Assembly (NCBI GenBank): GCA_937920275.1
Contig: CALGVD010000018.1
Coordinates: 1-64,000 of the forward strand
Source: an uncultured Pseudomonadota bacterium
GTDB taxonomy: Bacteria > Pseudomonadota > Gammaproteobacteria > Steroidobacterales > Steroidobacteraceae
Direction of reading: 5' to 3'
DNA length: 64,000 bases
This document shows, piece after piece, positions 1 to 64,000 of this stretch. Made by a program: the position numbers and the translations under genes. The notes beneath the pieces were generated by a model. It saw only the letters and a list, made by a program, of their open reading frames with translations, was not told the DNA's origin and did not search any database. The number at the start of each line of letters is the position of its first letter. Position 1 is the stretch's first letter.

Positions 1-1170
1 GATGTCCACCCGATCTGTCACCGCTACATCGCGGCCTGCGAGGCGCTCGGTTTCCAGGCGACCCCCGATTTCAACGGTGCGCAGGGCGAGGGCGTCGGTA
101 TCTATCAGATCAACACCCGTTCGGGGTTCCGCTCCTCGAGCGCCAACGAGCATCTGCGTAAAGCCCGCCGCCGCCGTAACCTCGAGGTGCGCACGAAGTC
201 GCTGACGACGCGTCTCACCTTCGAAGGCAAGCGCGCGAGCGGGGTCCGTTACCTGCGCGGTGGCATCGAGCACGCGGTCACGGCCCGTCGTCAGCTGATC
301 CTCTGCGGTGGTGCCATCAACACCCCGCAATTGCTGCAGCTCTCCGGCGTCGGTGATGGCGCGCGGTTGCAGGCCATGGGCATCCAGCCCGTACACGACA
401 GCCCGGCGGTCGGACGCAACCTGCAGGATCATCTGGCGGTCTCGTATTTCTATGGTTCGACGCTGCCGACCCTGAACGATCAGCTCGGGCCTTTCTTCGG
501 TAAGGTGCGCGCCGCGCTGCGCTATCTGGCGACGCGTCGCGGGCCGCTCGCCATGAGCGTCAACCAAGGGGGCGGTTTCGTGCGCAGCGATCCGGCGCAA
601 GCGGTGCCCAACCTGCAGCTTTACTTCAACCCGGTCAGCTACACCCGAACGCCGCTTACGGAGCGCAAGCTCCTGAGTCCGGATCCGTTCTCCGCTTTCT
701 TGATCTCCTTCAACGCCTGTCGGCCGACCAGCCGCGGCGAACTGCACATCGTCTCCGCAGACCCCGCTGCAGCGCCGGCGATCCGTCCGAACTATCTTTC
801 AACGCAGCATGATCTCGACGAGGCGCGCGCCGGTTGTCGGTTGCTGCGCCGCATCGCAGCGACGCAGCCGCTCTCCGACATCATCACCGGCGAACTCTAT
901 CCCGAGCCGCATGTGCGCACCGATGACGACCTGCTCGAAGATTTCCGACAGCGCGCCGACACGGTCTATCACCCGACCTGCACCGCGCGCATGGGCACGG
1001 ACCCTCGCGAGTCGGTGGTCGATGCACGGCTGCGGGTGCACGGCCTCGAGAACCTGCGCATCATCGATGCGTCCGTGTTCCCGACCGTGACCTCGGGCAA
1101 CACCAACGCGCCGACGGTGATGGTCGCGGAGAAGGGCGCTGCGATGCTCATCGAAGACATGGGTAGCTGA
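1..1170 (+). CDS. GMC-family FAD-dependent oxidoreductase, 5' part missing
   Basis: The reading frame is open from the first base, so the N-terminal FAD-binding half lies outside the window; 389 residues and the stop remain. The visible part shows EGVGIYQ near the start, CGGAINTPQLL around residue 100 (second GMC signature) and the C-terminal HPTCTARMGTD and SGNTNAPTVM blocks, which carry the family's catalytic His/Asn pair. GMC enzymes oxidise alcohols with FAD; choline dehydrogenase is the best-known bacterial member. The gene ends only 5 bp before a BCCT transporter gene, so the two are probably co-transcribed. This makes choline or another quaternary-amine alcohol a reasonable substrate, but that is inference and a general alcohol dehydrogenase is possible. 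Family call firm, substrate open. Confidence 0.9.
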   Translation, partial: DVHPICHRYIAACEALGFQATPDFNGAQGEGVGIYQINTRSGFRSSSANEHLRKARRRRNLEVRTKSLTTRLTFEGKRASGVRYLRGGIEHAVTARRQLILCGGAINTPQLLQLSGVGDGARLQAMGIQPVHDSPAVGRNLQDHLAVSYFYGSTLPTLNDQLGPFFGKVRAALRYLATRRGPLAMSVNQGGGFVRSDPAQAVPNLQLYFNPVSYTRTPLTERKLLSPDPFSAFLISFNACRPTSRGELHIVSADPAAAPAIRPNYLSTQHDLDEARAGCRLLRRIAATQPLSDIITGELYPEPHVRTDDDLLEDFRQRADTVYHPTCTARMGTDPRESVVDARLRVHGLENLRIIDASVFPTVTSGNTNAPTVMVAEKGAAMLIEDMGS

Positions 1171-1175
1171 GCCGC

Positions 1176-2789
1176 ATGACGGAGCCCTACCGCACCCGGC
1201 ATGTGCTCGGCGAGGACAACATCCTCGTCTTCGGTCTCGATGTGCATCGCTGGGTGTTCTTCTGCTCGGCTGCCGCGGTGTCGTTGATGGTGGGCTGGGT
1301 CGTGCTCTTCCCGGCAGCGGCGACCCAAGGTTTCGCCGCCGCGCTCGCTTTCCTGACGACACAGGCGGGCGGCTTCATGGCGCTGCTCGCCAATCTGTTC
1401 GTGCTGTTCTGCCTGTTCCTGGTCGTCTCGCCCTACGGTTCGGTCCGTCTCGGCGGCGCTGACGCGCGTCCCGTGTTCTCCGACCTGTCATGGTTCGCGA
1501 TGCTGTTCGCCGCCGGCATGGGCATCGGCATGGTGTTCTACTCGGTCGCAGAACCGATCTCGCATTTCACGAGTTCCATGGCGGCGGTGGGCGATGCTGC
1601 AGGCGCAGCCCCGCTCGGCGGTGCCGCGGGCGATGTGGCGGCTTCGACGCGCCTTGCCATGGCCGCGACGATCTTCCATTGGACCGTGCATCCGTGGTCG
1701 ATCTTCGCGGTGGTCGCGGTCGGGCTTGCGCTGTTCACCTATAACCATGGTCTGCCCCTCACCATCCGCTCGAGCCTGTTCCCCTTGTTCGGGGAGCGCA
1801 TCTGGGGGCCGCTCGGCAATGTGGTCGACATCCTCGCGGTGATCGCGACGGTCGCGGGTCTCGCGACTTCGCTCGGCCTCGGTGCGCAACAGGCGCTCGC
1901 CGGCCTCGGATACCTGTTCGGCGCCGAGCCGAGCACGCTCAACCAACTGCTGCTGATCGGGGTCCTCGCGTCCATCACCGTGATGTCGGTCACGTTAGGT
2001 CTTACGCGGGGTGTGCGTTGGCTCAGTCTGCTCAACATCTCCCTGGCGGCGCTCCTCTGCGCCTTCGTGATCGCCGTGGGTCCGACCGCCAAGATCTTCA
2101 CGGCGCTTTGGCAGGACGGTCTCGCCTTCATCGCGGCTTTCCCGGCGCTCTCCAGCGTGGCGGGGCGGGAAGATGCGCCGTTCTTCCGTGACTGGACGAT
2201 CTTTTATTGGGCTTGGTGGACGGCATGGGCGCCGTTCGTCGGCATGTTCATCGCGCGCATCTCGCGCGGACGCACGGTACGCCAGACGGTCTTCTTCGTG
2301 GTGATGCTGCCGTCCCTTGTGTCGGTGGTGTGGTTCACGGCCTTCGGCACCTTGGCCATCGACCAACTCGTGGTGGGGGGCAGCCGCGCGGCGGCCGATG
2401 CCGACCTGCCCTTGAAGCTGTTCGCGACGCTGCGTGAACTGCCGCTCGCGCAGATCTCCAGCCTCGTCGGTATCGTGCTCGTGATGGTGTTCTTCGTGAC
2501 CTCTTGGGACTCCGGCACGCTGGTGCTCGATGGCCTCTCGGCGGGCGGCAAGACGGACACCTCGCGCCGCCAATCGGTGTTCTGGATATTTTTGGTGGGC
2601 GCGGCGGCGATCGCCCTGTTGCTGGGTGGCGGCCTGCGCTCTTTGCAATCCGGTTCGGTGGTGACCGGTCTGCCGTTCATGGTCGTGATCGCGCTGATCT
2701 GCGTCGGCACGATGCTCGGGCTGGTGAAGGCGCGCAAGATCGCGCAGTCCCAGTCCCCGCCCAAGTCGCAGACCCGACCGGAACCATGA
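1176..2789 (+). CDS. BCCT-family (betaine/carnitine/choline) transporter
   Basis: A 537-residue inner-membrane transporter of the betaine/choline/carnitine family, which imports quaternary ammonium compounds with Na+ or H+. About twelve hydrophobic segments are visible. The family signatures are present: FAAGMGIGMVFYSVAEP around residue 115, HWTVHPWSIF in the first third, and the aromatic box FYWAWWTAWAPFVGMFIARIS near residue 350, whose tryptophans bind trimethylammonium groups in known members. Length is normal and there is no long C-terminal osmosensory extension, so a role in nutrient uptake is as likely as osmoprotection. It starts 5 bp after the GMC oxidoreductase gene and its stop lies in the ATG region of the following hydrolase reading frame, consistent with one operon. 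Confidence 0.93.
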   Translation: MTEPYRTRHVLGEDNILVFGLDVHRWVFFCSAAAVSLMVGWVVLFPAAATQGFAAALAFLTTQAGGFMALLANLFVLFCLFLVVSPYGSVRLGGADARPVFSDLSWFAMLFAAGMGIGMVFYSVAEPISHFTSSMAAVGDAAGAAPLGGAAGDVAASTRLAMAATIFHWTVHPWSIFAVVAVGLALFTYNHGLPLTIRSSLFPLFGERIWGPLGNVVDILAVIATVAGLATSLGLGAQQALAGLGYLFGAEPSTLNQLLLIGVLASITVMSVTLGLTRGVRWLSLLNISLAALLCAFVIAVGPTAKIFTALWQDGLAFIAAFPALSSVAGREDAPFFRDWTIFYWAWWTAWAPFVGMFIARISRGRTVRQTVFFVVMLPSLVSVVWFTAFGTLAIDQLVVGGSRAAADADLPLKLFATLRELPLAQISSLVGIVLVMVFFVTSWDSGTLVLDGLSAGGKTDTSRRQSVFWIFLVGAAAIALLLGGGLRSLQSGSVVTGLPFMVVIALICVGTMLGLVKARKIAQSQSPPKSQTRPEP

Positions 2790-2818
2790 TGACCAGATTT
2801 TCCACGGAGATCAGACGC

Positions 2819-3742
2819 ATGCCTACGCATAAGACCCCTGCGATCCTTTGTCTCGCGCTCTTGCTCGCGCTGTTCTGTTCACCGCCCGGGACGGCGGCGC
2901 AGCCCGAGGGGGCGTGGGGTTCCGAACGCAAGACCGTCATGCTCGCCAACGGGATGCAGATGGGTTACGTCGAGCTGGGTGACCCCGGCAAACCGCCGCT
3001 GTTGTTCCTCCATGGATTTACCAACAGCTCGCTCGGCTACCTGCCGCTCGGGCGCCTGCTTGCGCAGCACCACCGGGTGTTCCTGATCGATCAGCGCGGG
3101 CACGGTGAGTCGAGCAAACCGGCCTGCTGCTACACGCGCCTCGACCTCGCCCACGATGCGAAGCTCTTCATGGATCAGTTCGGGTTGCAGCGGGCGCATA
3201 TCGCCGGCCATTCGCTCGGCGGTATGGTCGCCCAGACCCTCGCGGCCTTCTGGCCGGAGCGTGTCGATCGGTTGATGATCATCGGTTCGACCATCGGTCG
3301 TCGCAGCCTGCCGAGCCGTGATTCGCCGCGTCCGCCGCCCACCTTCGGCCCGCTCGATGCGGAGATCCGGGCGCTGAAAGACCCGATCGATCCGGACTCG
3401 GCGTTCATGAAGATCTGGTGGGAAGTACCGGGACTCGATCCGCAGATCCAGTACCACATGCGCCGTGAGTCGGCGCGCATCCCGGCGGACATCTGGCGCG
3501 CGATGCTCGATCAAGGCGAGGTCGCGCGCGACCTGCGCGTCACGGCGCACCGCATCACCGCCCCCACGCTGCTGTTGTTCGGTGGCAAAGATTCTCTGTT
3601 CAGCGCCGCGGACAACGCCGACATGGCGGCCTGGCTGCCGCACGCGCAGGCGGTGACGCTCGCGGAACTCGGGCACTCGCTCCCTGAGGAGGACCCGCAG
3701 GCGGTCAGTGAGGCGCTGCTGGATTTCTTGCGACAGCCCTGA
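2819..3742 (+). CDS. Secreted alpha/beta-hydrolase
   Basis: An alpha/beta-hydrolase fold enzyme of 307 residues, probably exported: the first 28 residues form a signal peptide (MPTHKTP, a leucine/alanine core, cleavage near TAAQ). The oxyanion region LFLHGFTNSS, the nucleophile elbow GHSLGGM, the acid in GGKDSLF and the catalytic His in LGHSLPEEDP complete a Ser-Asp-His triad. I chose the ATG at 2819 because GGAG lies 9 bases upstream and it places the signal peptide at the N terminus; in-frame ATGs at 2786 and 2789 are alternatives and overlap the transporter's stop. Members hydrolyse esters, lactones or epoxides; the substrate is unknown. Its place after the GMC and BCCT genes suggests that it releases a small alcohol for uptake and oxidation, which is speculative. 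Confidence 0.85.
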   Translation: MPTHKTPAILCLALLLALFCSPPGTAAQPEGAWGSERKTVMLANGMQMGYVELGDPGKPPLLFLHGFTNSSLGYLPLGRLLAQHHRVFLIDQRGHGESSKPACCYTRLDLAHDAKLFMDQFGLQRAHIAGHSLGGMVAQTLAAFWPERVDRLMIIGSTIGRRSLPSRDSPRPPPTFGPLDAEIRALKDPIDPDSAFMKIWWEVPGLDPQIQYHMRRESARIPADIWRAMLDQGEVARDLRVTAHRITAPTLLLFGGKDSLFSAADNADMAAWLPHAQAVTLAELGHSLPEEDPQAVSEALLDFLRQP

Positions 3743-3785
3743 CCCCGTTTCCGGGCGGTGGTCGGTCGGGATAGCCGTTGTCGGA

Positions 3786-6700
3786 TCAGCCGATGCTGAG
3801 CAGCGCGGTGTTCCCGCCGGTCGCCGTGGTGTTGATGGTGAGGGTGCGTTCGGTCACGAAACGGGTGAGGTAATGCGGTCCGCCCGCTTTCGGTCCGGTG
3901 CCGGAGAGTCCGCTGCCACCGAAAGGCTGGACGCCGACCACGGCACCGATGATGTTGCGGTTCACATAGACATTGCCGGCGAGCGACTGCGCGTGGACGG
4001 TGTCGCGGGTGCCATCGAGCCGGGTCTGCACGCCGAGCGTCAGACCATAGCCGTTGGCGCGCAGCGCGGCGAGCAGGGCGGGCAACTCTGAGGCTGCATA
4101 GCGCAGCACATGCAGAACCGGTCCGAAAGCTTCTTGGCTGAGGGATCTTGCATCGTCGATCTCGAGCAGCGTCGGCGGGACGAAGCGCGTTGCTGCGATG
4201 CCGCTCACGCGCGCCAAGCGCTCGAGCTCCGCGTCCGCCGGCAGCGCGGTCTGCTTCAGCAGGCGAGCGCCCGCGCGACGCATCGCCGCGATGTGCGCGC
4301 GCAATCCATCGGCCGCCGCAGCCGAGATCACCGGCCCGACATCGGTCGCAAGCTCCGCAGGGTCGCCGACGATCAGGGCATCCATCGCGCCTTCGAGCAT
4401 CTCGAGGATGCGAGGGGCGGTGTCGGCCTGCAGGCAGAGCAGCCGCAGCGCTGAGCAGCGTTGACCGGCGCTGCCGAACGCCGAGTTGATCGCATCATCG
4501 ACGACCTGTTCAGGCAGCGCGGTGGAGTCGACGATCATCGCGTTGATGCCGCCGGTCTCGGCGATCAGCGGCAGGATCGCGCCGTCACGCGCGGCGAGCG
4601 CCCGGTTGAGCCAACGACCGGTCGCGGTGGAGCCGGTGAACGCCACGCCGGCAAGATCCGCATGCGACAGCGCGATCTCGCCGAAATCACGGCCTTGCAT
4701 CGGTGAGGTGACGAGCGCGGCCCGAGGGACACCCGCCGCGTAGAGCAGCTCGGTGAAGGCGAGTGCGACCCGCGGCGTGCTCTCAGCGGGCTTCGCGATC
4801 ACGGTGTTGCCGGTGACGAGCGCAGCGACCACCTGACCAGCGAAGATCGCGAGCGGGAAGTTCCAGGGGCTGATGCAGGCCCAAGTGCCGCGCGGCACCA
4901 AGGACAGTTCATTGGATTCGCCGGTGGGGCCGGGCAGGCGCAGCGCTGCGCCTTGCAGTTGCCGCGCTTCTGCGGCGTAGTAGCGGCAGAAGTCGACCGC
5001 CTCGCGCACTTCGGCGATGGCATCCGCGACGGTCTTGCCTGCTTCGTGCACCAGCAGTGCGAGGAAGCGATCGCTTGCGTCCTCGAGCGCGTCGGCGGCG
5101 CGTTCGAGACAGGTTGCGCGCGCCTCGACAGGCTGCGCCGCCCAGTCGGCGCCGGCTGCCACAACGACATCGAACGCGGCGCGCAGTTGCGCGCCCGTCG
5201 CGAAATCCGGCGCCCCTGCGAGTGCGGCGCGCCCGAGGGCACCGTCACGCTGCAGCGTCGACTCGAGGTGCTGCAGGTTGTCCTGTCGTCCGAAGTCAAG
5301 ACCCCGTGAATTGCGTCGACCCGCGCCAAAGATCGCGCGCGGCAGCGGGATGCCCGGATGCGCAAGGCCTTCACCCGAGGCGGCTGCCTCACTCGCCGCG
5401 AGTTGCGCCTCGACCTGTGCGAGAGGGTCGGCCACGATCTCTTCGAGCGGCACGCTTTCGTCCATGAACCGGTTGACGAACGAGGTGTTGGCGCCGTTCT
5501 CGAGCAGTCGACGCACGAGGTAGGCGAGCAGATCGGCATGCGGGCCGACCGGTGCATAGGCGCGCACGGGTGGAAAATCTTCGATGCTGCGCGTCGCTTC
5601 GTCGTAGAGCAGGCCGCCCATGCCGTGCAGGCGTTGGAACTCGAGCGGCGTACCCTTGCGGCGCAGTGCGAGGACCGCGCCGATGCTGTGGGCGTTGTGG
5701 GTGGCGAACTGCGGGTACACGATCGGCCCCGCAGCGATCAAGCGTTGGGCGCAACCGAGCCACGAGGCGTCGGTGGAGGTCTTGCGCGTGTAGACCGGGT
5801 ACTCCTCGAGTCCGCGTTCCTGGGCGCGCTTGATCTCGCTGTCCCAGTAGGCACCTTTGACGAGACGCACGGCGAGCGGTCGCCGCAGCGTCTGCGCCAA
5901 TCCCACCAGATGATCGACGACCGCTGCGGCGCGTCGGCCGTAGGCCTGGACGGCGACCCCGAGACCTGGGGCATCGCGGGTCGCCGGGTCACGCATCAAG
6001 GCCTCGATGAGCTCGAGCGAGATCTCGAGGCGGTCCTGTTCTTCGGCATCGAGGGTCAGCGCGAGGCCGCGTGCCGCGGCGAGCCGCGTGAGTTCGAGGG
6101 CTCGCGGCAGCAGTCTGCCGAGCGTGCGGTCCCGCTGCAGCAGCGCGTAACGCGGGTCGAGGGCGGAGAGCTTGATGGAGATGCCGTGCCGATGCTGGGG
6201 CGGCGGGCTGCCGTGGGCGCCGGCGACGCCTGCTGCGGCGGCGGCGTCGTTGGCGCGGGCGATCGCCTCGATGGCGCCAGCGTAAGCGTCGGCATAGCGC
6301 GCTGCATCGGCGTCGGTTCGCGCGCCTTCGCCCAACATGTCGAACGAGCAGAGCGCGAGGGGACTCTCGCGACGGCATCGTTCCAGCGCTTCGTCGATGG
6401 TACGGCCGACCACGAATTCGCCGCCGATGATCTTCATCGCGCGGCGCAAGGCTTGGCGGACGATCGGCTCGCTCGCCCGCTGGGTGAGTCCGCGCAGCCA
6501 CCCGCCGGTGTCGCCGCGTTGCAGTTCACCCGGCAGATCCACCAATCGTCCGGTGAGCATGAGACCCCAAGTGGATGCATTGACGAACAACGAGCTCGAG
6601 CGTCCCGCATGGGCGCCCCAATCCCCGGCGACGAGTTTCTCGGCGATCAGGCGGTCCGCGGTCTCATCATCCGGGATGCGCAACAAGGCCTCCGCCAGAC

Positions 6701-6917
6701 ACATCAGGGCGATACCCTCTTGGTTGGAGAGACCGAACTCCTGCAGGAAAGCATCGAGGTAGGGGCGCTCATCGGCGCGGGAGCGGGCCCCCTCGACGAG
6801 CCGCCGGGCGGTGGCCAGCGCCGAATCGCGCTCGCTGGACGACAAAGCAGGCAGGAGCGCGGCGAGGTCGTCGGCCTCCGGGCGCAGGGGGGGTGATCGA
6901 AAGGTCATGATCGACAT
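3786..6917 (-). CDS. putA: Bifunctional proline dehydrogenase / pyrroline-5-carboxylate dehydrogenase
   Basis: PutA oxidises proline to glutamate in two steps: an FAD-dependent proline dehydrogenase barrel passes pyrroline-5-carboxylate to an NAD-dependent aldehyde dehydrogenase. In this 1043-residue protein the barrel covers roughly residues 90-480 (RLVKGAYWDSEIKRAQ, YPQFATHNAHS, EFQRLHGMGG). The aldehyde dehydrogenase half covers about 530-1030, with the catalytic Glu near 787 (AETGG) and the catalytic Cys near 821 (GQRCSAL). The N-terminal ribbon-helix-helix DNA-binding domain of enterobacterial PutA is absent, and so is the long C-terminal extension. This is therefore the short bifunctional form, which does not repress its own gene. 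It is divergent from the desaturase gene with only 53 bp between the starts. Met1 and Met4 are both possible starts. Confidence 0.96.
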   Translation of the reverse strand: MSIMTFRSPPLRPEADDLAALLPALSSSERDSALATARRLVEGARSRADERPYLDAFLQEFGLSNQEGIALMCLAEALLRIPDDETADRLIAEKLVAGDWGAHAGRSSSLFVNASTWGLMLTGRLVDLPGELQRGDTGGWLRGLTQRASEPIVRQALRRAMKIIGGEFVVGRTIDEALERCRRESPLALCSFDMLGEGARTDADAARYADAYAGAIEAIARANDAAAAAGVAGAHGSPPPQHRHGISIKLSALDPRYALLQRDRTLGRLLPRALELTRLAAARGLALTLDAEEQDRLEISLELIEALMRDPATRDAPGLGVAVQAYGRRAAAVVDHLVGLAQTLRRPLAVRLVKGAYWDSEIKRAQERGLEEYPVYTRKTSTDASWLGCAQRLIAAGPIVYPQFATHNAHSIGAVLALRRKGTPLEFQRLHGMGGLLYDEATRSIEDFPPVRAYAPVGPHADLLAYLVRRLLENGANTSFVNRFMDESVPLEEIVADPLAQVEAQLAASEAAASGEGLAHPGIPLPRAIFGAGRRNSRGLDFGRQDNLQHLESTLQRDGALGRAALAGAPDFATGAQLRAAFDVVVAAGADWAAQPVEARATCLERAADALEDASDRFLALLVHEAGKTVADAIAEVREAVDFCRYYAAEARQLQGAALRLPGPTGESNELSLVPRGTWACISPWNFPLAIFAGQVVAALVTGNTVIAKPAESTPRVALAFTELLYAAGVPRAALVTSPMQGRDFGEIALSHADLAGVAFTGSTATGRWLNRALAARDGAILPLIAETGGINAMIVDSTALPEQVVDDAINSAFGSAGQRCSALRLLCLQADTAPRILEMLEGAMDALIVGDPAELATDVGPVISAAAADGLRAHIAAMRRAGARLLKQTALPADAELERLARVSGIAATRFVPPTLLEIDDARSLSQEAFGPVLHVLRYAASELPALLAALRANGYGLTLGVQTRLDGTRDTVHAQSLAGNVYVNRNIIGAVVGVQPFGGSGLSGTGPKAGGPHYLTRFVTERTLTINTTATGGNTALLSIG

Positions 6918-6970
6918 TTTGCCGTCATTTAGATGTCACTGCATTCCCTGCGGGGGTCAGGTAATATCGA

Positions 6971-8104
6971 ATGTCCGCCCCTATGGGGCAAGCGCGCTGG
7001 CAGCACATCCACATGCAACCACTTGGTCCCCCGCAGGCTGATCCCTCGACCACCACGAGTCGTAAGGCCCTGCTCCACGCCTTCGAGAATGCGGGTTACC
7101 TGCGGCCCTTCGTGGCGCTCGCCGTGGATCTCGTGGTGTTCACCGGCGGCATCGCCCTCGTGGTCGCGCTCACCCCGCTGTGGCTCAAGATCGTGGGCTC
7201 GCTGCTCATCACCGCCGGCATCGTGCGCCTGTTCCTCATCGGTCACGACGCCTGCCACGGTTCCTTCTTCAAAAGCCGCCTCCTGAACGACATCTTCGGG
7301 CGGGTCGCTTTCTTGCCCTCCATGACGGCTTTCAGCCTCTGGGATGTCGGCCACAACGTGGCGCACCACGGCTTCAACAACCTCAAGGGGCGCGATCAGG
7401 TCTGGGCGCCGTTCTCCAAAGAAGAGTTCGATGCCTTGCCGCGCCACCGTCGGGTACTCGAGCGCGTCTATCGCAGCGGCGCAGGTTGGGGTCTCTACTA
7501 CGGCATGGAGCTTTGGTGGAAGAAGCTCTATTTCGCCACGAAGAAGCAGATCGGTGCCAGCCGGGCGAAGTACCAGTGGGACAGCGTGCTCGTGACGGCC
7601 GGTATGGTCGCTTGGGTGGCGGTGGTCGCAGTGGCCGCCTACCGGACCGACCAGAATCTCTGGCTGTTGCTCGCCTTGGCGGTGGTCGTGCCCTTCGCGT
7701 TGTGGAACTGCGTCATGGGGTTCGTGGTGTTCGTCCATCACACCCACCCGTCGGTCGCTTGGTTCCAGAAGCGTCATGAGTGGCAGCGTTACCGCGCTTA
7801 CCTCACCGCCACGGCCCATGTGAAGCTGCCGTTCGGCATCGATCGCCTGCTCCACAACATCATGGAGCACAACGCGCACCACTTGAATCCGCGGATCCCG
7901 ATGTACTCGCTGCGCCGCGCGCAAGCCCTGCTGCAGGAACGCTTCCAGGACTCCTTCCAGTCCTACCGCATGACTTGGGCGGTGTACCGCGACTGCGTGA
8001 AGAGCTGCAAGCTCTACGATTACACCAATCACGCGTGGCTCGATTTCCGCGGTCAGGTCACAGCACGGGTGCCATTGCTGGCCGACGCCACGCCCGCGAC
8101 CTGA
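6971..8104 (+). CDS. Membrane-bound fatty-acid desaturase
   Basis: An integral-membrane di-iron desaturase of 377 residues. Three histidine boxes provide the iron ligands: GHDACHGS (H92, H96), GHNVAHH (H128, H132, H133) and EHNAHH near residue 300. Hydrophobic pairs lie around residues 46-90 and 195-245, the usual topology of acyl-lipid desaturases. These enzymes introduce a cis double bond into membrane acyl chains; the position cannot be predicted. The start at 6971 follows a weak purine stretch; a second ATG at 7013 (MQPLGPP) is possible, since a TAATAT sequence at 6962-6967 lies very close to the first start. It runs toward the MOSC gene, with 7 bp between the two stops. Confidence 0.9.
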   Translation: MSAPMGQARWQHIHMQPLGPPQADPSTTTSRKALLHAFENAGYLRPFVALAVDLVVFTGGIALVVALTPLWLKIVGSLLITAGIVRLFLIGHDACHGSFFKSRLLNDIFGRVAFLPSMTAFSLWDVGHNVAHHGFNNLKGRDQVWAPFSKEEFDALPRHRRVLERVYRSGAGWGLYYGMELWWKKLYFATKKQIGASRAKYQWDSVLVTAGMVAWVAVVAVAAYRTDQNLWLLLALAVVVPFALWNCVMGFVVFVHHTHPSVAWFQKRHEWQRYRAYLTATAHVKLPFGIDRLLHNIMEHNAHHLNPRIPMYSLRRAQALLQERFQDSFQSYRMTWAVYRDCVKSCKLYDYTNHAWLDFRGQVTARVPLLADATPAT

Positions 8105-8111
8105 CGAGCGA

Positions 8112-8930
8112 TCAGGGTCGGACGCGCACCGGGTCCCCGACCGTCAGTACGGACCCCGCGCCCGCGACCACCTCGGCGTTCCAACCGAAGGTCACCCCCT
8201 TCAGCGCGGGGTCGTAGCGGAACCGGCGCAGCTCGGGCAGTGGGTCGACGCCGGGCAGCCCGCTGTCTTGGTCGAGGCCTGTCACGCCACATCGGGTGCA
8301 GGCTTTGACGAGACGCAGCCGTGCCTTCCCGATCTGCACTTCACGGACGCCGTCTTCGGCCCATGCCGGCCAACCCTCGAGCACCAGATTCGGTCTGAAG
8401 CGGCTCATCGGCAGATCGCCTTGCAATCGTTCGTTGAGCGCCGCCAGCGACTCGCGCGTGCAGATCAGCAGCGGGTAGCCGTCGGGGAAATTGGCTTGCT
8501 CGGCGGCGACCAGTCGCGCAGGTTCGCCGATCAGGCGGGTGACGAAGTCGGCGGCTTCGGGGCCGCAATCGCGCGCGGGGATGTCGCGTCGCCACACCCG
8601 GACGATGCGCTGTGCATCCGGGTACGCGGCGGCGTGAGCAGGGGCGTGCGCGGGAAGGGCGGGCGGCGCGGACCACTGCAGCGTGCCGGCTTCGGGGTGC
8701 GTCAGACTCAGGCCGCCGTCCGCATCGGGCAGGGCCACCAACCGTGCGAGGGTGGGATGGCTGCGCTGGGTGATGAAGCGATCGGCGGCGTCGACGATCA
8801 ACCATGACCGGTCATGCTGCAGGCCGAGGGGACCGAGGCGCGCGGAGTGCAGGTCGATCACGCGCCCTGATTTGACCGGGTAGCAATGCAGGGAGTGCAG
8901 CCGTGCGTCCGGGTAGGCCGATGCGTTCAT
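8112..8930 (-). CDS. MOSC-domain protein (YcbX/mARC-like, no ferredoxin domain)
   Basis: A 272-residue molybdenum-cofactor-binding protein. The N-terminal beta-barrel domain opens with LHSLHCYPVKS and LGPLGLQHDRSWLIVD. The C-terminal MOSC domain contains SRFRPNLVLEG and KACTRCGVTGLD, whose cysteines correspond to the Moco-binding region of mARC and YcbX. Those enzymes reduce N-hydroxylated compounds and take electrons from a partner. E. coli YcbX has its own ferredoxin domain, which is missing here, so an external reductase would be needed. The ATG giving MNASAYPD was chosen because the domain begins soon after it; an in-frame start 33 bases further upstream (8963) also exists. It is divergent from selO. 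Confidence 0.85.
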   Translation of the reverse strand: MNASAYPDARLHSLHCYPVKSGRVIDLHSARLGPLGLQHDRSWLIVDAADRFITQRSHPTLARLVALPDADGGLSLTHPEAGTLQWSAPPALPAHAPAHAAAYPDAQRIVRVWRRDIPARDCGPEAADFVTRLIGEPARLVAAEQANFPDGYPLLICTRESLAALNERLQGDLPMSRFRPNLVLEGWPAWAEDGVREVQIGKARLRLVKACTRCGVTGLDQDSGLPGVDPLPELRRFRYDPALKGVTFGWNAEVVAGAGSVLTVGDPVRVRP

Positions 8931-9002
8931 GACGACGGATGATAGCGTCGGGCGCGTTAGCAAGGTGGACGGTCTCCGCCGCAGCCGCCAGAATCGTCAG
9001 CG

Positions 9003-10664
9003 ATGTCTGCGCCCGCTCCCACCCTCGTCCCCGTGTTGCGCGATCTGGCTGCGACCCCGTTCGAGGCACAGGTCATCGCAGCGCTGCCGGTGGACGCAGA
9101 CGACGACCCAACGCCGCGTGCGGTGCCCGGTGTGTCGCTCAGCCGAGCAAGGCCGACGCCGGTCGTGTCGCCGCAGCTGCTCGCGTGGTCGGACGCCTTG
9201 GGCGAGGAACTGGGACTCGCGCGACCGGCTCCGGGCAGCGCGGCGCTCGCGATACTCGCGGGCAACGCCCTGGCGCCCGGCATGCAGCCCTATGCCGCCC
9301 GCTACGGCGGTCATCAGTTCGGCCGTTGGGCAGGGCAACTCGGTGACGGTCGGGCCATCACACTCGGCGAATTGCCAAGTCCGATGGGTGACGGCGCGGG
9401 CGCGACCGCCTACGAGCTGCAGCTCAAGGGCGCTGGGATGACCCCTTATTCACGCCATGCCGATGGCCGGGCGGTGCTGCGATCGAGCCTGCGCGAGTTC
9501 GTGTGCAGCGAAGCGATGCACGCGCTCGGGGTGCCGACCACACGGGCGTTGAGTCTGGTCGGAACCGGTGAGGCGGTGCTGCGCGACATGTTCTACGACG
9601 GCAATGCCCGCACCGAGCCCGGGGCGATCGTCTGCCGGGTGGCGCCGACCTTCCTGCGTTTCGGCAACTACGAGATCCACGCTGCATTCGGCGAGCGGGA
9701 ATCTTTGCAAAGATTGGTAGCACACACCTTGCGTCGGCACTATCCGCACATCGACGCGAGCGACCCGGCCGCACCGCTGCACTGGCTCAGCGAGGTCTGT
9801 GAGCGGACCGCGGTCATGGTCGCGCATTGGATGCGGGTCGGATTCGTCCATGGGGTGATGAACACCGACAACATGTCGATCCTCGGCTTGACGCTCGATT
9901 ACGGTCCGTACGGCTTCCTCGAGGGCTACGATCCGCAGTGGACACCGAACACCACCGATGCGGCCGGTCGGCGCTATGCCTATGGTCAGCAGCCACAGAT
10001 CGCCCTTTGGAACCTGTCACGGCTCGCGGGGGCGTTGCGGCCGTTGGTCGACGGAGACGACGGATTACATGCGGCGCTCGAGCGCTACCGCGATGTCTTC
10101 GGTCGTGCCCATCGGACGATGTCGGCCGCCAAACTCGGACTCGGATCCTTGGCGGAGCCGGGTGATGTCGAGTGGCTCGATGAGTTGTACGGTCTGCTCG
10201 CAGCCACCGAGACCGACATGCCGATCTTCTTCCGTCAGCTATCCGCGTTGGTGCCGGGCGTTGGTGCGGCCTCGGCTCGGGGTGATGACGCCGCGCTGCT
10301 CGCGCCGGTGCGGGCGGCGCTCTACGATCCTGACACGCTTGATGCTGCGCTCGCGGCGCGGTGGCGACAGTGGCTGTCGCGCTGGCAGCGACGGATCACC
10401 CACGACCTCACACACGAGAAGTCATCCGCAGAACTGATCGTGGCCCGTATGGATGCGGTCAATCCGCTCTACCTGCCCCGTAACTATCTTGCGCAAGAGG
10501 CGATCGATGCAGCGGAGCAGGGCGATCTCGCGCCGCTCCAAGCGCTGATGCGGGTGCTGCAGCGCCCATACGCGGCGCAAGCCGGCTGCGAGGCGTACGC
10601 CGCACGACGACCCGAATGGGCTCGCCAGCGACCGGGGTGTTCTGCGCTCTCCTGCAGCTCTTGA
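9003..10664 (+). CDS. selO: Protein adenylyltransferase SelO (YdiU family)
   Basis: SelO is a pseudokinase-fold enzyme that binds ATP upside-down and transfers AMP to Ser, Thr or Tyr of target proteins, with a role in redox homeostasis. The 553-residue protein carries the family blocks in order: RYGGHQFGRWAGQLGDGRA, ELQLKGAGMTPYSR, DGRAVLRSSLREF, VAPTFLRFGNYE, GFVHGVMNTDNMSILG and LDYGPYGFLEGYDP. The NTDN and DYGP aspartates are the metal and catalytic residues in characterised members. The C terminus reads GCSALSCSS: a cysteine stands where eukaryotic SelO has selenocysteine, and it is thought to form a regulatory disulfide. Length is a little above E. coli YdiU. The following cobalamin riboswitch begins a new transcription unit. 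Confidence 0.95.
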   Translation: MSAPAPTLVPVLRDLAATPFEAQVIAALPVDADDDPTPRAVPGVSLSRARPTPVVSPQLLAWSDALGEELGLARPAPGSAALAILAGNALAPGMQPYAARYGGHQFGRWAGQLGDGRAITLGELPSPMGDGAGATAYELQLKGAGMTPYSRHADGRAVLRSSLREFVCSEAMHALGVPTTRALSLVGTGEAVLRDMFYDGNARTEPGAIVCRVAPTFLRFGNYEIHAAFGERESLQRLVAHTLRRHYPHIDASDPAAPLHWLSEVCERTAVMVAHWMRVGFVHGVMNTDNMSILGLTLDYGPYGFLEGYDPQWTPNTTDAAGRRYAYGQQPQIALWNLSRLAGALRPLVDGDDGLHAALERYRDVFGRAHRTMSAAKLGLGSLAEPGDVEWLDELYGLLAATETDMPIFFRQLSALVPGVGAASARGDDAALLAPVRAALYDPDTLDAALAARWRQWLSRWQRRITHDLTHEKSSAELIVARMDAVNPLYLPRNYLAQEAIDAAEQGDLAPLQALMRVLQRPYAAQAGCEAYAARRPEWARQRPGCSALSCSS

Positions 10665-10718
10665 CCCGCGCAAGTGTTCTGCGGGGCGTGATTGACGCAC
10701 CGCGTGCTCGTCGGTAGA

Positions 10719-10931
10719 GTCACAGGCGTTGGTGAGGTGCCTGTGTCGGATCCTCCGAAGCAGGTGAAACGGGAAGTCGGTGAGTGGCCTTGCGCCACGA
10801 TTCCGGCACTGCCCCCGCAACGGTAAGCGAGGCAGGGCGATATCAAAGCCACTGCGGCCTAGAGGCCGTGGGAAGGCGTCGCCCGGTGGATGACCACCCT
10901 CGCGAGTCCGGAGACCGGCCTCTCCTCCAGA
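10719..10931 (+). promoter_or_regulatory. Cobalamin (B12) riboswitch aptamer
   Basis: The segment shows the conserved string of the AdoCbl-type riboswitch. An outer stem (CACAGGC at 10721 pairing with GCCTGTG at 10739) is followed by GTGAAACGGGAA near 10764, GGCACTGCCCCCGCAAC near 10805, the B12 box GCCACTG at 10848-10854, GGGAAGGC at 10870-10877 and AGTCCGGAGACCGGCC at 10905-10920. Spacing and order match the class closely. It lies in the 497-bp gap after selO and faces the membrane-protein gene at 11162, which it most likely represses when cobalamin is plentiful. Aptamer ends are approximate. Confidence 0.95.
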
Positions 10932-11073
10932 CATGTCGCGCACGGGTGGATTGCGCGGGGAGGTCGTCGGTGTCGAACATCCTTCGCCCCTTCAAGCAGC
11001 CGGTCATCCGGGCTGCGGACCTGTGCCCGTCGCAGCCGTCGGCGGCTCTGGGCGTATCCACCCCGACACATTC

Positions 11074-11120
11074 GATCGCCGTCCTGCGGCGATCCCTGTA
11101 GGCCCGGCAGCGGACCGGGC
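11074..11120 (+). promoter_or_regulatory. Two hairpins between riboswitch and start codon (possible expression platform)
   Basis: GATCGCCG (11074-11081) pairs with CGGCGATC (11087-11094) around a 5-base loop. GCCCGG (11102-11107) pairs with CCGGGC (11115-11120) and is followed by ATGTTTTC. The second could be a weak intrinsic terminator in the riboswitch expression platform; the T-run has only four bases, so control at translation is equally possible. The ribosome-binding site GAGGGA lies downstream at 11145-11150 and is outside both stems. Confidence 0.45.
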
Positions 11121-11161
11121 ATGTTTTCACGATACGTTTTCAACGAGGGAGTCCGACCAAG

Positions 11162-11713
11162 ATGATCCGAAGCGACAAGAATTTTTGGGCTCTGGCGCTT
11201 GCGCTGGGGTTGGTGATGTTCGTGACCCGCGTGGGTCACTTCGGCGAGTACGGCGGTCCGCCGGACGCGTCTTGGGCCGTGTTCTTCTTGGCGGGCCTCT
11301 GGTTGCGGGACGCGCGGATGTTCCCGGCGTTCTTCGCGCTCGGGTGGGGCGCCGATCTTGCCGCGTTCTCGCTCGGCACGCCGAACCTCGCGTTCTCCCC
11401 CGCGTACCTCTTCCTTCTTCCCGCCTACGGTGCGTTGTGGGCCGCAGGCCAGTGGGTGGCGTCCCGTGCTGAGCACCGCCTGCCACGCGTGGCGGCAGCG
11501 GTACTGGGGTCGGCAGCCGTCGCTTTCACGGTCGCCAATCTGGGGATGTATCTGATGGCCCCGCCCGCGGCTTCGACGGGGCTCGGGTCTTTCGCCGCGC
11601 AGGTGGCGGGCTGGTTCCCCGGATATCTCTTGACGATGTCGGTCTATGTGGCGTCAGGGCTTCTGATCGCCGCTCTGCTTTCGGTCCGTCGCTCGGCGCT
11701 CGCCCAGCGCTGA
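11162..11713 (+). CDS. Putative B12-regulated membrane importer, BtuM-like
   Basis: A 183-residue, very hydrophobic protein with about six membrane segments, directly under a cobalamin riboswitch. Size, topology, the PDASWAVFFLAGL segment in the second helix region and the FSPAYLFLLPAYGALW segment around residues 78-93 resemble BtuM, a solitary S-component-type vitamin B12 transporter of Gram-negative bacteria. If correct, it moves cobalamin across the inner membrane without an ABC partner. In characterised BtuM a conserved cysteine (about residue 80) binds the cobalt ion; this protein has no cysteine anywhere, and Ala77 stands just before FSPAY where I would expect it. The start is backed by GAGGGA 11 bases upstream. 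A B12-regulated cobalt transporter is the main alternative. The regulation is firm; the transport role is inferred. Confidence 0.65.
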   Translation: MIRSDKNFWALALALGLVMFVTRVGHFGEYGGPPDASWAVFFLAGLWLRDARMFPAFFALGWGADLAAFSLGTPNLAFSPAYLFLLPAYGALWAAGQWVASRAEHRLPRVAAAVLGSAAVAFTVANLGMYLMAPPAASTGLGSFAAQVAGWFPGYLLTMSVYVASGLLIAALLSVRRSALAQR

Positions 11714-11733
11714 CACGGCCCTTGAATCTGCCC

Positions 11734-11761
11734 GGGCTCCAGTCGAGATCGACTGGAGCCC
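11734..11761. terminator. Long perfect hairpin between convergent genes
   Basis: GGGCTCCAGTCGA (11734-11746) is the exact reverse complement of TCGACTGGAGCCC (11749-11761), two bases apart. It sits between the stops of the BtuM-like gene and the oppositely oriented TorF-family gene, where a bidirectional terminator is expected. There is no T-run on either side, so it may instead block 3' exonucleases or depend on Rho. Confidence 0.5.
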
Positions 11762-11781
11762 GCGGCGAGACGCTTAAGCGA

Positions 11782-12486
11782 TCACCAAGGCAGGGTGGTC
11801 GCGACCGTGAATTGGATCTTGCCTTCTGAGGTGAACACATCACCCGGTGTTCCGTCGGTCTCGCTCAGATCGCTGCCGTCGATCCACTTCAAGGCGAGCG
11901 CGAAATTGCCCAGCGACTTCGTCACGCCGATCGAGTAATCGAGGTAGCCGTCCCCGTAGGCGTCATCCCAGTAATCGCCGTCGCTACGGCCGACATGCAG
12001 GACGAGACTGAAATCGTTCGGCAACGGAAGCTCCGCGTTGACTTCCATGTAGGTCGCGCTCAAGCCCGTGTTGCTGAAGTCGTCCGCGTACCAGAACTTG
12101 CCGGATATGGCCTTGTAGGACACGCCGGCGTAGAACTCACCGAAGTCGACCTTGTCGCCGCCCGGGTTGAAGTTGTACTGGACATAGCCGATGTCGAAGC
12201 CGCCGTCCTCACCGATGGACCCGCGGTAACCACCGAGCAGGTCCCACTCGAGATCGGACTTGGTGTCGGGTCCGAAATCGACATTGCTGACCCAAGCGCC
12301 GAGGTAGAACCCTGACTCGCTCTCCCAGTCGAGGCTCGCTTGCAGCGCAGGGTCGCGTGCCGTCTGGGTGATGCCGCGGAAATCGTAATCGGAGGCGAGA
12401 GTGAGCGTCGAACTGATCTCCGCCTGCGCGATCGATGCCGATCCGATGGCGAATGCGAGCGCGGCAAGTGGGGCTGGGTGTTTCAT
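11782..12486 (-). CDS. TorF-family outer-membrane protein
   Basis: A 234-residue protein with a clear signal peptide (MKHPAPLAALAFAIGS, cleavage after AQA) followed by alternating beta-strands rich in Tyr, Trp, Gly and Asp and ending in the aromatic-terminated TLPW, typical of an outer-membrane beta-barrel. The start of the mature protein, EISSTLTLASDYDFRGITQT, and the repeated strand pattern match the TorF (Gcw_chp) family of putative porins. The solute is unknown. It stands alone, convergent with the B12-regulated gene; upstream lie 176 bp of non-coding sequence shared with the divergent nuclease gene. Confidence 0.82.
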   Translation of the reverse strand: MKHPAPLAALAFAIGSASIAQAEISSTLTLASDYDFRGITQTARDPALQASLDWESESGFYLGAWVSNVDFGPDTKSDLEWDLLGGYRGSIGEDGGFDIGYVQYNFNPGGDKVDFGEFYAGVSYKAISGKFWYADDFSNTGLSATYMEVNAELPLPNDFSLVLHVGRSDGDYWDDAYGDGYLDYSIGVTKSLGNFALALKWIDGSDLSETDGTPGDVFTSEGKIQFTVATTLPW

Positions 12487-12662
12487 GCAATCGTCCTCTG
12501 AGGTGGATGGTCCGTCTTGATCGGAGCAAACGCCGTGCCAGCGTTTTACGGTGGCTTAGCCTGTCCTAGCCGACATTTTAGCGCGTTTTCTGCACCGCAT
12601 TGGTGCGGCGCATGTCGCTTGCGCCGGACGACGGTGCATCAGGCGCTGTTAGACTTACGGCG

Positions 12663-14147
12663 ATGAACGGCACCACAGACCTCGGACGACACGGACCGGG
12701 GCCAACCGGGTTTGACGGTCCGGTCGCCTTCGTCGATGTCGAGACCACGGGCGGTCATCCCGCTTGGCATCGGGTCACCGAGGTCGCGGTGGTCGGGATG
12801 TCCCGCGGTGAGATCGAGTGGGAGTGGAGCACGCTGGTCAACCCGGGCACCGGCATCCCGCCCTCCATCCAACGACTCACCGGCATCTCGGATGAGATGG
12901 TCGCCGATGCCCCGCCGTTCGCGGCGGTCGCCGACGAATTGCGGTCGCGTCTCGCAGGACGGCGTTTCGTGGCCCATAATGTCCGGTTCGATTACGGATT
13001 CCTGCGCGCCGAGTTCCGCCGCGCTGGGCAGGCCTTCACCGCGCCGCTCGCGTGCACGGTCCGCCTGTCGCGTGAGCTCTACCCCGCGGAGGCGCGTCAT
13101 AACCTCGACGCCTTGATCGCCCGCCACGGACTGCAGTGTGCATCGCGCCATCGCGCGCTGCCTGATGCCCAGGTGCTCGCCCAATTATGGCGTGCCTGGC
13201 GTGCCGATCGGCCCGCCGAGACCTTGGAAGCAGCCCTCGAGCGGGTCGGTCGACGACCGTCGTTGCCTTCGCAGTTGCCGCCGGAGCTGGTGGATGACCT
13301 GCCGGAAGCCTGTGGTGTCTACCGCTTCTTCGGCGAGGGTGACGCGTTGCTCTATGTGGGCAAGGCCCTGAACCTGCGCGAACGGGTACTCGGTCATTTC
13401 GGCGCAGCGACCCGGGATGCCAAATCGCAACGGCTGAGCGCGCAACTGCGCCGAATCGAGTGGACGGAGACGGCGGGTGAGTTGGGCGCCTTGTTGCTCG
13501 AGGCGCGGCTCGTCCGTGAGCTGCAGCCCGTCTACAACCGCCGCCTACGCGGCGGCGAGCGCTGGACCTGGCTGTTCGGCGACGACGCCGCGCCCCCGCG
13601 GCTGTCTGCGCTCGAGGGTCCGCTGCCGAGCGGCGATGCCTTCGGTCTCTACGCGTCGTCGCGACAAGCCCGCAATGCGCTCACGAAGCTCGCGCGCGAG
13701 TCCCGTTTGTGCCTGAAGGTCCTCGGGCTCGAGACCGGCTCACCGGGATCCTGCTTCGGCCACCAGATCGATCGTTGCAGCGGGGCCTGCGTCGGCGCGG
13801 AGAGCGCGGCGAAGCACCTGTTGCGTGTCAAGCTCGCGCTCGCCCCGCAGAAGTTGCGCGCTTGGCCTTACCGTGGGGCGGTCGCTTTGGAGGAGACCGG
13901 CGTGCAGGGACTGCGTCAATGGCATGTCATCGATGGTTGGCATTATTTGGGCACCGTCCACCCGGACGCCGTGGCGGACGCGGTTCCGGAGGTCGCTGAC
14001 GGTGAGACGGGTCGCTTCGATCGATTGCTCGATAAAGCGGGCGTACCCGCGGGTTTCGATCCCGATGTGTACCGGATCTTGGCGCGCCATCTGACCGGCT
14101 CTCGCAAGGGGCTGCGGCCTTGGCCACCGGGGCGGGTCGATGGCTGA
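12663..14147 (+). CDS. Exonuclease (DnaQ-like) / GIY-YIG endonuclease fusion
   Basis: Two nuclease domains in one chain of about 494 residues. Residues 20-185 form a DEDD 3'-5' exonuclease like the DNA polymerase III epsilon subunit: Exo I FVDVETTG (D25, E27), Exo II AHNVRFDYGFL and Exo III HRALPDA. Residues 215-300 form a GIY-YIG domain of the UvrC/Cho type: CGVYRFF, LLYVGKALNLRERV and the metal-binding Glu region LLLEARLVRELQPVYN. A CFGHQIDRCSGACVG cysteine cluster follows, as in UvrC-like proteins. A role in repair incision and trimming is plausible. I chose ATG 12663; in-frame starts at 12612 (ATG) and 12600 (TTG) would add residues before any domain. Its end overlaps rlmKL by 8 bp, implying translational coupling. 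Confidence 0.88.
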   Translation: MNGTTDLGRHGPGPTGFDGPVAFVDVETTGGHPAWHRVTEVAVVGMSRGEIEWEWSTLVNPGTGIPPSIQRLTGISDEMVADAPPFAAVADELRSRLAGRRFVAHNVRFDYGFLRAEFRRAGQAFTAPLACTVRLSRELYPAEARHNLDALIARHGLQCASRHRALPDAQVLAQLWRAWRADRPAETLEAALERVGRRPSLPSQLPPELVDDLPEACGVYRFFGEGDALLYVGKALNLRERVLGHFGAATRDAKSQRLSAQLRRIEWTETAGELGALLLEARLVRELQPVYNRRLRGGERWTWLFGDDAAPPRLSALEGPLPSGDAFGLYASSRQARNALTKLARESRLCLKVLGLETGSPGSCFGHQIDRCSGACVGAESAAKHLLRVKLALAPQKLRAWPYRGAVALEETGVQGLRQWHVIDGWHYLGTVHPDAVADAVPEVADGETGRFDRLLDKAGVPAGFDPDVYRILARHLTGSRKGLRPWPPGRVDG

Positions 14148-16413
14148 GCTGCGGCAGTTCCTGGCGAGTGTGCCGCGTGGTTGCGGCGATCTGCTGGCGC
14201 GGGAACTCGCGGCGTTCGGAGCGCTCGATATCCGTGAGCGCGGCAACGCGGTGGCGTTCACCGGCACCTTGGAGGTCGCGTATCGCACCTGCCTGCATTC
14301 GTGGGTGGCGGCGCGGGTGTTCCTCGAGATCGCCCGGTTCGAGGCGGCCGACGATGCGGCGATCTATGCGGCGCTTCGTGGCTTGGACTGGCCAGCGCAT
14401 GTCGATCCATCGCTCACGCTGGCCTGCGAGTGGAGCGGGCGTCATCCGGCGGTGACGAACACGCATTACGGCACGCTGCGTCTCAAAGATGCCATCTGCG
14501 ACACCCTGCGCGAGCGTTCAGGTACCCGTCCGGACATCGCGACCGAGTGTCCGGGCGTCCGTATCCACGCCCATGCCTTCGGCACCAAGGTGACGGTGTC
14601 GATCGACCTCGCGGGTGAAGGCCTGCACCGCCGCGGTTGGCGCGGCGAGACGGGCGAGGCGCCGCTGCGCGAGAACGTCGCAGCAGGGATCCTGCTGCGC
14701 GCGGGTTGGCCCGCGCTGGCCGGCGAGGGTGCGGCGTTCCTCGACCCGATGTGCGGCTCGGGGACCTTGGTCATCGAAGCGACCCGCATGGCGATCGGGT
14801 CGGCTGCGAACCTGCGACGGCGCTATTTCGGGTTCTTGGGCTGGCGTGGTCATGACGCCCCGTTGTGGGCGTCGCTGGTCGCCGCAGCGCAGCGCCAGGC
14901 GGAGACGGGCCTCGCCCAGCGGCTCGCCGCCGGCGCGCCACCGTACCGCGGGCGCGACCTCGATGCGCGGCTGATCCGCGAGGCGCGGGTCAATGCCGCC
15001 CATGCCGGGGTGGCCGAGATCACGCGCTTCGACCAGGGTCCGCTCGCCGAGGCGCGCAGCGAAGGTGCGCTGCGCGGACTGCTCTGCACCAATCCGCCTT
15101 GGGGCTTGCGGCTGGGTGACGCGGCCGCGGCACGGGCGGTGCACGCGGAACTCGGTGCTGTCCTGCGTGGGCATTTCGGTGGCTGGCAGGCCGCGGTGCT
15201 GACGGGCGATCCTGCGCTCGGGTTGGAGCTCGGGTTGCGTGCCACGCGCGTGCACACGCTCTGGAACGGCGCCCTCGAGTGCCGGTTGCTGCGCATCAAG
15301 ATCGATGAGTCAGCCGTCCGCGACCTGCGGCCGGGCGGCGGCAACGGTCCGCAACTCGGGCCGAGGATCGATCCGGCGCTCGCTGCGACCCCGGGTGCGC
15401 AGATGTTCGCGAACAGACTGCGCAAGAACCTCAAACAGCGGGCGGCGTGGCTCAAGCGCGAGGGCGTGAGTTGCCACCGCATCTACGACGCCGACATGCC
15501 CGAGTATGCGTTCGCGATCGATCTCTACACGGAGGAGTCAGCAGACGCGGCGACCTCGAGTGCAGCCGATGGTCGCTGGCTCGTGGTGCAGGAGTACGAG
15601 GCCCCGTACGACATCCCCGAAGAGTCGGTGCGCCGCCGCCGCAGCGAGGCGCTGGCGGGTCTGCTCGAGGCGACCGGAGTGCCCGCCGCGCGCGTCCGGC
15701 TGCGCACCCGCAGGCGTCACAAGCGCGGTGAGCAATACGCGCGCCGCGAGGGCGATGCAGAGCAGTTGGTCGTGCGCGAGGGCGGGCTGCGGTTCCGCGT
15801 GAATCTCGGCGACTATCTCGACACCGGGCTGTTCCTCGATCACCGTCTGACCCGCGGTCGCTTGCGATCTGCGGCGAAGGGCGCCCGGTTCCTGAATCTT
15901 TTCGCCTACACCGGCACGGCGACGGTCTACGCCGCAGCGGGCGGGGCACGCGACACCACCACGGTCGACCTGTCGGCCACCTATCTCGATTGGGCCCGGG
16001 CCAACCTCGCCCTCAACGGTTTCGATGGCCCGCAGCACAGACGGGTGCAGGCCGATGTCCGTGAGTGGTTGCGTACGGCCTGCGCCCAGGGCGAGCGATA
16101 CGATCTCATCTTCTGCGACCCGCCGACGTTCTCCAACAGCAAACGCATGGCGGGGGTGTTCGATGTGCAGCGTGACCATGCGGTGCTCATCGATGACTGC
16201 ATGGCGCTGCTCGCCCCGGGTGGGCTGTTGGTGTTCTCGACCAATGCCCAACGCTTCCGCTTGGATCCTGCCTTGCCGCAACGGTATGCCGTGCGTGACA
16301 TCAGCCGCGACACGCTGCCGGCCGACTACCTGCGGAACGGCAACATCCATGCCTGCTTCGAGATACGCGAGCCCGTCGCGGCCGGGCCTCGGTCATCTTC
16401 CACGCCGCGCTAG
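14140..16413 (+). CDS. rlmKL: Bifunctional 23S rRNA methyltransferase RlmKL
   Basis: RlmKL methylates 23S rRNA at G2445 (m2G) and G2069 (m7G) during assembly of the large ribosomal subunit. The 757-residue protein has an N-terminal THUMP domain (about residues 45-155), a first methyltransferase domain with DPMCGSGTL near 205 and the catalytic TNPPWG near 315, a linker, and a second methyltransferase domain with FLNLFAYTGTATVYAA near 585 and FCDPPTFSNSKRM near 660. Length matches the fused gammaproteobacterial form (about 700 residues) rather than separate RlmK and RlmL. It overlaps the upstream nuclease gene by 8 bp. Confidence 0.95.
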   Translation: MAELRQFLASVPRGCGDLLARELAAFGALDIRERGNAVAFTGTLEVAYRTCLHSWVAARVFLEIARFEAADDAAIYAALRGLDWPAHVDPSLTLACEWSGRHPAVTNTHYGTLRLKDAICDTLRERSGTRPDIATECPGVRIHAHAFGTKVTVSIDLAGEGLHRRGWRGETGEAPLRENVAAGILLRAGWPALAGEGAAFLDPMCGSGTLVIEATRMAIGSAANLRRRYFGFLGWRGHDAPLWASLVAAAQRQAETGLAQRLAAGAPPYRGRDLDARLIREARVNAAHAGVAEITRFDQGPLAEARSEGALRGLLCTNPPWGLRLGDAAAARAVHAELGAVLRGHFGGWQAAVLTGDPALGLELGLRATRVHTLWNGALECRLLRIKIDESAVRDLRPGGGNGPQLGPRIDPALAATPGAQMFANRLRKNLKQRAAWLKREGVSCHRIYDADMPEYAFAIDLYTEESADAATSSAADGRWLVVQEYEAPYDIPEESVRRRRSEALAGLLEATGVPAARVRLRTRRRHKRGEQYARREGDAEQLVVREGGLRFRVNLGDYLDTGLFLDHRLTRGRLRSAAKGARFLNLFAYTGTATVYAAAGGARDTTTVDLSATYLDWARANLALNGFDGPQHRRVQADVREWLRTACAQGERYDLIFCDPPTFSNSKRMAGVFDVQRDHAVLIDDCMALLAPGGLLVFSTNAQRFRLDPALPQRYAVRDISRDTLPADYLRNGNIHACFEIREPVAAGPRSSSTPR

Positions 16414-16445
16414 CCACTGTCAGCCGGCCTGCGTATCGTGGTGGT

Positions 16446-17522
16446 ATGACCACCGTCCTGCGTCTCGCCTTGCTCGCGTCTTTGCTGACCGTCGCCGCCT
16501 GCAGCCGTAGCGGGACGACCGCCGCTCCGCCGACGGCCTCCATGACCGTCACGGTCGCCGAGGCCGCGCGCCGCAGCGTGCAGCGCGAAGTGGTCGCCTC
16601 CGGTTCGGTCGCCGCTTGGCAAGAGATGTCGCTCGGGGTCGAGTTGTCTGGGCTGCGCATCGCCGATGTGCGGGTCGAGCCCGGCGCCCAGGTGGTCGCC
16701 GGTCAGGCGTTGCTCGAACTTGACCGTCGGACGCTCGACATCCAGGCGCGGCAGGCCGAGGCGAGTCTCGCCCAGGCGCGGGCGGCTCTCGAACTCGCCC
16801 GTGCGCAATCGGCGCGCGGCGAGACCCTGCTGGCACAGAACCTCATCTCGGGCGCCGACCACGATGGACTGCGGGCCAATCGTTCACAAGCCGAAGCCCA
16901 ACTCGCCGCAGCGGAAGCCGAGCGTGATGCCGCGCGGCTGAGGCTCGGTTTTGCGACCTTGCGTGCCCCTGACGCGGGCGTCATCTCGGCGCGCAACGCG
17001 CAGCCCGGACAGATCGTGTCAGCCGGCACCGAGTTGTTGCGGCTCATCCGTCGCGGTCGTCTCGAATGGCGGGGCGAGGTCGCTGAGATCGATCTGCCGA
17101 AGGTCAAGGTCGGCGCGACGGTCGAGCTGCGGGCGCCCGACGGTTCAAAGGTCGCCGGGATCATCCGGGCGGTGTCGCCGGGCATCGACCCCAAGACCCG
17201 CGCGGCGCTCATCTATGCCGATCTGCCGTCGCCGGGCGCGCTGCGCGCCGGCATGTTCGCGGAAGGGCGCCTCGCCGTCGGTCGTGCGGAGGTGAGCGTG
17301 GTGCCGCGCGAGTCGGTGGTGTTCCGTGACGGCTACCCGTTCGTGTTCGTGCTCGGCGAGGGTGATCGGGTCGCGCAGCGGCGCATCGAGACCGGAGCCG
17401 CCGAGGGCGATCTGCTCGAGGTCCGCTCGGGTCTCTCGCCGGGTGACCGGGTCGTCGTGCGAGGTGCGGGGTTCTTAGGTGACCGCGACCTGGTGAAGGT
17501 CGTCGACGGCGCCGGATCCTGA
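16446..17522 (+). CDS. RND efflux periplasmic adaptor lipoprotein (membrane fusion protein)
   Basis: A HlyD/AcrA-type adaptor of 358 residues that links an inner-membrane RND pump to an outer-membrane channel. The first 19 residues are a lipoprotein signal ending in the lipobox LTVAAC, so the mature protein is acylated and anchored at the inner membrane. Then come a first barrel-sandwich half (VEPGAQVVAGQALLELD), an alpha-helical hairpin rich in Ala, Gln and Arg (about residues 100-160), the second barrel half (APDAGVISARNAQPGQIV) and beta-barrel and membrane-proximal domains. It is 16 bp ahead of the pump gene, clearly an operon. No TolC-like gene or regulator lies next to it, so the channel must come from elsewhere. 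Confidence 0.93.
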   Translation: MTTVLRLALLASLLTVAACSRSGTTAAPPTASMTVTVAEAARRSVQREVVASGSVAAWQEMSLGVELSGLRIADVRVEPGAQVVAGQALLELDRRTLDIQARQAEASLAQARAALELARAQSARGETLLAQNLISGADHDGLRANRSQAEAQLAAAEAERDAARLRLGFATLRAPDAGVISARNAQPGQIVSAGTELLRLIRRGRLEWRGEVAEIDLPKVKVGATVELRAPDGSKVAGIIRAVSPGIDPKTRAALIYADLPSPGALRAGMFAEGRLAVGRAEVSVVPRESVVFRDGYPFVFVLGEGDRVAQRRIETGAAEGDLLEVRSGLSPGDRVVVRGAGFLGDRDLVKVVDGAGS

Positions 17523-17538
17523 GCCGGGACGCCTCGCC

Positions 17539-20500
17539 ATGACCCTCTCACGCTGGGGCATCCAGCATCCGCTGCCCTCGGTGCTCGCATTCGTGCTGCT
17601 CACGATCGCCGGGCTCTGGGGCCTCCACAAGCTCCCGATCTCCGATCTGCCCGATGTCTCGCTGCCCACGATCGAGGTGGCCGTAGGCCTGCCGGGCGCC
17701 ACACCTTCCATCCTCGAGACCGATGTCACGCGCAAGATCGAGGATGCCGTCGCGAGCATCGCCGATATCAAGAAGATCAACTCCGCGATCACCGAAGGGT
17801 CTTCGATCACCCGCATCGAGTTCGAGCTCGGGCGCGACATCGACGCCGCGCTCGATGAGGTACGCGATGCGGTGATGCGTGCCCGTCGTGAACTGCCGGC
17901 GGACATCGACGAGCCGGTCGTACAGCGCGCGACGCTGGTCGGCGGCACGCTGATCACCTACGCCGTCTCCTCGCAGCGGATGCCCTTGGACGAGCTGTCC
18001 TGGTTCGTGGACGACTCGGTCACCAAGGCGATGTACGGCTTGTCCGGGGTCGGTTCGGTGACCCGTTCCGGCGGCGTGCAGCGCGAGGTCCGGGTGGACC
18101 TGCGCGCCGAGGCGTTGCAGTCGCTCGGCATGACGGCGGGTGCGGTGTCGCAGCAGTTGGCACGGCTACAACTCGAGCGGCCGGGCGGCCGCACCGAAGC
18201 CGGTGGCGCGGAGCAGTCGGTACGCACCGTCGCCGTCGTGCGCAACGCCTCGGAGCTCGCGGATTATCCGATCCCGCTGCCCGAAGGCCGCTCGGTCCGG
18301 CTCTCCTCGATCGCGACCGTGACCGACGGCACGGCGGAACCTCGCGCCTCGGCGCTGCTCGATGAGCAGCCCGTGGTCGGTTTCTCGATCCGGCGCACCC
18401 GTGGCTCGAGCGAGGTCGCCGTGGGAGAGGCGGTACGCGTGGCGGTCGCTGCGCTGCAGGTGGCGCATCCGGAGATGGTGTTCACCGAAGTCGATTCGAG
18501 CGTCGAGGAGGCCAAGGCCTCGTACAACTCCTCCATGATCATGTTGCTCGAGGGGGCGTTGCTCGCGGTCCTCGTCGTCTGGTTCTTCCTGCGCGATTGG
18601 CGTGCCACCTGGATCTCGGCGATCGCGCTGCCGCTGTCGGTGATCCCGACCTTCGCCGTCATGCATTGGTTCGGCTTCTCGCTCAATCTGCTGAGCTTGC
18701 TGGCGTTGGCGGTGGTGGTCGGCGTCCTGGTCGACGATGCCATCGTCGAGGTCGAGAACGTCGCACGCCACCGCGCGATGGGTAAGACGCCGATGCAGGC
18801 GGCCATCGACGCCACCGACGAGATCGGCATCGCCGTCATCGCGACCTCTGCGACGCTGGTGGCGGTGTTCGTGCCGGTCGCATTCATGCCCGGCGTCACC
18901 GGCAAGTTCTTCCGCGAGTTCGGTTGGACCGCAGCGGCTGCGGTGCTGTTCTCGTTGTTGGTCGCCCGGTTGCTGACACCGATGTTGGCAGCCCGCTTCA
19001 TGGGGCATCTACCGGCGTCGACCGATGATTCGCCGCTGATGGCGCGCTATCTGCGGTGGGTGGATCTCGCCTTGCACCACCGGCGGATCGCGCTCGGTCT
19101 CGCACTCTTGACCTTCATCGCTTCACTCGCCCTGATCCCGCTCATCCCGAAGACCTTCCTGCCCACCACCGATGCGCAGCGGGTGATGCTGCAGGTCGAA
19201 CTGCCGCCTGGCGCACGCCTCGCTGATTCCCTCGCCGTCGCGGCGGAGGTGCGATCGCGCCTGCGCAAAGGTGTGCCCGAGATCAAGAGCGTGTTCACCA
19301 CCATCGGCGGTGATATCGACGCCTCCATGGGCGGCGGTCTCACCTTCCCCGAGGTCCGCAGGATCGTGTTGACCCTCGAGTTCACGGCGGACCGCAAGCG
19401 CCGCACACCCGAACTCGAGAACGCGGTGCGGGCGCTTTTGAAGGAGATGCCCGGTATCCGCACCCAATTCACGGCGGGTGGCCCGGGCGATCGGTTGACG
19501 CTCGGTCTCACCGGCAAGGACTCGGAGCTGCTCGCCAACACTTCGCGGGAACTGGCTGCGGCCATCCGCTCACTGCCCGGGCTCGGTTCGGTCAGCACCT
19601 CCGCGGCGCTGTTGCGACCTGAGGTCGTCATCCGCCCGGACCCGGCGCGCGCGGCCGACCTCGGCGTCTCGACCGTCGACATCGCCGATGCGGCGCGCAT
19701 CGCCACGAGCGGTGATGTACGCCAACGGCTCGCCAAGCTCAACCTCGCGGAGCGTCAGGTGCCGATCCGCGTGCAACTTGCGGGCGCTGCGCTCACCGAT
19801 CCCGCGGTGCTCGGCCAGCTGCGGGTGCCGGGCGCGCGCGGCCCGGTGGCCTTGGCCGCCGTCGCCGAGATCCGCGCGGGCAGCGGCCCTGCGCGCATCG
19901 ATCGTATCGACCGCGAGCGCAATGTCACGGTCACCGCCGAGCTCAATGGCAGTCCGCTCGGGGATGTGATGTCGAAGGTCATGTCGTTGCCGGAGGTGCG
20001 CAACCTGCCGGCCGGTGTGCGCATCGTGCCCGCAGGCGACTCGGAGGCCTTCGTCGAGCTGTTCGTCGGCTTCGCGTTGGCGATGCTCGCCGGTGTGGTC
20101 GCGGTCTATGTGGTGCTGCTGCTGCTCTTCCACAGCGCGACGCTGCCGCTCGTGATCCTCGCGGCCGTGCCGCTCTGCGGCGGTGGCGCCTTCGGCATGC
20201 TGCTGCTCACCGGCAACGCCTTGTCGCTGCCGTCCCTGATCGGTCTCTTGCTGCTCACCGGCATCGCCACCAAGAACTCGATCCTGATCGTCGACTACGC
20301 CGTGCTCGGTGAACGCGCGGGATTGCCGCGTGACCAAGCGCTCATCGAGGCTTGCCGCAAGCGCGCGCGTCCGGTGATCATGACCACCATCGCGATGGGC
20401 GCCGGCATGCTGCCGATCGCTCTCGGATTCGGTGCCGACGGCAACTTCCGCACACCGCTCGGCGTCTCGGTGATCGGCGGACTCGTCACCTCGACGCTGC

Positions 20501-20631
20501 TGTCGTTGGTCGTGGTGCCTGCGGCGTATTCTTTGGTCGCCGATGTCACCGAGCGCTTGCGCGCCCGGATGGGGTGGGCGCCGCGTGCCCACGCAGCGGG
20601 TTCGGTTGTCCTTGAGCGGGATGGGCGCTAG
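17539..20631 (+). CDS. RND multidrug/solute efflux pump permease (AcrB/MexB superfamily)
   Basis: A 1030-residue HAE-type RND transporter, a proton-driven exporter with twelve membrane helices and two large periplasmic loops. The first helix is followed by the porter domain (LPDVSLPTIEVAVGLPGATP). The second helix bundle carries the family motif GVLVDDAIVEVENVARH, with the aspartate pair of the proton relay, then FVPVAFMPGVTGKFFREF; the second half repeats the fold up to residue 1000. The exported substrate cannot be told. The last 85 codon-level bases (20495-20579) occur again, identical, at 21791-21875, after the next gene; see the repeat entries. Confidence 0.94.
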   Translation: MTLSRWGIQHPLPSVLAFVLLTIAGLWGLHKLPISDLPDVSLPTIEVAVGLPGATPSILETDVTRKIEDAVASIADIKKINSAITEGSSITRIEFELGRDIDAALDEVRDAVMRARRELPADIDEPVVQRATLVGGTLITYAVSSQRMPLDELSWFVDDSVTKAMYGLSGVGSVTRSGGVQREVRVDLRAEALQSLGMTAGAVSQQLARLQLERPGGRTEAGGAEQSVRTVAVVRNASELADYPIPLPEGRSVRLSSIATVTDGTAEPRASALLDEQPVVGFSIRRTRGSSEVAVGEAVRVAVAALQVAHPEMVFTEVDSSVEEAKASYNSSMIMLLEGALLAVLVVWFFLRDWRATWISAIALPLSVIPTFAVMHWFGFSLNLLSLLALAVVVGVLVDDAIVEVENVARHRAMGKTPMQAAIDATDEIGIAVIATSATLVAVFVPVAFMPGVTGKFFREFGWTAAAAVLFSLLVARLLTPMLAARFMGHLPASTDDSPLMARYLRWVDLALHHRRIALGLALLTFIASLALIPLIPKTFLPTTDAQRVMLQVELPPGARLADSLAVAAEVRSRLRKGVPEIKSVFTTIGGDIDASMGGGLTFPEVRRIVLTLEFTADRKRRTPELENAVRALLKEMPGIRTQFTAGGPGDRLTLGLTGKDSELLANTSRELAAAIRSLPGLGSVSTSAALLRPEVVIRPDPARAADLGVSTVDIADAARIATSGDVRQRLAKLNLAERQVPIRVQLAGAALTDPAVLGQLRVPGARGPVALAAVAEIRAGSGPARIDRIDRERNVTVTAELNGSPLGDVMSKVMSLPEVRNLPAGVRIVPAGDSEAFVELFVGFALAMLAGVVAVYVVLLLLFHSATLPLVILAAVPLCGGGAFGMLLLTGNALSLPSLIGLLLLTGIATKNSILIVDYAVLGERAGLPRDQALIEACRKRARPVIMTTIAMGAGMLPIALGFGADGNFRTPLGVSVIGGLVTSTLLSLVVVPAAYSLVADVTERLRARMGWAPRAHAAGSVVLERDGR
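20495..20585 (+). repeat. Direct repeat, left copy (3' end of RND pump gene)
   Basis: Bases 20495-20579 are identical to 21791-21875, and with one mismatch the match runs to 20585/21881. The left copy is the functional 3' end of the pump gene; offset to the right copy is 1296 bp. The repeats enclose the sterol-desaturase-family gene and a PuuB-like gene fragment, an arrangement that looks like an insertion or recombination scar. Confidence 0.95.
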
Positions 20632-20667
20632 AATATTGCGTCATCTCCACCGATCGGGAGTACGAGT

Positions 20668-21678
20668 ATGCCAGACGAGCTTCCGACCGACGGCCCGCTG
20701 ACACAGATCGTCACAGCCATACGGGACGCGATCGCGGATAACCTTCCGCGCGATCTGACATGGCCGATCCTGCTGCTGACCCTCATCATCGCGATCGGCA
20801 TCTGGTTTCTGCGGAGCGGCCATGGCTCGAAGGACGCGGATGGACGCGAGCGCCATGCGGGTCTCGTCGAATTTCTTCTGCCGCGCAGGATCTACACCCA
20901 CGTCTCCGCTAGGGTCGATATCTGGCTCTACGTGGTCGACCGTGTGATGCGCCTTTTGTGGGCGCCGACGATTCTGGTGACGGTTGCGCCTTGGACAGAG
21001 CAGACGATGCTGTCGACACTCGCTGCAGCATTTGGCAGCGGCCCGGCGCTCGCATCGAATTACGCCTGGATGCTGCTCTACAGCCTCTTCATCCTGCTCT
21101 GCTACGACTTCATCTTCTTCCTCATTCATTACTCCGAGCACAAGATCCCTGCGCTCTGGGCGATCCACAAGGTGCACCACTCGGCGGAGGTGCTCACACC
21201 TTTGACCCGTTATCGGGAGCACTTCCTCGAGGCGCCGCTGTACGCGTTCGGCGCCGCGCTGAGCTTCGGTTTCGCCGCCGGCGTCTTCTCCTGGTTCTTC
21301 GAGGACAGAATCACGCAGGCGACGCTGTTCAACATCGGGTTTTTCGCGCTGCTGTTCGGATTGACTGGATCGTTCCGTCACCACCACGTGGCTTTCCACT
21401 ACCCGCGCTGGCTTTCGAAGTGGCTGCACAGCCCCGTCATGCATCACATCCACCATAGCTATCTGACGCAGCATTGGGACAAAAATTTCGCGGCGGTCAC
21501 CAGTATCTTCGACCGGCTGTTCGGCACGTTGTACATACCGGTGAAGGACGAGTACACGCCGTGGGGCCTCGGTCCGGCGACGCAGGAGCAGTACCGGACC
21601 TTTCGGCAGAACGTCATAGGACCGTTCCGCGACTGGAATGACATGGTGAAGACGCCGCGGATTACGCGACCGGATTAG
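20668..21678 (+). CDS. Sterol desaturase / fatty-acid hydroxylase family membrane protein
   Basis: A 336-residue integral-membrane di-iron oxygenase of the sterol desaturase/fatty-acid hydroxylase superfamily. The histidine clusters are FLIHYSEHK, HKVHHSAEVLTP, FRHHHVAFHYP and MHHIHHS, about eight ligands in the order used by this family, set among four or five hydrophobic segments. Members hydroxylate or desaturate sterols, carotenoids, ceramides or alkyl lipids; the substrate here is unknown. GGGAG 7 bases before the ATG supports the start. The gene lies between two direct repeats of the RND gene end. It also uses codons such as ATA, AGG and ACA more freely than its neighbours, as far as one can judge by eye, so acquisition by transfer is likely. 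Confidence 0.88.
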   Translation: MPDELPTDGPLTQIVTAIRDAIADNLPRDLTWPILLLTLIIAIGIWFLRSGHGSKDADGRERHAGLVEFLLPRRIYTHVSARVDIWLYVVDRVMRLLWAPTILVTVAPWTEQTMLSTLAAAFGSGPALASNYAWMLLYSLFILLCYDFIFFLIHYSEHKIPALWAIHKVHHSAEVLTPLTRYREHFLEAPLYAFGAALSFGFAAGVFSWFFEDRITQATLFNIGFFALLFGLTGSFRHHHVAFHYPRWLSKWLHSPVMHHIHHSYLTQHWDKNFAAVTSIFDRLFGTLYIPVKDEYTPWGLGPATQEQYRTFRQNVIGPFRDWNDMVKTPRITRPD

Positions 21679-21697
21679 TGGTCTGGTGCGTGTGGCC

Positions 21698-21792
21698 TGA
21701 AGCAGACCCCGCAGCCGGTGCCACAGCATCTCGAGCACGAGGTCAGGGCGGTGCAGCGCTTGGCCGCCCGGCAAGTCTCGGTGCGGGATGCG
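21698..21792 (-). pseudogene. Fragment of a PuuB-like FAD oxidoreductase gene (3' end)
   Basis: This stretch aligns with the end of the FAD oxidoreductase gene at 27037-27131, with about 13 mismatches in 92 bases. Read on the minus strand it gives PGGQALHRPDLVLEMLW where the intact gene gives PGGQALRRPALVLAMLW. The stop codon is lost, and the homology ends abruptly at 21792, where the copied RND gene end begins. Only about 30 codons survive. It is a remnant of a paralogue or a diverged copy, not a gene. Confidence 0.85.
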
Positions 21793-21881
21793 CTGCTGTC
21801 GTTGGTCGTGGTGCCTGCGGCGTATTCTTTGGTCGCCGATGTCACCGAGCGCTTGCGCGCCCGGATGGGGTGGGCCCCGCG
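21791..21881 (+). repeat. Direct repeat, right copy (duplicated RND gene 3' end)
   Basis: This copy matches 20495-20585, with the first 85 bases identical. It is out of context: there is no pump gene upstream of it. It abuts the PuuB-like fragment, with only CG (21791-21792) common to both, and ends 18 bp before the stop of the convergent amidohydrolase gene. Confidence 0.95.
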
Positions 21882-21899
21882 ACGAACTCCGCTGCCGTC

Positions 21900-23624
21900 C
21901 TAACGCCGGGAGAAGACCTCGCGCCCGGCGAGGTAGGTCGCGTCGACCTTGAGCGCCTTGAACGAGGGATCCACCGGCTGTGGTACGCGTCCGCTGAGGA
22001 TGACGAAGTCGGCCCATCTGCCGGGACTGATCGAGCCGATCTCCGTCGCCCACTCGGTCGCCTCGGCCGGCGCACGGGTGTACGCCAGTAGGGCTTCCTC
22101 GAAGGACAGGGCCTGCTCGGGGAACCAAGGCTTGCCTTCGGCGAAGCCGAAAGGACTGGTGCGGAACATCGCATCGGCGATCTGCGTCAGCGGATCGAGC
22201 GGTGAGGTCGGATAGTCGGCGCTGAAGACCAGCGGAACACCGGCCGACAGCATGGATCTCCAGACATAGGCATCGCCTTGTCGACGGGGCCCGAGTCGGC
22301 TCGGGACATACCCGATGGCATTGGTGCAATGGTTGGGTTGCATCGAGGCCAGCACGCCCGCCTGCTTGAAACGTCGCACATCAGCCAGCGTGACGACCTC
22401 GATGTGTTCGATCCTGTTGGGCAGTCGCGGCCGGGTCGCCGCCGCGGCCTCGAAGGCATCGAGCGATGCGCGCACGGCGGCGTCGCCGATCGAATGCACC
22501 GCGACCGGCAGTCCTGCCCCATTGATCGCCTGGATCGTCGCCGCGAGTTCGTCCGGCGCCATGATGTACTCGCCGCGCCATCCCGGCTGATCGGCATAGT
22601 CCTCGAGCATCACGGCGGTCCTCGCCGAGAGCACGCCGTCGTTCATCAACTTGACGTAACCGACGGTCAGCAGCGGACCGGAAGCGGCCGTCTTGCCAGT
22701 CGCGGCGACACGGCCCGCGACCTGCTCTCGCAGATCGATGATGTCGCGCACAGCCGCAGCCGGAGACAGATCCTCGCCCGCAGACCAGCCCTGTCCGTAC
22801 CACACCCGTAGCGAGGGCCGCGCTGTCTCGACGATATGGAGATAGTCCTGCAGATCTCCCATCTGGTGCAGGCCCGTGATGCCGACGCTGTTGGCGTAGG
22901 CCTGCATCTTCACGAGACCCTCCCGGCGTCGGTCCACATCGCGGGGCGGGATCATGCGGCTCACCAGACCCATGGCGCCCTCCAGCAGGATGCCGGTCGG
23001 TTCCCCGGTCCGCTCATCGAGGACGATCTCGCCGCCGGGCGGCACCGGGGAGGACGCCGTGACACCTGCGACGGCCAGCGCCTTGGAGTTGACCCAGGCG
23101 TAGTGTCCGTCGATGTGCCGGAGGAACACCGGTCGATCCGGCACGACCGCATCGAGCATCGCGCGGTCGGGATACCTGCCATCGGACAGCGTGTGGTCCC
23201 AGTAGCCTCCGGTCAGCCATTCGCCTTCGGGGAGGGTCCGGTCGGCCGCGACGATCAGTCGAAGCCACTCCGTCTTGTCGGCGATGTAGGAAAGGTCCAC
23301 GCCGCTCACGAGCGGCGCATTGCCGCTGACATGCGAGTGTCCATCGATGAAGCCGGGTGTGATCGTGCGTCCGCCGGCGTCGATGATGCGGGTGTCAGGC
23401 CCTGCGGATCTGCGGACCGTCGACCCATCGCCCACCATGACGATCCGGCCTCGGCTCACGGCGAACGCTTCGGCGCGCGGTCGCGCGGCGTCCGAGGTGT
23501 AGACATCCGCGTTGACGACGATGAGGTCGGCGGGCGGGGGCGCACCGTCCGCGGGCACCGCCGCTGCGGAGCCAGCCAGTGCAGAGATCGCCGTGATCAG
23601 GAGTGCTGCGAGTCGCGAAGTCAT
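21900..23624 (-). CDS. Secreted metal-dependent amidohydrolase (YtcJ-like, amidohydrolase 3 family)
   Basis: A 574-residue amidohydrolase with a signal peptide (cleavage near AAAVPA). Family features in order: DGHSHV (two metal-binding His) around residue 98, YVKLMNDGVLSARTA mid-chain, AVHSIGDAAV, NRIEHIEVV and FSADYPTSPLDP with the conserved Asp, ending in a beta-sandwich (PGRWADFVILSG). Such enzymes hydrolyse amides or related C-N bonds; the substrate is unknown. The export signal suggests that it acts in the periplasm. It lies 30 bp downstream of a TonB-dependent receptor gene on the same strand, so the pair probably imports and processes the same compound. Confidence 0.88.
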   Translation of the reverse strand: MTSRLAALLITAISALAGSAAAVPADGAPPPADLIVVNADVYTSDAARPRAEAFAVSRGRIVMVGDGSTVRRSAGPDTRIIDAGGRTITPGFIDGHSHVSGNAPLVSGVDLSYIADKTEWLRLIVAADRTLPEGEWLTGGYWDHTLSDGRYPDRAMLDAVVPDRPVFLRHIDGHYAWVNSKALAVAGVTASSPVPPGGEIVLDERTGEPTGILLEGAMGLVSRMIPPRDVDRRREGLVKMQAYANSVGITGLHQMGDLQDYLHIVETARPSLRVWYGQGWSAGEDLSPAAAVRDIIDLREQVAGRVAATGKTAASGPLLTVGYVKLMNDGVLSARTAVMLEDYADQPGWRGEYIMAPDELAATIQAINGAGLPVAVHSIGDAAVRASLDAFEAAAATRPRLPNRIEHIEVVTLADVRRFKQAGVLASMQPNHCTNAIGYVPSRLGPRRQGDAYVWRSMLSAGVPLVFSADYPTSPLDPLTQIADAMFRTSPFGFAEGKPWFPEQALSFEEALLAYTRAPAEATEWATEIGSISPGRWADFVILSGRVPQPVDPSFKALKVDATYLAGREVFSRR

Positions 23625-23654
23625 ACCGGAGGCTCCCGCCCCACCTCGAACGGA

Positions 23655-26600
23655 TCAGGGCGTATAGCTCAGCCCGAGGAAGAAGAACCGGCCACGCGGA
23701 CTGACTGGCCAAGCCAATCGCGTGGAGAACGGCTCCTCGTCGCCGACGTTGTTGACGCCGCCAAAGAGGTTCAGCGACTCGCTGAACTCGTAGCTCGCGT
23801 TGACATCGAAGATCGTCACGGCATCGAAGAACCCTGCGTCGCCGTAGAGCGGCTGCTTGCCGTTCAGGCCACGGACGTCCTGGATCTCAGCGACCGCTTG
23901 CTTGCTCTGGTAGTTCATCTGCACGCCGAACCCGAACGGTCCCCGCTCCCAGGTCAGGCTCAGGTTGCCGCTCCATTCGGGAAACTGGATCTCCTCCACC
24001 TCGGGGTCGACATCGGCGATGTTGAGCGGGTTGAAGAACCGATCGAGCTTCGCCTGATGCGAACCGACCAGCCGGACCCCGAACAGGTTGCTGCCCACGG
24101 GGAAGCGGTAGTTCACCGCGAAGTCGACGCCCGCCGCTTCCAACCGTGCGAAGTTGAGCAGGCCGGAATCGAGCGACCGCAGACCGCCGTCGGCACGCCG
24201 GGCGAACTGGTCGCAGAAGGGGACGTTGGGGTAGGACGAGGAATCGAAGCACCCCTGGAGGACGTCGTCGGCCGAGACGCTCGCGATCGCGTCGTCGATC
24301 GTCACCTCCCAATAATCGGCGGTGAGCGAGAAGCCCTCGAGGAAGCTCGGCGCGAGCACCAGACCTGCCGTGAAGGTCTCCGCTGTCTCCACTTTGAGGG
24401 ACAAGTTGCCACCCGAAGTGCCGGCGAAACGCCCGGTGAGGGGGTTGTTCCAGATGTAACTGTTACCCGCTCCCAAGATGTTGGCGGCGGGTACGCCCGC
24501 GGCCTGCAACGCGGCGACGCAGTTGGCTTGGCGGGCGGCGGTGCCCAAGGTGACATTGACCCTGTCGCAGGGATCGGCGGTGGCCGCGATGAAGATCGGC
24601 AGCTTCGGGTCGAAGAGTTCCGAGATGTTGGGTGCCCGCACCGCTTCCGAGATCGTCCCGCGCAGCGTCAGCCCCTGGATCGGCGCCCAGGAGAGACCCG
24701 CCTTCCAGGTCGTCGTCTCGCCCAGGGTGGAGTAGTCCGCCATCCGGATGGCGCCGTCCAAGGTCAGCTCCTCAGCGAACGGCCGGCCGCGGAAGATCGG
24801 CAGACGCACTTCGGCGAACACGTCGGTCACATCGTAGCCGCCGCCCGTGTCGAACTGCTGCACGTTGTCGATCGATAGGAACGAGTTCACCCACGGATCG
24901 ATGCTCTTGGCGAGCACGCCCGGCGTGAGCGATGTCCCTTCGGGCAGGATGCCGAGCGTCAGCGGATCGGGTTTGTTCTTGCTCGACTCATCGCGATACT
25001 CGATGCCGGCAGCGTAGCCGATCGGTCCGTCGAGCACGGACTGCAGGACCTCGAACTCGCCCGCCGCAGTCGCCGAGAACACCATCTGTTCGACCACGAG
25101 TTTGTCCCGGAGGTTCGCCGTGACGAAGTCCTGCGCCTCCTTGCTGGCGGCGTAGACGCCGAAGGGGTTGAGCGGCTTGCACTGCCCGTCGCCCGGCGTG
25201 AATGTGTAGTAGCGGTTGGAGAAGTAGTCCCCGTTGGCGAAGCCCGCGTTGCCGGTGAAGTAGTCGATCTCATAGAACGCGTTGGGATCGAGGTCCGACC
25301 GGCAGACGGTCTGGCCATTCGGGGCCCGGACCGCATCCATGGCCGCGAACAGGCGGTCGAGGTAGACGCCCGAGGTCTTGGAGGTGTTGGTGAACTGCCC
25401 GTAGTTCGCGGACACCTCGAACTGGTGCCCGTCGATGGGCTCGAACTGCACACCCGCCACCACCCGGGCGGTCTCGCGGGTGTAGAAATCGGGGTTGTCA
25501 TCGCTGATATCGAGCGGGTCCTTGGTCAGCAACAGGTAGCCCTGGCGGTTCGCCACGGGCAGTAGTTGCGTCGGCACGAACGGATTTTCGGGATAGATGA
25601 CCAGCGTGTCCCAGTAGGTGTCCTGCTCATCGAACCGGCTCGACTTGCCGTTGACATACTTCGCCTCAAAGAAGAGTTTGGTGCGGTCGTTCAATTGGAA
25701 ATTCGAGTTCAAGTTGACCGAGACCCGGTCCGTCTCTGGGTAAAGGGTGTCACGGTCGAAATACGACCATGCGCCGCCCATGCCCCCGATGCTCCAGAGG
25801 CCGTTGAGGACGAGCCCGTCCTGGAAGACGCTCAACGAACCATCCGGGTTGGTGACCCAACAGCCGGCGAGGAAGCTCGTCCGTCCTGCCTGTGATTCCT
25901 GACAATCGATGATCCCGTTGTTGTTGATGTCGACACCGTAGTCCCGCGTACGCGACGCCGTGTTGAACCCTCCCGGTGCGATGGATCCGGCTTGAGAGGT
26001 CAGCCAGAAGCGGGCATCGTTGATCACCGCGCGCGGCGGCGCATTCGGGTTGGTCAAGAAATCCGGGTTCGTCTGGGTGATGGCGATGCCGTTGTTGCGT
26101 GACCAGGACCGATCGCCGTGGGTGATGCTGGAATCCTCTTCGACGGACACGGCGAGGACCACATTCCCGCGGCCATCAGCAAAATTGTCGCCGAACAGCA
26201 CATCGACGGCGAAGTTCTCGGCATCCCCTTGGCCTGACACACCGCCGCGGGCATCGATCCTCATGCCCTCGAAATCGTCCTTGAGGACGAAGTTCACCAC
26301 GCCGGTCACCGCGTCCGATCCGTACACCGCCGAGGCGCCACCGGTGGTGACCTCGACCCGTTCGACGAGGGCGCGCGGGATGCTGCCGATGTCGACGGCC
26401 TGGCTGCCGCGGAAGCCTGCGACATGCCGACGGCCGTTGACCAGCGTCAGGGTTCGTGCGCTGCCCAGGCCGCGAAGGTTGAGCGCGTTGGCGCCTGTGA
26501 GCGAATTTTCTGCCGTCTGCGAAGCGATCAGCGCCGGGATGTCGTTGACGATCTCGGCCAGATTGATCTCGCCCGACAGGCGCAGATCAGACGCGTCCAA

Positions 26601-26765
26601 GAACTGCACCGGCGTCGATGCCACGACATTGGGGTCGGTAGGGATGCGCGATCCTGTGACCACCACCTCCTGCAGTCCGCCCGAGTCTTGGGCGGTCGCG
26701 AACGGCGCTCCAGCAGCCAAAACGCCCACGACACTCAAACTGATGACGGAGATCGGATTGCCCAT
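23655..26765 (-). CDS. TonB-dependent outer-membrane receptor
   Basis: A 1036-residue outer-membrane active transporter. It has a signal peptide (first 25 residues, cleavage near ATAQ), a TonB-box-like region GLQEVVVTGSR, a plug domain (NALNLRGLGSARTLTLVNGRR, YGSDAVTGVVNFVLKDDFEG) and a large beta-barrel ending in FFFLGLSYTP. The plug sequence is of the oligomer/peptide/aromatic-uptake type common in Caulobacter and Xanthomonas relatives rather than a classical siderophore receptor. GGGAGG precedes the ATG. Together with the downstream secreted amidohydrolase it forms a two-gene operon; 270 bp of AT-rich sequence upstream holds the promoter. Confidence 0.93.
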   Translation of the reverse strand: MGNPISVISLSVVGVLAAGAPFATAQDSGGLQEVVVTGSRIPTDPNVVASTPVQFLDASDLRLSGEINLAEIVNDIPALIASQTAENSLTGANALNLRGLGSARTLTLVNGRRHVAGFRGSQAVDIGSIPRALVERVEVTTGGASAVYGSDAVTGVVNFVLKDDFEGMRIDARGGVSGQGDAENFAVDVLFGDNFADGRGNVVLAVSVEEDSSITHGDRSWSRNNGIAITQTNPDFLTNPNAPPRAVINDARFWLTSQAGSIAPGGFNTASRTRDYGVDINNNGIIDCQESQAGRTSFLAGCWVTNPDGSLSVFQDGLVLNGLWSIGGMGGAWSYFDRDTLYPETDRVSVNLNSNFQLNDRTKLFFEAKYVNGKSSRFDEQDTYWDTLVIYPENPFVPTQLLPVANRQGYLLLTKDPLDISDDNPDFYTRETARVVAGVQFEPIDGHQFEVSANYGQFTNTSKTSGVYLDRLFAAMDAVRAPNGQTVCRSDLDPNAFYEIDYFTGNAGFANGDYFSNRYYTFTPGDGQCKPLNPFGVYAASKEAQDFVTANLRDKLVVEQMVFSATAAGEFEVLQSVLDGPIGYAAGIEYRDESSKNKPDPLTLGILPEGTSLTPGVLAKSIDPWVNSFLSIDNVQQFDTGGGYDVTDVFAEVRLPIFRGRPFAEELTLDGAIRMADYSTLGETTTWKAGLSWAPIQGLTLRGTISEAVRAPNISELFDPKLPIFIAATADPCDRVNVTLGTAARQANCVAALQAAGVPAANILGAGNSYIWNNPLTGRFAGTSGGNLSLKVETAETFTAGLVLAPSFLEGFSLTADYWEVTIDDAIASVSADDVLQGCFDSSSYPNVPFCDQFARRADGGLRSLDSGLLNFARLEAAGVDFAVNYRFPVGSNLFGVRLVGSHQAKLDRFFNPLNIADVDPEVEEIQFPEWSGNLSLTWERGPFGFGVQMNYQSKQAVAEIQDVRGLNGKQPLYGDAGFFDAVTIFDVNASYEFSESLNLFGGVNNVGDEEPFSTRLAWPVSPRGRFFFLGLSYTP

Positions 26766-27035
26766 GACGCCTCCCTTAGCGTATCGACAGTGACGACGAC
26801 GACAGAAGATTTTTATTTGAAACGATGGACCGAACGGATGGAGTCCTTTTTTTGTAATTTACTGCGTTTTTCCGGTCGTCCGCAAGCACTGCAGTAATCT
26901 AGCCGGTTTGCGCCATCCTGGGGCGCACCCGCACTTTCTTGGTGCAAAAACTGGCTGCAAGAATTGGGTGTAAAAAACGGGCATCCTCGGTTGGCAGGTC
27001 CCGCAGATCGAGAAGCCGTCCCGCGTATCTTTGCG
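26766..27035. other. Intergenic region upstream of the TonB receptor
   Basis: 270 bp without a gene, clearly more AT-rich than its surroundings (T-runs around 26848 and A-runs around 26975), and the likely promoter area of the leftward receptor operon. TTACTGC (26859-26865) is inverted as GCAGTAA (26891-26897). TGCGCC (26909-26914) pairs with GGCGCA (26922-26927) as a small hairpin. No clear -35/-10 pair could be fixed. Confidence 0.5.
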
Positions 27036-28331
27036 CTAGAACAGGTCCCGCATCCGGTACCACAGCATCGCGAGCACGAGCGCAGGGCGGCGCAGCGCTT
27101 GGCCGCCGGGGAAGTCGTGGTGCGGGATGCGGGCGAAGAGATCGAAGCGCTCGCTCGTGCCGGCGATGGCCTCGGCCAGCAGCTTCCCGGCGATGCCGGT
27201 GAGCGCGATGCCGTGACCGGAGAACCCCTGCAAAAAATAGACGTCGGACTCGAGCCGCCCGAAATGCGGCGCGCGGTTCATCGTGATGTCCACATAGCCG
27301 CCCCAAGCGTGGTCGATGTCGACATCGGCGAGCTGCGGGAACACCCCGAGCATGCGCGCCCGCGTGGCGCGGCGCGTGCCGAGCGGGTCGAGCCCCGAGT
27401 AGCTCACGCGCCCGCCGAACAGCAATCGATGATCGGCTGAGCGGCGGAAGTAATCGATCACCCAGTTGACGTCGGTGACCGCTGCATCGTTGCGGATCAG
27501 CGCGGCGGCACGCTCGGCGCCGAGCGGTTGCGTGGCGACGATGTAGGTGCCGACGCCCATGATCTTGCGCGCGAGCGCCGGCGCGAAAGGGCCGAGCCAG
27601 GCGTTGCCGCAGAGCGCGATGGAACGGCAGCGCACGCGCCCGGCAGCGGTGGTGACTTCGAGCGCGCCCGAGCTGCGTCGATAGGCGAGGGCGCGGCTGT
27701 CCTCGAAGATTTGCGCGCCTGCTCGCTCGGCGGCGATCGCGAGGCCTTGCGTGTACTTGAGCGGATGCAGGTGGCCGCCTAGGCTGTCATAGGTGCCTGC
27801 GATGTAGCGCGCGGAGGCCACCGTGGTGCTCAGCTCCTCGCGCTCGACCATGCGGATGCTGTCGTAGCCGTGCTCCCCATGCAGGGTCGCGACCTCCTCG
27901 CGCAGCTCGCGTTCCTGTCGCGGCTTGATCGCGACATGCATCTGCCCCTCGCGCAGGTCGCAGTCGATGGCGTGGCGGGCGATGAGTTCGCGCTGCAGGC
28001 GCAGCCCTTCGACGGAGATGTCCCAGATGCGTCGTGCGTCGGCGGCGCCGACCAAAGACTGCAGTTTGTGCTGCCCACAGGCGATGCCTGGGATCGCTTG
28101 CGCGCCGCTGCGTCCTGAGGCGCCCCAACCGACGCGGTGCGCCTCGAGCAGCACGACGCGGTAGCCGCGTTCAGCCAGGTACAGCGCAGTGGAGCAACCG
28201 GCGATACCGCCACCGATGACGCAGACATCCGCCTCGACATCGCCCTCCAGCGCGGGGCGCAACGGCTGCGTCGGCGTCGAGGCGGCATACCAGGAATCGA
28301 TGTGCGAGCTCAGATCGCCCCCATGTACCAC
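27036..28331 (-). CDS. puuB: FAD-dependent oxidoreductase, gamma-glutamylputrescine oxidase-like (PuuB)
   Basis: A 431-residue flavoprotein of the DAO family. The N-terminal dinucleotide fold DVCVIGGGIAGCSTALYLAE is followed by LLEAHRVGWGASGRSGAQ, and the C-terminal FAD contacts include YFLQGFSGHGIALTGIAGKLLAE. In the Puu pathway PuuB oxidises gamma-glutamylputrescine to gamma-glutamyl-aminobutyraldehyde with release of H2O2 and ammonia. Its 22-bp overlap with the upstream glutamine-synthetase-like gene and the polyamine genes across the divergent promoter support this role. The start is GTG. A sarcosine or D-amino-acid oxidase activity is the alternative. A decayed piece of a related gene end lies at 21698-21792. 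Confidence 0.85.
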   Translation of the reverse strand: MVHGGDLSSHIDSWYAASTPTQPLRPALEGDVEADVCVIGGGIAGCSTALYLAERGYRVVLLEAHRVGWGASGRSGAQAIPGIACGQHKLQSLVGAADARRIWDISVEGLRLQRELIARHAIDCDLREGQMHVAIKPRQERELREEVATLHGEHGYDSIRMVEREELSTTVASARYIAGTYDSLGGHLHPLKYTQGLAIAAERAGAQIFEDSRALAYRRSSGALEVTTAAGRVRCRSIALCGNAWLGPFAPALARKIMGVGTYIVATQPLGAERAAALIRNDAAVTDVNWVIDYFRRSADHRLLFGGRVSYSGLDPLGTRRATRARMLGVFPQLADVDIDHAWGGYVDITMNRAPHFGRLESDVYFLQGFSGHGIALTGIAGKLLAEAIAGTSERFDLFARIPHHDFPGGQALRRPALVLAMLWYRMRDLF

Positions 28332-29737
28332 TCGATCTCGAGCGGCGTGACATAGGAGTTGAAGTCGTCGAGTTCGGCCTGTTTCACCGTCGCGTAGAGA
28401 TCGCGGAACGGTCGACCGAGATAGGACGCGGCGAACTCGCTCGCACGGAAGCGTTCGATGGCGGTCGCCCAGTGCGAGGGCAGGGGCGTGCCGCCTTCAC
28501 GGTAGGCGTTGCCGCGCACCGGTGGGGGCGGCTCGAGTCCTTGCGAGATGCCGTAGTGGATGCCCGCGAGCAACCATGCCGTCACGAGGTAGGGGTTGGC
28601 GTCGGCGCCCGCGAGCCGGTGCTCGATGCGGCGGTTCGCGGGGTCGCTGGGCGGCAGCCGCACCGCCGATCCGCGGTTGTTGACCGACCACGAGGGTGTC
28701 ATCGGCACATAGGCCTCAGGACGGAAGCGGCGGTAAGAGTTCGGGCCGGGCGCGCAGGTCGCCGTGCCTTCACCTAGGGTCGCGAGCACGCCGCCGATGG
28801 CGTGGCGCAGTTCGCTGCTCTCGATGCGGACGCCGTCCTGCGCGCCGCCGTCATCGGCAAGCCCCTCCGCGGGGCCGAACCCTACCGGCTCCGGGCACTC
28901 GAAGATGTTGCGGCCGGAAGCATCGAGCACGCTCGCGTGCACATGCAGCCCCGACCCCGCCATGTCGCGATAGGGCTTGGCCAAAAAGGTCGCGTCCCAA
29001 CCGTACTCGCGCGCGACGCTGCGCACCACGCGCTTGAAGCGCAAGGCCTCGTCGCAGGCGCGCAGCGCATCGGCGCGGTGCGCGAGGTTCACCTCGAACT
29101 GGCCGGGACCGTACTCGGCGAGCGCGGTCGTCGAGGGGATGCCTTGGGCGCGGCAGACCGTGTCGATGCGCGCGAGCACCGCAGAGTACTCATCGAGATC
29201 GGTCATCGCGTTGATCTGGGTGCGGAACTCACGACGCCCGGTCCGCGGCAGCGGCGGCGGCTGGGGTTGTCCTGCGGCGGTGCGTGCGCCGTCGATGAAG
29301 TAGAACTCGTACTCGATCGCGACCACTGGGGTGAGGTTGAGCCGGTGGAACCGATCGAGCACTTTGACGAGCACGTGACGCGGATCACCGAAGAAAGGCC
29401 GTCCGTCGGGCTCGTACATCGAGACCTGCAGCTGCGCCACGCCGTCGGCTTGCCAAGGGACGGGCACCAGCGTGTCCGGCAGCGCGCGACACGGTCGGTC
29501 GGCGTCGCCTTCATCGAAACCGAGGCCGCTGGCTTGAACGGTGCCGCCCAGCACATCGAGGGCGAACATGGAGCCCGGCAGCATCATCCCCGAACGATAG
29601 ACCCCCTCGATGCTCCCGCGATCGATCCGCTTGCCGCGTTCGACCGTGTTCAGATCGTTCAGGAAGACATCGAAGAATCGGGTATCCGGATGCCGCTCGA
29701 GAAAGGCGGCCAGTTCCGGAAGATCTTTGCTGCTCAT
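28310..29737 (-). CDS. puuA: Gamma-glutamylpolyamine synthetase, glutamine synthetase family (first copy)
   Basis: A 475-residue member of the glutamine synthetase family. Catalytic blocks are all present: EYEFYF, AEYGPGQFEVNL, GSGLHVHAS, NSYRRF and RIEHRLAGADANPYL. In context it most likely attaches glutamate to putrescine or a related amine with ATP, giving the substrate of the PuuB-like oxidase encoded directly downstream with overlap. It is clearly diverged from the second synthetase of this island (30718-32058), with insertions around residues 160 and 290, so the two probably prefer different amines. It is divergent from the puuD-like gene. Confidence 0.85.
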   Translation of the reverse strand: MSSKDLPELAAFLERHPDTRFFDVFLNDLNTVERGKRIDRGSIEGVYRSGMMLPGSMFALDVLGGTVQASGLGFDEGDADRPCRALPDTLVPVPWQADGVAQLQVSMYEPDGRPFFGDPRHVLVKVLDRFHRLNLTPVVAIEYEFYFIDGARTAAGQPQPPPLPRTGRREFRTQINAMTDLDEYSAVLARIDTVCRAQGIPSTTALAEYGPGQFEVNLAHRADALRACDEALRFKRVVRSVAREYGWDATFLAKPYRDMAGSGLHVHASVLDASGRNIFECPEPVGFGPAEGLADDGGAQDGVRIESSELRHAIGGVLATLGEGTATCAPGPNSYRRFRPEAYVPMTPSWSVNNRGSAVRLPPSDPANRRIEHRLAGADANPYLVTAWLLAGIHYGISQGLEPPPPVRGNAYREGGTPLPSHWATAIERFRASEFAASYLGRPFRDLYATVKQAELDDFNSYVTPLEIEWYMGAI

Positions 29738-29939
29738 GCCAGGCCTGCGGGTGCGGGAGGGGCTCGCCGATGCGTCAGGATACGGTGACGGTGCGGCGAC
29801 AGCAAGAGATGATCCGGCGATTCAGCCATTGAAATCATGGTGTTAGGGTCGTTTTCTCGACCAAGAGACTGGTCGGAAGGTGTTCGGTTATGTTCTAATA
29901 ATGTTTGGCGGATATTTTGTCCGCCTCGTTTGGTGTCCC
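29738..29939. promoter_or_regulatory. Divergent promoter region of the polyamine island with two inverted repeats
   Basis: 202 bp between the leftward puuA-puuB pair and the rightward puuD operon. CGACCA-AGAGAC-TGGTCG at 29858-29875 and GGCGGA-TATTTTG-TCCGCC at 29907-29925 are perfect 6-bp dyads, and the DNA between them is AT-rich (TTATGTTCTAATAATG, which could hold a -10). They are good candidates for operators of a polyamine-responsive regulator. No regulator gene is encoded in the island. Confidence 0.6.
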
Positions 29940-30713
29940 ATGTCTGCGCGCCCCATCATAGGCATCCCAGCTGACCGTCGCATGATCGGTCCTCATCCCT
30001 TCCACATGGTGGGGGAGAAATACGCCGACGCGATCACGCGCGCGGCGGGGGGTCTGCCGCTGCTGATCCCAGTCCTGCCTGATCGCTTGGCTGAGGTGGA
30101 TCTGCTCGACTCCCTCGACGGCCTCCTGTTCCCGGGAAGCCCGTCCAATGTCGAACCGCACCATTACGACGAGGGACCGAGCCGCGTCGGGATTTTGCAC
30201 GATCCCGAGCGCGATGCGACCACGCTGCCCTTGGTGCGCGCCGCGCTCGCGAGCGGGGTGCCGTTGCTCGGCGTCTGTCGGGGTTTCCAGGAGATCAACG
30301 TCGCGCTCGGCGGCAGCCTCTGGCAGCACGTCGAGGAAGAGCCCGGGATGCTCGATCATCGCGAGGACCAGACCGCCCCTCTGTCTGTGCAATACGGCGC
30401 CGCCCACGACATCGAACTCGAGGCAGGCGGCGTACTGCGGGGGCTCGCCGGCGGTGCCGCGCGGGTCGCGGTGAATTCTTTGCACAGTCAAGGCGTCAAA
30501 CGGCTTGCCCCGGGGCTGCGGGTCGAGGCGCGTGCACCGGATGGGCTCATCGAAGCGTTCGTGCCCGAGTCGGCCCAGACCTTCGCGCTCGCCGTGCAGT
30601 GGCACCCCGAGTGGCAGGTGATGAGCAATGATCTTTCCCGTGCCGTGTTCGCCGCTTTCGGCGACGCGGCGCGCCAGCGTGCCACCCGCCGGGCGGCGCG
30701 AAACCGAGGTTGA
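29940..30713 (+). CDS. puuD: Gamma-glutamyl-GABA hydrolase-like class I glutamine amidotransferase (PuuD)
   Basis: A 257-residue class I amidotransferase-fold hydrolase. The nucleophile is in LGVCRGFQEINVALGG (Cys near residue 116) and the His/Glu pair in QWHPEWQ near the C terminus, as in PuuD. That enzyme cleaves gamma-glutamyl-GABA to glutamate and GABA, the last Puu step. The ATG at 29940 matches family starts (RPIIGIPAD); an upstream in-frame GTG at 29880 would add an unlikely 20 residues through the operator region. The stop is 4 bp before the second synthetase gene. Confidence 0.9.
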   Translation: MSARPIIGIPADRRMIGPHPFHMVGEKYADAITRAAGGLPLLIPVLPDRLAEVDLLDSLDGLLFPGSPSNVEPHHYDEGPSRVGILHDPERDATTLPLVRAALASGVPLLGVCRGFQEINVALGGSLWQHVEEEPGMLDHREDQTAPLSVQYGAAHDIELEAGGVLRGLAGGAARVAVNSLHSQGVKRLAPGLRVEARAPDGLIEAFVPESAQTFALAVQWHPEWQVMSNDLSRAVFAAFGDAARQRATRRAARNRG

Positions 30714-30717
30714 AGCC

Positions 30718-32058
30718 ATGTCAGATCAGATCGCACAATTTTTCCGCGAACATAACATCCAAGAAGTGGAGGCCATCGTCCCCGACATGGCCGGCATCGC
30801 GCGCGGCAAGGTGATGCCCGCCCAGAAGTTCCAGGGCGACCAGGGCATGCGCCTGCCGGAGAGCATCTTCCTGCAGACCGTGACCGGCGATTATCCCGAC
30901 GACACCTCCACGGCGATGAGCCCTGCCGAGATCGACATCATCCTCAAGCCCGACCCGCGCACGGTGCGGCGGGTACCGTGGGCGCCTGAGCCCACAGCGC
31001 AGGTGATCCACGACTGCTTCTACGCCGACGGCAGGCGCGTGAAGATGGCGCCGCGCGAGGTGTTGCGGCATGTGCTCGATCTCTATGCGCAGAAGGGCTG
31101 GGATCCGGTGGTCGCACCCGAACTCGAGTTCTACCTCGTCGAGCCCAACATCGACGCGGACTACCCGCTCAAGCCGCCGATCGGCCGCTCAGGCCGCGCC
31201 GAACCCGGCCGCCAGTCCTACAGCATCGCAGCCGTCAATGAATTCGACCCGCTGTTCGACGATGTCTACCAGTTCTGCGAGGACCAGGAAATCGCGATCG
31301 ACACGCTGATCCACGAGGATGGTCCGGCGCAGATGGAGATCAACCTCCTGCATGGCAATGCGCTCGATCTTGCTGATCAAGCCTTCATGTTCAAGCGCAC
31401 GGCACGAGAGGCGGCGCTGCGCCACAAGATCTATGCGACCTTCATGGCCAAGCCCCACTCCAAAGAACCCGGCAGTGCCATGCATATCCACCAGAGCATC
31501 GTCGATCGGCAGACCCGCCAGAACATCTTCTCGAACAAGGACGGCGGGCCCTCACCGCTCTTCTTCTCGCATATCGCCGGTCTTCAGCGTTACCTGCCGG
31601 CGGCCATGGCGCTGCTCGCACCCAACGTGAATTCCTACCGCCGCATGAGCCGTTTCCAGGTCGCGCCGATCAATGTCCAGTGGGGTTACGACAACCGCAC
31701 GGCGGGCTTGCGGGTGCCGATGTCGGGGCCCGAGGACAGGCGTATCGAGAACCGGTTGGCCGGTGCCGATGCCAATCCCTACCTCGCGAGCGCCGCCTCG
31801 CTCGCCTGCGGGTATCTCGGGATGATCCAGGGGTTGTCCCCCACCGAGCCGATCAGCGGCAGCGCCCATGATCTGCCGTTCTCCCTGCCGCGCAACATCG
31901 ACGAGGCCATCCGTCTGTTGCGCGAATGCGATCCGCTCATCGAGATCTTCAGCGAGTCCTTCGTCTCGGCTTTCTCGTTGGTCAAGGAGGCCGAACACGA
32001 GGTCTACCTGCAGGTGATCAGTTCCTGGGAGCGTGAGCACCTGCTGCTGAACGTCTGA
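30718..32058 (+). CDS. puuA: Gamma-glutamylpolyamine synthetase, glutamine synthetase family (second copy)
   Basis: A 446-residue glutamine-synthetase-family ligase. Key blocks: PELEFYLV, HEDGPAQMEINLLHG, GSAMHIHQS, NSYRRM and RIENRLAGADANPYL. The N-terminal SDQIAQFFREHNIQEVEAIVPDMAGIARGK is typical of PuuA/SpuI-type gamma-glutamylpolyamine synthetases. It lies in the forward operon between puuD and an aminotransferase gene. The start at 30718 follows GAGG at 30706 and sits 4 bp after the puuD stop. With the first copy at 28310-29737 the island has two diverged synthetases. Confidence 0.9.
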   Translation: MSDQIAQFFREHNIQEVEAIVPDMAGIARGKVMPAQKFQGDQGMRLPESIFLQTVTGDYPDDTSTAMSPAEIDIILKPDPRTVRRVPWAPEPTAQVIHDCFYADGRRVKMAPREVLRHVLDLYAQKGWDPVVAPELEFYLVEPNIDADYPLKPPIGRSGRAEPGRQSYSIAAVNEFDPLFDDVYQFCEDQEIAIDTLIHEDGPAQMEINLLHGNALDLADQAFMFKRTAREAALRHKIYATFMAKPHSKEPGSAMHIHQSIVDRQTRQNIFSNKDGGPSPLFFSHIAGLQRYLPAAMALLAPNVNSYRRMSRFQVAPINVQWGYDNRTAGLRVPMSGPEDRRIENRLAGADANPYLASAASLACGYLGMIQGLSPTEPISGSAHDLPFSLPRNIDEAIRLLRECDPLIEIFSESFVSAFSLVKEAEHEVYLQVISSWEREHLLLNV

Positions 32059-32080
32059 CGCCGCGACGAACGGGGACACC

Positions 32081-33460
32081 ATGACCATCACGCACACCAC
32101 CGCCGAGTGGCAGGCCCTGGACGCCGCGCACTACCTGCACCCCTTCACCGACCACAAGTCGCTGGCAGCGCGCGGTACGCGGGTCATCACCCACGCCGAG
32201 GGGGTGTACCTGTACGACTCCGAGGGCAACCGCGTCCTCGACGGGATGTCAGGGTTGTGGTGCGTGGCGCTCGGCTATGGTCGCCGCGAACTCGCCGAGG
32301 CCGCCTACCGTCAGATGCAGGAGCTGCCGTACTACAACAGCTTCTTCCAATGCGCGAACCCGCCCGCCATCGAGTTGGCGGACCGTCTGGCGCGGCTTTC
32401 GCCGCCCCAGTTCCAGCATGCGTTCTTCACCGGCTCCGGCAGCGAATCGAACGACACGATGCTGCGTATGGCGCGCCGCTACTGGGAACTGCACGGCCAG
32501 CCTGAGCGGCAGGTGATCATCAGCCGTTGGAACGGCTACCACGGCAGCACCATGGCCGGCGCTTCCCTTGGTGGCATGAAGGCGATGCACTCGCAGGGCG
32601 GCTTGCCCATCCCCGGCATCGTCCACATCGGCCAGCCTTATTGGTTCGAGTGCGGCGGAGACCTCGACCCCGACGAGTTCGGTCTGCAGGCGGCGCGTGA
32701 ACTCGAGGCCAAGATCCTCGAGGTCGGCCCCGAAAAAGTCGCGGCCTTCATCGCCGAACCGGTGCAGGGCGCCGGTGGCGTCATCATCCCGCCGCGCACC
32801 TACTGGCCCGAGGTCCAGCGCATCGTCGACCGCTACGGCATCCTCTTCGCGTCGGACGAGGTCATCTGCGGCTTCGGTCGCACCGGCGAGTGGTTCGGCT
32901 GCGAGCACTTCGGGACCCGACCCGACTTCATGACCCTCGCCAAGGCCATCACCTCGGGTTACCAGCCCCTCGGCGCCCTGATGGTCGCGGACCGTGTCGC
33001 CCAAGTGCTGGTCGGGGAGGGTGGTGAGTTCTTCCACGGCTTCACCTACTCGGGTCACCCGGTCGCGGCCGCAGTCGCCAATGCCAATCTGGAGATCCTG
33101 GAGCGTGAGCGGATCGTCGAGCGGGTCCGCACCGAGATCGCGCCCTATTGGGCGGCCCGCTGGCGCGAACTCGCGGACCACCCCTTGGTGGGCGAGGCGC
33201 GCACCCTCGGGCTCTTCGGAGCGCTGGAACTGGTGCCCCGCAAGCCTTCCCGAGCGTTCTTCCCCGAGCGCGGCAGCGTCGGCACCCGTTGCCGGGACCT
33301 GTCGGTCAAGAACGGCCTGGTGATGCGGGCGGTCTGGGACACCATGATCGCCGCGCCGCCGCTCGTCATCACACCTGCTGAGATCGACGAGCTGGTGTCC
33401 AAAGCGGTGCAGACGCTCGACCAGTTGCACCAAGAACTGCGCCGCGACGGCCTTGTCTGA
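32081..33460 (+). CDS. Class III PLP aminotransferase, putrescine/polyamine type
   Basis: A 459-residue omega-aminotransferase. It shows the substrate-entry motif GMSGLWCVALGYGRRELAEAA, cofactor blocks GSGSESNDTMLR and WNGYHGSTMAGASLGG, the PLP aspartate in FASDEVICGFGRTG and the Schiff-base lysine in TLAKAITSGYQPLGA near residue 290. It is closest in feel to SpuC-type putrescine-pyruvate aminotransferases, which convert putrescine to 4-aminobutanal. With the Puu enzymes this gives the cell a second, non-glutamylated route. It lies 22 bp after puuA and 103 bp before potF. Confidence 0.88.
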   Translation: MTITHTTAEWQALDAAHYLHPFTDHKSLAARGTRVITHAEGVYLYDSEGNRVLDGMSGLWCVALGYGRRELAEAAYRQMQELPYYNSFFQCANPPAIELADRLARLSPPQFQHAFFTGSGSESNDTMLRMARRYWELHGQPERQVIISRWNGYHGSTMAGASLGGMKAMHSQGGLPIPGIVHIGQPYWFECGGDLDPDEFGLQAARELEAKILEVGPEKVAAFIAEPVQGAGGVIIPPRTYWPEVQRIVDRYGILFASDEVICGFGRTGEWFGCEHFGTRPDFMTLAKAITSGYQPLGALMVADRVAQVLVGEGGEFFHGFTYSGHPVAAAVANANLEILERERIVERVRTEIAPYWAARWRELADHPLVGEARTLGLFGALELVPRKPSRAFFPERGSVGTRCRDLSVKNGLVMRAVWDTMIAAPPLVITPAEIDELVSKAVQTLDQLHQELRRDGLV

Positions 33461-33563
33461 GTGGCGGCTGGAGAACGGTCTTTCCTGCACGGCTGCGCTG
33501 CGTTATAAAAGAAGCGCGCCAGCCGGCGCGAGTCCAGCCATCTCCGAGGGAGTCTCCGCAAGC

Positions 33564-34697
33564 ATGAACACCATCGCCCGTACGGGCCTGACGGCCTTGT
33601 CCATGACCCTGCTGCTCGCCGCCTGCGGCAGCAAGCCCGATGCATCCACCGGGGCCGCTGCACCGGTCGTCGAGGACAAGATCCTCAACGTCTACAACTG
33701 GTCCGACTACATCGAGGCCAGCGTCATCGAGGACTTCACCAAAGAAACCGGCATCAAGGTCCAATACGACGTCTTCGATTCGAACGAGATGCTCGAGACC
33801 AAGCTGCTCGCCGGCAACACCGGCTACGACATCGTCGTGCCCTCGGCCTCGTTCCTTTACCGTCAGTTGCAGGCGGGCGTCCATCAAAAGCTCGACAAGT
33901 CGCAGCTATCGAACCTCACGAACCTCGACCCCGACATCGCCAGGCGCATCGAGGCGTTCGATCCCGGTGCCGAGTACTCCGTCAACTACATGTGGGGGAC
34001 TTCGGGTGTCGGCTACAACACCCAGAAGATCGCCGAGCGCATGAAGGATGCGCCGGTCGACAGCTTCGCGATGTTCTACGACCCGAAGGTGGTCTCCAAG
34101 TTCGCCGATTGCGGCGTGAGCATCCTCGATGCGCCGAGCGAGGTCATCGGCACCGTCCTCATCTACCTCGGCAAGGACGCCAACAGCGAGAAACCCGAGG
34201 ATCTCGCCGCTGCGGAGGCCGTGTTGAAGGCGGTGCGGCCGTACATCAAGAATTTCCATTCCTCGGCCTACATCGAGCAGCTCGCCAACGGCGAGATCTG
34301 CCTTACGCTCGGTTGGTCTGGCGATGTCCTGCAAGCCAAGGCCCGTGCTGAGGAAGCGGCCAACGGCGTCGAGATCGACTACAACATCCCGAAGGAAGGC
34401 GCGGTGATGTTCTTCGACCAGATGGCGATCCCCAAGGACGCCAAGCACCCGAAGAACGCCCACCTCTTCATCAACTATCTGCTGCGCTCGGAGATCGCCG
34501 CGCGGAACAGCAACTACATCGCCTTCGCGAACGCCAACAAAGAGGCGACATCGTTGGTGGACGCAGCGATCACCGGAAACCCGAACGTCTATCCGCCTGC
34601 CGATCTGATGGCGAAGCTCGTACCGGACATGCCGGAGTCGGCCGAGTTCTCGCGCGCCCTCAACCGATCTTGGACGACCGTCAAGACCGGGAAGTGA
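33564..34697 (+). CDS. potF: Polyamine-binding lipoprotein of a Pot ABC transporter (PotF-like)
   Basis: A 377-residue periplasmic solute-binding protein for putrescine or spermidine. It begins with a lipoprotein signal (lipobox LLAAC at residue 21), so unlike soluble E. coli PotF it would be membrane-tethered. Family motifs are LNVYNWSDYI, KETGIKVQYDVFDSNEMLETKLL and YMWGTSGVGYN. The ATG at 33564 is preceded by GAGGGA 12 bases upstream; the frame is open further back, but the signal fixes the start. It is the first gene of a potF-G-H-I set. Confidence 0.93.
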   Translation: MNTIARTGLTALSMTLLLAACGSKPDASTGAAAPVVEDKILNVYNWSDYIEASVIEDFTKETGIKVQYDVFDSNEMLETKLLAGNTGYDIVVPSASFLYRQLQAGVHQKLDKSQLSNLTNLDPDIARRIEAFDPGAEYSVNYMWGTSGVGYNTQKIAERMKDAPVDSFAMFYDPKVVSKFADCGVSILDAPSEVIGTVLIYLGKDANSEKPEDLAAAEAVLKAVRPYIKNFHSSAYIEQLANGEICLTLGWSGDVLQAKARAEEAANGVEIDYNIPKEGAVMFFDQMAIPKDAKHPKNAHLFINYLLRSEIAARNSNYIAFANANKEATSLVDAAITGNPNVYPPADLMAKLVPDMPESAEFSRALNRSWTTVKTGK

Positions 34698-34712
34698 TCT
34701 CTTCCTGAGGCA

Positions 34713-34738
34713 AAGCGGCCACCTTCGGGTGGCCGCTT
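34713..34738 (+). terminator. Intercistronic UUCG hairpin between potF and potG
   Basis: AAGCGGCCACC (34713-34723) pairs perfectly with GGTGGCCGCTT (34728-34738) around the extra-stable loop TTCG. It stands 15 bp after the potF stop, with no long T-run after it. It probably acts as a partial terminator or as a 3' stabiliser of potF mRNA, raising binding-protein levels over the pump subunits, as is common in ABC operons. Confidence 0.7.
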
Positions 34739-34771
34739 CGCTTCGGGGTCCTGCAGCGACCGAGGTCCGTC

Positions 34772-35881
34772 ATGGCGGAAAAGATCATAGACCGCTCCAA
34801 CGAATACATCCGCATCGAGGGCGTGACCAAGCGCTTCGGCGAGTTCGTCGCGGTCGACAATGTCTCGCTCAATGTCTACAAAGGCGAGATCTTCTGTCTG
34901 CTCGGCGGCTCGGGGTGCGGTAAGACCACGCTCCTGCGCATGTTGGCGGGGTTCGAGGCGCCGACCTCCGGCCGCATCCTCATCGACGGTCAGGACATGG
35001 CGGACATCCCGCCCTACGAGCGGCCGGTGAACATGATGTTCCAGTCGTACGCGCTGTTCCCGCACATGACCGTCGCGGCGAACGTCGCCTTCGGCCTAGA
35101 ACAGGAAGGCCTCACGCGAGCCGAGATCGACCGTCGCGTCGGCGAGATGCTCGACATCGTCAAGTTGGGCGACTTCGGCCGACGCAAGCCCCACCAGCTC
35201 TCGGGCGGGCAGCGTCAGCGGGTCGCGCTCGCCCGTGCGCTCGTGAAGCGACCGAAGTTGCTGCTGCTCGATGAGCCGCTCGGGGCCTTGGACCGGAAGT
35301 TGCGTGAGCATACGCAGTTCGAGTTGATCAACCTGCAGGAGCAGCTCGGCGTCACCTTCGTCGTGGTCACCCACGACCAGGAAGAGGCGATGACGCTGGC
35401 GTCCCGCATCGGCGTCATGAACAAGGGCCAGATCGTCCAGGTCGGGACGCCGACCGAGATCTACGAGTTCCCGAGTTCACGCTTCGTCGCCGACTTCATC
35501 GGCTCGGTCAACATGTTCGACGGCCAACTCGTCGAAGACGAGCCGGGACATGTACGCATCCGGTGTCCCGAACTGGAGGCGACGGTCTATGTCAGCCACG
35601 GCATCAGCGCCGCACCCGACGCCAAGGTCTCGGTCGCCATCCGTCCCGAGAAGATCGAGATGACCCGGACGGCGCCCGAGGGCAGCGAGAACCGGGCGCG
35701 CGGTGTGGTCAAGGAGATCGCCTACATGGGCGACATGTCGGTCTACCTCGTCCGTCTCGACTCGGGGCGCATCGTGCGCGTCACCATCCCCAACATCGAG
35801 CGCCACGACGAGCGCATCGTCTGGGAGGAGACCGTGTACCTCAACTGGCATCCGTCGAGTCCTGTGGTGCTCTCCCAATAG
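34772..35881 (+). CDS. potG: Polyamine ABC transporter ATP-binding protein (PotG-like)
   Basis: A 369-residue ATPase of the spermidine/putrescine importer, acting as a dimer on the inner face of the membrane. Walker A GGSGCGKTT near residue 45, the Q-loop in MFQSYALFPHM, the signature LSGGQRQRVALARAL, Walker B LLLLDEPLGALD and the switch His in VVTHDQEEAMTL are all intact. The C-terminal third is the regulatory TOBE domain (VAIRPEKIEM). It is 2 bp ahead of potH. Confidence 0.96.
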   Translation: MAEKIIDRSNEYIRIEGVTKRFGEFVAVDNVSLNVYKGEIFCLLGGSGCGKTTLLRMLAGFEAPTSGRILIDGQDMADIPPYERPVNMMFQSYALFPHMTVAANVAFGLEQEGLTRAEIDRRVGEMLDIVKLGDFGRRKPHQLSGGQRQRVALARALVKRPKLLLLDEPLGALDRKLREHTQFELINLQEQLGVTFVVVTHDQEEAMTLASRIGVMNKGQIVQVGTPTEIYEFPSSRFVADFIGSVNMFDGQLVEDEPGHVRIRCPELEATVYVSHGISAAPDAKVSVAIRPEKIEMTRTAPEGSENRARGVVKEIAYMGDMSVYLVRLDSGRIVRVTIPNIERHDERIVWEETVYLNWHPSSPVVLSQ

Positions 35882-35883
35882 CC

Positions 35884-36891
35884 ATGATGCCGAACGCCGG
35901 CAATCGCGTCCCTCAAGGTCTCGCGGACGACCGTCTGGGGCTGTGGCAGGCGTTGCTGCAGCAGTTCGGGCTGCAGCGTTGGTCGCAATATGTGCGTCAG
36001 CACTGGTCCGGCCAGCGCCTGGTGGTGGCCGTGCCGTGGCTGTGGCTGTTCCTGTTCTTCGTCGTCCCCTTCCTCATCGTCTTCAAGATCTCGTTCTCCG
36101 AGATCCGGCTTGCGATGCCGCCCTACGCGCCGCTCTTCGAGTGGCTGGAGGAGGGGAAGCGGCTGGTCACGACGCTCAACCTCGGCAACTACGCGTTCAT
36201 CCTGAGCGACAACCTCTACATCAGCACCTTCGCGTATTCATTGAAAGTGGCGGCGGTGTCGACGCTGCTCTGCCTCTTGATCGGCTATCCGATGGCCTAC
36301 GCGATCGCCCGCTCGGCACCGACCGCGCGCAGCCTGTTCCTGATGCTGATCATCCTGCCGTTCTGGACCTCTTTCCTGCTGCGTGTGTACGCGTGGGTGG
36401 GGCTCCTCAAGACCGACGGCGTGATCAACAACACCTTGCTCGCGGTCGGGCTCATCGACACGCCGCTGACCCTGCTCTACACGGACTTCGCCGTCTACAT
36501 CGGCATCGTCTATTCCTACCTGCCCTTCATGATCCTGCCGCTCTACGCGAACCTCGAGAAGCACGATTTGACGCTGCTCGAAGCCGCAGCCGATCTCGGG
36601 GCACGGCCGTTCAAGGCGTTCCTGCGGATCACGCTGCCCCTTTCGGTGCCCGGCATCGTCGCCGGCTGCTTGCTGGTGTTCATCCCCGCGGTGGGGGAGT
36701 TCGTCATCCCCTCGCTGCTCGGGCGAGCCGATCAGCTGATGATCGGTCGCATCCTCTCCGATGAGTTCTTCGCCAACCGCGATTGGCCGGTCGCTAGCGC
36801 GGTCGCCATCGTCATGCTGCTGGCGTTGTTGTTGCCGATCATGCTGTTCCAGCGCTATCAGCGCCGCGAGCTCGAGGCTGCCAAGCGATGA
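35884..36891 (+). CDS. potH: Polyamine ABC transporter permease (PotH-like)
   Basis: A 335-residue inner-membrane permease with six membrane helices and the coupling-helix motif EAAADLGARPFKAFLRITLPLSVPG, which contacts the ATPase. An N-terminal cytoplasmic extension of about 45 residues precedes the first helix (WLWLFLFFVVPFLIVFKIS). The start ATG is 2 bp after the potG stop; a second ATG follows at once. With potI it forms the transport pore. Confidence 0.95.
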   Translation: MMPNAGNRVPQGLADDRLGLWQALLQQFGLQRWSQYVRQHWSGQRLVVAVPWLWLFLFFVVPFLIVFKISFSEIRLAMPPYAPLFEWLEEGKRLVTTLNLGNYAFILSDNLYISTFAYSLKVAAVSTLLCLLIGYPMAYAIARSAPTARSLFLMLIILPFWTSFLLRVYAWVGLLKTDGVINNTLLAVGLIDTPLTLLYTDFAVYIGIVYSYLPFMILPLYANLEKHDLTLLEAAADLGARPFKAFLRITLPLSVPGIVAGCLLVFIPAVGEFVIPSLLGRADQLMIGRILSDEFFANRDWPVASAVAIVMLLALLLPIMLFQRYQRRELEAAKR

Positions 36892-36901
36892 GGACGCAGC
36901 G

Positions 36902-37750
36902 ATGAAGACGCGTGGCTGGTTCCGTAACGGCGCGTTGGCGTTCGGTCTCGCGTTCCTCTACATCCCCATCCTCTCGATGATCGTGTTCTCGTTCAACAAT
37001 TCCAGACTGGTCACGGTCTGGGACGCGGCCAACTCTCCGACGCTCGCCTGGTACCGCAAGCTGTTCGCGAACGGACAGATCCTCGACGCCGCGCTGCTGT
37101 CGCTGCAGATCGCCGCCGTGACCGCGACCGGCGCCGTCATCCTCGGTACGCTCGCGGGGCTCGCGCTGGTGCGCTTCGGGCCGTTCCGCGGGCGCGCGAT
37201 GCTCGCCACCATGACCACGGCGCCGCTCGTGATGCCCGAAGTCATCACCGGTCTCTCGTTGCTGTTGCTGTTCGTCGCGCTCGAACAGCTGACCGGCTGG
37301 CCGGCGGGGCGGGGTATCGCCACCATCACCATCGCGCACATCACCTTCGCCATGGCCTATGTCACCGTGGTCGTCCAGTCGCGGCTCGCAGGGTTCGATG
37401 ATTCCCTCGAGGAAGCCGCGCTCGATCTCGGCGCCAAGCCTGCCAAGGTCTTCTTCCGGATCACGCTGCCCCTGATCGCACCCGCGCTGGTGTCCGGATG
37501 GTTGTTGGCCTTCACGCTCTCTTGGGACGATGTCGTGATCTCGCAGTTCGTGTCGGGACCGAATTCCACCACGCTGCCCATGGTGATCTTCTCCAAGGCC
37601 CGCCTCGGCGTGAGTCCGGACATCAACGCGCTCGCCACCATCATGGTGCTGATCGTCGCGACCGGCGTCGTGCTCTCCACGATCTGGATGAAGCGCCAAG
37701 AGCGCCGTCGCCTGCTCGAAGAGCAGATGGCCCGCAGCGACGCCGGCTGA
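36902..37750 (+). CDS. potI: Polyamine ABC transporter permease (PotI-like)
   Basis: A 282-residue permease with six membrane helices and the EAALDLGAKPAKVFFRITLPLIAP coupling motif, paired with potH. The MIVFSFNNS stretch after the first helix and the SWDDVVISQFVSGP region are typical of PotC/PotI. It begins 10 bp after potH and ends 7 bp before a sugar-kinase-like gene, so transcription probably continues into that gene. Confidence 0.95.
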   Translation: MKTRGWFRNGALAFGLAFLYIPILSMIVFSFNNSRLVTVWDAANSPTLAWYRKLFANGQILDAALLSLQIAAVTATGAVILGTLAGLALVRFGPFRGRAMLATMTTAPLVMPEVITGLSLLLLFVALEQLTGWPAGRGIATITIAHITFAMAYVTVVVQSRLAGFDDSLEEAALDLGAKPAKVFFRITLPLIAPALVSGWLLAFTLSWDDVVISQFVSGPNSTTLPMVIFSKARLGVSPDINALATIMVLIVATGVVLSTIWMKRQERRRLLEEQMARSDAG

Positions 37751-37757
37751 GCGCGCG

Positions 37758-38549
37758 ATGCGTCGGATCGGGATCGATGTCGGCGGCTCCACGCTGCGGA
37801 TCGCCGAGGTGGATGTCGCAAGCGGTGAGTGTGCGGGCCCGGTGGAGTCCCTCCCGATGCCGCGAGGTGCGAAGCCAGAGGCGGTGCTGGCAGCCTTGGC
37901 CGCGAACCCGCTCTTGCGCAGCGGCACGGGTCCGATCGGCCTCGGCATCCCCTCGGTCGTCGAGCACGGTGTGGCGAGGACCGCTGCCCACCTCGACGCC
38001 GCCTGGATCGGGCTCGATGTGGCGACCGCGTTCACCCGTCTCACCCTGCGGCCGACCGTCGTCATCAACGATGCGGATGCGGCCGGGCTCGCCGAGATGC
38101 GTTTCGGCGCTGGTCGCGTGCCTGCCCTTCGCGTGCCTGCCCGCCGCATCATCGTGCTGACCTTCGGTACGGGCATCGGCTCGGCGTTGTTCGTCGATGG
38201 CCGGCTCTGGCCCAACACCGAATTCGGGCATCTCAGGTTGCCCGGCGTGGACGATGTCGATGGCGAGGGTTGGGCCGCGGCGAGCGTGCGCACCCGGCTC
38301 GGTCTTGATTGGCCGACATGGGTTGCGCGGGTCGATGACTACCTGCAGGAGTTGCAGCGTCTGCTGTGGCCGGAGGCGTTCATCGTCGGCGGAGCGGTCA
38401 GCGCTCAAGCGGCGGAGTGGGTACCCTTGCTGAAGTGTGCCGTGCCGGTGCTGCCTGCGGTGCTGCGCGGGCAGGCGGGGGTGGTGGGTGCGGCCCTGGC
38501 GGCTGTAGACGCTGCAGCGGCAGAAGACACCGAAGCGAGGACTCCATGA
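37758..38549 (+). CDS. ROK-family kinase, polyphosphate glucokinase-like
   Basis: A 263-residue ROK-fold protein. The N-terminal phosphate loop GIDVGGSTLRIA, the middle block GLGIPSVVEHG, NDADAAGLAEMRFG and the block TFGTGIGSALFVDGRLWPNTEFGHL resemble polyphosphate glucokinases; the last holds residues that in those enzymes bind glucose and phosphate. The zinc-binding cysteines of ordinary ROK glucokinases are absent, as in the polyphosphate-using group. Expected reaction: glucose plus polyphosphate or ATP to glucose-6-phosphate. Its place as a distal gene of a polyamine operon, overlapping the next gene by an ATGA, is unusual. The family is fairly sure, the phosphate donor is inferred. Confidence 0.75.
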   Translation: MRRIGIDVGGSTLRIAEVDVASGECAGPVESLPMPRGAKPEAVLAALAANPLLRSGTGPIGLGIPSVVEHGVARTAAHLDAAWIGLDVATAFTRLTLRPTVVINDADAAGLAEMRFGAGRVPALRVPARRIIVLTFGTGIGSALFVDGRLWPNTEFGHLRLPGVDDVDGEGWAAASVRTRLGLDWPTWVARVDDYLQELQRLLWPEAFIVGGAVSAQAAEWVPLLKCAVPVLPAVLRGQAGVVGAALAAVDAAAAEDTEARTP

Positions 38550-39775
38550 CCGACCCGACAGATCCAGGCCCGTCAGATGATGCCGCGCCCCGATCGCCGG
38601 CGACGCGCGTGCAGCACCCACCGCTCGTGGTCGTACCGGCGGACAATCGCCCGCTCAATGCGCCCATCCAGCAGAACGTCAAGTGGGACACCTCCTCGGT
38701 GGCCGAGTCCCAGCGCATCGCACGCGGCGAACGAGCGGGGTTCTACTACAGCCGGATGTCCAATCCGGGCACGCGACAACTCGAACTGTTGCTCGCGGAA
38801 CTGCAAGGCCGCGAGGACTGCCTCACCTGCGCATCGGGGATCAACGCTGTCGCACAGGTGCTGTTCGCGCTGACCGGGCAGGGCGATCATGTCGTCTCGT
38901 TCGTGGAAGGCTATGGGCCGACCCGTCAGTTGTTGCGGGGTCCGCTGACGCGGTTCGGCGTGGCGCACACGCTGCTGCCGTTGGCGGACCATGCCGGCCT
39001 CGCCGCCGTGCTCGCGTCCCGACCGACCCGGTTGGTATTCTTTGAATCGCCGACCACGCCCGCCGGGAAGATCGCCGATGTGGGGGCGATCACTTCGCTC
39101 GCCCACCGCTACGGCGCGCTCGCGGTGCTGGACAACACCCAGGCGGGGTTCCATCAGCACGGAGAGTACCCCGTGGATGTGTTCATCCATAGCCTGACCA
39201 AATTCGCGACCGGGGCAGGGGATGTCATGGGTGGCGCGGTCATCGCCGATCGTGCCGTGATGGACAGGATCCGTCCGGACATGCTGCTGTTCGGCGCGCC
39301 GCTCGATCCGCTCGCCGCGTCGCTGATGGTGCGGGGCCTCAAGACCTATTTCTTGCGCTATCGAGAGCAGTCCGCGGCAGCGACCGAGATCGCCCGATTC
39401 CTCGAGTCCCATCCCGCCTGCAGCCGGGTGATGCATCCCGGGCTCGGATCACATCCGCAAGGGGCGCTCGCCCGTGCGCAGATGCGCGAGCCGGGCTGTG
39501 TGATCACCTTCAGCTTGCAAGGCGGCATCGAAGCCGGGCGGCGCTTCGCGGACGCTTTGAGCTTGTTCGCCCGCACGCCGAGCTACGGGTCGACCGAGTC
39601 GCTGGTGATGGCACCGCAGATGATCCAGCCACGGGACCTCACGCCCGAGGAGCGCGCCGTCTGCGGCATCGACGAGGGCACCGTACGCCTCTCGATCGGG
39701 CTGGAGGATCTCGATGAGCTGCGCGCGGACCTCGCGCAGGCGCTCGCTCAGGCCGCGGTCACTTCTCGCCCTTGA
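38546..39775 (+). CDS. Cys/Met-metabolism PLP-dependent enzyme (cystathionine gamma-synthase/lyase family)
   Basis: A 409-residue fold-type I PLP enzyme. Diagnostic stretches are YYSRMSNPGTRQLELLLAEL, the phosphate-binding TCASGINAVAQ, DNTQAG and the cofactor lysine in HSLTKFATGAGDVMGG near residue 220, followed by RVMHPGLGSHP and the C-terminal RLSIGLEDLDELRADL. Family members make or cleave thioether and thiol amino acids (MetB, MetC, MdeA, MetZ); sequence alone does not separate them. Residues 1-30 are a proline-rich tail. Translation probably couples to the kinase gene through an ATGA overlap. The 3' end overlaps the convergent oxygenase gene by 17 bp. Confidence 0.86.
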   Translation: MTDPTDPGPSDDAAPRSPATRVQHPPLVVVPADNRPLNAPIQQNVKWDTSSVAESQRIARGERAGFYYSRMSNPGTRQLELLLAELQGREDCLTCASGINAVAQVLFALTGQGDHVVSFVEGYGPTRQLLRGPLTRFGVAHTLLPLADHAGLAAVLASRPTRLVFFESPTTPAGKIADVGAITSLAHRYGALAVLDNTQAGFHQHGEYPVDVFIHSLTKFATGAGDVMGGAVIADRAVMDRIRPDMLLFGAPLDPLAASLMVRGLKTYFLRYREQSAAATEIARFLESHPACSRVMHPGLGSHPQGALARAQMREPGCVITFSLQGGIEAGRRFADALSLFARTPSYGSTESLVMAPQMIQPRDLTPEERAVCGIDEGTVRLSIGLEDLDELRADLAQALAQAAVTSRP

Positions 39776-41108
39776 CGTAGCGGTCGAGCTCGCGATGGAA
39801 GTGCCGGATGCGGCTTTCCTGTTCGCTCCAGATCGGCCCCTTGAAACCTCTCGAGCGGCTGCCTTCGCCGACCGAGTGCACGAGTTCGACATCCTGGTTG
39901 AGCACTTCGCCGAGGTCCGTCACCGCACCCTCGGGGTGGATCTCGAGCTTCGGCCGGGTGCGGCCGGTCACATCCGTATCTTTGGGCAAGCCCATCCAGG
40001 CGGGTACGAAGTAGGTCGGGTCGTCGACATGACGGAACATCGTGATGTTGTCGTAGAAGAACTTCTTCGGATCATCCGGGTGCGGCAGGAAGCGCATGAT
40101 GAACACGCCCTCCGGGTGGCAGCCGATCTGGACGTTCGGGAACAGCCCCGTCGCCCAGCTGTCGGTGAGCTGGCCGTCGGTCAGTTTTTCATAGTGCGTG
40201 AGGCCGAGCCGCTGCGCGCGTGCGCGCTTGCTCTGCTGCACCGCGGCCCGCACTTCGCGGGCGTTGCCGGTGAACGAATCGGGGTCCATGCCGGCATCGG
40301 TCATCATGAAACGCAGCCCCGCATCCACGGTGTCCTGGTCGGCGACGCGATGCGATTTGCGGCAGAGCGGCACGATCATGCGGCTGAAGCCGTTGGGGTA
40401 GAGATCGTACTGGCTGAAATCGCCCATCACCGTCTGCGTCTGCGGGTGGATGTGCGGCAGGTGGTAGGTCTCGTAGAACGAATCGACGCCGACCTTCCAG
40501 TTCGCGCTCCACACGGTGCGCACATGGCGCACGGCGTGCATCTCGTCGATCCGGTAGTTCTCGAGGTAACCCTTCGGCAGCCCGATCCACTCCGCGAGGG
40601 GCGGGGCTTTACCGTCCAAGTTGACGAACACCAACCCGGCGTGGGTGTCGCATCGCAGCTCGGTGAGCCCCGGCCGATGCGCGACCAGTGAGGGATTGAA
40701 GGTCTCCTCGTCGGTGATGGCCTTGAGGCTGCCGTTGCAGTGGAACTTCCAGCCGTGGAATGCGCAGGTGAAATGATCGACGCTGCCGTGCGTGTTCAGG
40801 GCTACACGGTTCGCGCGGTGCGGGCAGACGTTGTAGAACGCCTTCACGCTGCCATCGTCCTGACGCGTGATCAGGATCGACTCATGGCCGATCTCGAAGG
40901 TGAAGTAGTCGCCGGCTTCCGGGATGTCGCTGGTGACGCCTGCGAGCAGCCAGACCTTGGGCCACATCCGTTGCCACTCGAGCTGCATGAACTCCGGGCT
41001 GTGGTAGCGCGCCGGATCGAGGATCTGGGCGCCGTTGTCGATGGGGGGGCGTTTGCGCTCGAGCGAATCGACCGGCGCGTCGGGGTTCACCTGATAGTCG
41101 AAACTCAT
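39759..41108 (-). CDS. Rieske non-heme iron oxygenase, alpha subunit (first of three)
   Basis: A 449-residue catalytic subunit of a ring-hydroxylating oxygenase. The Rieske [2Fe-2S] ligands are C95, H97, C115 and H118 (CPHRANRV, CAFHGW). The mononuclear iron site lies in NWKVGVDSFYETYHLPHIHP around residues 203-222, with bridging D209, E213 and the histidines H216 and H221, plus a distal Asp. Such enzymes insert O2 into aromatic or steroid-like rings or remove alkyl groups, using electrons from a ferredoxin and reductase. No beta subunit is encoded beside it. It starts 412 bp from a divergent TonB receptor gene, with palindromes between them. Confidence 0.93.
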   Translation of the reverse strand: MSFDYQVNPDAPVDSLERKRPPIDNGAQILDPARYHSPEFMQLEWQRMWPKVWLLAGVTSDIPEAGDYFTFEIGHESILITRQDDGSVKAFYNVCPHRANRVALNTHGSVDHFTCAFHGWKFHCNGSLKAITDEETFNPSLVAHRPGLTELRCDTHAGLVFVNLDGKAPPLAEWIGLPKGYLENYRIDEMHAVRHVRTVWSANWKVGVDSFYETYHLPHIHPQTQTVMGDFSQYDLYPNGFSRMIVPLCRKSHRVADQDTVDAGLRFMMTDAGMDPDSFTGNAREVRAAVQQSKRARAQRLGLTHYEKLTDGQLTDSWATGLFPNVQIGCHPEGVFIMRFLPHPDDPKKFFYDNITMFRHVDDPTYFVPAWMGLPKDTDVTGRTRPKLEIHPEGAVTDLGEVLNQDVELVHSVGEGSRSRGFKGPIWSEQESRIRHFHRELDRYVKGEK

Positions 41109-41210
41109 GGTCCACCTGGCTGATGGTTGGGGAGCTGAAGATGATGCCGCGACGAGGACCCTCGCGTACGGCTGCTACGCCGATAGACTGCCTTTTTCCC
41201 GGAAAGAAAG

Positions 41211-41228
41211 AAACAGGCCTGATTGTTT
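41211..41228. promoter_or_regulatory. Putative operator, shared dyad motif, copy 1
   Basis: AAACA-GGCCTGAT-TGTTT. The same frame, AAACA-N8-TGTTT with CCTGA in the middle, recurs at 49649-49666 in front of the second oxygenase gene. It lies 103 bp upstream of the first oxygenase start. Size and symmetry fit a TetR- or GntR-type operator. Confidence 0.5.
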
Positions 41229-41300
41229 ATAAAGACGACAGACCCCACGCGGCCGGGCTGCTGCCGGGCTGCGGGTGGGCGGCGCAGGGGCGGGCTTTTC

Positions 41301-41318
41301 TGTCGTTTTTTTACGACA
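41301..41318. promoter_or_regulatory. Inverted repeat around a T6 spacer
   Basis: TGTCGT-TTTTTT-ACGACA is a perfect 6-bp dyad in the 41109-41520 intergenic region. It is either an operator or a small hairpin; with no gene ending nearby, a terminator is unlikely. Confidence 0.4.
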
Positions 41319-41393
41319 ATAGGGCGCGCTGATGCGGCGTGCCCCCGGGCCAGCTCGGGCTTAATCCGCACAATCCCGCTACGCCAGTGAAAA

Positions 41394-41407
41394 AATCAGT
41401 ACTGATT
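41394..41407. promoter_or_regulatory. Perfect 14-bp palindrome, putative operator
   Basis: AATCAGTACTGATT reads the same on both strands. It lies 114 bp before the TonB receptor start. Its right half, CTGATTG, resembles the right half of the motif at 41211 (CTGATTG), so one regulator may recognise both. Confidence 0.5.
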
Positions 41408-41520
41408 GATTTCTTTCGCGAGCCGTACCACACTCGCCCCAAGCGCTTCGGGCTCTTAAGTAGCGGCGCAGTGTAGATTCGATTCAAATTCTGGGTTGAC
41501 CCAAATGGGTGGAGGTTTTC

Positions 41521-44061
41521 ATGACCAACGACAAACGACGATCGATCTCTCGGGCCGTTCGTCTGGCGCTGCTGGCGAGCGCCGCGGTTTCAGCCGTGGC
41601 TCAAACGGCTGCCGCACAGGAAGCGAAGCTCGAAGAGGTGACCGTCACCGCCACCCGGCGCGCGAGCGAGACGGACCTGCAGCGAACCCCGGTGTCGGTC
41701 TCGGCCGTCACCTCGAACGACATCGACCGCATGGTCGCCAAGGACATCTCGGGACTCGCCTCCGCGATCCCCGGCTTCTCCGCCGCGCGCGTCACGGCCT
41801 TCAACGCCGCCTCGTTCGCGATGCGCGGCGTGGGCCTCACCGACATCATCGTCTACCAGGACTCGCCGGTCGGCGTGCAGGTCGATGACTTCGTCATGCC
41901 GAGCGTCCAGACCCAACTGCTCGACACCTTCGACATCGAGCGCGTCGAAGTGCTCCGCGGCCCGCAGGGCACGCTGTTCGGCAAGAACACCACGGGCGGC
42001 GCGGTCAACATCCGCAGCAAGCGTCCGGACATGCAGGACTTCGGTGCGGCGCTGCGCCTCGGCTACGGCAGCTTCAACGCGACCCGCGTGCAGGGCTCGC
42101 TCGATGTGCCCATCGTCGAGGACGTCTTCGCGGTCCGTCTGGTCGGCTCTTATTCCAAGTCCGACGGCTACTACAAGCTCGGCGCGACCTATGGACCGAT
42201 CAACACCCTCAACATCTTCGGCGGCACCTTCGAGCCGTTCACCATCCCCGGCATCACCGGTCAGACCGGCAGCGGCACGGGCAAGCGTACGGGCGGCGAT
42301 GACATCATCAACGGCCGCATCAAGGCGCAGTGGAACGCCACCGAAGACCTGACCGTGATGCTGCAGCTCGAGAGCATGCGCGACCGGTCGGACGCGGTCC
42401 CCGCGTTCAACGACACCCCGGTCAATGGTCCGTACCTCTGGAACGTGCTCGGCTTCACCCGCCCGACGGGCGATCCGCTCGACAAGATGGGCTCGACCGA
42501 GCGCAACGATTCCTTGCTCGAGATGGGCAAGGGTCAGCGCGTCGATGTCGATGGCATCTACCTGAACGCGGAGTGGGATCTCGGCGGTCACACGGCGTTC
42601 TTCGTGGCGGGCAAGCGCGATCAGAAGGAACACCTGCCGAACACCTACACGGGTGCTGCGCCGGTGAACTCGATCACCGGGCAGCCTTTGTCGCTGTTCG
42701 ATGCGACGCGTGACACCGACCGTGAGACGACCCAGTTCGAGGCGCGCCTCGCTTCGAACTCGGACGGCCCGCTCAACTATGTCATCGGTGCCTTCCAGCA
42801 GACCAACGACGCGAAGTTCTGCGTCGTGCAGTTGCTCGGCTTCATCGACCTCGCGTTGCCGTTCGCTTCGCTCGGCCTGCCGGCGCAGTTCAACAACAAC
42901 ACGCCGCAGGTGCTCTGCAACCAGCAGGACTCGGACTCGTTGGCCGGCTATGTCGATGCCACCTACGACCTGACCGACAAGCTCTCGATCGGTGGCGGCT
43001 TCCGCTACACGCGCGACGAGCGCAGCTGGGCGGGCCGTACGCAGGTGGGCTTCGGTCAGCTCGATCCGAGCAATCCGGGCCTGACGGCTGCGCAGGTCGG
43101 CAGTCCGCTCGCGGCGGGTGATTTCACCCGTTATCCCGGCGGCATCATCGTCAACGACTCGACCCCGGGCTTCGGTAACCTGAAGCGCACCTGGAGCGAG
43201 CCGAGCTGGCGACTGACCGGTTCGTACGAGATCAACGACACGCTGTTCAGCTACCTCACGGTCTCGCGTGGCTACAAGGCGGGCGGCTACAACGACCAGA
43301 CCGGCACCAGCGGCTTGATGGTCGCGGAGCTCACCCGTCCGGTGGACCCGGAGTACGCGACGAACTACGAGCTCGGGCTCAAGTTCGAGAGCGAGAGCGG
43401 CCGGCTGCGCTTCAACCCGACCGTGTTCCTGACGCAGTACGAAGACGCGCAGCGCGCGGTGAACATCATCACCACCCAGGGCGGCGCCGAGTTCCAGGAG
43501 ACGGTGTTCTACAACGCCGCCGAAGTGGAATCGAAGGGCATCGAGCTCGAGCTGCAGGCGCTGCTCACGGACAACTTCCGGATCCGCGCCCAGGCTGCGT
43601 ACCTCGATGCGACCTACAAGAGCTTCGTGATCAACCAGCCGGGCCTCAACGACCCGGTGAGCGGCGGCGCGATCCGGCCGTTCAGCGCGGACTTCACCGG
43701 ACTGCCGGTGCCGCGTGCGCCTGAGACGAGCGGTGCGATCTCCGGTACCTACGAGATGGGCATCGCCTCGGGCACGCTCGACATCACCGGCGAGGTGTAC
43801 TACGAGGACGCGAACCTCTTCTACATCTCGGCGGCGGGCCGTGAGTACGACGCTTACCTCGATTCGAAGACGCTGCTCAACGCCTCGGTGACCTACACCG
43901 ACGGCGATGACCGCTTCTTCGTCCGGGCATACGGCAAGAACCTGAGCGACGAGCGCTATCGCGTCGCCAGCCAGTCGGTCGCCACGCTGTGGACCCACTC
44001 GCAGTGGGGTGCTCCGCGCACCTACGGCATCGAGTTCGGGATCAACTTCAGCGGCGAGTGA
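41521..44061 (+). CDS. TonB-dependent receptor of the catabolic cluster
   Basis: An 846-residue outer-membrane active transporter. It has a signal peptide (cleavage near TAAAQ), the TonB-box-like EEVTVTATRR, a plug with TPVSVSAVTSNDI, MRGVGLTDIIVYQDSPVG and ERVEVLRGPQGTLFGKNTTGG, and a barrel whose last strand is YGIEFGINFSGE. Plug and barrel are of the FecA-like type that in catabolic clusters often imports hydrophobic or aromatic growth substrates. GGAGG 5 bases before ATG 41521 sets the start. It is divergent from the first oxygenase gene and followed by a strong terminator, so it is a single-gene unit likely to serve the cluster. Confidence 0.93.
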   Translation: MTNDKRRSISRAVRLALLASAAVSAVAQTAAAQEAKLEEVTVTATRRASETDLQRTPVSVSAVTSNDIDRMVAKDISGLASAIPGFSAARVTAFNAASFAMRGVGLTDIIVYQDSPVGVQVDDFVMPSVQTQLLDTFDIERVEVLRGPQGTLFGKNTTGGAVNIRSKRPDMQDFGAALRLGYGSFNATRVQGSLDVPIVEDVFAVRLVGSYSKSDGYYKLGATYGPINTLNIFGGTFEPFTIPGITGQTGSGTGKRTGGDDIINGRIKAQWNATEDLTVMLQLESMRDRSDAVPAFNDTPVNGPYLWNVLGFTRPTGDPLDKMGSTERNDSLLEMGKGQRVDVDGIYLNAEWDLGGHTAFFVAGKRDQKEHLPNTYTGAAPVNSITGQPLSLFDATRDTDRETTQFEARLASNSDGPLNYVIGAFQQTNDAKFCVVQLLGFIDLALPFASLGLPAQFNNNTPQVLCNQQDSDSLAGYVDATYDLTDKLSIGGGFRYTRDERSWAGRTQVGFGQLDPSNPGLTAAQVGSPLAAGDFTRYPGGIIVNDSTPGFGNLKRTWSEPSWRLTGSYEINDTLFSYLTVSRGYKAGGYNDQTGTSGLMVAELTRPVDPEYATNYELGLKFESESGRLRFNPTVFLTQYEDAQRAVNIITTQGGAEFQETVFYNAAEVESKGIELELQALLTDNFRIRAQAAYLDATYKSFVINQPGLNDPVSGGAIRPFSADFTGLPVPRAPETSGAISGTYEMGIASGTLDITGEVYYEDANLFYISAAGREYDAYLDSKTLLNASVTYTDGDDRFFVRAYGKNLSDERYRVASQSVATLWTHSQWGAPRTYGIEFGINFSGE

Positions 44062-44088
44062 TCGCCCTGCGGGAGACCGCAAAAAAGA

Positions 44089-44114
44089 GGCCGGCGAAAG
44101 CCGGCCTTTTTTTT
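44089..44114. terminator. Bidirectional intrinsic terminator
   Basis: GGCCGGC (44089-44095), loop GAAA, GCCGGCC (44100-44106), then eight Ts; on the other strand the stem is followed by a run of Ts from AAAAAAGA (44081-44088). It ends both the TonB receptor transcript and the convergent operon whose last gene stops at 44160. Confidence 0.93.
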
Positions 44115-44159
44115 GGGTCGCAGATCCTGCTGGATCCGGTGCCGATCAGCAGAGTCCGC

Positions 44160-44735
44160 TCAGGCGGCGTCGCTCGGCACGAAGGGGCAGTAGTCCTCTT
44201 TCTCGACGACGCCGAGCAGGAACGACAGCTTGGCCATGCCGCCGATGATGGCCATCACCACCCCGAGTTCGAGGATCGCCGCCTCGTCGAAGTGCTGACG
44301 CAGGCGCGCGAACAGCTCGGGTGACACCGAGCCGTTCATGTTGGTCAGCACCATCTGGTCGGCATAGTCGATCACGGCGAGCTCCGCGGCCGTGAACAGG
44401 GTGCCGTCAGCGGTCCCCGCGATCAGGGCGTCGACCTGCCGCTGCGAGAACCCCGCTTCGAGCGCCCCCGGCACGTTCTGCTTGTTGCAGGTCCGGCAGC
44501 CGTGGACGATGGACAGGCGCAGCCGCACGAGCTGCTTGTGGCGTTGATCGACCACGCCGCCGAAGAAGACCTTCATGTAGAACTCGTTCATGACGAGCTC
44601 CAAGAGATGAGGTGCCTGAGCGAAGACCTCGATGAAGGTGGGTTCCCCGGTGAGCTTGTTCAACATGTCCCAAGCCGGGGCGATCTGCGGGGGGAGCTGC
44701 TCACGCGGCGTGCGGGTGAAGAGTGTGTCGACCAT
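44160..44735 (-). CDS. Carboxymuconolactone decarboxylase / AhpD-like protein
   Basis: A 191-residue helical protein of the CMD/AhpD family. The redox-type motif HGCRTCNKQN (CxxC with a following polar residue) is around residue 75, in the conserved RLRLSIVHGCRTCN helix pair. The family includes decarboxylases of aromatic catabolism and peroxidase-linked AhpD proteins; the CxxC points to thiol chemistry rather than simple decarboxylation. AGGAG in front of ATG 44735 sets the start. It is the last gene of a five-gene leftward operon (oxygenase, ketosynthase-like/DUF35, thiolase, SDR, CMD). Confidence 0.85.
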   Translation of the reverse strand: MVDTLFTRTPREQLPPQIAPAWDMLNKLTGEPTFIEVFAQAPHLLELVMNEFYMKVFFGGVVDQRHKQLVRLRLSIVHGCRTCNKQNVPGALEAGFSQRQVDALIAGTADGTLFTAAELAVIDYADQMVLTNMNGSVSPELFARLRQHFDEAAILELGVVMAIIGGMAKLSFLLGVVEKEDYCPFVPSDAA

Positions 44736-44772
44736 GGCGAGATCTCCTTGAGCTGGGATTACCGATCGGGGT

Positions 44773-45675
44773 CTAGCGGTTGGGCACCTTGAACCATTCC
44801 GGGATGTTGCCCGGCCAGACATCACCCCAGAGTTGGTTGCCACCGTCGACGACCAACACCTCGCCGGTGATGAACTTGCCGGTCACGGGCGCACCGACAT
44901 GCAGCACCGATTGGGCGATGTCGTAGGCGTCACCGAGCTGGCGCAGCGGGTTGGCATCGCCGAAACGATCGGCCGCGCCCGGCGGGTAGACATTCAGTCC
45001 TTCGGTGGCGATCGAACCCGGCGAGACGCAGTTGACGCGGATGCCGAGCGGGGCCCACTCGATCGCGATCGACTTGCTGAGATAGATGACGCCGGCGCGG
45101 GCGGCGCAGGTGTGGGCCACCTGTGGCATGCCGCGCCAGACATTGGCGACGATGTTGACGATGGAGCCCGGGACGCCCCGGTCGCGCCAGCGGCGCGCGG
45201 CGGCCTGCATCATCCACCAGGTGCCGTTGAGGTTGGTGTCGATCACCGCATGCCAACCCTTGACCGAGTAATCGATCGCGGCCTGCGGGAACTGGCCGCC
45301 CCCGTTGTTCACGAGCAGATCGAGGCCCCCGTAGCGATCGAAAGTCTCGTCCATGAGCGCATCGACCTGCGCCGGGTCGCGGATGGTCATCGCGCGTATG
45401 CCGATCTCGCGGCCGAGGTGCCGTTGGATGCCGTCTGCGGTCTCGCGCAGGCGCTCCTCGCGGCGACCACAGATCATCACCTCTGCGCCGAGGCGCGCGA
45501 AGAAGTAGGCCATCGCGCGGCCCATGCCGCTGCCGCCACCCGAGACCAGGCAGGTCTTGCCGGCGAGCAGATCGTCGCGGAACGCATGCGGGTGGGTGGC
45601 GAGTTGTTCGTCGGTGAACCCCCAGTTGCGGGGCACCTCGTCCCTGAGGGTGGGCTGCGGAACGGCGGCTGCCAT
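44773..45675 (-). CDS. SDR-family oxidoreductase, enoyl-CoA reductase-like
   Basis: A 300-residue short-chain dehydrogenase/reductase. The cofactor-binding glycine motif is SGGGSGMGRAM near residue 47 and NNGGG marks the central strand. Overall it resembles peroxisomal trans-2-enoyl-CoA reductases and 2,4-dienoyl-CoA reductases (AHTCAARAGVIYLSKSIAIEW). In that helix the residue aligned with the usual catalytic Tyr is Ile, with a Tyr one place later, so the YxxxK spacing is broken to YxxK. It may therefore be a reductase with a changed active site. It lies 37 bp after the thiolase gene; substrates are probably CoA esters. Confidence 0.87.
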   Translation of the reverse strand: MAAAVPQPTLRDEVPRNWGFTDEQLATHPHAFRDDLLAGKTCLVSGGGSGMGRAMAYFFARLGAEVMICGRREERLRETADGIQRHLGREIGIRAMTIRDPAQVDALMDETFDRYGGLDLLVNNGGGQFPQAAIDYSVKGWHAVIDTNLNGTWWMMQAAARRWRDRGVPGSIVNIVANVWRGMPQVAHTCAARAGVIYLSKSIAIEWAPLGIRVNCVSPGSIATEGLNVYPPGAADRFGDANPLRQLGDAYDIAQSVLHVGAPVTGKFITGEVLVVDGGNQLWGDVWPGNIPEWFKVPNR

Positions 45676-45712
45676 GGTGGTTCTCTCTTTCCTTGGGGTG
45701 TTCAGTGGGAGG

Positions 45713-46915
45713 TCAAAGCGAGCGCAGCCCGAGCACCGAGACGCTCGCGACATTGCGGTTCGGGATGCCGCCGAGGTTGTGGGTGAGGCCGAGGCTCGCG
45801 CCCGCGACCTGGCGTCCGCCGGCGCGGCCGAGCAGTTGGTTGTAGATCTCGTAGGCCATGCGCAGACCCGAGGCGCCGACCGGGTGGCCGAAGCACTTGA
45901 GCCCGCCGTCGGTCTGGCAGGGCGTGGCGCCATCGAGATCGAAACGACCGTCGAGGATGTCGAACGCCGCGCGCCCCTCGTCCGAGAGGCCGAGGTCCTC
46001 CATCAGCACGAGTTCGGTGATCGAGAAGCAGTCGTGCACCTCGATCGACGAGAGTTCCCGGCGCGGATCGGTGATGCCCGCTTCGGCATACGCGCGCTGC
46101 GCCGCCGCACGGGTGGTCGGCGTGTGGGCGCCATCCCAGCCTTGGTGCGAGAGTTCGTAGCCGTTGGAGGCGACGAGTTGCAGGGCTTTGATGGCGACCG
46201 CATCGCGTCGTCCGAGTGCCCGTGCACGCTCCGGGGTGGTGACGATCGCACAAGCGGCCCCGTCCGATACCCCGCAGCAGTCGAGCACCCCGAGCGGCCA
46301 GGCGATCATCGGCGCTTCGAGCACCTGCGCTTCGGTGACCGGTCTGCGCAGGTGCGCCTTCGGGGAGTGCACGGCGTTGGCGTGGCTCTTGACCGACACA
46401 TGGGCCATGGCGCGTTTGAGGTCGGCCATCGGCAGCCGATGCTTGGCGGCATAGGCGGCGGCCAACTGCGCGAATGCGCCCGGCGGCGTGAAGCCCGGCT
46501 GCCAAAGATCCTCGAAACTGCCCTTGGTACGCTCGGGGAGTCCGCCGAACCCGGTGTCCTTGAGCTTCTCGACGCCCATGGCGAGGGCGATGTCGCAAGC
46601 CCCTGAGGCGACGGCATACGCCGCGCCACGCAGCGCCTCGGTGCCGGTCGCACAAAGATTTTCGACCCGCGTCACGGGGATCTGGGGCAGCCGCAGCGCC
46701 ATCGACAGGGCGAGCGCCGACTTCGACACGCTCTGCTCGTCGTAGAACACGCCGAGCCAGCCGGCTTCGAGGTCATCGCGTTCGAGGCCTGCGTCGCCGA
46801 GCGCCTCCGTGAAGGCCTCGATCATCAGGTCATCGGGGCCACAATCCCAACGCTCGCCGAACTGCGAGCAGCCCATGCCGATGATCACGACCTTGTCGCG
46901 TATCCCGCTGGCCAT
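45713..46915 (-). CDS. Thiolase (SCP2/acetyl-CoA acetyltransferase type)
   Basis: A 400-residue thiolase-fold enzyme. The nucleophile is in RVENLCATGTEALR near residue 88, and the second half has EVHDCFSITE and the active-site His in KCFGHPVGASGLRM near 340. SCP2-type thiolases cleave beta-ketoacyl-CoA, often of sterol side chains or branched acids, and frequently need a DUF35 partner. Exactly such a DUF35 domain is encoded in the gene directly upstream (1 bp away), as part of a fusion protein. This supports a retro-aldol or thiolytic complex. Confidence 0.9.
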   Translation of the reverse strand: MASGIRDKVVIIGMGCSQFGERWDCGPDDLMIEAFTEALGDAGLERDDLEAGWLGVFYDEQSVSKSALALSMALRLPQIPVTRVENLCATGTEALRGAAYAVASGACDIALAMGVEKLKDTGFGGLPERTKGSFEDLWQPGFTPPGAFAQLAAAYAAKHRLPMADLKRAMAHVSVKSHANAVHSPKAHLRRPVTEAQVLEAPMIAWPLGVLDCCGVSDGAACAIVTTPERARALGRRDAVAIKALQLVASNGYELSHQGWDGAHTPTTRAAAQRAYAEAGITDPRRELSSIEVHDCFSITELVLMEDLGLSDEGRAAFDILDGRFDLDGATPCQTDGGLKCFGHPVGASGLRMAYEIYNQLLGRAGGRQVAGASLGLTHNLGGIPNRNVASVSVLGLRSL

Positions 46916-46916
46916 G

Positions 46917-48371
46917 TCAGGCGTCCCCCAGGGGAGCGGCTTTCCAGAAATAGCGGCGGAAACCGCGCAGCCGATCGATATCTTTGAGGCGGAACACGAA
47001 CCGTACCGCGGCGTCCACCTGCGCTTCACCGGGGTCGAAGTCGGCGAACTCGATGAACGCATTGCCGCCATCGGCGAAGGCGATGTTGCCGTAGACGAGC
47101 GGCGGACGGGCGGTGAAGGCCAGCCAATCCTCGGTGAAGGTCTTGATGCGGCCGGTGTTCTCGGCGAGCAGATGCGGCAATTGGGTGTCGGTCGCACGGC
47201 ATTCCGGGGCGACGCAGACCCGCGAACGCGGGAACTGCACCGTGCCGCAGCGTTCACATCGGCCGCCGGTCAAGGCGGTGACCTCGGCATGCTTGCGCCA
47301 CAGCGCCGGCTGCGCGGTACGGGCATCGCGCTCGGCACGCATGCCGGTCTCCACCTGCAGGATCCCGCAATGGGCGAGGAAGCGCGTGTAGTCGGTCTCC
47401 TCGTGGCGTGCGCGAAGCGAGGCGGCGACGCCGCGGCGTGGCCGCACCGTCCCGATGCGGTCGGTCGCCTGAAGCAACAGCGCATCGACACCTTGGCCGA
47501 AGCCGACCAAGAGGATGAGATCGCCAGGCGCCGCCTTTTCGAGCACTGCCGCCAGCATCAGCATCGAATGACCGCAGCCGGTGAGTCCGCACAGATCGGT
47601 CATGGGGTCGGTCAGCCGGTCCTCGGCGATGCCGCAGAGCGTGGCGAGGCGTTTGCCGATCGCACCATCCGCCGGGACGATGAAGTGGCGGATCGACGAG
47701 CTCGGTACTTCGCTCGTGGTGAGCAGCTCACGCACCACCGGGGGCACTTGGGTGAACCAGCCGGCTTCGCGGGTCCAACGCTCCTCGAGCGTGTAGTCGA
47801 AGGTCTCACCCGCCAAGCGATGATGGTCGACGAAATCTGCAGCGAGGTGCCGTGCGCCGATGCATCGCGCCAGACCGTCGTCCGCACCGACGACCATCGC
47901 CGCGGCGCCATGGCCATAGGCGAGCTCTTGCTCGCTCCCGGGCCGCGCCAAGCGCCGATCCGCGGCGGCGACCACGATCCGTCCGTCCGGGCCGCTGGCC
48001 GCGCGCTGCGTGAAGGCTTGTGCCAGCGCCGTGGTTCCCGCCCGTTGCGAGCCGCCGACATCGGCCGCGAGCACCGAGTCCGGTAGGTCGAGCGCGCTCG
48101 CGACCAAGGTCGCGTTGCTGCGATCGGCGAAGGGCAGGGTGGTGGAGGCGAGCACCAACGAGCGCACATCGCGGCGCGAGGCATAGTCGGGCAAGGCGTC
48201 GCGGATCGCCTCGAGCCCCATCGTCAGGCTGTCCTCGTCCCAGTTGCAGGCGGTGCGTTCGCCGCGGCCCGGCTTCTTGCCGCCGCTCAACCAACCCATG
48301 GCGCCTGCGATCAGCTTGCGCGGGATGCGCAGGCGAGGCAGGTAGACACCGTAAGCTGCGATACCGGGCAT
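46917..48371 (-). CDS. Ketosynthase III/HMG-CoA synthase-like domain fused to DUF35 (zinc-ribbon/OB-fold) domain
   Basis: A 484-residue two-domain protein. Residues 1-330 have a thiolase-like fold related to HMG-CoA synthase (AAYGVYLPRLRIPR, NWDEDSLTMGLEA, ASTTLPFADRSNATLVA, GCGHSMLMLAAVL). The loop where such enzymes hold the nucleophilic Cys reads VGGSQRAGT and has no Cys, so this domain is probably not a condensing enzyme by itself. Residues 345-484 are a DUF35 domain: zinc ribbon GRCERCGTVQFPRSRVCVAP followed by an OB-fold. DUF35 proteins bind acyl-CoA and stabilise SCP2-type thiolases and aldolases. It lies 1 bp before the thiolase gene, so the two products probably form a complex. Confidence 0.82.
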   Translation of the reverse strand: MPGIAAYGVYLPRLRIPRKLIAGAMGWLSGGKKPGRGERTACNWDEDSLTMGLEAIRDALPDYASRRDVRSLVLASTTLPFADRSNATLVASALDLPDSVLAADVGGSQRAGTTALAQAFTQRAASGPDGRIVVAAADRRLARPGSEQELAYGHGAAAMVVGADDGLARCIGARHLAADFVDHHRLAGETFDYTLEERWTREAGWFTQVPPVVRELLTTSEVPSSSIRHFIVPADGAIGKRLATLCGIAEDRLTDPMTDLCGLTGCGHSMLMLAAVLEKAAPGDLILLVGFGQGVDALLLQATDRIGTVRPRRGVAASLRARHEETDYTRFLAHCGILQVETGMRAERDARTAQPALWRKHAEVTALTGGRCERCGTVQFPRSRVCVAPECRATDTQLPHLLAENTGRIKTFTEDWLAFTARPPLVYGNIAFADGGNAFIEFADFDPGEAQVDAAVRFVFRLKDIDRLRGFRRYFWKAAPLGDA

Positions 48372-48375
48372 CCGG

Positions 48376-49587
48376 TCAGTCCTTGATCCAGGGCGCCAAC
48401 TTGGGCTGCACACGAAATTCGGGCGGGATACGCCCCTCGCCGATGCGCCGATCGAGCTCTTCGTGCCAGTGATAGATCCGGCGTTCCTGATAGTTGAGCG
48501 TGATGCCCTCGAAAGCCCCGGATTCGACGGATTCCTGGATCTGCTCGGCGAACTGCGTGTCCTCCTCGAGGATGCGCTCGAAGTTCGAGAGCCGTTTCTC
48601 CCAGAGCGGATCGATCTCGCCGCCACCCCAGTCCGGCGCGAACCAAGCGATCTCGATCTCCATGGAGCGCGGACCGGTGGGCCAGAACAGGATGAAGGGG
48701 TTGCCGGTGGCGTCGATCGGCGTGACCAGGTTCGGGTAGAAGAGGAACGAGGGGTTGTTGGAGCGCGTGATCTCGGTGGCGGTCTCGATGCGGCGCATGC
48801 CGCGGGTGCCGGGGTCCTGCCAGTCCGGACGCCGGTTCGGCGTGACCATCAAAGAATGACCACGCGGCCACAGCGTGATGTGTGTGCCGCGGTGATCGAG
48901 GAAACGATCGACGGTGTTGGTATGGATCGACTTGAGGTGATAGACCTCGAGGAAGGCGTCGAGCAGGATCTTGACGTTGCACTTCACCGGATAGCTCTTG
49001 CGGTGCACGAAACGCACCTGCTCCGGCTGGATCTCCTCGAGCATCGCCGGCATCGGTCCGAGATGCGTGAGCAGCGGTTCGGCGTCCGGGTCTTCGTTGA
49101 CGAAGATCCAATTGCCGAAGCGTTCGCAGCGCACCGGGGAGAGCGGGTGCTTCGAGAGGTCGAGGTCGACGAAGTCGCGCTTGTCGCGCAGGTTCATCAG
49201 GCGTCCGTCGAGGCCGTAGGTCCAGCCGTGGTAGCCGCAGACGAGTCCATCCACGCGACCTTTGCACTCGCGCACGAGCGGTGCGCCGCGGTGCCGGCAG
49301 GTGTTGTAGAACGCACGCACGACACCTTCCTTGCCACGCACGATGAGGATCGGTGAACCGGTGCGCTTGAAGAGCTGGAAGCTGCCGGTCTCGGGCAGTT
49401 CGTCGATGTGACAGGCGTAGAGCCAAGCCTTGCGCCACAGATGACCGTCTTCGAGGGCGAGGAACGACGGGTCGGTGTAACGACCGCCCGGGATGACCGG
49501 CAGAGCCGGGAAGCCCTCGGGGGGCGCGACGCGCTCCGCCTCGAGGCGCATGGCGTCCTTCAATCGTTCTACTGTCGCTGCGTCCAT
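48376..49587 (-). CDS. Rieske non-heme iron oxygenase, alpha subunit (second of three)
   Basis: A 403-residue oxygenase subunit. Rieske ligands are C97, H99, C117 and H120 (CRHRGAPLV, CGYHGW). The mononuclear iron site is in ILLDAFLEVYHLKSIHTNTV (Asp, Glu, two His). It is shorter than the other two and of a different branch: CRHRGAPL is typical of carnitine/choline-monooxygenase-like and terephthalate- or salicylate-type enzymes. I chose ATG 49587 (GGAG 13 bases upstream); an ATG at 49623 would add 12 residues. It is the first gene of the five-gene operon ending at 44160, and the shared operator-like motif lies 62 bp upstream. Confidence 0.92.
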   Translation of the reverse strand: MDAATVERLKDAMRLEAERVAPPEGFPALPVIPGGRYTDPSFLALEDGHLWRKAWLYACHIDELPETGSFQLFKRTGSPILIVRGKEGVVRAFYNTCRHRGAPLVRECKGRVDGLVCGYHGWTYGLDGRLMNLRDKRDFVDLDLSKHPLSPVRCERFGNWIFVNEDPDAEPLLTHLGPMPAMLEEIQPEQVRFVHRKSYPVKCNVKILLDAFLEVYHLKSIHTNTVDRFLDHRGTHITLWPRGHSLMVTPNRRPDWQDPGTRGMRRIETATEITRSNNPSFLFYPNLVTPIDATGNPFILFWPTGPRSMEIEIAWFAPDWGGGEIDPLWEKRLSNFERILEEDTQFAEQIQESVESGAFEGITLNYQERRIYHWHEELDRRIGEGRIPPEFRVQPKLAPWIKD

Positions 49588-49648
49588 GGGGGGCGTCTCC
49601 GCGCTACACTCCGGCGGTATCAATGATAACCCGCTGCCATCCTGAAAT

Positions 49649-49666
49649 AAACAAACCTGACTGTTT
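49649..49666. promoter_or_regulatory. Putative operator, shared dyad motif, copy 2
   Basis: AAACA-AACCTGAC-TGTTT, same layout as 41211-41228. It lies between the divergent oxygenase (start 49587) and GST (start 49697) genes and could control both. Confidence 0.5.
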
Positions 49667-49696
49667 TTTTAGCGCGTGAGGCGGTAAAGTGAGGTC

Positions 49697-50617
49697 ATGG
49701 CCGACCTGATCCTCCACCACCACGATCCCTCGCCGTTCGGCGAGAAGATCCGGCTCTGCTTCGGGCTCAAGGGGCTCCCCTGGGACTCCGTGCAGGTGCC
49801 GATGTTGCCGCCTCGGCCGCTGGTGGAGCCGCTGACCGGGGGCTACCGGAAGATCCCGGTCCTGCAGGTGGGTGCCGACATCTACTGCGACACGCGTCTG
49901 ATCGCGCGCGAACTCGAACGCCGCTACCCGCAGCCGACCTTGTTCCCGCAGGGCAGTGAGGGCTTGGCGATCGCGCTCGCGGCTTGGAGCGACCGCAGTT
50001 TCTTCGACCCGGGTGCCGGATTGTCGATGGGGCTCAACCGCTCGATGATCCCGCCGGCGATCATCGAAGATCGCAAAGATTTCTTCAATTTCATGGATTT
50101 CGACCGTCTCGAGGACGACCTGCCGCACCTGTTCACGCAGTTCAGGGCGAACCTCGCCTATGTCGAGCGGATGTTGGCGGATGGTCGCCGGTTCGTGCTC
50201 GGTGATGCGCCGTCATTCGCTGATATCGACGCCTATTTCCCGGTCTGGATGGCACGCGGCAACATCGGCGATGCGCCGCGCTTGCTGCAGCCTTTCGAGC
50301 GGTTGCGATCTTGGGAGGCGCGGATGGATGCGCTGCCGCGCGGTCTGCGCCGCGACATCGACGGTGAGCAGGCCTTGGCCGTGGCGCGTGCGGCGTCGCC
50401 GCTCGAGCCGCTCGGCGTCGAGGCCGACGATCCCTTGCGGCTGTCCGCGGGGGATGCGGTGGTCGTGACGCCCGACGACTATGGCCGCATCCCCGTCACC
50501 GGCGAACTCGTCACCCTCAATGTCGATGAGGTCGCCCTGCGCCTGCGTTCAGCGCCGGTCGACGAAGTGATCGTGCACTTCCCGCGGCTCGGCTATCGTG
50601 TCGAACGCTGTCGCTGA
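49697..50617 (+). CDS. Glutathione S-transferase-like protein with C-terminal extension
   Basis: A 306-residue protein with an N-terminal thioredoxin-like GST domain (LILHHHDPSPFGEKIRL, YRKIPVLQVGADIYCDTRLIARELE) and a helical C-terminal domain (GDAPSFADIDAYFPVW). Residues about 230-306 are an extra, mainly beta segment not usual for GSTs. In aromatic and steroid catabolic clusters such proteins isomerise or open ring products, or remove electrophiles with glutathione. The Ser in PSPFGEK is a candidate thiol-activating residue. It is divergent from the second oxygenase gene across 109 bp and convergent with the CoA-transferase gene, 4 bp apart. Confidence 0.82.
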   Translation: MADLILHHHDPSPFGEKIRLCFGLKGLPWDSVQVPMLPPRPLVEPLTGGYRKIPVLQVGADIYCDTRLIARELERRYPQPTLFPQGSEGLAIALAAWSDRSFFDPGAGLSMGLNRSMIPPAIIEDRKDFFNFMDFDRLEDDLPHLFTQFRANLAYVERMLADGRRFVLGDAPSFADIDAYFPVWMARGNIGDAPRLLQPFERLRSWEARMDALPRGLRRDIDGEQALAVARAASPLEPLGVEADDPLRLSAGDAVVVTPDDYGRIPVTGELVTLNVDEVALRLRSAPVDEVIVHFPRLGYRVERCR

Positions 50618-50621
50618 GCGC

Positions 50622-51821
50622 TCAGGTCACCCCTTGACGGTGCAGTTCGGCGATCGCGGCCGCGTCGTAGCCGAGTTCCCGCAGCACTTCGTCGGTGTGC
50701 TCGCCGAGCAGCGGCGGGCGGCGGGTGATGCCTGCGGGGTTGGCCGAGAAACGCAGCGGCAGATCGGGCACGGGCGCAGGGCGCGGCAACCCAGGATAAT
50801 CCGCCACCGGCTTGAACCACGCCATCGCGGCGGCCTGTGCATCGTCGAGCGCTTGCTGGGGCGTAAGCACCTGGGCGGCGGGCAGACCCGCAGCGGCGAG
50901 TGCTTCGAGGGCGCTCGCCGTGTCGCGCTCGGCGCACCACGCGCGCATCCGCTCGAGGATCGCGGCGCTGTGCCTGCCGCGGCCATCATCCGTCGCGAAT
51001 CGCGGATCGCCGGTCCATCGCTCGGCATCGCCCATCAGGCGTGCCCAGCGGCGGAACAGCCCGTCGCCGACCACATGCGTCAGCACATGACCGTCGCGCG
51101 TCGCGAACACATCGGAGGGCGCCGAGGTCTGCACCCGGTTGCCGGTGCCGACCCGGTCCGGCTTGGCGACAGCTTGTTCGATGAGGTGCGAGCCGAAGAC
51201 CGACAGCGCCGTCGCCTGCAGCGCGGCCTGTACATGTTGGCCGCGTCCGGTGCGCTGCCGCTCGAGCAGCGCCGCGAGCGCACCGAACGCCGAGAGCACG
51301 GCCGTCGAGTAATCGACATAGGGTGCCGCCGCTTTGGCGGGCGAGCCGGGTGTGCCGGTGATGGTCATCGCGCCGGAGAGCGCTTGGCCGACCCCGTCGA
51401 ATCCGCCCTGCGCGGCACGCGGGCCTTGGTCGCCGAACGCGGTCTGGGTGACCAAGATGATCTCCGGGCGCAGCGCCGAGAGGCTCGGCCAATCGAGGCC
51501 GAGGGCGGTGAGCCCGCTCGGCGGCAGGTTGGCGACCACGATGTCCGCGGTGCGCAGCAGCCGCTGCATGATCTCGCGACCCGCGGCGCTGCCGGGATCG
51601 AGCGTCAGCGAGCGCTTGTTGCAGGCGGTCTGGAAGAACACACCGCCTTCACCGCCCTCGCAGATCGGTGCGATGTAGCGGTCTTCGCTGCCGCCGATCT
51701 TCTCGATGCGGATGACCTCCGCGCCGAGGTAGCCTAGCAGGGTCGCACAGTAAGGACCGGCGACGTAGCGACCGAAGTCGAGTACGCGGACGCCGGAGAG
51801 TATCGGTCGGGTTTCGATCAT
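50622..51821 (-). CDS. CaiB/BaiF-type (family III) CoA-transferase
   Basis: A 399-residue CoA-transferase that moves CoA between acyl groups through an aspartyl anhydride. N-terminal block VLDFGRYVAGPYCATLLGYLGAEVIRIEK, then RSLTLDPGSAAGREI and the catalytic Asp in YVDYSTAVLSAFGAL near residue 170. Length is normal. BaiF, CaiB and related enzymes act on bile-acid, carnitine or aromatic CoA esters; the substrate is unknown here. It is divergent from the acyl-CoA dehydrogenase gene with only 14 bp between starts. Confidence 0.92.
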   Translation of the reverse strand: MIETRPILSGVRVLDFGRYVAGPYCATLLGYLGAEVIRIEKIGGSEDRYIAPICEGGEGGVFFQTACNKRSLTLDPGSAAGREIMQRLLRTADIVVANLPPSGLTALGLDWPSLSALRPEIILVTQTAFGDQGPRAAQGGFDGVGQALSGAMTITGTPGSPAKAAAPYVDYSTAVLSAFGALAALLERQRTGRGQHVQAALQATALSVFGSHLIEQAVAKPDRVGTGNRVQTSAPSDVFATRDGHVLTHVVGDGLFRRWARLMGDAERWTGDPRFATDDGRGRHSAAILERMRAWCAERDTASALEALAAAGLPAAQVLTPQQALDDAQAAAMAWFKPVADYPGLPRPAPVPDLPLRFSANPAGITRRPPLLGEHTDEVLRELGYDAAAIAELHRQGVT

Positions 51822-51835
51822 GGGAGATGCCTGGG

Positions 51836-52996
51836 ATGGATTTCAGTCTGACGGAAGAGCAAAGCGCATTGCAGGAGACCGCCCGCAAGTATGCACGGGA
51901 ACGGTTGCCGCCGATCGCAGCCGAGTGCGAAGAGTCCGACCATCCGCCCTCCGCGGAAGTGGTGCGTGAGTACGCCTCGATGGGGTTCCTCGGCATCAAT
52001 GTCGCCGAGCAGTACGGCGGTCTCGGTCTCGGCAATGTCGAGGCGTTGATCGTCATCGAGGAGCTCGCCAAGATCTCTGGTGCGGTGGCCTTCCCGGTGT
52101 TCGAGTCCTGCGTCGGACCGGTGCGCGCGATCGAACACTTCGCGAGCGAGTCGCTGCGCCAGCGGGTGATCCCCGCGGTCTGCCGCGGCGAGGCGATGGT
52201 CGCGGTGTCGATGTCCGAGCCGCAGGCCGGCTCCGCGTTGACCGATCTCACCACGCGGGGCGTGATCCACGGCGACACCGTGGTGCTGAACGGCACCAAG
52301 CGTTGGTGTTCGGGCGGCGGCCATGCGGATGGCTATGTCGTCTACTGCCGGTTGTCGGATGATCCTGGTCCGAAGGGCATCGGCGCGGTGTACATCGAGA
52401 AGGACACGCCCGGCATGACCTTCGGCGTGCGCGAGAAGCTCATGGGCTTCCGCGGTGTGCCGTCCTCGGACATCTATTTCGACGACTGCGCGGTGCCGGT
52501 CGACAACATCGTCGTGCCGGCGGGCGGTTTCAAGAAGCTCATGGAGGCGTTCGACCTCGAGCGCTGCGGCAACGCGACCATGGCGCTCGCGCAGGCGAGC
52601 GGGGCGCTCGATGATGTGCTCGTCTATGTGCAGGAGCGTCGGCAGTTCGGCAAGCCGATCGTCGAGTTCCAGGCCGTGCAGTTGCGTCTCGCCGAGATGC
52701 GCATGCGCATCGATGCCGCACGCTTGCTCATCTGGCGCGCAGCGGCGAACGCCGAACGCGGACTGCCCTCGGTGCTCGAGTCGTCGATGGCGAAGTGCTT
52801 CGCCAACGAGATCGCCCGCGAGGTCTGCGGCCATGCGGTGCAGTTGATGGGCGGCTACGGTTACTCGCGGGACTATCCGATGGAACGCCGGCTGCGCGAC
52901 GCCTGGGGCTGGGGCATCGCGGGCGGTGCGGTCGACATCCAGAAGGTGAACATCGCCGCAGCGATGGTGGGGCGTCGGTTCGATCAACGGCGTTGA
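51836..52996 (+). CDS. Acyl-CoA dehydrogenase
   Basis: A 386-residue FAD enzyme that makes the 2,3 double bond of acyl-CoA. It shows MDFSLTEEQSALQ at the start, SMSEPQAGSALTDLTT, GNATMALAQASGALDDVLVY and QLMGGYGYSRDYPMERRLRD. The usual catalytic Glu near the C terminus (xEGT) is replaced: the stretch reads WGIAGGAVDIQ. A Glu in FDLERCGN lies where isovaleryl- and long-chain acyl-CoA dehydrogenases keep theirs, so the enzyme is probably active with the alternative base. ATG 51836 was preferred because GGGAG lies 9 bases before it; ATG 51827 is too close to that site. Confidence 0.9.
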   Translation: MDFSLTEEQSALQETARKYARERLPPIAAECEESDHPPSAEVVREYASMGFLGINVAEQYGGLGLGNVEALIVIEELAKISGAVAFPVFESCVGPVRAIEHFASESLRQRVIPAVCRGEAMVAVSMSEPQAGSALTDLTTRGVIHGDTVVLNGTKRWCSGGGHADGYVVYCRLSDDPGPKGIGAVYIEKDTPGMTFGVREKLMGFRGVPSSDIYFDDCAVPVDNIVVPAGGFKKLMEAFDLERCGNATMALAQASGALDDVLVYVQERRQFGKPIVEFQAVQLRLAEMRMRIDAARLLIWRAAANAERGLPSVLESSMAKCFANEIAREVCGHAVQLMGGYGYSRDYPMERRLRDAWGWGIAGGAVDIQKVNIAAAMVGRRFDQRR

Positions 52997-53000
52997 GCCC

Positions 53001-53315
53001 TCAAGGGCGCAGCGCGACCTCGACCTGGCCGTCGACGATGCGCAGCGCGTGGGTCTTGAGCGGGGCGACGGCCGGTGCGCCGAGCACCGCGCCGTCACGG
53101 ACATCGAACGAGGCGCCGTGCAGCGGGCAGATCAGGCGACAGCCGCGCAGGCGGCCCTCGCTCATGCGCGCGTAGGCGTGTGAACAGACATCATCGAGCG
53201 CGAACCAGCCCTCGCGCGAATGACAGACGACGATCTCGCGCCCCTCGAGGGTGAACGCGCGCATCTTGCCCTGTTCGATGTCGCCCTCTGCGGCGACCGG
53301 CCACCATGTGTCCAT
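53001..53315 (-). CDS. Rieske-type [2Fe-2S] ferredoxin
   Basis: A 104-residue soluble Rieske ferredoxin. Cluster ligands: CSHAYARM and CPLHGASFD (Cys-x-His, 17-residue spacer, Cys-x-x-His). It would carry electrons to one or more of the three oxygenase alpha subunits in the cluster; no ferredoxin reductase gene is present in the window. It is the last gene of the leftward operon that comes from beyond 61249. ATG 53315 was chosen over a GTG 18 bases upstream. It converges on the acyl-CoA dehydrogenase gene with 4 bp between stops. Confidence 0.92.
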   Translation of the reverse strand: MDTWWPVAAEGDIEQGKMRAFTLEGREIVVCHSREGWFALDDVCSHAYARMSEGRLRGCRLICPLHGASFDVRDGAVLGAPAVAPLKTHALRIVDGQVEVALRP

Positions 53316-53343
53316 CGTCCGATATTTTACCACTGCACCGCGT

Positions 53344-54147
53344 TCAACCCGCAGCCGCGGTGCGTCCGGCTTTCAGCGCCGCGTTGATCTCGGACGGGCT
53401 GGGGTTGCGGCGCAGCGTCAGGCCACCGTTGACCTGCAGCACCTCGCCCGTCATGAAGCTCTCGTCGCTCGCGAGCCATAGCGCGGCATTGGCGACATCG
53501 AGCCCGGTGCCGATGCGTCCGAGCGGATATTCCTTGACGAAGGTCTCGCGGAGACCCGGCAAGCTCATCTCCCGGGCCGTCATCGGCGACTCGGTGAGCC
53601 CCGGCGCGAGTGCGTTGACCTTCACGCCGCGATGCCCGAACTCGTTGGCGAAGCAGCGCACCATGGCCTCACCCGCGGCCTTGGTGGCGATATAAGCGGC
53701 GTGGTGGTGCAGGACGGCGTGCACCGACGCCGAGGAGAGGGTGATCACCGATCCGCCGCCCAGCTGCGCCATGCGTCCGACGAAGGTCTGCAGGAAAAAA
53801 TAGGGCCCCTTGAACTGCAACGCCGAGATCCGGTCGAGCTGCTCCTCGGTGGTGTCGAGCAGCTTCGCGAGCAGGCCCCAGCCGGTGCAGTTGACGGCGA
53901 CATCGAGCCGACCATGGCGCTCGAGCGCGGTCGCGGCCAGCGCGTCGACCTGCGCTTTGTCGGTGATGTCGCAGAGTGCGGCGCTGCCGCCGATCTCGGC
54001 AGCCAGCGCCTCGAGCGGTTCGGATCGGCGACCGGCGACCACCACGGTCGCGCCTTCCTCGGCGAACCGTCGCGCCATCACCTGGCCCATGTTGTCCTGT
54101 CCGGCGGCGCCGAGCACCACCGCGACCTTGCCTGCGAGTCTGCCCAT
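53344..54147 (-). CDS. SDR-family oxidoreductase
   Basis: A 267-residue classical short-chain dehydrogenase: cofactor motif LGAAGQDNMG near residue 12, the catalytic Ser in TLSSASVH, YIATK (YxxxK intact) and VNALAPGLTESPM, ending with MTGEVLQVNGGL. It is NAD(P)-dependent and probably oxidises a hydroxyl made by the oxygenases or in beta-oxidation. ATG 54147 has AGGAGA 5 bases upstream; the ATG at 54183 is an alternative. Confidence 0.9.
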   Translation of the reverse strand: MGRLAGKVAVVLGAAGQDNMGQVMARRFAEEGATVVVAGRRSEPLEALAAEIGGSAALCDITDKAQVDALAATALERHGRLDVAVNCTGWGLLAKLLDTTEEQLDRISALQFKGPYFFLQTFVGRMAQLGGGSVITLSSASVHAVLHHHAAYIATKAAGEAMVRCFANEFGHRGVKVNALAPGLTESPMTAREMSLPGLRETFVKEYPLGRIGTGLDVANAALWLASDESFMTGEVLQVNGGLTLRRNPSPSEINAALKAGRTAAAG

Positions 54148-54179
54148 CCCTGTCTCCTTGATCGGTGGTGTGCGGTCGG

Positions 54180-54746
54180 TCATGTGAGGCGTCGGAGCGG
54201 CTCTGAGCCGTCCCAGTCCACCGCCTTGCGCCGGATGAAGGCATAGAAGCGCGTCAACGCCTCGCCCGGTTCGTAGAGTTCGAGCATGTGTCCGAGACTG
54301 CGGCGGGTGTCGAGCATCGCGAAGGACACGCCCGTGGTCGTGCGTGCTTCGAGTGCGGCGCTCACGCCGCGCGCCGCGAAGTCGGCGATGGCCGCGCTGA
54401 GATCCGGGACGAAACAGGCGACATGATGCAGCCCCGTCTCCTCCGCCGCGAAGCAGTCGCGCAGGGCAGAGGGCGAATCATCGTGCTGCGTGATGAGCTC
54501 GACCATCATCTCGCCGGCTTGACCGTAGGCGGAGGAATGATCGAACCGGCCGGGCGCACCGCGGTGACGGACCTCCTCCAGCGCGATGTGTTCCATGAGG
54601 TAGAACGGACCCCATCCGTGCTCGCGTGCGAAGCGCCGCGCGGCCTCGGCGGGGTCGGCCACATGGTAGGCGACCTGCACCGGCCTCAGCCCGAGGATGC
54701 CGGGCCCGAGGATGCCGGGCCCGAGGATGCGGGACCCGCGGGGCAT
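54180..54746 (-). CDS. VOC-superfamily protein, paralogue 1
   Basis: A 188-residue vicinal-oxygen-chelate protein with two beta-alpha-beta-beta-beta modules. Possible metal ligands: His in VAYHVADP, Glu in MMVELITQHD, His in TGLHHVACF and Glu in HMLELYEP. This pattern resembles glyoxalase or methylmalonyl-CoA epimerase-type members. It is clearly a duplicate of the next gene upstream (both end in a WDG.EPLRRL-like tail). Residues 5-19 are a GPGIL repeat encoded by a 15-bp tandem repeat. ATG 54746 has GAGG a few bases upstream; an in-frame TTG lies 24 bases further back. Confidence 0.82.
   Translation of the reverse strand: MPRGSRILGPGILGPGILGLRPVQVAYHVADPAEAARRFAREHGWGPFYLMEHIALEEVRHRGAPGRFDHSSAYGQAGEMMVELITQHDDSPSALRDCFAAEETGLHHVACFVPDLSAAIADFAARGVSAALEARTTTGVSFAMLDTRRSLGHMLELYEPGEALTRFYAFIRRKAVDWDGSEPLRRLT
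54691..54735. repeat. 15-bp tandem repeat, three units, in the VOC paralogue 1 gene
   Basis: CCGAGGATGCCGGGC occurs at 54691 and 54706 and, with changes, at 54721. In the minus-strand frame it encodes repeats of Gly-Pro-Gly-Ile-Leu. Copy number could vary without breaking the frame. Confidence 0.9.
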
Positions 54747-54762
54747 GGCGCCCTCGAGCGGC

Positions 54763-55305
54763 TCAGCCAAGCCGTCGCAACGGCCGCTCGCCGTCCCAGC
54801 CGTCCGCTGCCGTGCGGACGAAATTGAAGAACGCGTCGATCGCCGGTCCGCGCTCGATCAGTTCGATCATCCCGCCCGGATGCGCACCGGGCAGCGCGTC
54901 GGTGTCCACATAAGCGAAGCGGATGCCGTTCGCCGTGCTGCCGGATTGGGTCGCGGAGATCCCCCGGGCGGCGAGCATCGCCAACTGTGCCTCCACCGAG
55001 TCGGTCATGACGCCGAGATGCTGCAATCCGCTGCCGCCGACGAAGCTCGAGTAGATCGTCGGCACCGCATCGTGCTGCCGGATCAGCTCGACCTGCATCT
55101 CGCCCCATTGCCCGACCGCGACCGACATGTCGAACGACACCGGCTGGCCGCGGTATCGGCACTCGGCGTACTGGATGTGCTCCATCAGGAAGAACGGGCC
55201 GACCCCGAGCCCCGCCCAGTGCAGGGCGGCGGCCTCGAGGTCCGGGACCACGAAGCCGAGCTGCATGACCGGCCCGAACAGCGTCGATCGCGCGGCGGGG
55301 GTCAT
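54763..55305 (-). CDS. VOC-superfamily protein, paralogue 2
   Basis: A 180-residue VOC protein, homologous along its length to paralogue 1. Corresponding metal-site candidates: QLGFVVPD (no His here), MQVELIRQHD, SGLQHLGVM and GMIELIERG. The first His of the pattern is missing, so the two proteins may differ in metal binding, or work as a heteromer. The ATG overlaps the stop of the ABM gene (ATGA), implying coupled translation; the function in the pathway is unknown. Confidence 0.82.
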   Translation of the reverse strand: MTPAARSTLFGPVMQLGFVVPDLEAAALHWAGLGVGPFFLMEHIQYAECRYRGQPVSFDMSVAVGQWGEMQVELIRQHDAVPTIYSSFVGGSGLQHLGVMTDSVEAQLAMLAARGISATQSGSTANGIRFAYVDTDALPGAHPGGMIELIERGPAIDAFFNFVRTAADGWDGERPLRRLG

Positions 55306-55601
55306 CCCACCCACTCGAAGAAATCGATGGTCATGCCCTCAGCGCCGCCGTCGAGGCAGGCAAAGATGGGCGGGACCAGGCGGTCGTGGAAATCGGTCTT
55401 CTGGTGGAACTCGAAAGCCGCCGGATCTTTGAACCGCGCGTAGACCGCGTACACGCCGGGCTTGTCGACATGCCGCACGACATCGTAGACGAAGGTATCG
55501 GGTTCGGCGTCGTGGGTGAGGCGGGAGAGCTCCTGCTGCAGGCGCTCGAATTCCTTTTCCTGGCCGGGTTTGACCTTGAGGGTCGCGAAGAAGACAGTCA
55601 T
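55302..55601 (-). CDS. ABM (antibiotic biosynthesis monooxygenase) domain protein
   Basis: A 99-residue single-domain protein with the dimeric ferredoxin-like ABM fold: FFATLKVKPGQEKEFERL, VYDVVRHVDKPGVYAVYARFKD and AFEFHQKTDFHDRL. Members include cofactor-free monooxygenases acting on quinol-like substrates and also non-enzymatic proteins. It lies 28 bp after the acyl-CoA synthetase gene and is coupled to VOC paralogue 2, so all three act in the same pathway. Confidence 0.85.
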   Translation of the reverse strand: MTVFFATLKVKPGQEKEFERLQQELSRLTHDAEPDTFVYDVVRHVDKPGVYAVYARFKDPAAFEFHQKTDFHDRLVPPIFACLDGGAEGMTIDFFEWVG

Positions 55602-55629
55602 GTTGACCTCGCTGCTGCGGGATGGGTTG

Positions 55630-57309
55630 TCAGGCGGAAAGTCCGAGTTCTTCGATCAACGCCGTGCGTAGCCGGAACTTCTGGATCTTGCTGGAGCTCA
55701 TCGGCCATTCGGTCACGAAACGGACCTGCCGCGGCACCTTGAAGCTCGCGATCTCGCGACGGCAGAAGTCGATGAGTTCCTCCGGGGTCGCGGTCTGGCC
55801 GGGCTGCAGCTCGACGAACGCCGCGGGCACCTCTTCGTACTTCGAATCGGGTATGCCGACCACCTGCGCGAGCTTCACCGCCGGATGTCTCTGCAGCTGA
55901 GATTCGATCTCGGCAGCGGCGACGTTCTCGCCGCCCACTTTGAGCATGTCCTTGATGCGGCCATGGAACAGGATGGTCCCGGCGGCATCGAGCGAACCGA
56001 TGTCGCCGGTGTGGAACCAGCCGTCGGCATCGAGCGCCTGGGCGGTCTTCTCGGCATCGCGGTAATAACCCTCGAACAGGCTGTAGCCGCGCACCAGCAC
56101 TTCGCCGCGTGTCCCGAGCGGTTGATCGGCACCTGTGGGGTCGATCACGCGCACCTCGAGGCCCGGCAGCGGCCGCCCGAGGCGGGTGATGCGCTGGCTC
56201 TCGGGCTCCGAGGGTGAGCCGGTGCTGACCGTGCCCGACGCCTCGGTCATGCCGAAGCTGCCGACCTGCACCGCGCTCGGCATCGCCTTCATGATCGGCT
56301 CCGCGACGCCCGGCGGCTGCACGGCGAAGTTGGAGTTCATCAAGCGGATATGGGTCAGGTCCCGGCTGGCGAAATCCGGGTGGTAGATCAGACCCTGCAT
56401 GATGGTGACGAAGCTCGGGTAGGTGGCCGTGACCTTGTGCTCCTCGAGCATGCGCAGCGCCACACCCGGGTCGAAATAGCCCATCGTGAGATAGGTGCCG
56501 CCGACATCGAAGATGGCGAGCATCGGCAGCACGGCGGCGATGTGGAACATCGGCAAAGGCGACCACAGCGAGTCCGCTTCGGTGAGCCGGTAGCGGTGAC
56601 GCCCCAGCGTGATCGAGTTGCGGACCTGCGCCTCATGCGTGATCAGGCAGCCTTTCGGGTTGGCGGTCGTGCCCGAGGTGTAGAGCATCAACGCGACATC
56701 GCGCACCCGCACACCGAGGCGGGTCTCGTGCACGGCGATCTCGGGGACGGTGTCGGCGGCGGCATCGAAAGCGGCCTCGCTGACGAAGCCGGCGCGCTCA
56801 CCTGCGCCGAAGCGCACCACGCTGCGCAGCCGCGGTGCGGCAGCGAGGGCGACGCGTTTCGGGTCGGGTTGCGTAACGAGACCGGGCAGCGCCGATTCGA
56901 GGCGCTCCACGAAGTCCACCTGCTCGGCGATCGCAGCCGTCGTGAGCACGGTGACGAGGTCCGCGTTCTCGATGACATAGCCGATCTCCGCGGCCTTGTA
57001 GCGCGCGTTGATCGGCACGATGACGGCGCCGCACATCGCGATCGCGAAGTAGAGTTCGACGAACTCCGGGCAGGTGTGCATCAAGATGCCGACATGGTCG
57101 CGGGGCTTCACCCCGAGCGCCTGCAGGCTGCGCGCCCGTCGCAGCGCGCGGGCGGCGAGTTCGGCGTAGGTGTGGCGGCTCTCGGGGAACACCAAGGCGA
57201 GCTTGTCGGGATGGCGGTCCGCTGCGCTCAGCAGCAGATCGCCCATCGTCGTGACATTGATGCGCAGTGTCGCGAGGTCTTCGCTGTACTGCCGCGATCC
57301 GGTGGTCAT
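55630..57309 (-). CDS. Acyl-CoA synthetase / AMP-dependent CoA ligase
   Basis: A 559-residue ANL-superfamily enzyme that activates a carboxylic acid with ATP and CoA. P-loop-like MLYTSGTTANPKGCLITHEA near residue 190, GMTEASGTV, DGWFHTGDIG, GRIKDMLKVGGENV and the C-terminal catalytic Lys in SSSKIQKF are complete. No signal or membrane segment is seen, so it is cytosolic. The acid is not known; relatives act on medium-chain, aromatic or steroid side-chain acids. It starts 1 bp after the PQQ-dehydrogenase stop. Confidence 0.93.
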   Translation of the reverse strand: MTTGSRQYSEDLATLRINVTTMGDLLLSAADRHPDKLALVFPESRHTYAELAARALRRARSLQALGVKPRDHVGILMHTCPEFVELYFAIAMCGAVIVPINARYKAAEIGYVIENADLVTVLTTAAIAEQVDFVERLESALPGLVTQPDPKRVALAAAPRLRSVVRFGAGERAGFVSEAAFDAAADTVPEIAVHETRLGVRVRDVALMLYTSGTTANPKGCLITHEAQVRNSITLGRHRYRLTEADSLWSPLPMFHIAAVLPMLAIFDVGGTYLTMGYFDPGVALRMLEEHKVTATYPSFVTIMQGLIYHPDFASRDLTHIRLMNSNFAVQPPGVAEPIMKAMPSAVQVGSFGMTEASGTVSTGSPSEPESQRITRLGRPLPGLEVRVIDPTGADQPLGTRGEVLVRGYSLFEGYYRDAEKTAQALDADGWFHTGDIGSLDAAGTILFHGRIKDMLKVGGENVAAAEIESQLQRHPAVKLAQVVGIPDSKYEEVPAAFVELQPGQTATPEELIDFCRREIASFKVPRQVRFVTEWPMSSSKIQKFRLRTALIEELGLSA

Positions 57310-57310
57310 C

Positions 57311-59203
57311 TCATTTATCCTCGGGCGCGAACGCCAGCAACACATTACCCGGCATGTGGAAATACGTGCCGTAGCCGGAGGCCGCGAACAGCATCCCGTC
57401 CTGCACGATCGGTCCGGCGCCACCGCCGAACGAGCCGCCGTGCGCGCTGCCGCCGTCCGTGGTGGGGAAGGTCTGCGTGGCGTCGAACTCCCAGATCACC
57501 TGACCGGTCGCTGAGTCGTAGGCCCGCAAGCGCCCGTCCATGTGGCCCGCCAGCACGGCGCCGGGCATGGAAGTGATCGCGGCGGAGATACCAGGTTCAC
57601 AGAACTGACGACCGTTGCAGACGTTGTCGGCCGGCGTCGACCACAGGAACTTTCCGGTCGTGACATCGAGCGCGTAGAGGCCGGCCTTCGAGGCCACGGC
57701 GTGGAGGTTGGTCTCCGCCTCCGGGTTCGACATGTCCGTGATCGGCACGAACAGTCGCTGACCGTCGAGCGCCATGCCGAAGTGCACGCCGCCCTGGATA
57801 CCGCCGCGACCGACTTTGGTGCCCCAGACTTTCGCGCCGTTACGGGCGAGATCGAGCGCATAGACATCGCCGGATTTCTGTCCTGCCAGCAGCAAGGCTT
57901 GGCCATCCGCACCGCGCGCGACGATGGTGCTCGCGCCGAAATCGAAATCCGGGCCGTCTTCGACCGGGCAGTTGGGGTTGTCGGGCATCATGCAGGCGAC
58001 GTTCCAGGCATCGCCTGCGGTCTTCTGCCGTGACCAGAGAACTTTACCGGTGTTGAGGTCGAAGGCGAGCAGCGCGTCGCTGCGATCGTTGGAGGGCGAG
58101 GAATAGTTCTCCCCGGTGCCGACATAGAGCAGACCGCGCGCGGTGTCGATGGACGGACTGTTCCAGATCGGGGCGCCCGAGGGCGCGAGGATCGGCGTGC
58201 CGACACGGGTCTTGCCGACTTCGCGCGGCGCTTCGTCGATCGAGTAGCTCTTCCAGGCCTGCGAGCCATCGCGGGCGTCGAGCGCCACCACCGAGCCACG
58301 GAACGAGCAGCAGGGATATTTGGGATCGGCGGCCGAGGTGACCTCGAGCGAGGACACCGGCACGAACAGCCGACCCTGATAGAGCACCGGCGCGCCCGTG
58401 ACGGTCGCGTTCGGGTGGTCATCGACCTTCGCCGACCAGACGAGTTCGCCGGTCTGCGCATCGACGGCATAGACGCGCGCGATCAGGTCGGCGAAGTAGG
58501 CGAGGGGGCGCTGCGGCGGTGAGCCCGCGTCCCAGCCTTCGAGGGTGACGGGCGAGCGCACCTCGGCGCTGGCACGGAATGTCCAACGCACGCAGCCGCT
58601 TTCTTTGTCGAGTGCATAGACCGTGCCGTTCTGGCTGCCGACGAACACGGCGCCCATGGCGACGGTCGGTTGCGAGCGCGCGCGTTGGGCGTTCGGGAAG
58701 GCGAACGCCCATTTCAGCTTGAGCTTGGGCAGATCGCTCGCAGCGAGCTGGGCGACCTCCGCCGGGATATGCCGCTGGTTCTCCCGCGACACGCCCCAAC
58801 CGGCTTTCGCGGGCGGTCGGCGCAGGTCGAAGTCGCGGGCTGGGCCCATGCACATCGGTGCGGCTGCGCGGGCGACCAAGGTATCGAGCGACACGCCGGC
58901 GAGATACTCGGCGACCGCACGCCGCTCCGCGGCATCGAGCCCGGCGGATTGCGCCTGCATGATGCCTTGCTCCATCGCGAGCAGCAGGCCGTCCGCCGGC
59001 ATCATCTGCAAGAAGGTCTTGTGGGGCGCCTTGGCGACGCCGCCCTCGTGGCATTGGGCGCAGGCGCGGGCGTAGGGTGCCGCCCCGGGGTGCGGCGTGG
59101 CCTGTTCGGTCTGTGCGTGCGCGAGTGATGAAGCGCCGAACAGGACGGACAGCGCGATGGCGAGCCCTGCGCCCAGCGCGCTTCGTATGGAAGATGTATT
59201 CAT
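57311..59203 (-). CDS. Cytochrome c / PQQ (quinoprotein) alcohol dehydrogenase, PVA dehydrogenase-like
   Basis: A 630-residue periplasmic protein: signal peptide (cleavage near AHAQ), an N-terminal cytochrome c domain with the heme motif CAQCH near residue 50, and a beta-propeller with repeated PQQ-type blades (GTVYALDKESGCVRWTF, YAVDAQTGELVWSAK, GLYALDVTTGKFLWS, LRAYDSATGQVIWEF). The cytochrome in front of the propeller is the layout of polyvinyl-alcohol dehydrogenase rather than of methanol dehydrogenase. It probably oxidises a secondary alcohol and passes electrons through its heme. A TonB receptor in the cluster would supply the substrate to the periplasm. GAGGGGGGA before ATG 59203 sets the start. 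Confidence 0.87.
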   Translation of the reverse strand: MNTSSIRSALGAGLAIALSVLFGASSLAHAQTEQATPHPGAAPYARACAQCHEGGVAKAPHKTFLQMMPADGLLLAMEQGIMQAQSAGLDAAERRAVAEYLAGVSLDTLVARAAAPMCMGPARDFDLRRPPAKAGWGVSRENQRHIPAEVAQLAASDLPKLKLKWAFAFPNAQRARSQPTVAMGAVFVGSQNGTVYALDKESGCVRWTFRASAEVRSPVTLEGWDAGSPPQRPLAYFADLIARVYAVDAQTGELVWSAKVDDHPNATVTGAPVLYQGRLFVPVSSLEVTSAADPKYPCCSFRGSVVALDARDGSQAWKSYSIDEAPREVGKTRVGTPILAPSGAPIWNSPSIDTARGLLYVGTGENYSSPSNDRSDALLAFDLNTGKVLWSRQKTAGDAWNVACMMPDNPNCPVEDGPDFDFGASTIVARGADGQALLLAGQKSGDVYALDLARNGAKVWGTKVGRGGIQGGVHFGMALDGQRLFVPITDMSNPEAETNLHAVASKAGLYALDVTTGKFLWSTPADNVCNGRQFCEPGISAAITSMPGAVLAGHMDGRLRAYDSATGQVIWEFDATQTFPTTDGGSAHGGSFGGGAGPIVQDGMLFAASGYGTYFHMPGNVLLAFAPEDK

Positions 59204-59240
59204 TGACGGTTCCCCCCTCGTTGAACTGCGGCAGCGGTTG

Positions 59241-60251
59241 TCATTGCTTGACCAGTCTGCGTATCGCGGTCTCGATGGCCTGCGGACTTGGCACATACAA
59301 GCGCTCGAGTTCGCGCGCGAACGGCACCGGTGTGTGCGGTGAGGTGATCTGCACGATCGGCGCCTTCAATGCATGAAAAGCGTTGCTCGCCACCAAAGCG
59401 GCGATATCCGAGGCGACCGAGCAGCGCGGTGGCGATTCGTCGATGATGACGAGCCGACCGGTGTTCTCGAGGCTCTCGTAGATGGTCTCGTCATCGAGCG
59501 GCGAGAGGGTGCGCGGGTCGATGAGATCGGCGGTGATGCCGTCGGCCGCGAGCGCATCGAGCGCCTTCTCGGCGAACGACACCATGCGGCCGATCGCGAC
59601 CACCGTGACATGCTCGCCCTCGCGCACGAGCGCCGCTTCGCCGAACGGGATCGTGTAGTCGCCCTCCGGGACCGCGCACTTGCGCGGGTAGAGCGCCTTG
59701 TGCTCGAAGAACACCACCGGGTCGTCATCGCGGATCGCGGTGAGCATCAAGCCCTTGGCATCGTAGGCGTTGGAGGGCACGACCACCTTGAGGCCCGGCA
59801 CGGCGGTGACCAGCGCGTACATCGATTGGCTGTGCTGCGCGCCCATGTTCATGCCGGCACCGGTGGCGGTGCGGATGACGATGGGGCAGGCGGTCTTGCC
59901 GCCGAACATGTAGCGGAACTTCGCGGCCTGGTTGAAGACCTGATCGAAACACACGCCGAGGAAATCCGCGAACATGAGCTCGGCCACCGGCCGCATCCCC
60001 GCGAGCGCCGCGCCGTTGGCCGCCCCGATGATCGCGGACTCGGAGATCGGGGTGTCGATCACGCGGTCCTCGCCGAACTTCGGCAGCAAGCCCTTGGTGA
60101 CCCCGAACACCCCGCCCGCCGCGTCGCGCTGGCCGGAGGTGCCGCCCGCGCCGCCGGAGACGTCCTCGCCGAGGACGATCACGCGGGGATCGCGTGCCAT
60201 CTCGAGGTGCAAGGCCTCGTTGATCGCATCGCGCATGGAAAGTTGTCGCAT
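59241..60251 (-). CDS. 2-oxoacid / acetoin dehydrogenase E1 component, beta subunit
   Basis: A 336-residue TPP-dependent E1 beta subunit. Typical blocks: MRDAINEALHLEMARDPRVIVLGEDV, TPISESAIIGAANGAALAGMRPVAE, MGAQHSQS and VVVPSNAYDAKGLM, then the C-terminal domain IDPRTLSPLDDETI. With the alpha subunit encoded just upstream it decarboxylates a 2-oxoacid or acetoin. No E2 or E3 gene is in the window. It is 29 bp after the alpha gene. Confidence 0.93.
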   Translation of the reverse strand: MRQLSMRDAINEALHLEMARDPRVIVLGEDVSGGAGGTSGQRDAAGGVFGVTKGLLPKFGEDRVIDTPISESAIIGAANGAALAGMRPVAELMFADFLGVCFDQVFNQAAKFRYMFGGKTACPIVIRTATGAGMNMGAQHSQSMYALVTAVPGLKVVVPSNAYDAKGLMLTAIRDDDPVVFFEHKALYPRKCAVPEGDYTIPFGEAALVREGEHVTVVAIGRMVSFAEKALDALAADGITADLIDPRTLSPLDDETIYESLENTGRLVIIDESPPRCSVASDIAALVASNAFHALKAPIVQITSPHTPVPFARELERLYVPSPQAIETAIRRLVKQ

Positions 60252-60280
60252 GCTTCCGGTCTCCGCGCCGCGAGGGGGCG

Positions 60281-61249
60281 TCAGTATGAAACGTAGACGT
60301 CTGTGAGCAGGTCGGCCGCGGTGGGCGGCGCCGCGCTGCGCGCTGCGGCGACCGAGCGGTCGATCAGCCCCATCACTTCGGCATCGACCGCATCGAGGGC
60401 GGCGTCATCGAGCAGGCCTTCCGTGGTGACGCGGGCGCGGAAGATCCGCAGGCAATCCATGGTCTCACGATGCCGCGCGACCTCGTCTTTGGCGCGGTAG
60501 AGCATCGGATCGCCTTCGAAGTGGCCGAAGAAGCGCGTGGTCTTCGCTTCGATGGTCGAGGGTCCGCCGCCGTTGCGCGCGAGCTCGAGCGCCCGTGCCA
60601 TCGCCGCGTGTACCGCAAAGAAATCCGACCCGTCGCAGGTCTCGGCGGGCATGCCGAAGCCGCGGGCGCGGCCGGCGATGTCGCGCGAGCCGACCGCATA
60701 GTCCGCGCCGGTGTGCTCGGAGTAGCCGTTGTCCTCGAAGACGAAGATCGCCGGTGCCTTCAGCACCACAGCGAGGTTCATGGCCTCGAACACGGTGCCC
60801 TGGTTGCAACTGCCGTCGCCGCCGAAGGCGACAGCGACCTTGCCGTCACGGCGGGCCTTGCAGGCGATGGCGGCGCCGACCGCGATCGGCGGTCCGCCAC
60901 CGACGATGGCGTTGGCCCCGAGCATGCCCTTTGACATGTCGGCGATGTGCATCGAGCCGCCCTTGCCCTTGCAGAGGCCGTCACGGCGGCCGTAGATCTC
61001 GAGCATCATGCCCGTGACATCGCAGCCCTTGGCGATGCAGTGGCCGTGGCCCCGATGGGTGCTCGCGATCCAGTCGGCATCGCCCAAGTGCTCGCAGACG
61101 CCTACGGCGACGGCTTCTTGACCGGAGTAGAGGTGCGTGAAACCCGGGATCTCGCCGGTCTGGATCTCGACGTGCAGGCGCTCCTCGAACTCGCGGATGG
61201 TCTTCATCTGCCGGTAGGCGCGGAGCAGTCGATCAGGGGGCAGCGGCAC
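60281..61249 (-). CDS. 2-oxoacid / acetoin dehydrogenase E1 component, alpha subunit
   Basis: A 322-residue TPP-binding E1 alpha subunit: STHRGHGHCIAKG, GKGGSMHIADM, and the TPP/Mg motif FGGDGSCNQGTVFEAMNLA through EDNGYSEHT near residue 170. It pairs with the following beta gene. It begins with GTG (AGGAG 8 bases upstream). The 127 bp before it, after the third oxygenase gene, hold a strong dyad. Confidence 0.92.
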   Translation of the reverse strand: MPLPPDRLLRAYRQMKTIREFEERLHVEIQTGEIPGFTHLYSGQEAVAVGVCEHLGDADWIASTHRGHGHCIAKGCDVTGMMLEIYGRRDGLCKGKGGSMHIADMSKGMLGANAIVGGGPPIAVGAAIACKARRDGKVAVAFGGDGSCNQGTVFEAMNLAVVLKAPAIFVFEDNGYSEHTGADYAVGSRDIAGRARGFGMPAETCDGSDFFAVHAAMARALELARNGGGPSTIEAKTTRFFGHFEGDPMLYRAKDEVARHRETMDCLRIFRARVTTEGLLDDAALDAVDAEVMGLIDRSVAAARSAAPPTAADLLTDVYVSY

Positions 61250-61322
61250 GCGTGTCTCCTTAGAGGGTTCGGTCTTCGGCAGTGGCGGTGACGCCGCCTT
61301 GAAGTCTACGGACTGGCCTAAA

Positions 61323-61342
61323 AACGGTCAATTGTGACGGTT
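61323..61342. promoter_or_regulatory. 20-bp interrupted palindrome before the E1 alpha gene
   Basis: AACGGTCA-ATTG-TGACGGTT: seven of the eight outer positions pair across a 4-bp spacer. It lies in the 127-bp gap between the third oxygenase stop (61377) and the E1 alpha start (61249), a fitting place for an operator or internal promoter control. T-runs around 61354 are on the wrong side for a leftward terminator. Confidence 0.5.
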
Positions 61343-61376
61343 ACGAGCATCTTTGCTTTTTTACCGTCCTGCGGCC

Positions 61377-62777
61377 TCAGGCACCGCCTGGACCCTGCAC
61401 ATAATCGTCCAAAACCTTGTGGAAGTGGCGGATCCGCAGTTCCTGCGATCCGACCCACAGCCCCTCGAACGCCTTCGATTGCATCCCGGCTTGTACGCCG
61501 GGCAGGTTCTGGGCGTCCTGGTCGAGCACCAAGCCGATCGATTTGTCGCCGTAGGCGAAGCGTTGGTGCCGCGGCCGTGGTGGCCGCTCTTGGCCGTCCG
61601 GCACGAGTTCGAGGGTCCAGATGTCGTAGAACATCCGGTTCGGGTCGGTCGGGTGCGGGCGCTGCCTGAACAGCATCAGGTCGTCGGCATGCGCGTTGAG
61701 GGTGACGTTCGGGAAGATCAGGTAGTGATAATCGTCGGTCAGCTGGTCGTCGTTGAGGCGTGAATAATCTTTGCCCTGCGACGGTCCGACCTTGCGCTTC
61801 TGCTTCTGGACATCGCGGCGGATGTTCTCGATCGGCTCGTCGTAGTCCGCCGGGTCCATCCCGGCACCCTTCATGATCGTCTTGATGGGGTCGGGGATCG
61901 AAGGCGGCTTGCGGACGCGCGGACTGACCACGCCGAACGGGATCAGGTAACGGTTGTGACGCTCGTAGCAATCGATCTGGATGTCGAGATCGTGCAGGTA
62001 ATAGAGCAGCTGCGGATGGATGCCCTGCACATGGTAGCTTTCATTGAAGGCATCGACCGAGGCCTTCCAGTTGCATTCCCATTCGACCGTGATGTCGCGG
62101 GTGAGCGCCATCTTCGTGAAGTTGTACGGGTCGAGATGCAGCGGCATCGGCTCGAGGAACTCGCGCAGCGGGCCCACGGACTTGTCGAGGCTGAACCAGA
62201 CGAACCCGCCCCAAGTGTCGCAGGGCAGTTCGACGAGCCCTCGGCAGGGCGGTGCACCCTGCGGGAAAGTGTCGAGGTCGGGGATGCGCTTGAAGCTGCC
62301 GTCGATCTCGTATTCCCAGTGGTGGTACTGGCACTTGAACGACGCCGCGCTCGAGGCGCCCTCGGCACGCAGGCGGTTCCCGCGGTGCAGGCAGACGTTG
62401 TAGAACGCGCGCATCGCGCCGTCTTTCTGCCGCACCAGCAAGACCGACTCGCGGCCGATCTCGGTGCAGATGTAGTCGCCGGGTTCGGTGACATCCGATT
62501 CGAGGCCGCCGAGCAACCAGACCTTCGTCCACATGCGCTCCCACTCGAGACGCATGAAATCCGTGGAGGTGTAGCGTTCTTTGGCGATCGGGTCGCCGCC
62601 CAGGCTGGGGTCGGGGGCCTTCTCGGTGGGTGTGCCGCCGGGGATCGCCTCGGCGCGGCGTACCTTGCGGTAGGCGGGCGCACGCGACGCAGCCGCCAAG
62701 GCTTCGCGGTCGAGGCCGGCGGGCGGGCCGGCGGGCGGGTCGGTCATAGGCTTATCGGTCATGTTCGGATCGGTCAT
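61377..62777 (-). CDS. Rieske non-heme iron oxygenase, alpha subunit (third of three)
   Basis: A 466-residue oxygenase subunit, most similar in layout to the first one (DFMRLEWERMWTKVWLLGGL against FMQLEWQRMWPKVWLLAGV). Rieske ligands are C129, H131, C149 and H152; the second motif reads CQYHHWEY where most have YHGW. The mononuclear site is in NWKASVDAFNESYHVQGIHP (bridging Asp, Glu, two His). The N terminus is a low-complexity tail with three in-frame MTD units (residues 1, 6 and 11), so the real start is uncertain; I chose the first, whose ATG overlaps the ThuA stop as ATGA. Substrate unknown. Confidence 0.92.
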   Translation of the reverse strand: MTDPNMTDKPMTDPPAGPPAGLDREALAAASRAPAYRKVRRAEAIPGGTPTEKAPDPSLGGDPIAKERYTSTDFMRLEWERMWTKVWLLGGLESDVTEPGDYICTEIGRESVLLVRQKDGAMRAFYNVCLHRGNRLRAEGASSAASFKCQYHHWEYEIDGSFKRIPDLDTFPQGAPPCRGLVELPCDTWGGFVWFSLDKSVGPLREFLEPMPLHLDPYNFTKMALTRDITVEWECNWKASVDAFNESYHVQGIHPQLLYYLHDLDIQIDCYERHNRYLIPFGVVSPRVRKPPSIPDPIKTIMKGAGMDPADYDEPIENIRRDVQKQKRKVGPSQGKDYSRLNDDQLTDDYHYLIFPNVTLNAHADDLMLFRQRPHPTDPNRMFYDIWTLELVPDGQERPPRPRHQRFAYGDKSIGLVLDQDAQNLPGVQAGMQSKAFEGLWVGSQELRIRHFHKVLDDYVQGPGGA

Positions 62778-63535
62778 CCCAGCGTTCCATCGAGTCTTGC
62801 GGCCCAGCGTACCCCGCGGCTGAGCAGTTCGCGGAACGCCGGCACGGGCCAACTGCCCCGCTCGACCGCAGGATACTCCGCCATCAAGGGTTGCATGTCG
62901 TAGCGCCCGCGGGCGTGTCCGAGCGTGAAATAGAGCAGTTCGCCGTCGCCCTCGCGCTTGAGGTACATGACGGGGCGCGGCTCGTCGCGCGTCCAGTCAC
63001 GATCGACGAACAGCGGCGTCTCCCCGCTCCAGCGCGTGTGCAGCAGCACCTCGAGCGGGCCGTGCAGTTCGGAGAGGTAGAGTTCATCGTCCGCGTGGAA
63101 GGGCTCGATCCCCGCCACCAACGGATGGTCAGGCTGCGTGATCTCGACGAGATAGGGCGCGATCGGCGGATGCGAGAGGAACTGGCTGCCGACGGTCTGC
63201 ATGAACGCGGCGCGGTCGCGCGGCGCCTCCCAAGCCTTCGCCGCCTTCGACCAGCGCAGCACCGAGTTGGTGCCGTGCAACGCGAGCCAGCGGTGCCCGG
63301 CCGCCAGCCACTCGCGCAGCCGCAGCGCCGTGGACTCCTCGGGCACCACATCGACCGTATAGGTGACGAGCAGGTCCGCCGCCGTGATCGCGTCGATGTC
63401 GCGGTAATCCTCGAACACCCGCACGCGGATCTGATCGTGCGCCGCGAGCGTCTCGAGCAGCTGCAGGCGTGCGTAGTCCATGTCGTGATAGCGGCCGCCC
63501 ACCACGAGCGCCGCATTGATGCGGGGCGGCAGCAT
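62774..63535 (-). CDS. ThuA-like domain protein
   Basis: A 253-residue protein with the class I amidotransferase-like ThuA fold: AALVVGGRYHDMDYARL at the start, DLLVTYTVDVVP, WLALHGTNSVLRW and a C-terminal PVMYLKREGDGELLYFTLGHARG. ThuA proteins are linked to sugar-derivative use, but their reaction is generally not known, and the family occurs in steroid and aromatic degraders too. It lies between an SDR gene and the third oxygenase gene, whose start it overlaps by 4 bp. Confidence 0.8.
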   Translation of the reverse strand: MLPPRINAALVVGGRYHDMDYARLQLLETLAAHDQIRVRVFEDYRDIDAITAADLLVTYTVDVVPEESTALRLREWLAAGHRWLALHGTNSVLRWSKAAKAWEAPRDRAAFMQTVGSQFLSHPPIAPYLVEITQPDHPLVAGIEPFHADDELYLSELHGPLEVLLHTRWSGETPLFVDRDWTRDEPRPVMYLKREGDGELLYFTLGHARGRYDMQPLMAEYPAVERGSWPVPAFRELLSRGVRWAARLDGTLG

Positions 63536-63541
63536 GGGCGA

Positions 63542-64000
63542 TCAGTACTGGACGCGCTTGGTGAACCCGTTGTCGGCGACCAGGTTCGCACCGGTGATGA
63601 TCGAGGCCGCCGGGCTCGCGAGGAACGCGACCGCCCGCGCGATCTCCTCGGGCGTCCCGAAGCGTCCGTTCGGCATCGCCTTCAGCGTGGCATCGTGCAT
63701 CTTCTGGTTGGTGCTCTTGATCATCTCCCAAGCGCCGCCCTCGAAGTAGATCGGTCCCGGCGAGACGGTGTTGACGCGGATGTTCTTGCGGCCGATGAAC
63801 TGCGAGAGCTGCTTGGAGTAGGTGAGGAGCGCGGCCTTCATCGCGTTGTAGGCCATCGGCGCGTAGAAGGTCTCGAGCGCGTTGGTCGAGCCGATGATCA
63901 CGATGCTGCCGTGGCCGGATTTCTCGAGCTGCGGCATCAGCTGCTCGCAGCCGCGCACCGTGTGCAGCACATCGACCTCGAAGCACTTCCACCAGTTCTT
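63542..64000 (-). CDS. SDR-family oxidoreductase, 5' part beyond the window
   Basis: The frame is open to the window edge, so the N-terminal cofactor-binding motif is outside; 152 residues are visible. The catalytic elements are complete: Ser in GSTNALETF, YNAMK (YxxxK) and VNTVSPGPIYFEGG, ending with ITGANLVADNGFTKR. An NAD(P)-dependent dehydrogenase or reductase, probably acting on an alcohol or ketone intermediate. It ends 6 bp before the ThuA-like gene and so is upstream in the same operon. Confidence 0.88.
   Translation of the reverse strand, partial: KNWWKCFEVDVLHTVRGCEQLMPQLEKSGHGSIVIIGSTNALETFYAPMAYNAMKAALLTYSKQLSQFIGRKNIRVNTVSPGPIYFEGGAWEMIKSTNQKMHDATLKAMPNGRFGTPEEIARAVAFLASPAASIITGANLVADNGFTKRVQY

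Follow-up and report, generated by a model that had tools for sequence, protein, structure and literature searches.

The window, a stretch of 64,000 nucleotides, carries a short unit made of a promoter-like sequence, a cobalamin riboswitch and a single gene for a membrane protein of the BtuM type, which faces a convergent porin gene. The features are as follows.

10692..10720, plus strand: sigma-70-like promoter (TTGACG, 17 nt, TAGAGT), immediately 5′ of the riboswitch, from a consensus scan.
10718..10937, plus strand: cobalamin riboswitch aptamer (RF00174), from cmscan (108.8 bits, model positions 1-189 of 189).
11102..11120, plus strand: stretch that may act as the intrinsic terminator of the expression platform (GCCCGG stem and T-run), from a pattern scan.
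11145..11151, plus strand: GAGGGAG, probably the ribosome binding site, 10 nt 5′ of the start codon, from reading of the sequence.
11162..11713, plus strand: BtuM-type membrane protein gene (btuM), an open reading frame of 183 aa with an ATG start and no Cys codon.
11390..11392, plus strand: codon 77 of btuM, GCG (Ala), at the site of the cobalt-ligating Cys80 of the BtuM of Thiobacillus denitrificans (BtuM_Td), from alignments.
11733..11762, no strand: inverted repeat of 14 nt without mismatch, in the gap that separates btuM from the convergent torF, from a repeat search.
11782-12486, minus strand, convergent with btuM: TorF-family porin gene (torF), from a family search.

The initial annotation called the riboswitch unmistakable, and the covariance model bears this out, since the match spans the full model (E = 2.5e-26) and scores far above the gathering cutoff of 31.5. 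The window has no other Rfam match, and the whole 2.7-Mb genome (G000, a draft of 137 contigs that is 99.75% complete) has no other RF00174 match. Orthologous riboswitches lie at the equivalent position in two sister genomes, G296 (UBA964) and G146. The riboswitch and its leader, which comprises 224 nt between the riboswitch and the btuM start region, show a mean identity of 97% among the three sisters, and the GAGGGAG site is identical in all three. The promoter hexamers, which are unchanged across the same genomes, match 9 of 12 consensus positions, with one occurrence found against 0.1 expected, a consensus match and not proof of a promoter. The terminator-like stem does not rise above chance: it is mostly retained among the sisters, but the pattern occurs once where 1.4 occurrences are expected by chance, and the folding of positions 11060-11175 is not more stable than that of shuffled sequences (z = 0.11). 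An expression platform for the riboswitch is only weakly supported.

btuM is the only gene behind the riboswitch, as first proposed, because the next gene, torF, is on the opposite strand. The inverted repeat between the two is likely to form their shared transcript end. Upstream, the gene at 9003-10664, which we take to be selO, has a conserved position in the sister genomes. The window torF shares 84.6% identity with its counterpart in G263, a more distant genome, about the same as with those of its own sisters (83-84%), and the changes found only in G000 peak in torF (58 in 500 nt). This pattern suggests that recombination may have occurred next to btuM. The same contig of G000 (C18) carries both the riboswitch-btuM unit and, about 3 kb past the end of the window (L199, 7149-10643), a gene for a B12 enzyme, the fused isobutyryl-CoA mutase IcmF.

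Sequence searches with the window protein matched one protein in the PDB, represented by entries 8c7p and 8ovv, whose titles describe BtuM with cyano- and hydroxocobalamin. The phmmer match to 8c7p covers residues 10-173 (E = 3.1e-15), and a profile built from the family alignment matches BtuM_Td over positions 3-183 of 190 (E = 6.8e-63), so that the homology extends over the whole protein. The AlphaFold2 model (pLDDT 90.7, pTM 0.89) has seven helical segments, six of membrane-spanning length and a short one at 141-149, and adopts the six-helix fold of S-components. It superimposes on the BtuM structures with Z scores of 21.0 (8ovv) and 20.8 (8c7p), at 2.4-2.6 Å over 174 residues; when BtuM and S-component entries are considered, the next S-component after BtuM reaches a Z score of 11.9. 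The S-components of ECF transporters (RibU, FolT, ThiT and BioY) share the overall fold (Z 9.4-11.9). In contrast with the window protein, they require EcfT and ATPases, and they gave no sequence match. The six-helix, BtuM-like protein of the initial annotation was thus recovered, with BtuM far above the other S-components. Pfam-A, NCBIfam and PHROGs assigned no family to the window protein; neither Pfam-A nor NCBIfam has a model covering the BtuM family, and no family recurred among the 65 alignment members scanned. The identity of the protein therefore rests on BtuM_Td and on the fold and, judged by profile and model, it belongs to the BtuM family by descent.

The protein contains no cysteine at all, as had been noticed, and the residue that is absent is the cobalt ligand. 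The BtuM_Td motif SDFCVSPAY aligns with PNLAFSPAY in the window protein, placing Ala77 at the position of Cys80. We accordingly classify it as a cysteine-less BtuM derivative and not with the biochemically characterized BtuM, of which this cysteine is said to be the defining feature. To place this substitution, we collected relatives from the order (25 of 296 genomes with a match), the genus (23 of 24) and a sample of the class (40 of 369). From the named genome collection came the 80 best of 296 relatives, through a scan in which the peptide DASWAVF[FW] had to be present. BtuM is carried by 148 of the 149 loci examined; with 16 further places without a locus from the class, they gave 136 distinct aligned sequences. 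The Cys80 column holds Cys in 134 of them and Ala in two, a count that holds for these samples and leaves cysteine-less BtuMs outside them possible. As all 134 others keep the cysteine, its loss is rarer than the initial annotation could know. The two Ala sequences come from different species of one genus, the window species and UBA964. A candidate in G238 (L025, E = 7e-4) lacked the motif and was dropped from the profile census. Plasmids yielded three distant relatives and no more. Six genomes of the class sample (G319, G581, G345, G459, G570 and G642) have two BtuM genes each, and all 12 copies have the cysteine. A search of the open-access literature found no natural cysteine-less BtuM.

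Cys80 of BtuM_Td ligates the cobalt and, in the published account, is described as invariably conserved and shown to be essential in BtuM_Td (PMC6072759). The C80A and C80S variants are reported there neither to bind or co-purify with cobalamin nor to decyanate it, and they still bind cobinamide, with a Kd of 5.6 μM for C80S versus about 0.6 μM. C80S abolished growth support, and the H28A, Y85L and R153A variants retained cobalamin binding (PMC6072759). Rempel et al. (2018) suggested that the cysteine drives the change of cobalamin from base-on to base-off (PMC6072759). By its sequence, the window protein is the natural counterpart of C80A. The initial annotation proposed that it may bind cobalamin in another state or carry precursors such as cobinamide, and the published behavior of C80A would fit such a role. 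It resembles BtuM_Td in length, S-component fold, link to B12 and solitary occurrence without an ECF module, and the pocket residues His28, Asp67 and Tyr85 correspond to its His26, Asp65 and Tyr82. Asp65 and Tyr82 are kept in 118 of 118 other sequences each, and His26 in 103 of the 114 others aligned there. Besides the cysteine, the two proteins differ at Arg153, which is Gln147 in the window protein, a variable site with Arg in 43 of 118 distinct relatives; moreover, no btuR is found among the named neighbors here. We found no compensating residue in the Ala forms, as Ala77 is the sole residue common to both and absent from the 118 others. There is no replacement ligand in the loop 75-82 and no new His, Met or Cys near it.

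The closest comparison is with the cysteine-bearing BtuM of G146 (L002/L043, CAMAQZ010000023.1), which is 93% identical (12 of 183 residues differ), lies upstream of torF and has the same riboswitch and leader, but has Cys77, Tyr78 and Ile86. The records of L043 and of L056 (CAMCBU010000007.1) are metagenome-assembled genomes titled Klebsiella pneumoniae; the contigs are those of this uncultured Steroidobacteraceae-like genus, and the label looks wrong. The BtuM of UBA964 (L028/L042, DBCG01000063.1) is 95% identical, also lacks cysteine and shares the riboswitch and the synteny, with Ala in place of Pro80 of the window protein. Codon 77 is GCG in the window, GCC in UBA964 and TGC in G146, and codons 77-85 contain 4 base differences between the two Ala alleles, so that the Ala state is not of very recent origin.

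How the two states arose was addressed with trees. For the flanking genes, approximately unbiased (AU) tests favored a grouping of G000 with G146 (0.891), did not reject G146 with G296 (0.131) and rejected G000 with G296 (0.0099). In contrast, the btuM tree leans toward G000 with G296, although the flanking-gene tree is not rejected on btuM (AU 0.086). A single loss of the cysteine on a clean tree is unsupported, given these different topologies. Around codon 77, nine of the changes found only in G146 fall within 48 nt, a cluster with a permutation p of 0.025. As the Ala and Cys states fit the flanking genes poorly, this cluster makes a small recombined tract around codon 77 likely, on a modest signal. 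One possibility, on an equally modest signal, is that the cysteine was lost in a common ancestor and regained in G146.

The window genome encodes several B12-dependent proteins, namely MetH, methylmalonyl-CoA mutase, IcmF and an MtgC-like corrinoid protein. No FecCD (BtuC-type) permease was found in any of the six genus genomes searched, and no EcfT (PF02361) in G000, G296, G146 or G263. btuM is therefore the one candidate importer found in G000, and it would act without an ECF module in the sense that this genome shows no module for it to act with. An EcfT-type protein occurs together with BtuM in G184 and G073 (L208, L209), an exception to the usual absence of ECF modules from genomes with BtuM. 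btuM lies directly 3′ of the riboswitch in G000, G146 and G296, and a gene for a BtuB-like receptor stands between the two in G263, G073, G184 and G201.

The explanation that we favor, with somewhat more confidence than doubt, is that this gene encodes a solitary corrinoid importer descended from BtuM, which would work without cobalt-sulfur ligation, would not decyanate its cargo and would prefer base-off corrinoids to base-on cobalamin. With the cobalt-binding Cys replaced by Ala, the ring would have to be held without a cobalt-sulfur bond, and cysteine-based decyanation would be impossible. When B12 is low, the riboswitch would permit btuM expression, and the product would sit in the inner membrane as an S-component fold that requires no ECF module. 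A corrinoid arriving from the periplasm would be held by shape and by the kept His26, Asp65 and Tyr82, and would reach MetH and the mutases in the cytoplasm by the toppling movement that Rempel et al. propose for facilitated diffusion through BtuM (PMC6072759). The preferred cargo would be incomplete corrinoids, or cobamides such as pseudocobalamin whose lower ligand binds weakly. For a natural counterpart of C80A, a variant that binds cobinamide but not cobalamin, the simplest functional reading would be an importer of corrinoids that are base-off from the outset, and in our analysis a base-off cobamide appears at least as likely a cargo as cobinamide. Pseudocobalamin is readily base-off. According to a review, it is made by most cyanobacteria (PMC8123684). 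It would fit as the cargo of a lake bacterium, a habitat suggested by the isolate names of relatives of the window bacterium. Several observations speak against this explanation. The loss of growth support in C80S indicates that a cysteine-less BtuM might not work on cobalamin, the loop provides no replacement ligand, and the search of G000 for a BtuB orthologue gave none (best match 34%, 4e-17). In addition, G146, with nearly the same protein and the cysteine, shows no obvious difference in its B12-binding enzymes.

That last observation would suit an unchanged cargo, ordinary cobalamin, which we regard as a possible but doubtful alternative. Other changes in the pocket would then hold the base-on form, or the base-off form would be held with a water molecule or His26 in the axial position; the cysteine would have been one route to affinity among others. 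The small number of differences between the window and G146 proteins is in line with this idea, as is the tolerance of the BtuM_Td pocket to the H28A, Y85L and R153A changes. Nevertheless, the reported absence of co-purified cobalamin in both Cys80 variants argues against it, and neither a new potential ligand near the loop nor any residue other than Ala77 sets the two Ala forms apart from their 118 relatives.

It may also be that the protein imports cobinamide or other incomplete corrinoids to feed a salvage pathway, which we consider unlikely. Cobinamide is useful only to cells with the late assembly enzymes, and CobS is needed for its use. The binding of cobinamide by C80A would agree with such a role, and so would the gene content of UBA964, where a second riboswitch unit reads, in full, btuB-cobT-cobS-cobC, where the end of btuB and cobT overlap. 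The search of G000 gave no CobS, which disfavors cobinamide as the cargo there, although the region may be an assembly gap; CobS is present in 5 of the 24 genus genomes. A second cobalamin riboswitch heads btuB and cobS both in UBA964 (L198, 590-4836) and in the cysteine-bearing G146 (L197, 10090-13800). We therefore rejected the idea that the loss of the cysteine tracks the salvage genes, as CobS occurs with either state. A 19-kb stretch of the G146 btuB contig has no close match in G000: there are six matches, the best at 69%, and beyond them an 82% match across 60 bases of the riboswitch. As this stretch is absent as a block, the missing btuB and cobS of G000 fit a deletion or an assembly gap alike.

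Less likely still is a decaying gene, in which the Ala-type importer has lost some or all of its activity, is in the course of being lost and keeps its riboswitch by inheritance. The effect of C80S on growth support would be compatible with decay, and the BtuB and CobS orthologues not found in G000 might belong to a more extensive loss. However, 30 synonymous changes against 11 nonsynonymous ones separate the window and UBA964 btuM genes (dN/dS 0.116), in the range of four other adjacent genes of the same genome pair (0.08-0.24). By an arithmetic estimate, neutral evolution at a dS of 0.24 over roughly 400 nonsynonymous sites would have given about 80 nonsynonymous changes. The btuM of the Ala species is thus under purifying selection. 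The reading frame, ribosome site and riboswitch are intact in both Ala species, their alleles have had time to diverge around codon 77, and G000 retains B12 enzymes with no other importer found in searches for BtuC-type permeases and EcfT. The low dN/dS and the different Ala codons of the two species also make the last alternative, an error of sequencing or assembly, negligible: both Ala genomes are draft assemblies, but they are separate ones, and the difference between TGC and GCG is of three bases within one codon, with the frame intact.

If the Ala form is indeed an importer of base-off corrinoids, a broader scenario can be proposed, which we put forward tentatively and as improbable rather than probable. 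The lineage may have switched its sole B12 importer from cobalt-sulfur ligation to binding with no protein ligand on the cobalt, moving in fresh water from cobalamin with dimethylbenzimidazole to base-off cobamides such as the pseudocobalamin of cyanobacteria, and recombination in the loop might toggle specificity between sisters. A natural, riboswitch-controlled form of BtuM without the cysteine, present in two species and accompanied by a 93% identical sister that has it, would be a natural case of transport uncoupled from decyanation. Swapping this single residue could ask what the cobalt-sulfur bond is for and would test the need for the cysteine. Should the Ala form turn out to prefer base-off cobamides, the identity of a single residue would tell which relatives of B12 a microbe can take up.

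Follow-up and report, generated by a model that had tools for sequence, protein, structure and literature searches.

What placed a single hydroxylase gene between two nearly identical copies of the 3′ end of an efflux pump gene? The window analyzed here is the whole stretch of 64,000 nucleotides, and all coordinates count from its first letter. An earlier note on this DNA had described the repeat and had ascribed it either to recent recombination with a circular or donor molecule that bears the same gene end or to an element integrated at a gene's 3′ end. The anatomy of the locus, its counterpart in related genomes, and the divergence of its parts are considered below.

Repeated ends of two neighboring genes

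The two copies of the pump gene end, R1 (positions 20495 to 20585) and R2 (positions 21791 to 21881), are identical at 90 of 91 nucleotides. The single mismatch lies beyond 85 exactly matching bases, and the copies start 1296 bp apart; recomputation thus gave exactly the lengths and offset that had been described. The window has just one other exact direct repeat of 25 nt or longer, a 27-bp repeat at 54.7 kb that overlaps itself, and we therefore do not attribute R1/R2 to chance. The features of the locus, whose order is R1-FAH-D1|R2-AMH-TBDR-D2, are as follows.

17539-20631, + strand: RND efflux pump gene (AcrB/AcrD/AcrF family), the left neighbor (Pfam ACR_tran, E 7e-217)
20495-20585, + strand: R1, within the functional 3′ end of the RND gene, 5′ of its stop
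20668-21678, + strand: FAH, cargo 1, of the fatty-acid hydroxylase / sterol-desaturase superfamily (PF04116, FA_hydroxylase, E 8e-20)
21701-21792, − strand: D1, relic of the 3′ end of the DAO gene, with its stop lost and 8 private changes, mostly amino-acid-changing
21791-21792, no strand: illegitimate join D1/R2, a 2-bp overlap (CG)
21791-21881, + strand: R2, orphan copy of the RND 3′ end
21900-23624, − strand: AMH, cargo 2, amidohydrolase (Amidohydro_3; PF07969, E 5e-87)
23655-26765, − strand: TBDR, cargo 2, TonB-dependent receptor (PF00593/PF07715)
27036-28331, − strand: DAO, FAD-dependent oxidoreductase, the right neighbor (PF01266, E 2e-70), whose 3′ end (27042-27131) is D2

The Pfam match of the framed gene agrees with its earlier assignment to the sterol-desaturase family. 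The left copy was likewise correctly called functional and the right one orphaned: R1 lies inside the pump gene, and R2 stands apart from it, although its frame remains open through positions 21882 to 21900 (tail RRTPLPS) to a TAA stop at 21901-21903. This stop overlaps that of AMH, an overlap of a kind also seen in relatives between the pump (rnd) and oxidoreductase (dao) genes. Given a frame that runs to its own stop in this position, R2 has the appearance of a native pump gene end that belonged to a second allele, R-AMH. A deletion between R1 and R2 is predicted from the sequence to give a complete pump gene of 1022 residues.

A second direct repeat, which had escaped the earlier note, derives from the 3′ end of the convergent DAO gene. 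It spans 90 nt at 87% identity and an offset of 5339 (positions 21703-21792 versus 27042-27131). The 8 private changes of D1 are absent from the intact D2 copy and from three relatives. Excision between D1 and D2 was rejected as a way back to a simpler arrangement, since D1 has lost its own stop and the deletion would leave the oxidoreductase gene without one. Overall, no coding sequence of either DAO or RND is missing. The sequence of the D1|R2 join has no exact match among viral contigs.

The same spot in related genomes

The comparison sample, with one genome per species, comprised 24 genomes of the genus including that of the window, and 20 besides the window carry both rnd and dao on the contig that was read. 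The position of the pump gene is conserved across the genus. In 17 of these 20 genomes the site is empty, with the pump and oxidoreductase genes back to back and their convergent stops separated by about −15 to +52 bp. Cargo occupies the spot in just three of the 20, plus the window. In G004, the nearest relative over most of the region, the arrangement is R-FAH-D, with a single copy each of R and D, and its FAH lies at the same location with 91.8% nucleotide identity. G004 is collinear with the window to position 21792 and again from 27036, so that D1 is continuous with the FAH-DAO segment of G004 up to the join. The other two occupied sites hold different contents: about 5 kb with several open reading frames in G012 (L025, 5766-10763), and about 1.1 kb in G009 (L042, 7647-8693), where the open reading frames resemble, by eye, a PadR-type regulator and a PspC-like protein. 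None of the relatives examined carries a second copy of R. A comparison of the kind that the earlier note had proposed for sister strains, made here between species, therefore returned one-copy empty sites in 17 genomes and the gene with one copy in G004, and the pattern that it had named as contrary to its reading, both repeats and the insert in all relatives, did not occur.

FAH is single-copy in its genome. Its relatives at 58 to 69% amino acid identity come from metagenome-assembled genome records titled Gammaproteobacteria, Halieaceae, Haliea, or Proteobacteria, and the loci of these relatives have no homologues of the window's other genes. Within the genus, the AMH-TBDR pair occurs only in G014, away from the rnd-dao spot, and a short G022 contig carries part of an AMH-like gene. 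An R-AMH(-TBDR-D) allele standing alone was not found among 196 genomes of the order, the AMH of G014 not being beside rnd.

The match between R1 and R2 stops at 20585, beyond which the variable pump tails of relatives start; the FAH-type tail from 20586 is common to the window and G004. Within R1, all 15 informative sites between 20520 and 20582 are like those of G008 and are followed by the G004-type tail. We did not take this pattern as proof of conversion of R1 by R2, because outgroups mostly share the state of the window and G008 at the positions where G004 differs.

Several observations on these genomes stand apart from the question of origin. The RND gene (17539-20585) is a mosaic of pieces nearer G008 and pieces nearer G004, and its flanking genes are mostly nearer G004. 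In G008 (L022, 4018-8210) the pump operon, consisting of adaptor and RND genes, is broken over several frames, from either a decaying pump or sequencing frameshifts. In G020 (L034) the next cluster gene comes after the pump gene, and neither DAO nor the first glutamine-synthetase-like gene was found adjacent to the pump. The G004 contig (CAMAQZ010000023.1, L067) is publicly titled Klebsiella pneumoniae, a title that looks wrong for a contig of the window's own genus.

Origin of the tandem arrangement

From these comparisons, we consider it probable that the window holds, in tandem, two alternative contents of one rnd-dao spot, brought together when a relative's fragment was joined to the chromosome by one homologous and one illegitimate join. 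The convergent boundary of rnd and dao would be a chromosomal spot that gains cargo now and then. Its alternative alleles would be R-FAH-D, as in G004, and, we infer, R-AMH-TBDR-D. A relative would have supplied a fragment of one of these alleles to a chromosome holding the other, with homologous recombination within a shared neighbor gene (rnd or dao) on one side and an illegitimate join at 21791/21792 on the other. The fragment could have recombined directly, by homology-facilitated illegitimate recombination, or could have circularized before a single crossover inserted it; linear uptake and a circularized fragment yield the same product, R1-FAH-D1|R2-AMH-TBDR-D2, which keeps truncated ends of both neighbors inside. 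In support of this reading, the two stubs derive from the ends of precisely those genes that flank the empty site. ComEC and DprA are present in the genome, but also in most control genomes, which makes them weak support. Two points run counter to it. The excess decay of D1 over R2 is not predicted by a single simple event, unless gene conversion evened out R1 and R2 or the donor already carried D1 as a relic, and the 2-bp overlap is below the usual 3 to 10 bp, although joins without homology also occur (PMC3240628).

The earlier proposal that a donor molecule with the same gene end recombined here is borne out by the 17 empty one-copy sites, the single copy in G004, and the lack of a second copy in every relative examined. 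As a description of the event it was incomplete, however: the AMH-TBDR block on the right is also involved and may be the newcomer.

The same tandem order could also arise if an assembler merged two strain variants of a metagenome, R-FAH-D and R-AMH-TBDR-D, in one contig. The genome is in 137 contigs and is probably metagenome-assembled, strain merging could put two alleles of the spot side by side, and 85 exact bases are close to an assembly k-mer length. Yet the overlap between D1 and R2 is just 2 bp, which an overlap-based assembler can bridge only with a read that genuinely spans the join; D1 is decayed and has lost its stop, whereas a strain variant would have an intact dao end; and estimated contamination is 0.59%. 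An artefact of this kind is unlikely. We regard as quite unlikely a replication template switch, in which about 91 bp of the RND end would have been copied as filler during insertion of AMH-TBDR beside FAH. R2 is indeed short, local, and almost identical to R1, and it starts at the 2-bp overlap, but it ends where the RND tails of the alleles diverge, its in-frame stop overlapping that of AMH would be a coincidence for filler, and D1 would be left to be explained. There is only a slim chance that R1/R2 serve as an active reversible switch, in which deletion would drop FAH and leave a complete pump with another C-terminal tail, and conversion would maintain the identity of the repeats while D1 decays.

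A direct repeat of a gene end flanking a cargo gene is the classical look of a cassette or integrative element that a recombinase has inserted with the gene end as its attachment site. For such an element, an integrase in or near it and the same repeats in relatives are expected. The contig carries no integrase, as had been noted: a search for the Phage_integrase family (PF00589) revealed two genes in the genome, both on other contigs (C78 and C92). Moreover, G004 has FAH with a single R and no repeat, and the R-FAH-D1 unit terminates in a truncated piece of a chromosomal neighbor, the relic D1 of a third gene, at a join with a 2-bp overlap, rather than in element DNA. Integration at a gene's 3′ end, the other origin proposed earlier, is thus highly improbable. 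Simple tandem duplication, expected to give the whole inter-repeat unit twice, was rejected, as only gene ends are doubled and FAH is single in the genome, and integration associated with a tRNA was rejected in a window without tRNA genes.

The preferred reading, two stacked alleles of one spot, has known counterparts. Homology-facilitated illegitimate recombination is known from competent pneumococcus, Acinetobacter, and Pseudomonas stutzeri, and from conjugation in Escherichia coli, where illegitimate joins usually have 3 to 10 bp of micro-homology, joins with zero homology are on record, and duplications of target gene ends were ascribed to re-circularized fragments and a single crossover (PMC3240628). 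As in those systems, foreign DNA would have entered the chromosome through one homologous and one illegitimate join: the outer sides of the RND and DAO regions run on continuously with relatives, and the overlap at the join is slightly under the usual range. Unlike in those systems, the window's history is read from the finished product, and both neighbor genes are truncated at the join. In the type VI clusters of Vibrio cholerae, successive displacement of cargo leaves orphan genes, and a process related to homology-facilitated illegitimate recombination has been proposed for it (PMC5361080). The window resembles them in successive one-anchor insertions at one locus and orphaned pieces of earlier contents, but whole immunity genes are retained there, perhaps by selection, whereas here the leftovers are relic stubs and the cargo is metabolic and transport-related. 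Hotspots of gene transfer between core genes (PMC5635113) likewise have cargo that varies within one and the same pair of core genes, as is seen here across the genus with mobility genes not nearby; with cargo in three of 20 relatives and the window, the rnd-dao spot is at most a weak hotspot.

Order of arrival, age, and meaning of the scar

The spacers adjoining FAH differ between the window and G004 at 19 of 58 positions, versus 20 of 190 in the surroundings (P = 1.4e−4, on few bases), and at fourfold sites FAH differs at 32 of 163 (0.196), versus 366 of 2568 (0.143) in the surroundings (P = 0.07). Because FAH has diverged further from its G004 counterpart than the surrounding sequence has, the comparison favors a history of the FAH tract that differs from that of the backbone, with a separate origin in one of the two genomes. 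On this basis FAH-D1 is slightly favored as the second arrival; parsimony points the opposite way, FAH being common to the window and G004 and AMH-TBDR not.

Fourfold divergence between the window and G004 is about 0.14, i.e., about 0.07 per lineage, and the 8 changes of D1 in 96 aligned bp would fit a relic of about the age of these lineages. The 91 bp of R2 contain a single change (P about 0.02 if both had changed at an equal rate). R1 and R2 may have been homogenized by gene conversion, or D1 may have already decayed in the donor. Since either could explain their identity, it gives no date, and we rejected it as a clock: up to the join that it shares with R2, D1 has gathered 8 private changes, a lost stop among them, versus one in R2. 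The earlier claim that the event is recent is weakened accordingly. The locus serves as a warning that a near-identical short repeat does not date an insertion, as the adjoining relic looks much older.

Nothing about the biology of the cargo genes is out of the ordinary, and the feature is an ordinary, yet unusually readable, recombination scar of a kind already known. It offers one natural sequence showing how a spot without a mobility gene would stack cargoes, with the join and the leftovers still readable and one parental allele surviving in a sister species.

Follow-up and report, generated by a model that had tools for sequence, protein, structure and literature searches.

The window, the 64,000-nt stretch of contig CALGVD010000018.1 that was analysed, belongs to a 2.7-Mb Steroidobacteraceae-like MAG. 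Its right-hand part carries an island of about 25 genes, which spans approximately positions 39,759 to 66,417 of the contig and ends past the right edge of the window. The original prediction had described a catabolic supercluster at 44,160 to 64,000, and all the families that it named were recovered in place by Pfam or profile matches. Its gene list stands, but the unit is wider than was proposed: on the left it takes in a Rieske oxygenase at 39759 and a TonB receptor at 41596, and on the right a fourth SDR, a TetR regulator and a MaoC hydratase. The features of the island are as follows.

39759..41108, minus: c28, Rieske oxygenase alpha subunit #1, 449 aa (Pfam Rieske and Ring_hydroxyl_A), left end of the conserved block
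41596..44061, plus: c29, TonB-dependent receptor (Pfam plug and barrel), probable uptake
44160..44735, minus: c30, AhpD/CMD-like protein (PF02627)
44773..45636, minus: c31, SDR dehydrogenase, with 55-69% orthologues also in alphaproteobacterial versions
45713..46915, minus: c32, SCP2-type thiolase (PRK06157; NF004810; Cys88, HDCF and GHP motifs)
46917..48371, minus: c33, pseudo-KAS/HMGS (PhlA-like) fused to a zinc-ribbon/OB DUF35 (profiles, alignment, Foldseek)
48376..49551, minus: c34, Rieske oxygenase alpha subunit #2, 391 aa, bridging Glu202 (EVYH)
49697..50617, plus: c35, glutathione S-transferase
50622..51821, minus: c36, class III (CaiB/Frc) CoA-transferase (PF02515, E=6e-107)
51836..52996, plus: c37, acyl-CoA dehydrogenase, 71-76% identical in alphaproteobacterial versions
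53001..53315, minus: c38, Rieske-type ferredoxin that presumably passes electrons to the oxygenases
53344..54147, minus: c39, SDR dehydrogenase
54180..54746, minus: c40, VOC-superfamily protein (Glyoxalase_4)
54763..55305, minus: c41, VOC-superfamily protein (Glyoxalase_4)
55302..55601, minus: c42, ABM-domain (quinol monooxygenase-like) protein
55630..57309, minus: c43, acyl-CoA ligase (AMP-binding)
57311..59203, minus: c44, cytochrome c plus PQQ-type beta-propeller alcohol dehydrogenase, N-terminal signal-like stretch
59204..59240, no strand: 37-bp gap at the site of the E2 gene of sister genomes
59241..60236, minus: c45, 2-oxoacid dehydrogenase-type E1 beta
60281..61249, minus: c46, 2-oxoacid dehydrogenase-type E1 alpha
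61377..62777, minus: c47, Rieske oxygenase alpha subunit #3, 466 aa
62774..63535, minus: c48, ThuA-domain protein
63542..64000, continuing to contig position 64303, minus: c49, SDR dehydrogenase
64343-65101, minus: c50, SDR, beyond the window
65263-65916, plus: c51, TetR, beyond the window
65935-66417, plus: c52, MaoC, beyond the window

Five further genomes of the genus (G019, G014, G022, G001 and G007) keep the genes from c28 to c50 colinear, with identities mostly of 57-93%; c28 and c29 have orthologues in equivalent positions of the sister genomes (80-81% and 78-81% identical, respectively). Carriers are patchy within the genus (8 of 24). The dN/dS ratios of the block genes range from 0 to 0.16 against G004, leaving out c28, c47 and c50, whose G004 matches are paralogues (27-31% identity) with the orthologues lying on other contigs, and from 0.05 to 0.26 against G019. 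Nearly all comparable island genes are thus under purifying selection. A looser version of the island, in which some 30 kb hold 16 orthologues, lies on the chromosome of a distant proteobacterium (G228), and a similar core was found on plasmids of Sphingobium RAC03, Novosphingobium PP1Y and SA1, Croceicoccus, Niveispirillum, Paracoccus and Terrarubrum. The module is common to uncultured freshwater Steroidobacteraceae-like bacteria and to cultivable alphaproteobacteria (Sphingobium RAC03, both Novosphingobium strains, Croceicoccus and Niveispirillum).

Several unrelated operons might have come to lie side by side by chance and form no single pathway. The gene order does vary from family to family, and some relatives have the E1/PQQ half and the Rieske/thiolase half separated by tens of kb. 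However, the Rieske genes c28 and c47, from the two ends of the block, and the KAS-DUF35 fusion c33 share one identical set of 20 carriers among 98 relatives, with no relative among the 98 seen to hold an orthologue of c28 alone or of c47 alone. The clustering is repeated in Alpha- and Gammaproteobacteria, and the gene set stays together even on those chromosomes and megaplasmids where its order is scrambled. This makes accidental proximity highly improbable: because gene order is conserved, the markers co-occur and nearly all comparable genes are under purifying selection, the island is far more than a chance adjacency.

The three oxygenases c28, c34 and c47 are single-subunit Rieske enzymes, each of which keeps the CxH...CxxH cluster site and the 2-His iron site. 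All three also contain the bridging glutamate in an E-x-Y-H context (ETYHLPHIH, EVYHLKSIH and ESYHVQGIH). This residue is shared with the group V monooxygenases CntA, Stc2 and GbcA, which are among their best matches to solved structures and families. The Cys-x-x-Cys pair that CntA and Stc2 carry by the mononuclear iron is, in contrast, absent from all three island enzymes according to a motif check, and the overall similarity is low. Solved structures are matched over the N-terminal half only. The AlphaFold model of c34 (mean pLDDT 43) was too poor for use. A candidate Rieske ferredoxin reductase is encoded on contig C121. The papers found did not suffice to establish a link to the chloroacetanilide N-dealkylase CndA, which had been considered on account of a 44% match in Rhizorhabdus wittichii DC-6.

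The original prediction had listed a thiolase plus DUF35 fusion. Instead, the N-terminal part of c33 is HMG-CoA-synthase/KAS-III-like, and the thiolase, c32, is a separate adjoining gene. The c32 protein scores 645 bits against NF004810 (cut-off 403), and its relatives include PDB entries 7yvy and 6esq, BbsB and PhlC. Its nucleophilic Cys88, in the motif ENLCATG, aligns to the 6esq thiolase, and the HDCF and GHP motifs are kept. In c33, on the other hand, Gln109 stands at the catalytic Cys position and is invariant in 12 orthologues, as counted in a 12-row alignment from which distant loci with wrong frames were left out; distant, correctly aligned orthologues have Gln, Leu or Arg there. By alignment the catalytic Glu is replaced by Thr, so that both residues expected of an archaeal-type HMG-CoA synthase, Cys and Glu, are replaced. 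Judged by these substitutions, the KAS-like domain is catalytically dead. The DUF35 part matches zf-ChsH2 and the DUF35 chain 6esq_E, and has a CxxC...CxxxxC pattern at residues 372-391.

The best Foldseek matches of c33 are PhlA and archaeal HMGS. The archaeal thiolase-HMGS-DUF35 complex and PhlACB (PpATase), a Friedel-Crafts acylase whose class transfers acyl groups to phenols independently of CoA, combine, like the island, a Cys thiolase, an HMGS/KAS-like partner and a zinc-ribbon/OB DUF35. In PhlACB only residues of PhlC act, and PhlA is devoid of the Cys and the Glu (PMC6392133), as is the KAS part of c33; the Cys position is occupied by Gly in PhlA and by Gln in c33. Unlike in PhlACB, a single chain comprises the KAS-like domain and DUF35, and the pair sits in a catabolic cluster without polyketide genes. 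We therefore predict from the residues and fold matches that c32 and c33 would form a rebuilt PhlACB-type complex, in which an inactive KAS-like scaffold, naturally joined to DUF35, would be an addition to the PhlACB/HMGS/thiolase complexes. Such a complex could also form a C-C bond, as PhlACB does, if the cluster served the biosynthesis of a small metabolite, polyketide-like or acylated; the nearest complexes of c33 are those of PhlA, MucABC and archaeal HMGS, and the PhlACB reaction is reversible (PMC6392133). This is very unlikely, since the block contains no PKS/NRPS or type III PKS, its TonB importer, CoA ligase, acyl-CoA dehydrogenase, CoA-transferase and E1/E2 genes indicate consumption, and the thiolase/KAS-DUF35 pair is also present in many other clusters of beta-oxidation type.

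A thiolase-fold enzyme with a DUF35 partner that cuts a CoA-activated side chain is likewise found in Ltp2-ChsH2 and Sal-Shy, although there the DUF35 is fused to a hydratase and not to a KAS-like domain. The island could accordingly encode a modified pathway for steroids or bile acids, with the thiolase/DUF35 pair performing side-chain aldolysis of the Ltp2/Sal type. The Steroidobacteraceae-like placement of the host fits this. The breakdown of sterol side chains, too, recurrently involves thiolase/DUF35, acyl-CoA dehydrogenase, CoA ligase and SDRs (PMC12329534), and the Paracoccus and Terrarubrum versions hold flavoproteins resembling KstD or 4-oxocyclohexanecarboxylate dehydrogenase. Yet c32 has HDCF and a nucleophilic Cys in place of the YDHF or YDCY motif (PMC12329534), none of the island Rieske enzymes is closest to a steroid hydroxylase, and there is no KstD-like gene in the island of the window genome. 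The KshA 9-alpha-hydroxylase of the aerobic 9,10-seco pathway (KshA_C, PF19298) has no match in the genome. Taken together, these observations make a steroid pathway rather improbable. The Paracoccus version also has an ABC importer of the Liv type. This would point, in Paracoccus at least, to a substrate that is smaller and polar. One part of the original prediction held, a single conserved catabolic unit with genes for oxygenation, CoA activation, beta-oxidation and C-C cleavage; its hydrophobic substrate, its steroid or PAH identity and its ring opening are guesses.

For three families, the expectation that no standard ring-cleavage dioxygenase would be present was borne out beyond the window, as intradiol (PF00775), LigB (PF02900) and homogentisate dioxygenase (PF04209) profiles have no match genome-wide, just as the KshA type has none. 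There are 14 VOC matches in the genome; a check of the four longer ORFs identified one as an HPPD, and the others fall below every ring-cleavage equivalog cut-off, and no extradiol equivalog lies in the island block. These absences bear on catabolism of plant or algal phenylpropanoid/lignan-type aryl ethers, in which the Rieske enzymes would be O-demethylases, the GSTs would cleave ethers or remove glutathione, the PQQ enzyme would act on a side-chain alcohol and the PhlACB-like complex would remove an acyl group from the activated aromatic ring. Polyphenols are substrates of PhlACB relatives (PMC6392133), dealkylases are known among Rieske enzymes (PMC12445004), c42 is quinol-monooxygenase-like, and the GST genes, of which the window has one (c35), are in tandem in several relatives. 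However, the genome has no LigB-type extradiol, intradiol or homogentisate dioxygenase with which the aromatic ring would be opened, and c35 resembles lignin-type GSTs weakly, its full-length match being to two GSTs of unknown function. We regard aryl ethers as an unlikely substrate.

In five sister genomes, an E2 gene (dihydrolipoyl acyltransferase, about 400 aa) lies at the syntenic gap; it is missing from the operon in the window genome. An E2 of 55% identity is encoded on contig C10, where its neighbours are a P450, a second PQQ enzyme and a TonB receptor. Because the E2 is not in the operon here, the E1 pair may be uncoupled in this genome. The best resemblance of the E1 alpha subunit c46 is to pyruvate dehydrogenase, which does not by itself identify the 2-oxo substrate. 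Matches of c44 to solved quinohaemoprotein dehydrogenases are partial only; its domain order might allow a reading as a polyvinyl-alcohol dehydrogenase.

In agreement with the claim that no described pathway has this gene set, synteny in the collections and papers covered led to no characterised degradation cluster, and we found no paper describing the island in the literature on the gene combination, on Steroidobacteraceae with Rieske enzymes, on the carrier strains or on Novosphingobium clusters. The ibuprofen cluster ipfABDEF of Rhizorhabdus wittichii MPO218 and relatives also employs a CoA ligase, a dioxygenase and a thiolase/retro-aldolase in sequence on an acyl-CoA (PMC9195938). It ends in catechol and extradiol cleavage, whereas the island has no identified ring-cleaving dioxygenase and has, in addition, three Rieske oxygenases, E1/E2, a PQQ enzyme, a CoA-transferase and an acyl-CoA dehydrogenase. 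Clusters of the isoprene/styrene isoGHIJ type share an SDR, a class III CoA-transferase, two GSTs (likened by family, not by sequence) and a Rieske ferredoxin; the roles proposed for IsoG and IsoJ are formation of a CoA thioester and removal of glutathione, respectively (PMC10057887). The CoA-transferase and GSTs had raised the possibility of an isoprene-type pathway, but the block has no diiron monooxygenase, its oxygenases being Rieske enzymes, and membership is ruled out.

The island looks like a complete, previously uncharacterised pathway for degrading one organic compound. With a probability of about 0.68, we read it as a chromosomal pathway for one compound of moderate size, catabolised through CoA activation, Rieske oxygenation and thiolytic or aldolytic cleavage. 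We reached this reading as the best explanation of the observed genes, conserved order, co-occurrence and active-site states; the steps are inferred from them, and their order is guesswork. The compound would enter through the TonB receptor c29, and the periplasmic cytochrome-c/PQQ enzyme c44 would oxidise an alcohol group. The resulting acid would be activated by the CoA ligase c43, the CoA-transferase c36 or both. The oxygenases c28, c34 and c47 would hydroxylate or dealkylate the compound at different positions, with the single Rieske ferredoxin c38 and a reductase from another locus supplying the electrons. The acyl-CoA dehydrogenase c37, the MaoC protein c52 and the SDRs c31, c39, c49 and c50 could then yield a beta-keto or beta-hydroxy thioester, in which the putative complex of the active Cys-thiolase c32 and the dead scaffold c33 would cut a C-C bond. 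With the E2 that is now on another contig, c46/c45 could produce an acyl-CoA from an intermediate that is a 2-oxo acid or an alpha-hydroxyketone. The TetR protein c51 probably regulates the island. The scheme gives no part to the CMD, ABM, VOC, ThuA and GST proteins.

In the sampled alphaproteobacterial versions, the thiolase module is mostly replaced by a Cys-less aldolase-like protein of Ltp2/Sal type with a Tyr-Asp-Ala-Phe (YDAF) motif and a separate DUF35. This suggests that the C-C cut is the common step across versions and that its chemistry was swapped between lineages; at this one step of a single pathway, a Cys-thiolase and a Cys-less aldolase-like enzyme seem to have been exchanged. 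A more far-reaching possibility, to which we give little weight, is a new aerobic route for cyclic compounds without a ring-cleaving dioxygenase. The Rieske enzymes would hydroxylate, dehydrogenases would produce a 1,2-dione, 2-oxoacid or beta-ketoacyl-CoA, and the ring would be opened without oxygen by the thiamine-dependent E1/E2, by the thiolase with KAS-DUF35 or by both, with aldolase and thiolase versions exchanged between lineages. Since carriers exist in culture, the substrate is open to growth and deletion experiments.

Gene calling by codon usage, with a scan of the products against Pfam and NCBIfam, recovered every gene family of the original prediction at its given position. The catabolic unit had been placed at 44160-64000; its gene content held, and the real unit is larger at both ends. 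The island begins with a Rieske oxygenase gene at 39759 followed by a TonB receptor gene at 41596; on the right it extends beyond the window through SDR, TetR regulator and MaoC hydratase genes as far as contig position 66417. The contig (C18, 78,490 bp) belongs to a 2.7-Mb MAG that is 99.75% complete. The synteny search in related genomes showed that five others from the same genus share a colinear block, with protein identities of mostly 57-93% and the unbroken order (genes numbered along the contig) c28-c29-c30-c31-c32-c33-c34-c35-c36-c37-c39-c40-c41-c42-c43-c44-c45-c46-c47-c48-c49-c50.

The genes of this block are together by more than chance. Orthologues of c28, c33 and c47, markers for the middle and the two ends of the block, are present in an identical set of 20/98 relatives, outside which four more genomes hold only a remoter c33 (42-45%); the raw chance of this co-occurrence is 3e-21, with shared ancestry ignored. 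Only 8 of the 24 genus genomes carry the island, which is therefore accessory. Its genes are under purifying selection, with dN/dS of 0 to 0.16 against genome G004 (genes with comparable orthologues) and 0.05 to 0.26 against G019. Among 299 sampled Pseudomonadota, just one other genome has a close c47; its complete chromosome (G228) contains 16 orthologues, 42-75% identical, within ~30 kb. All three Rieske genes with the same partners lie on plasmids of Niveispirillum cyanobacteriorum, Sphingobium RAC03, Novosphingobium PP1Y and SA1, and Croceicoccus marinus, while Paracoccus and Terrarubrum have c34 and c47 and lack a close c28. On the Niveispirillum plasmid (L068:38176-44300), the second half of the island has as immediate neighbours a TonB receptor gene and four genes of the tryptophan-halogenase family.

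The predicted "thiolase plus DUF35 fusion" resolves into two adjacent genes: a DUF35 fusion that is not a thiolase (c33, 46917-48371) and a thiolase (c32). The latter scores 645 bits against PRK06157 (cut-off 403) and carries Cys88 (ENLCATG), HDCF and GHP motifs; on these grounds it looks like a thiolase rather than a steroid aldolase, whose motifs are YDHF/YDCY (PMC12329534). The first 330 residues of c33 match HMG-CoA synthase/KAS III models, and its C-terminus alone is the ChsH2/DUF35 zinc-ribbon part, with all zinc-ribbon cysteines kept. The catalytic Cys is replaced by Gln109, invariant in 12 orthologues, and by Gln, Leu or Arg in correctly aligned distant homologues; the active-site Glu aligns with Thr. 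The AlphaFold model of c33 (mean pLDDT 68.6) has PhlA, archaeal HMGS and MucABC subunits as top Foldseek matches. In PhlACB only PhlC residues perform the chemistry, and PhlA, like c33, has neither Cys nor Glu (PMC6392133). From the Cys-thiolase, its Cys-less partner, the fold matches and this precedent, we infer a PhlACB/HMGS-like complex in which a single subunit is catalytic and the scaffold is fused.

At the equivalent position, Sphingobium RAC03, Croceicoccus, Terrarubrum and G228 encode a thiolase-fold protein with YDAF, which lacks the Cys in the three aligned; the annotated plasmid clusters encode DUF35 in a gene of its own next to that for this protein. Judged by position, the two versions would carry out the same step. 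The alphaproteobacterium Niveispirillum has the Cys-thiolase/KAS-DUF35 version, which argues for exchange between module versions and not for a strict class difference. The closest c33 relatives with names are MAGs annotated Steroidobacteraceae or Gammaproteobacteria. Two MAG contigs titled 'Klebsiella pneumoniae', CAMAQZ010000047.1 (L044) and CAMCBU010000018.1 (L054), encode Steroidobacteraceae-type proteins and appear to be mislabelled. The c32/c33 pair also turns up as a portable unit in CoA-dependent catabolic clusters of quite other kinds, and its DUF35 zinc cysteines seem degraded in Variovorax SRS16 and S. macrogoltabida.

Further loci
Plasmids (L061-L066) of Sphingobium Tom strain, Azoarcus KH32C, Tistrella, Variovorax SRS16, Sphingopyxis macrogoltabida and Novosphingobium US6-1: c32/c33 pair
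Contig C10 of the same MAG, 1-15183 (L080): P450, second cytochrome-c/PQQ dehydrogenase, TonB receptor, SDR, stand-alone E2, RND-efflux-like genes
Contig 67149-70646 (L005:4150-7647), right of the window: fused B12-binding/MeaB/methylmalonyl-CoA-mutase-type protein (IcmF-like, isobutyryl-CoA-mutase-like), 1165 aa

Genes c46 and c45 encode E1 alpha and beta of a 2-oxoacid dehydrogenase. The five colinear genomes (G019, G014, G022, G001 and G007) have an E2 gene (~400 aa) between c45 and the cytochrome c/PQQ gene c44; in the window these are separated by 37 bp with no E2. A 55%-identical E2 lies on C10, adjoining the P450, the second cytochrome-c/PQQ enzyme and the TonB receptor, and in G042 and Croceicoccus genes of these kinds are found together with the island. 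We read the gap as an operon rearrangement, not a free-standing E1; the C10 set has probably been displaced from the same supercluster.

The three Rieske proteins (c28, c34, c47) are alpha subunits with no beta partners within the block and an intact CxH...CxxH and E-x-Y-H...H iron site. They share the bridging Glu of CntA and Stc2 but lack the Cys-x-x-Cys pair of those enzymes, and for this reason were not placed in group V. Solved structures match over the N-terminal half only. The block has a single Rieske ferredoxin (c38); a homologue of phenylpropionate-dioxygenase-type reductases is encoded on contig C121. The original prediction recognised no standard ring-cleavage dioxygenase, and genome-wide profile searches for the LigB, intradiol, HgmA and KshA_C families gave no match, with control searches matching elsewhere (KshA_C weakly). 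The longer VOC proteins checked comprise one 4-hydroxyphenylpyruvate dioxygenase and others below every equivalog cut-off, and the genome may still encode an unusual VOC extradiol enzyme. A cyclic substrate would likely be opened by hydrolysis, thiolysis or a thiamine-dependent reaction.

A single compound would be taken up, oxidised as an alcohol, activated with CoA, oxygenated by Rieske enzymes at more than one position, dehydrogenated and hydrated, cut at a C-C bond by c32/c33 and converted to acyl-CoA by E1/E2. The analysis shows directly which genes are present, their order, their conservation and the state of their active sites; the sequence of steps and a single shared compound are inferred, and the scheme gives no role to GST, VOC, ABM, CMD and ThuA. 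Flavoproteins of the 4-oxocyclohexanecarboxylate/ketosteroid dehydrogenase type favour an alicyclic ring as substrate of the Paracoccus and Terrarubrum versions, and the Liv-type ABC importer encoded in Paracoccus points to a polar acid of modest size. A substrate that is polycyclic and hydrophobic remains conjectural. Every enzyme family here is a known one, and as a type the cluster, a CoA-dependent catabolic island, is not new either. As predicted, no characterised pathway with this gene set was found in the collections and mostly non-subscription literature searched, and "uncharacterised" is provisional.

The IcmF-like gene, neighboured by TetR and enoyl-CoA hydratase genes, lies near the island; it and the hydratase were not counted in because the mutase is not in the block of any relative tested. 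Genes further right read as housekeeping. Left of the island, 28310-38549 holds glutamine-synthetase-like, aminotransferase and ABC-transporter genes and, from reading the sequence, looks like a polyamine uptake/use cluster.
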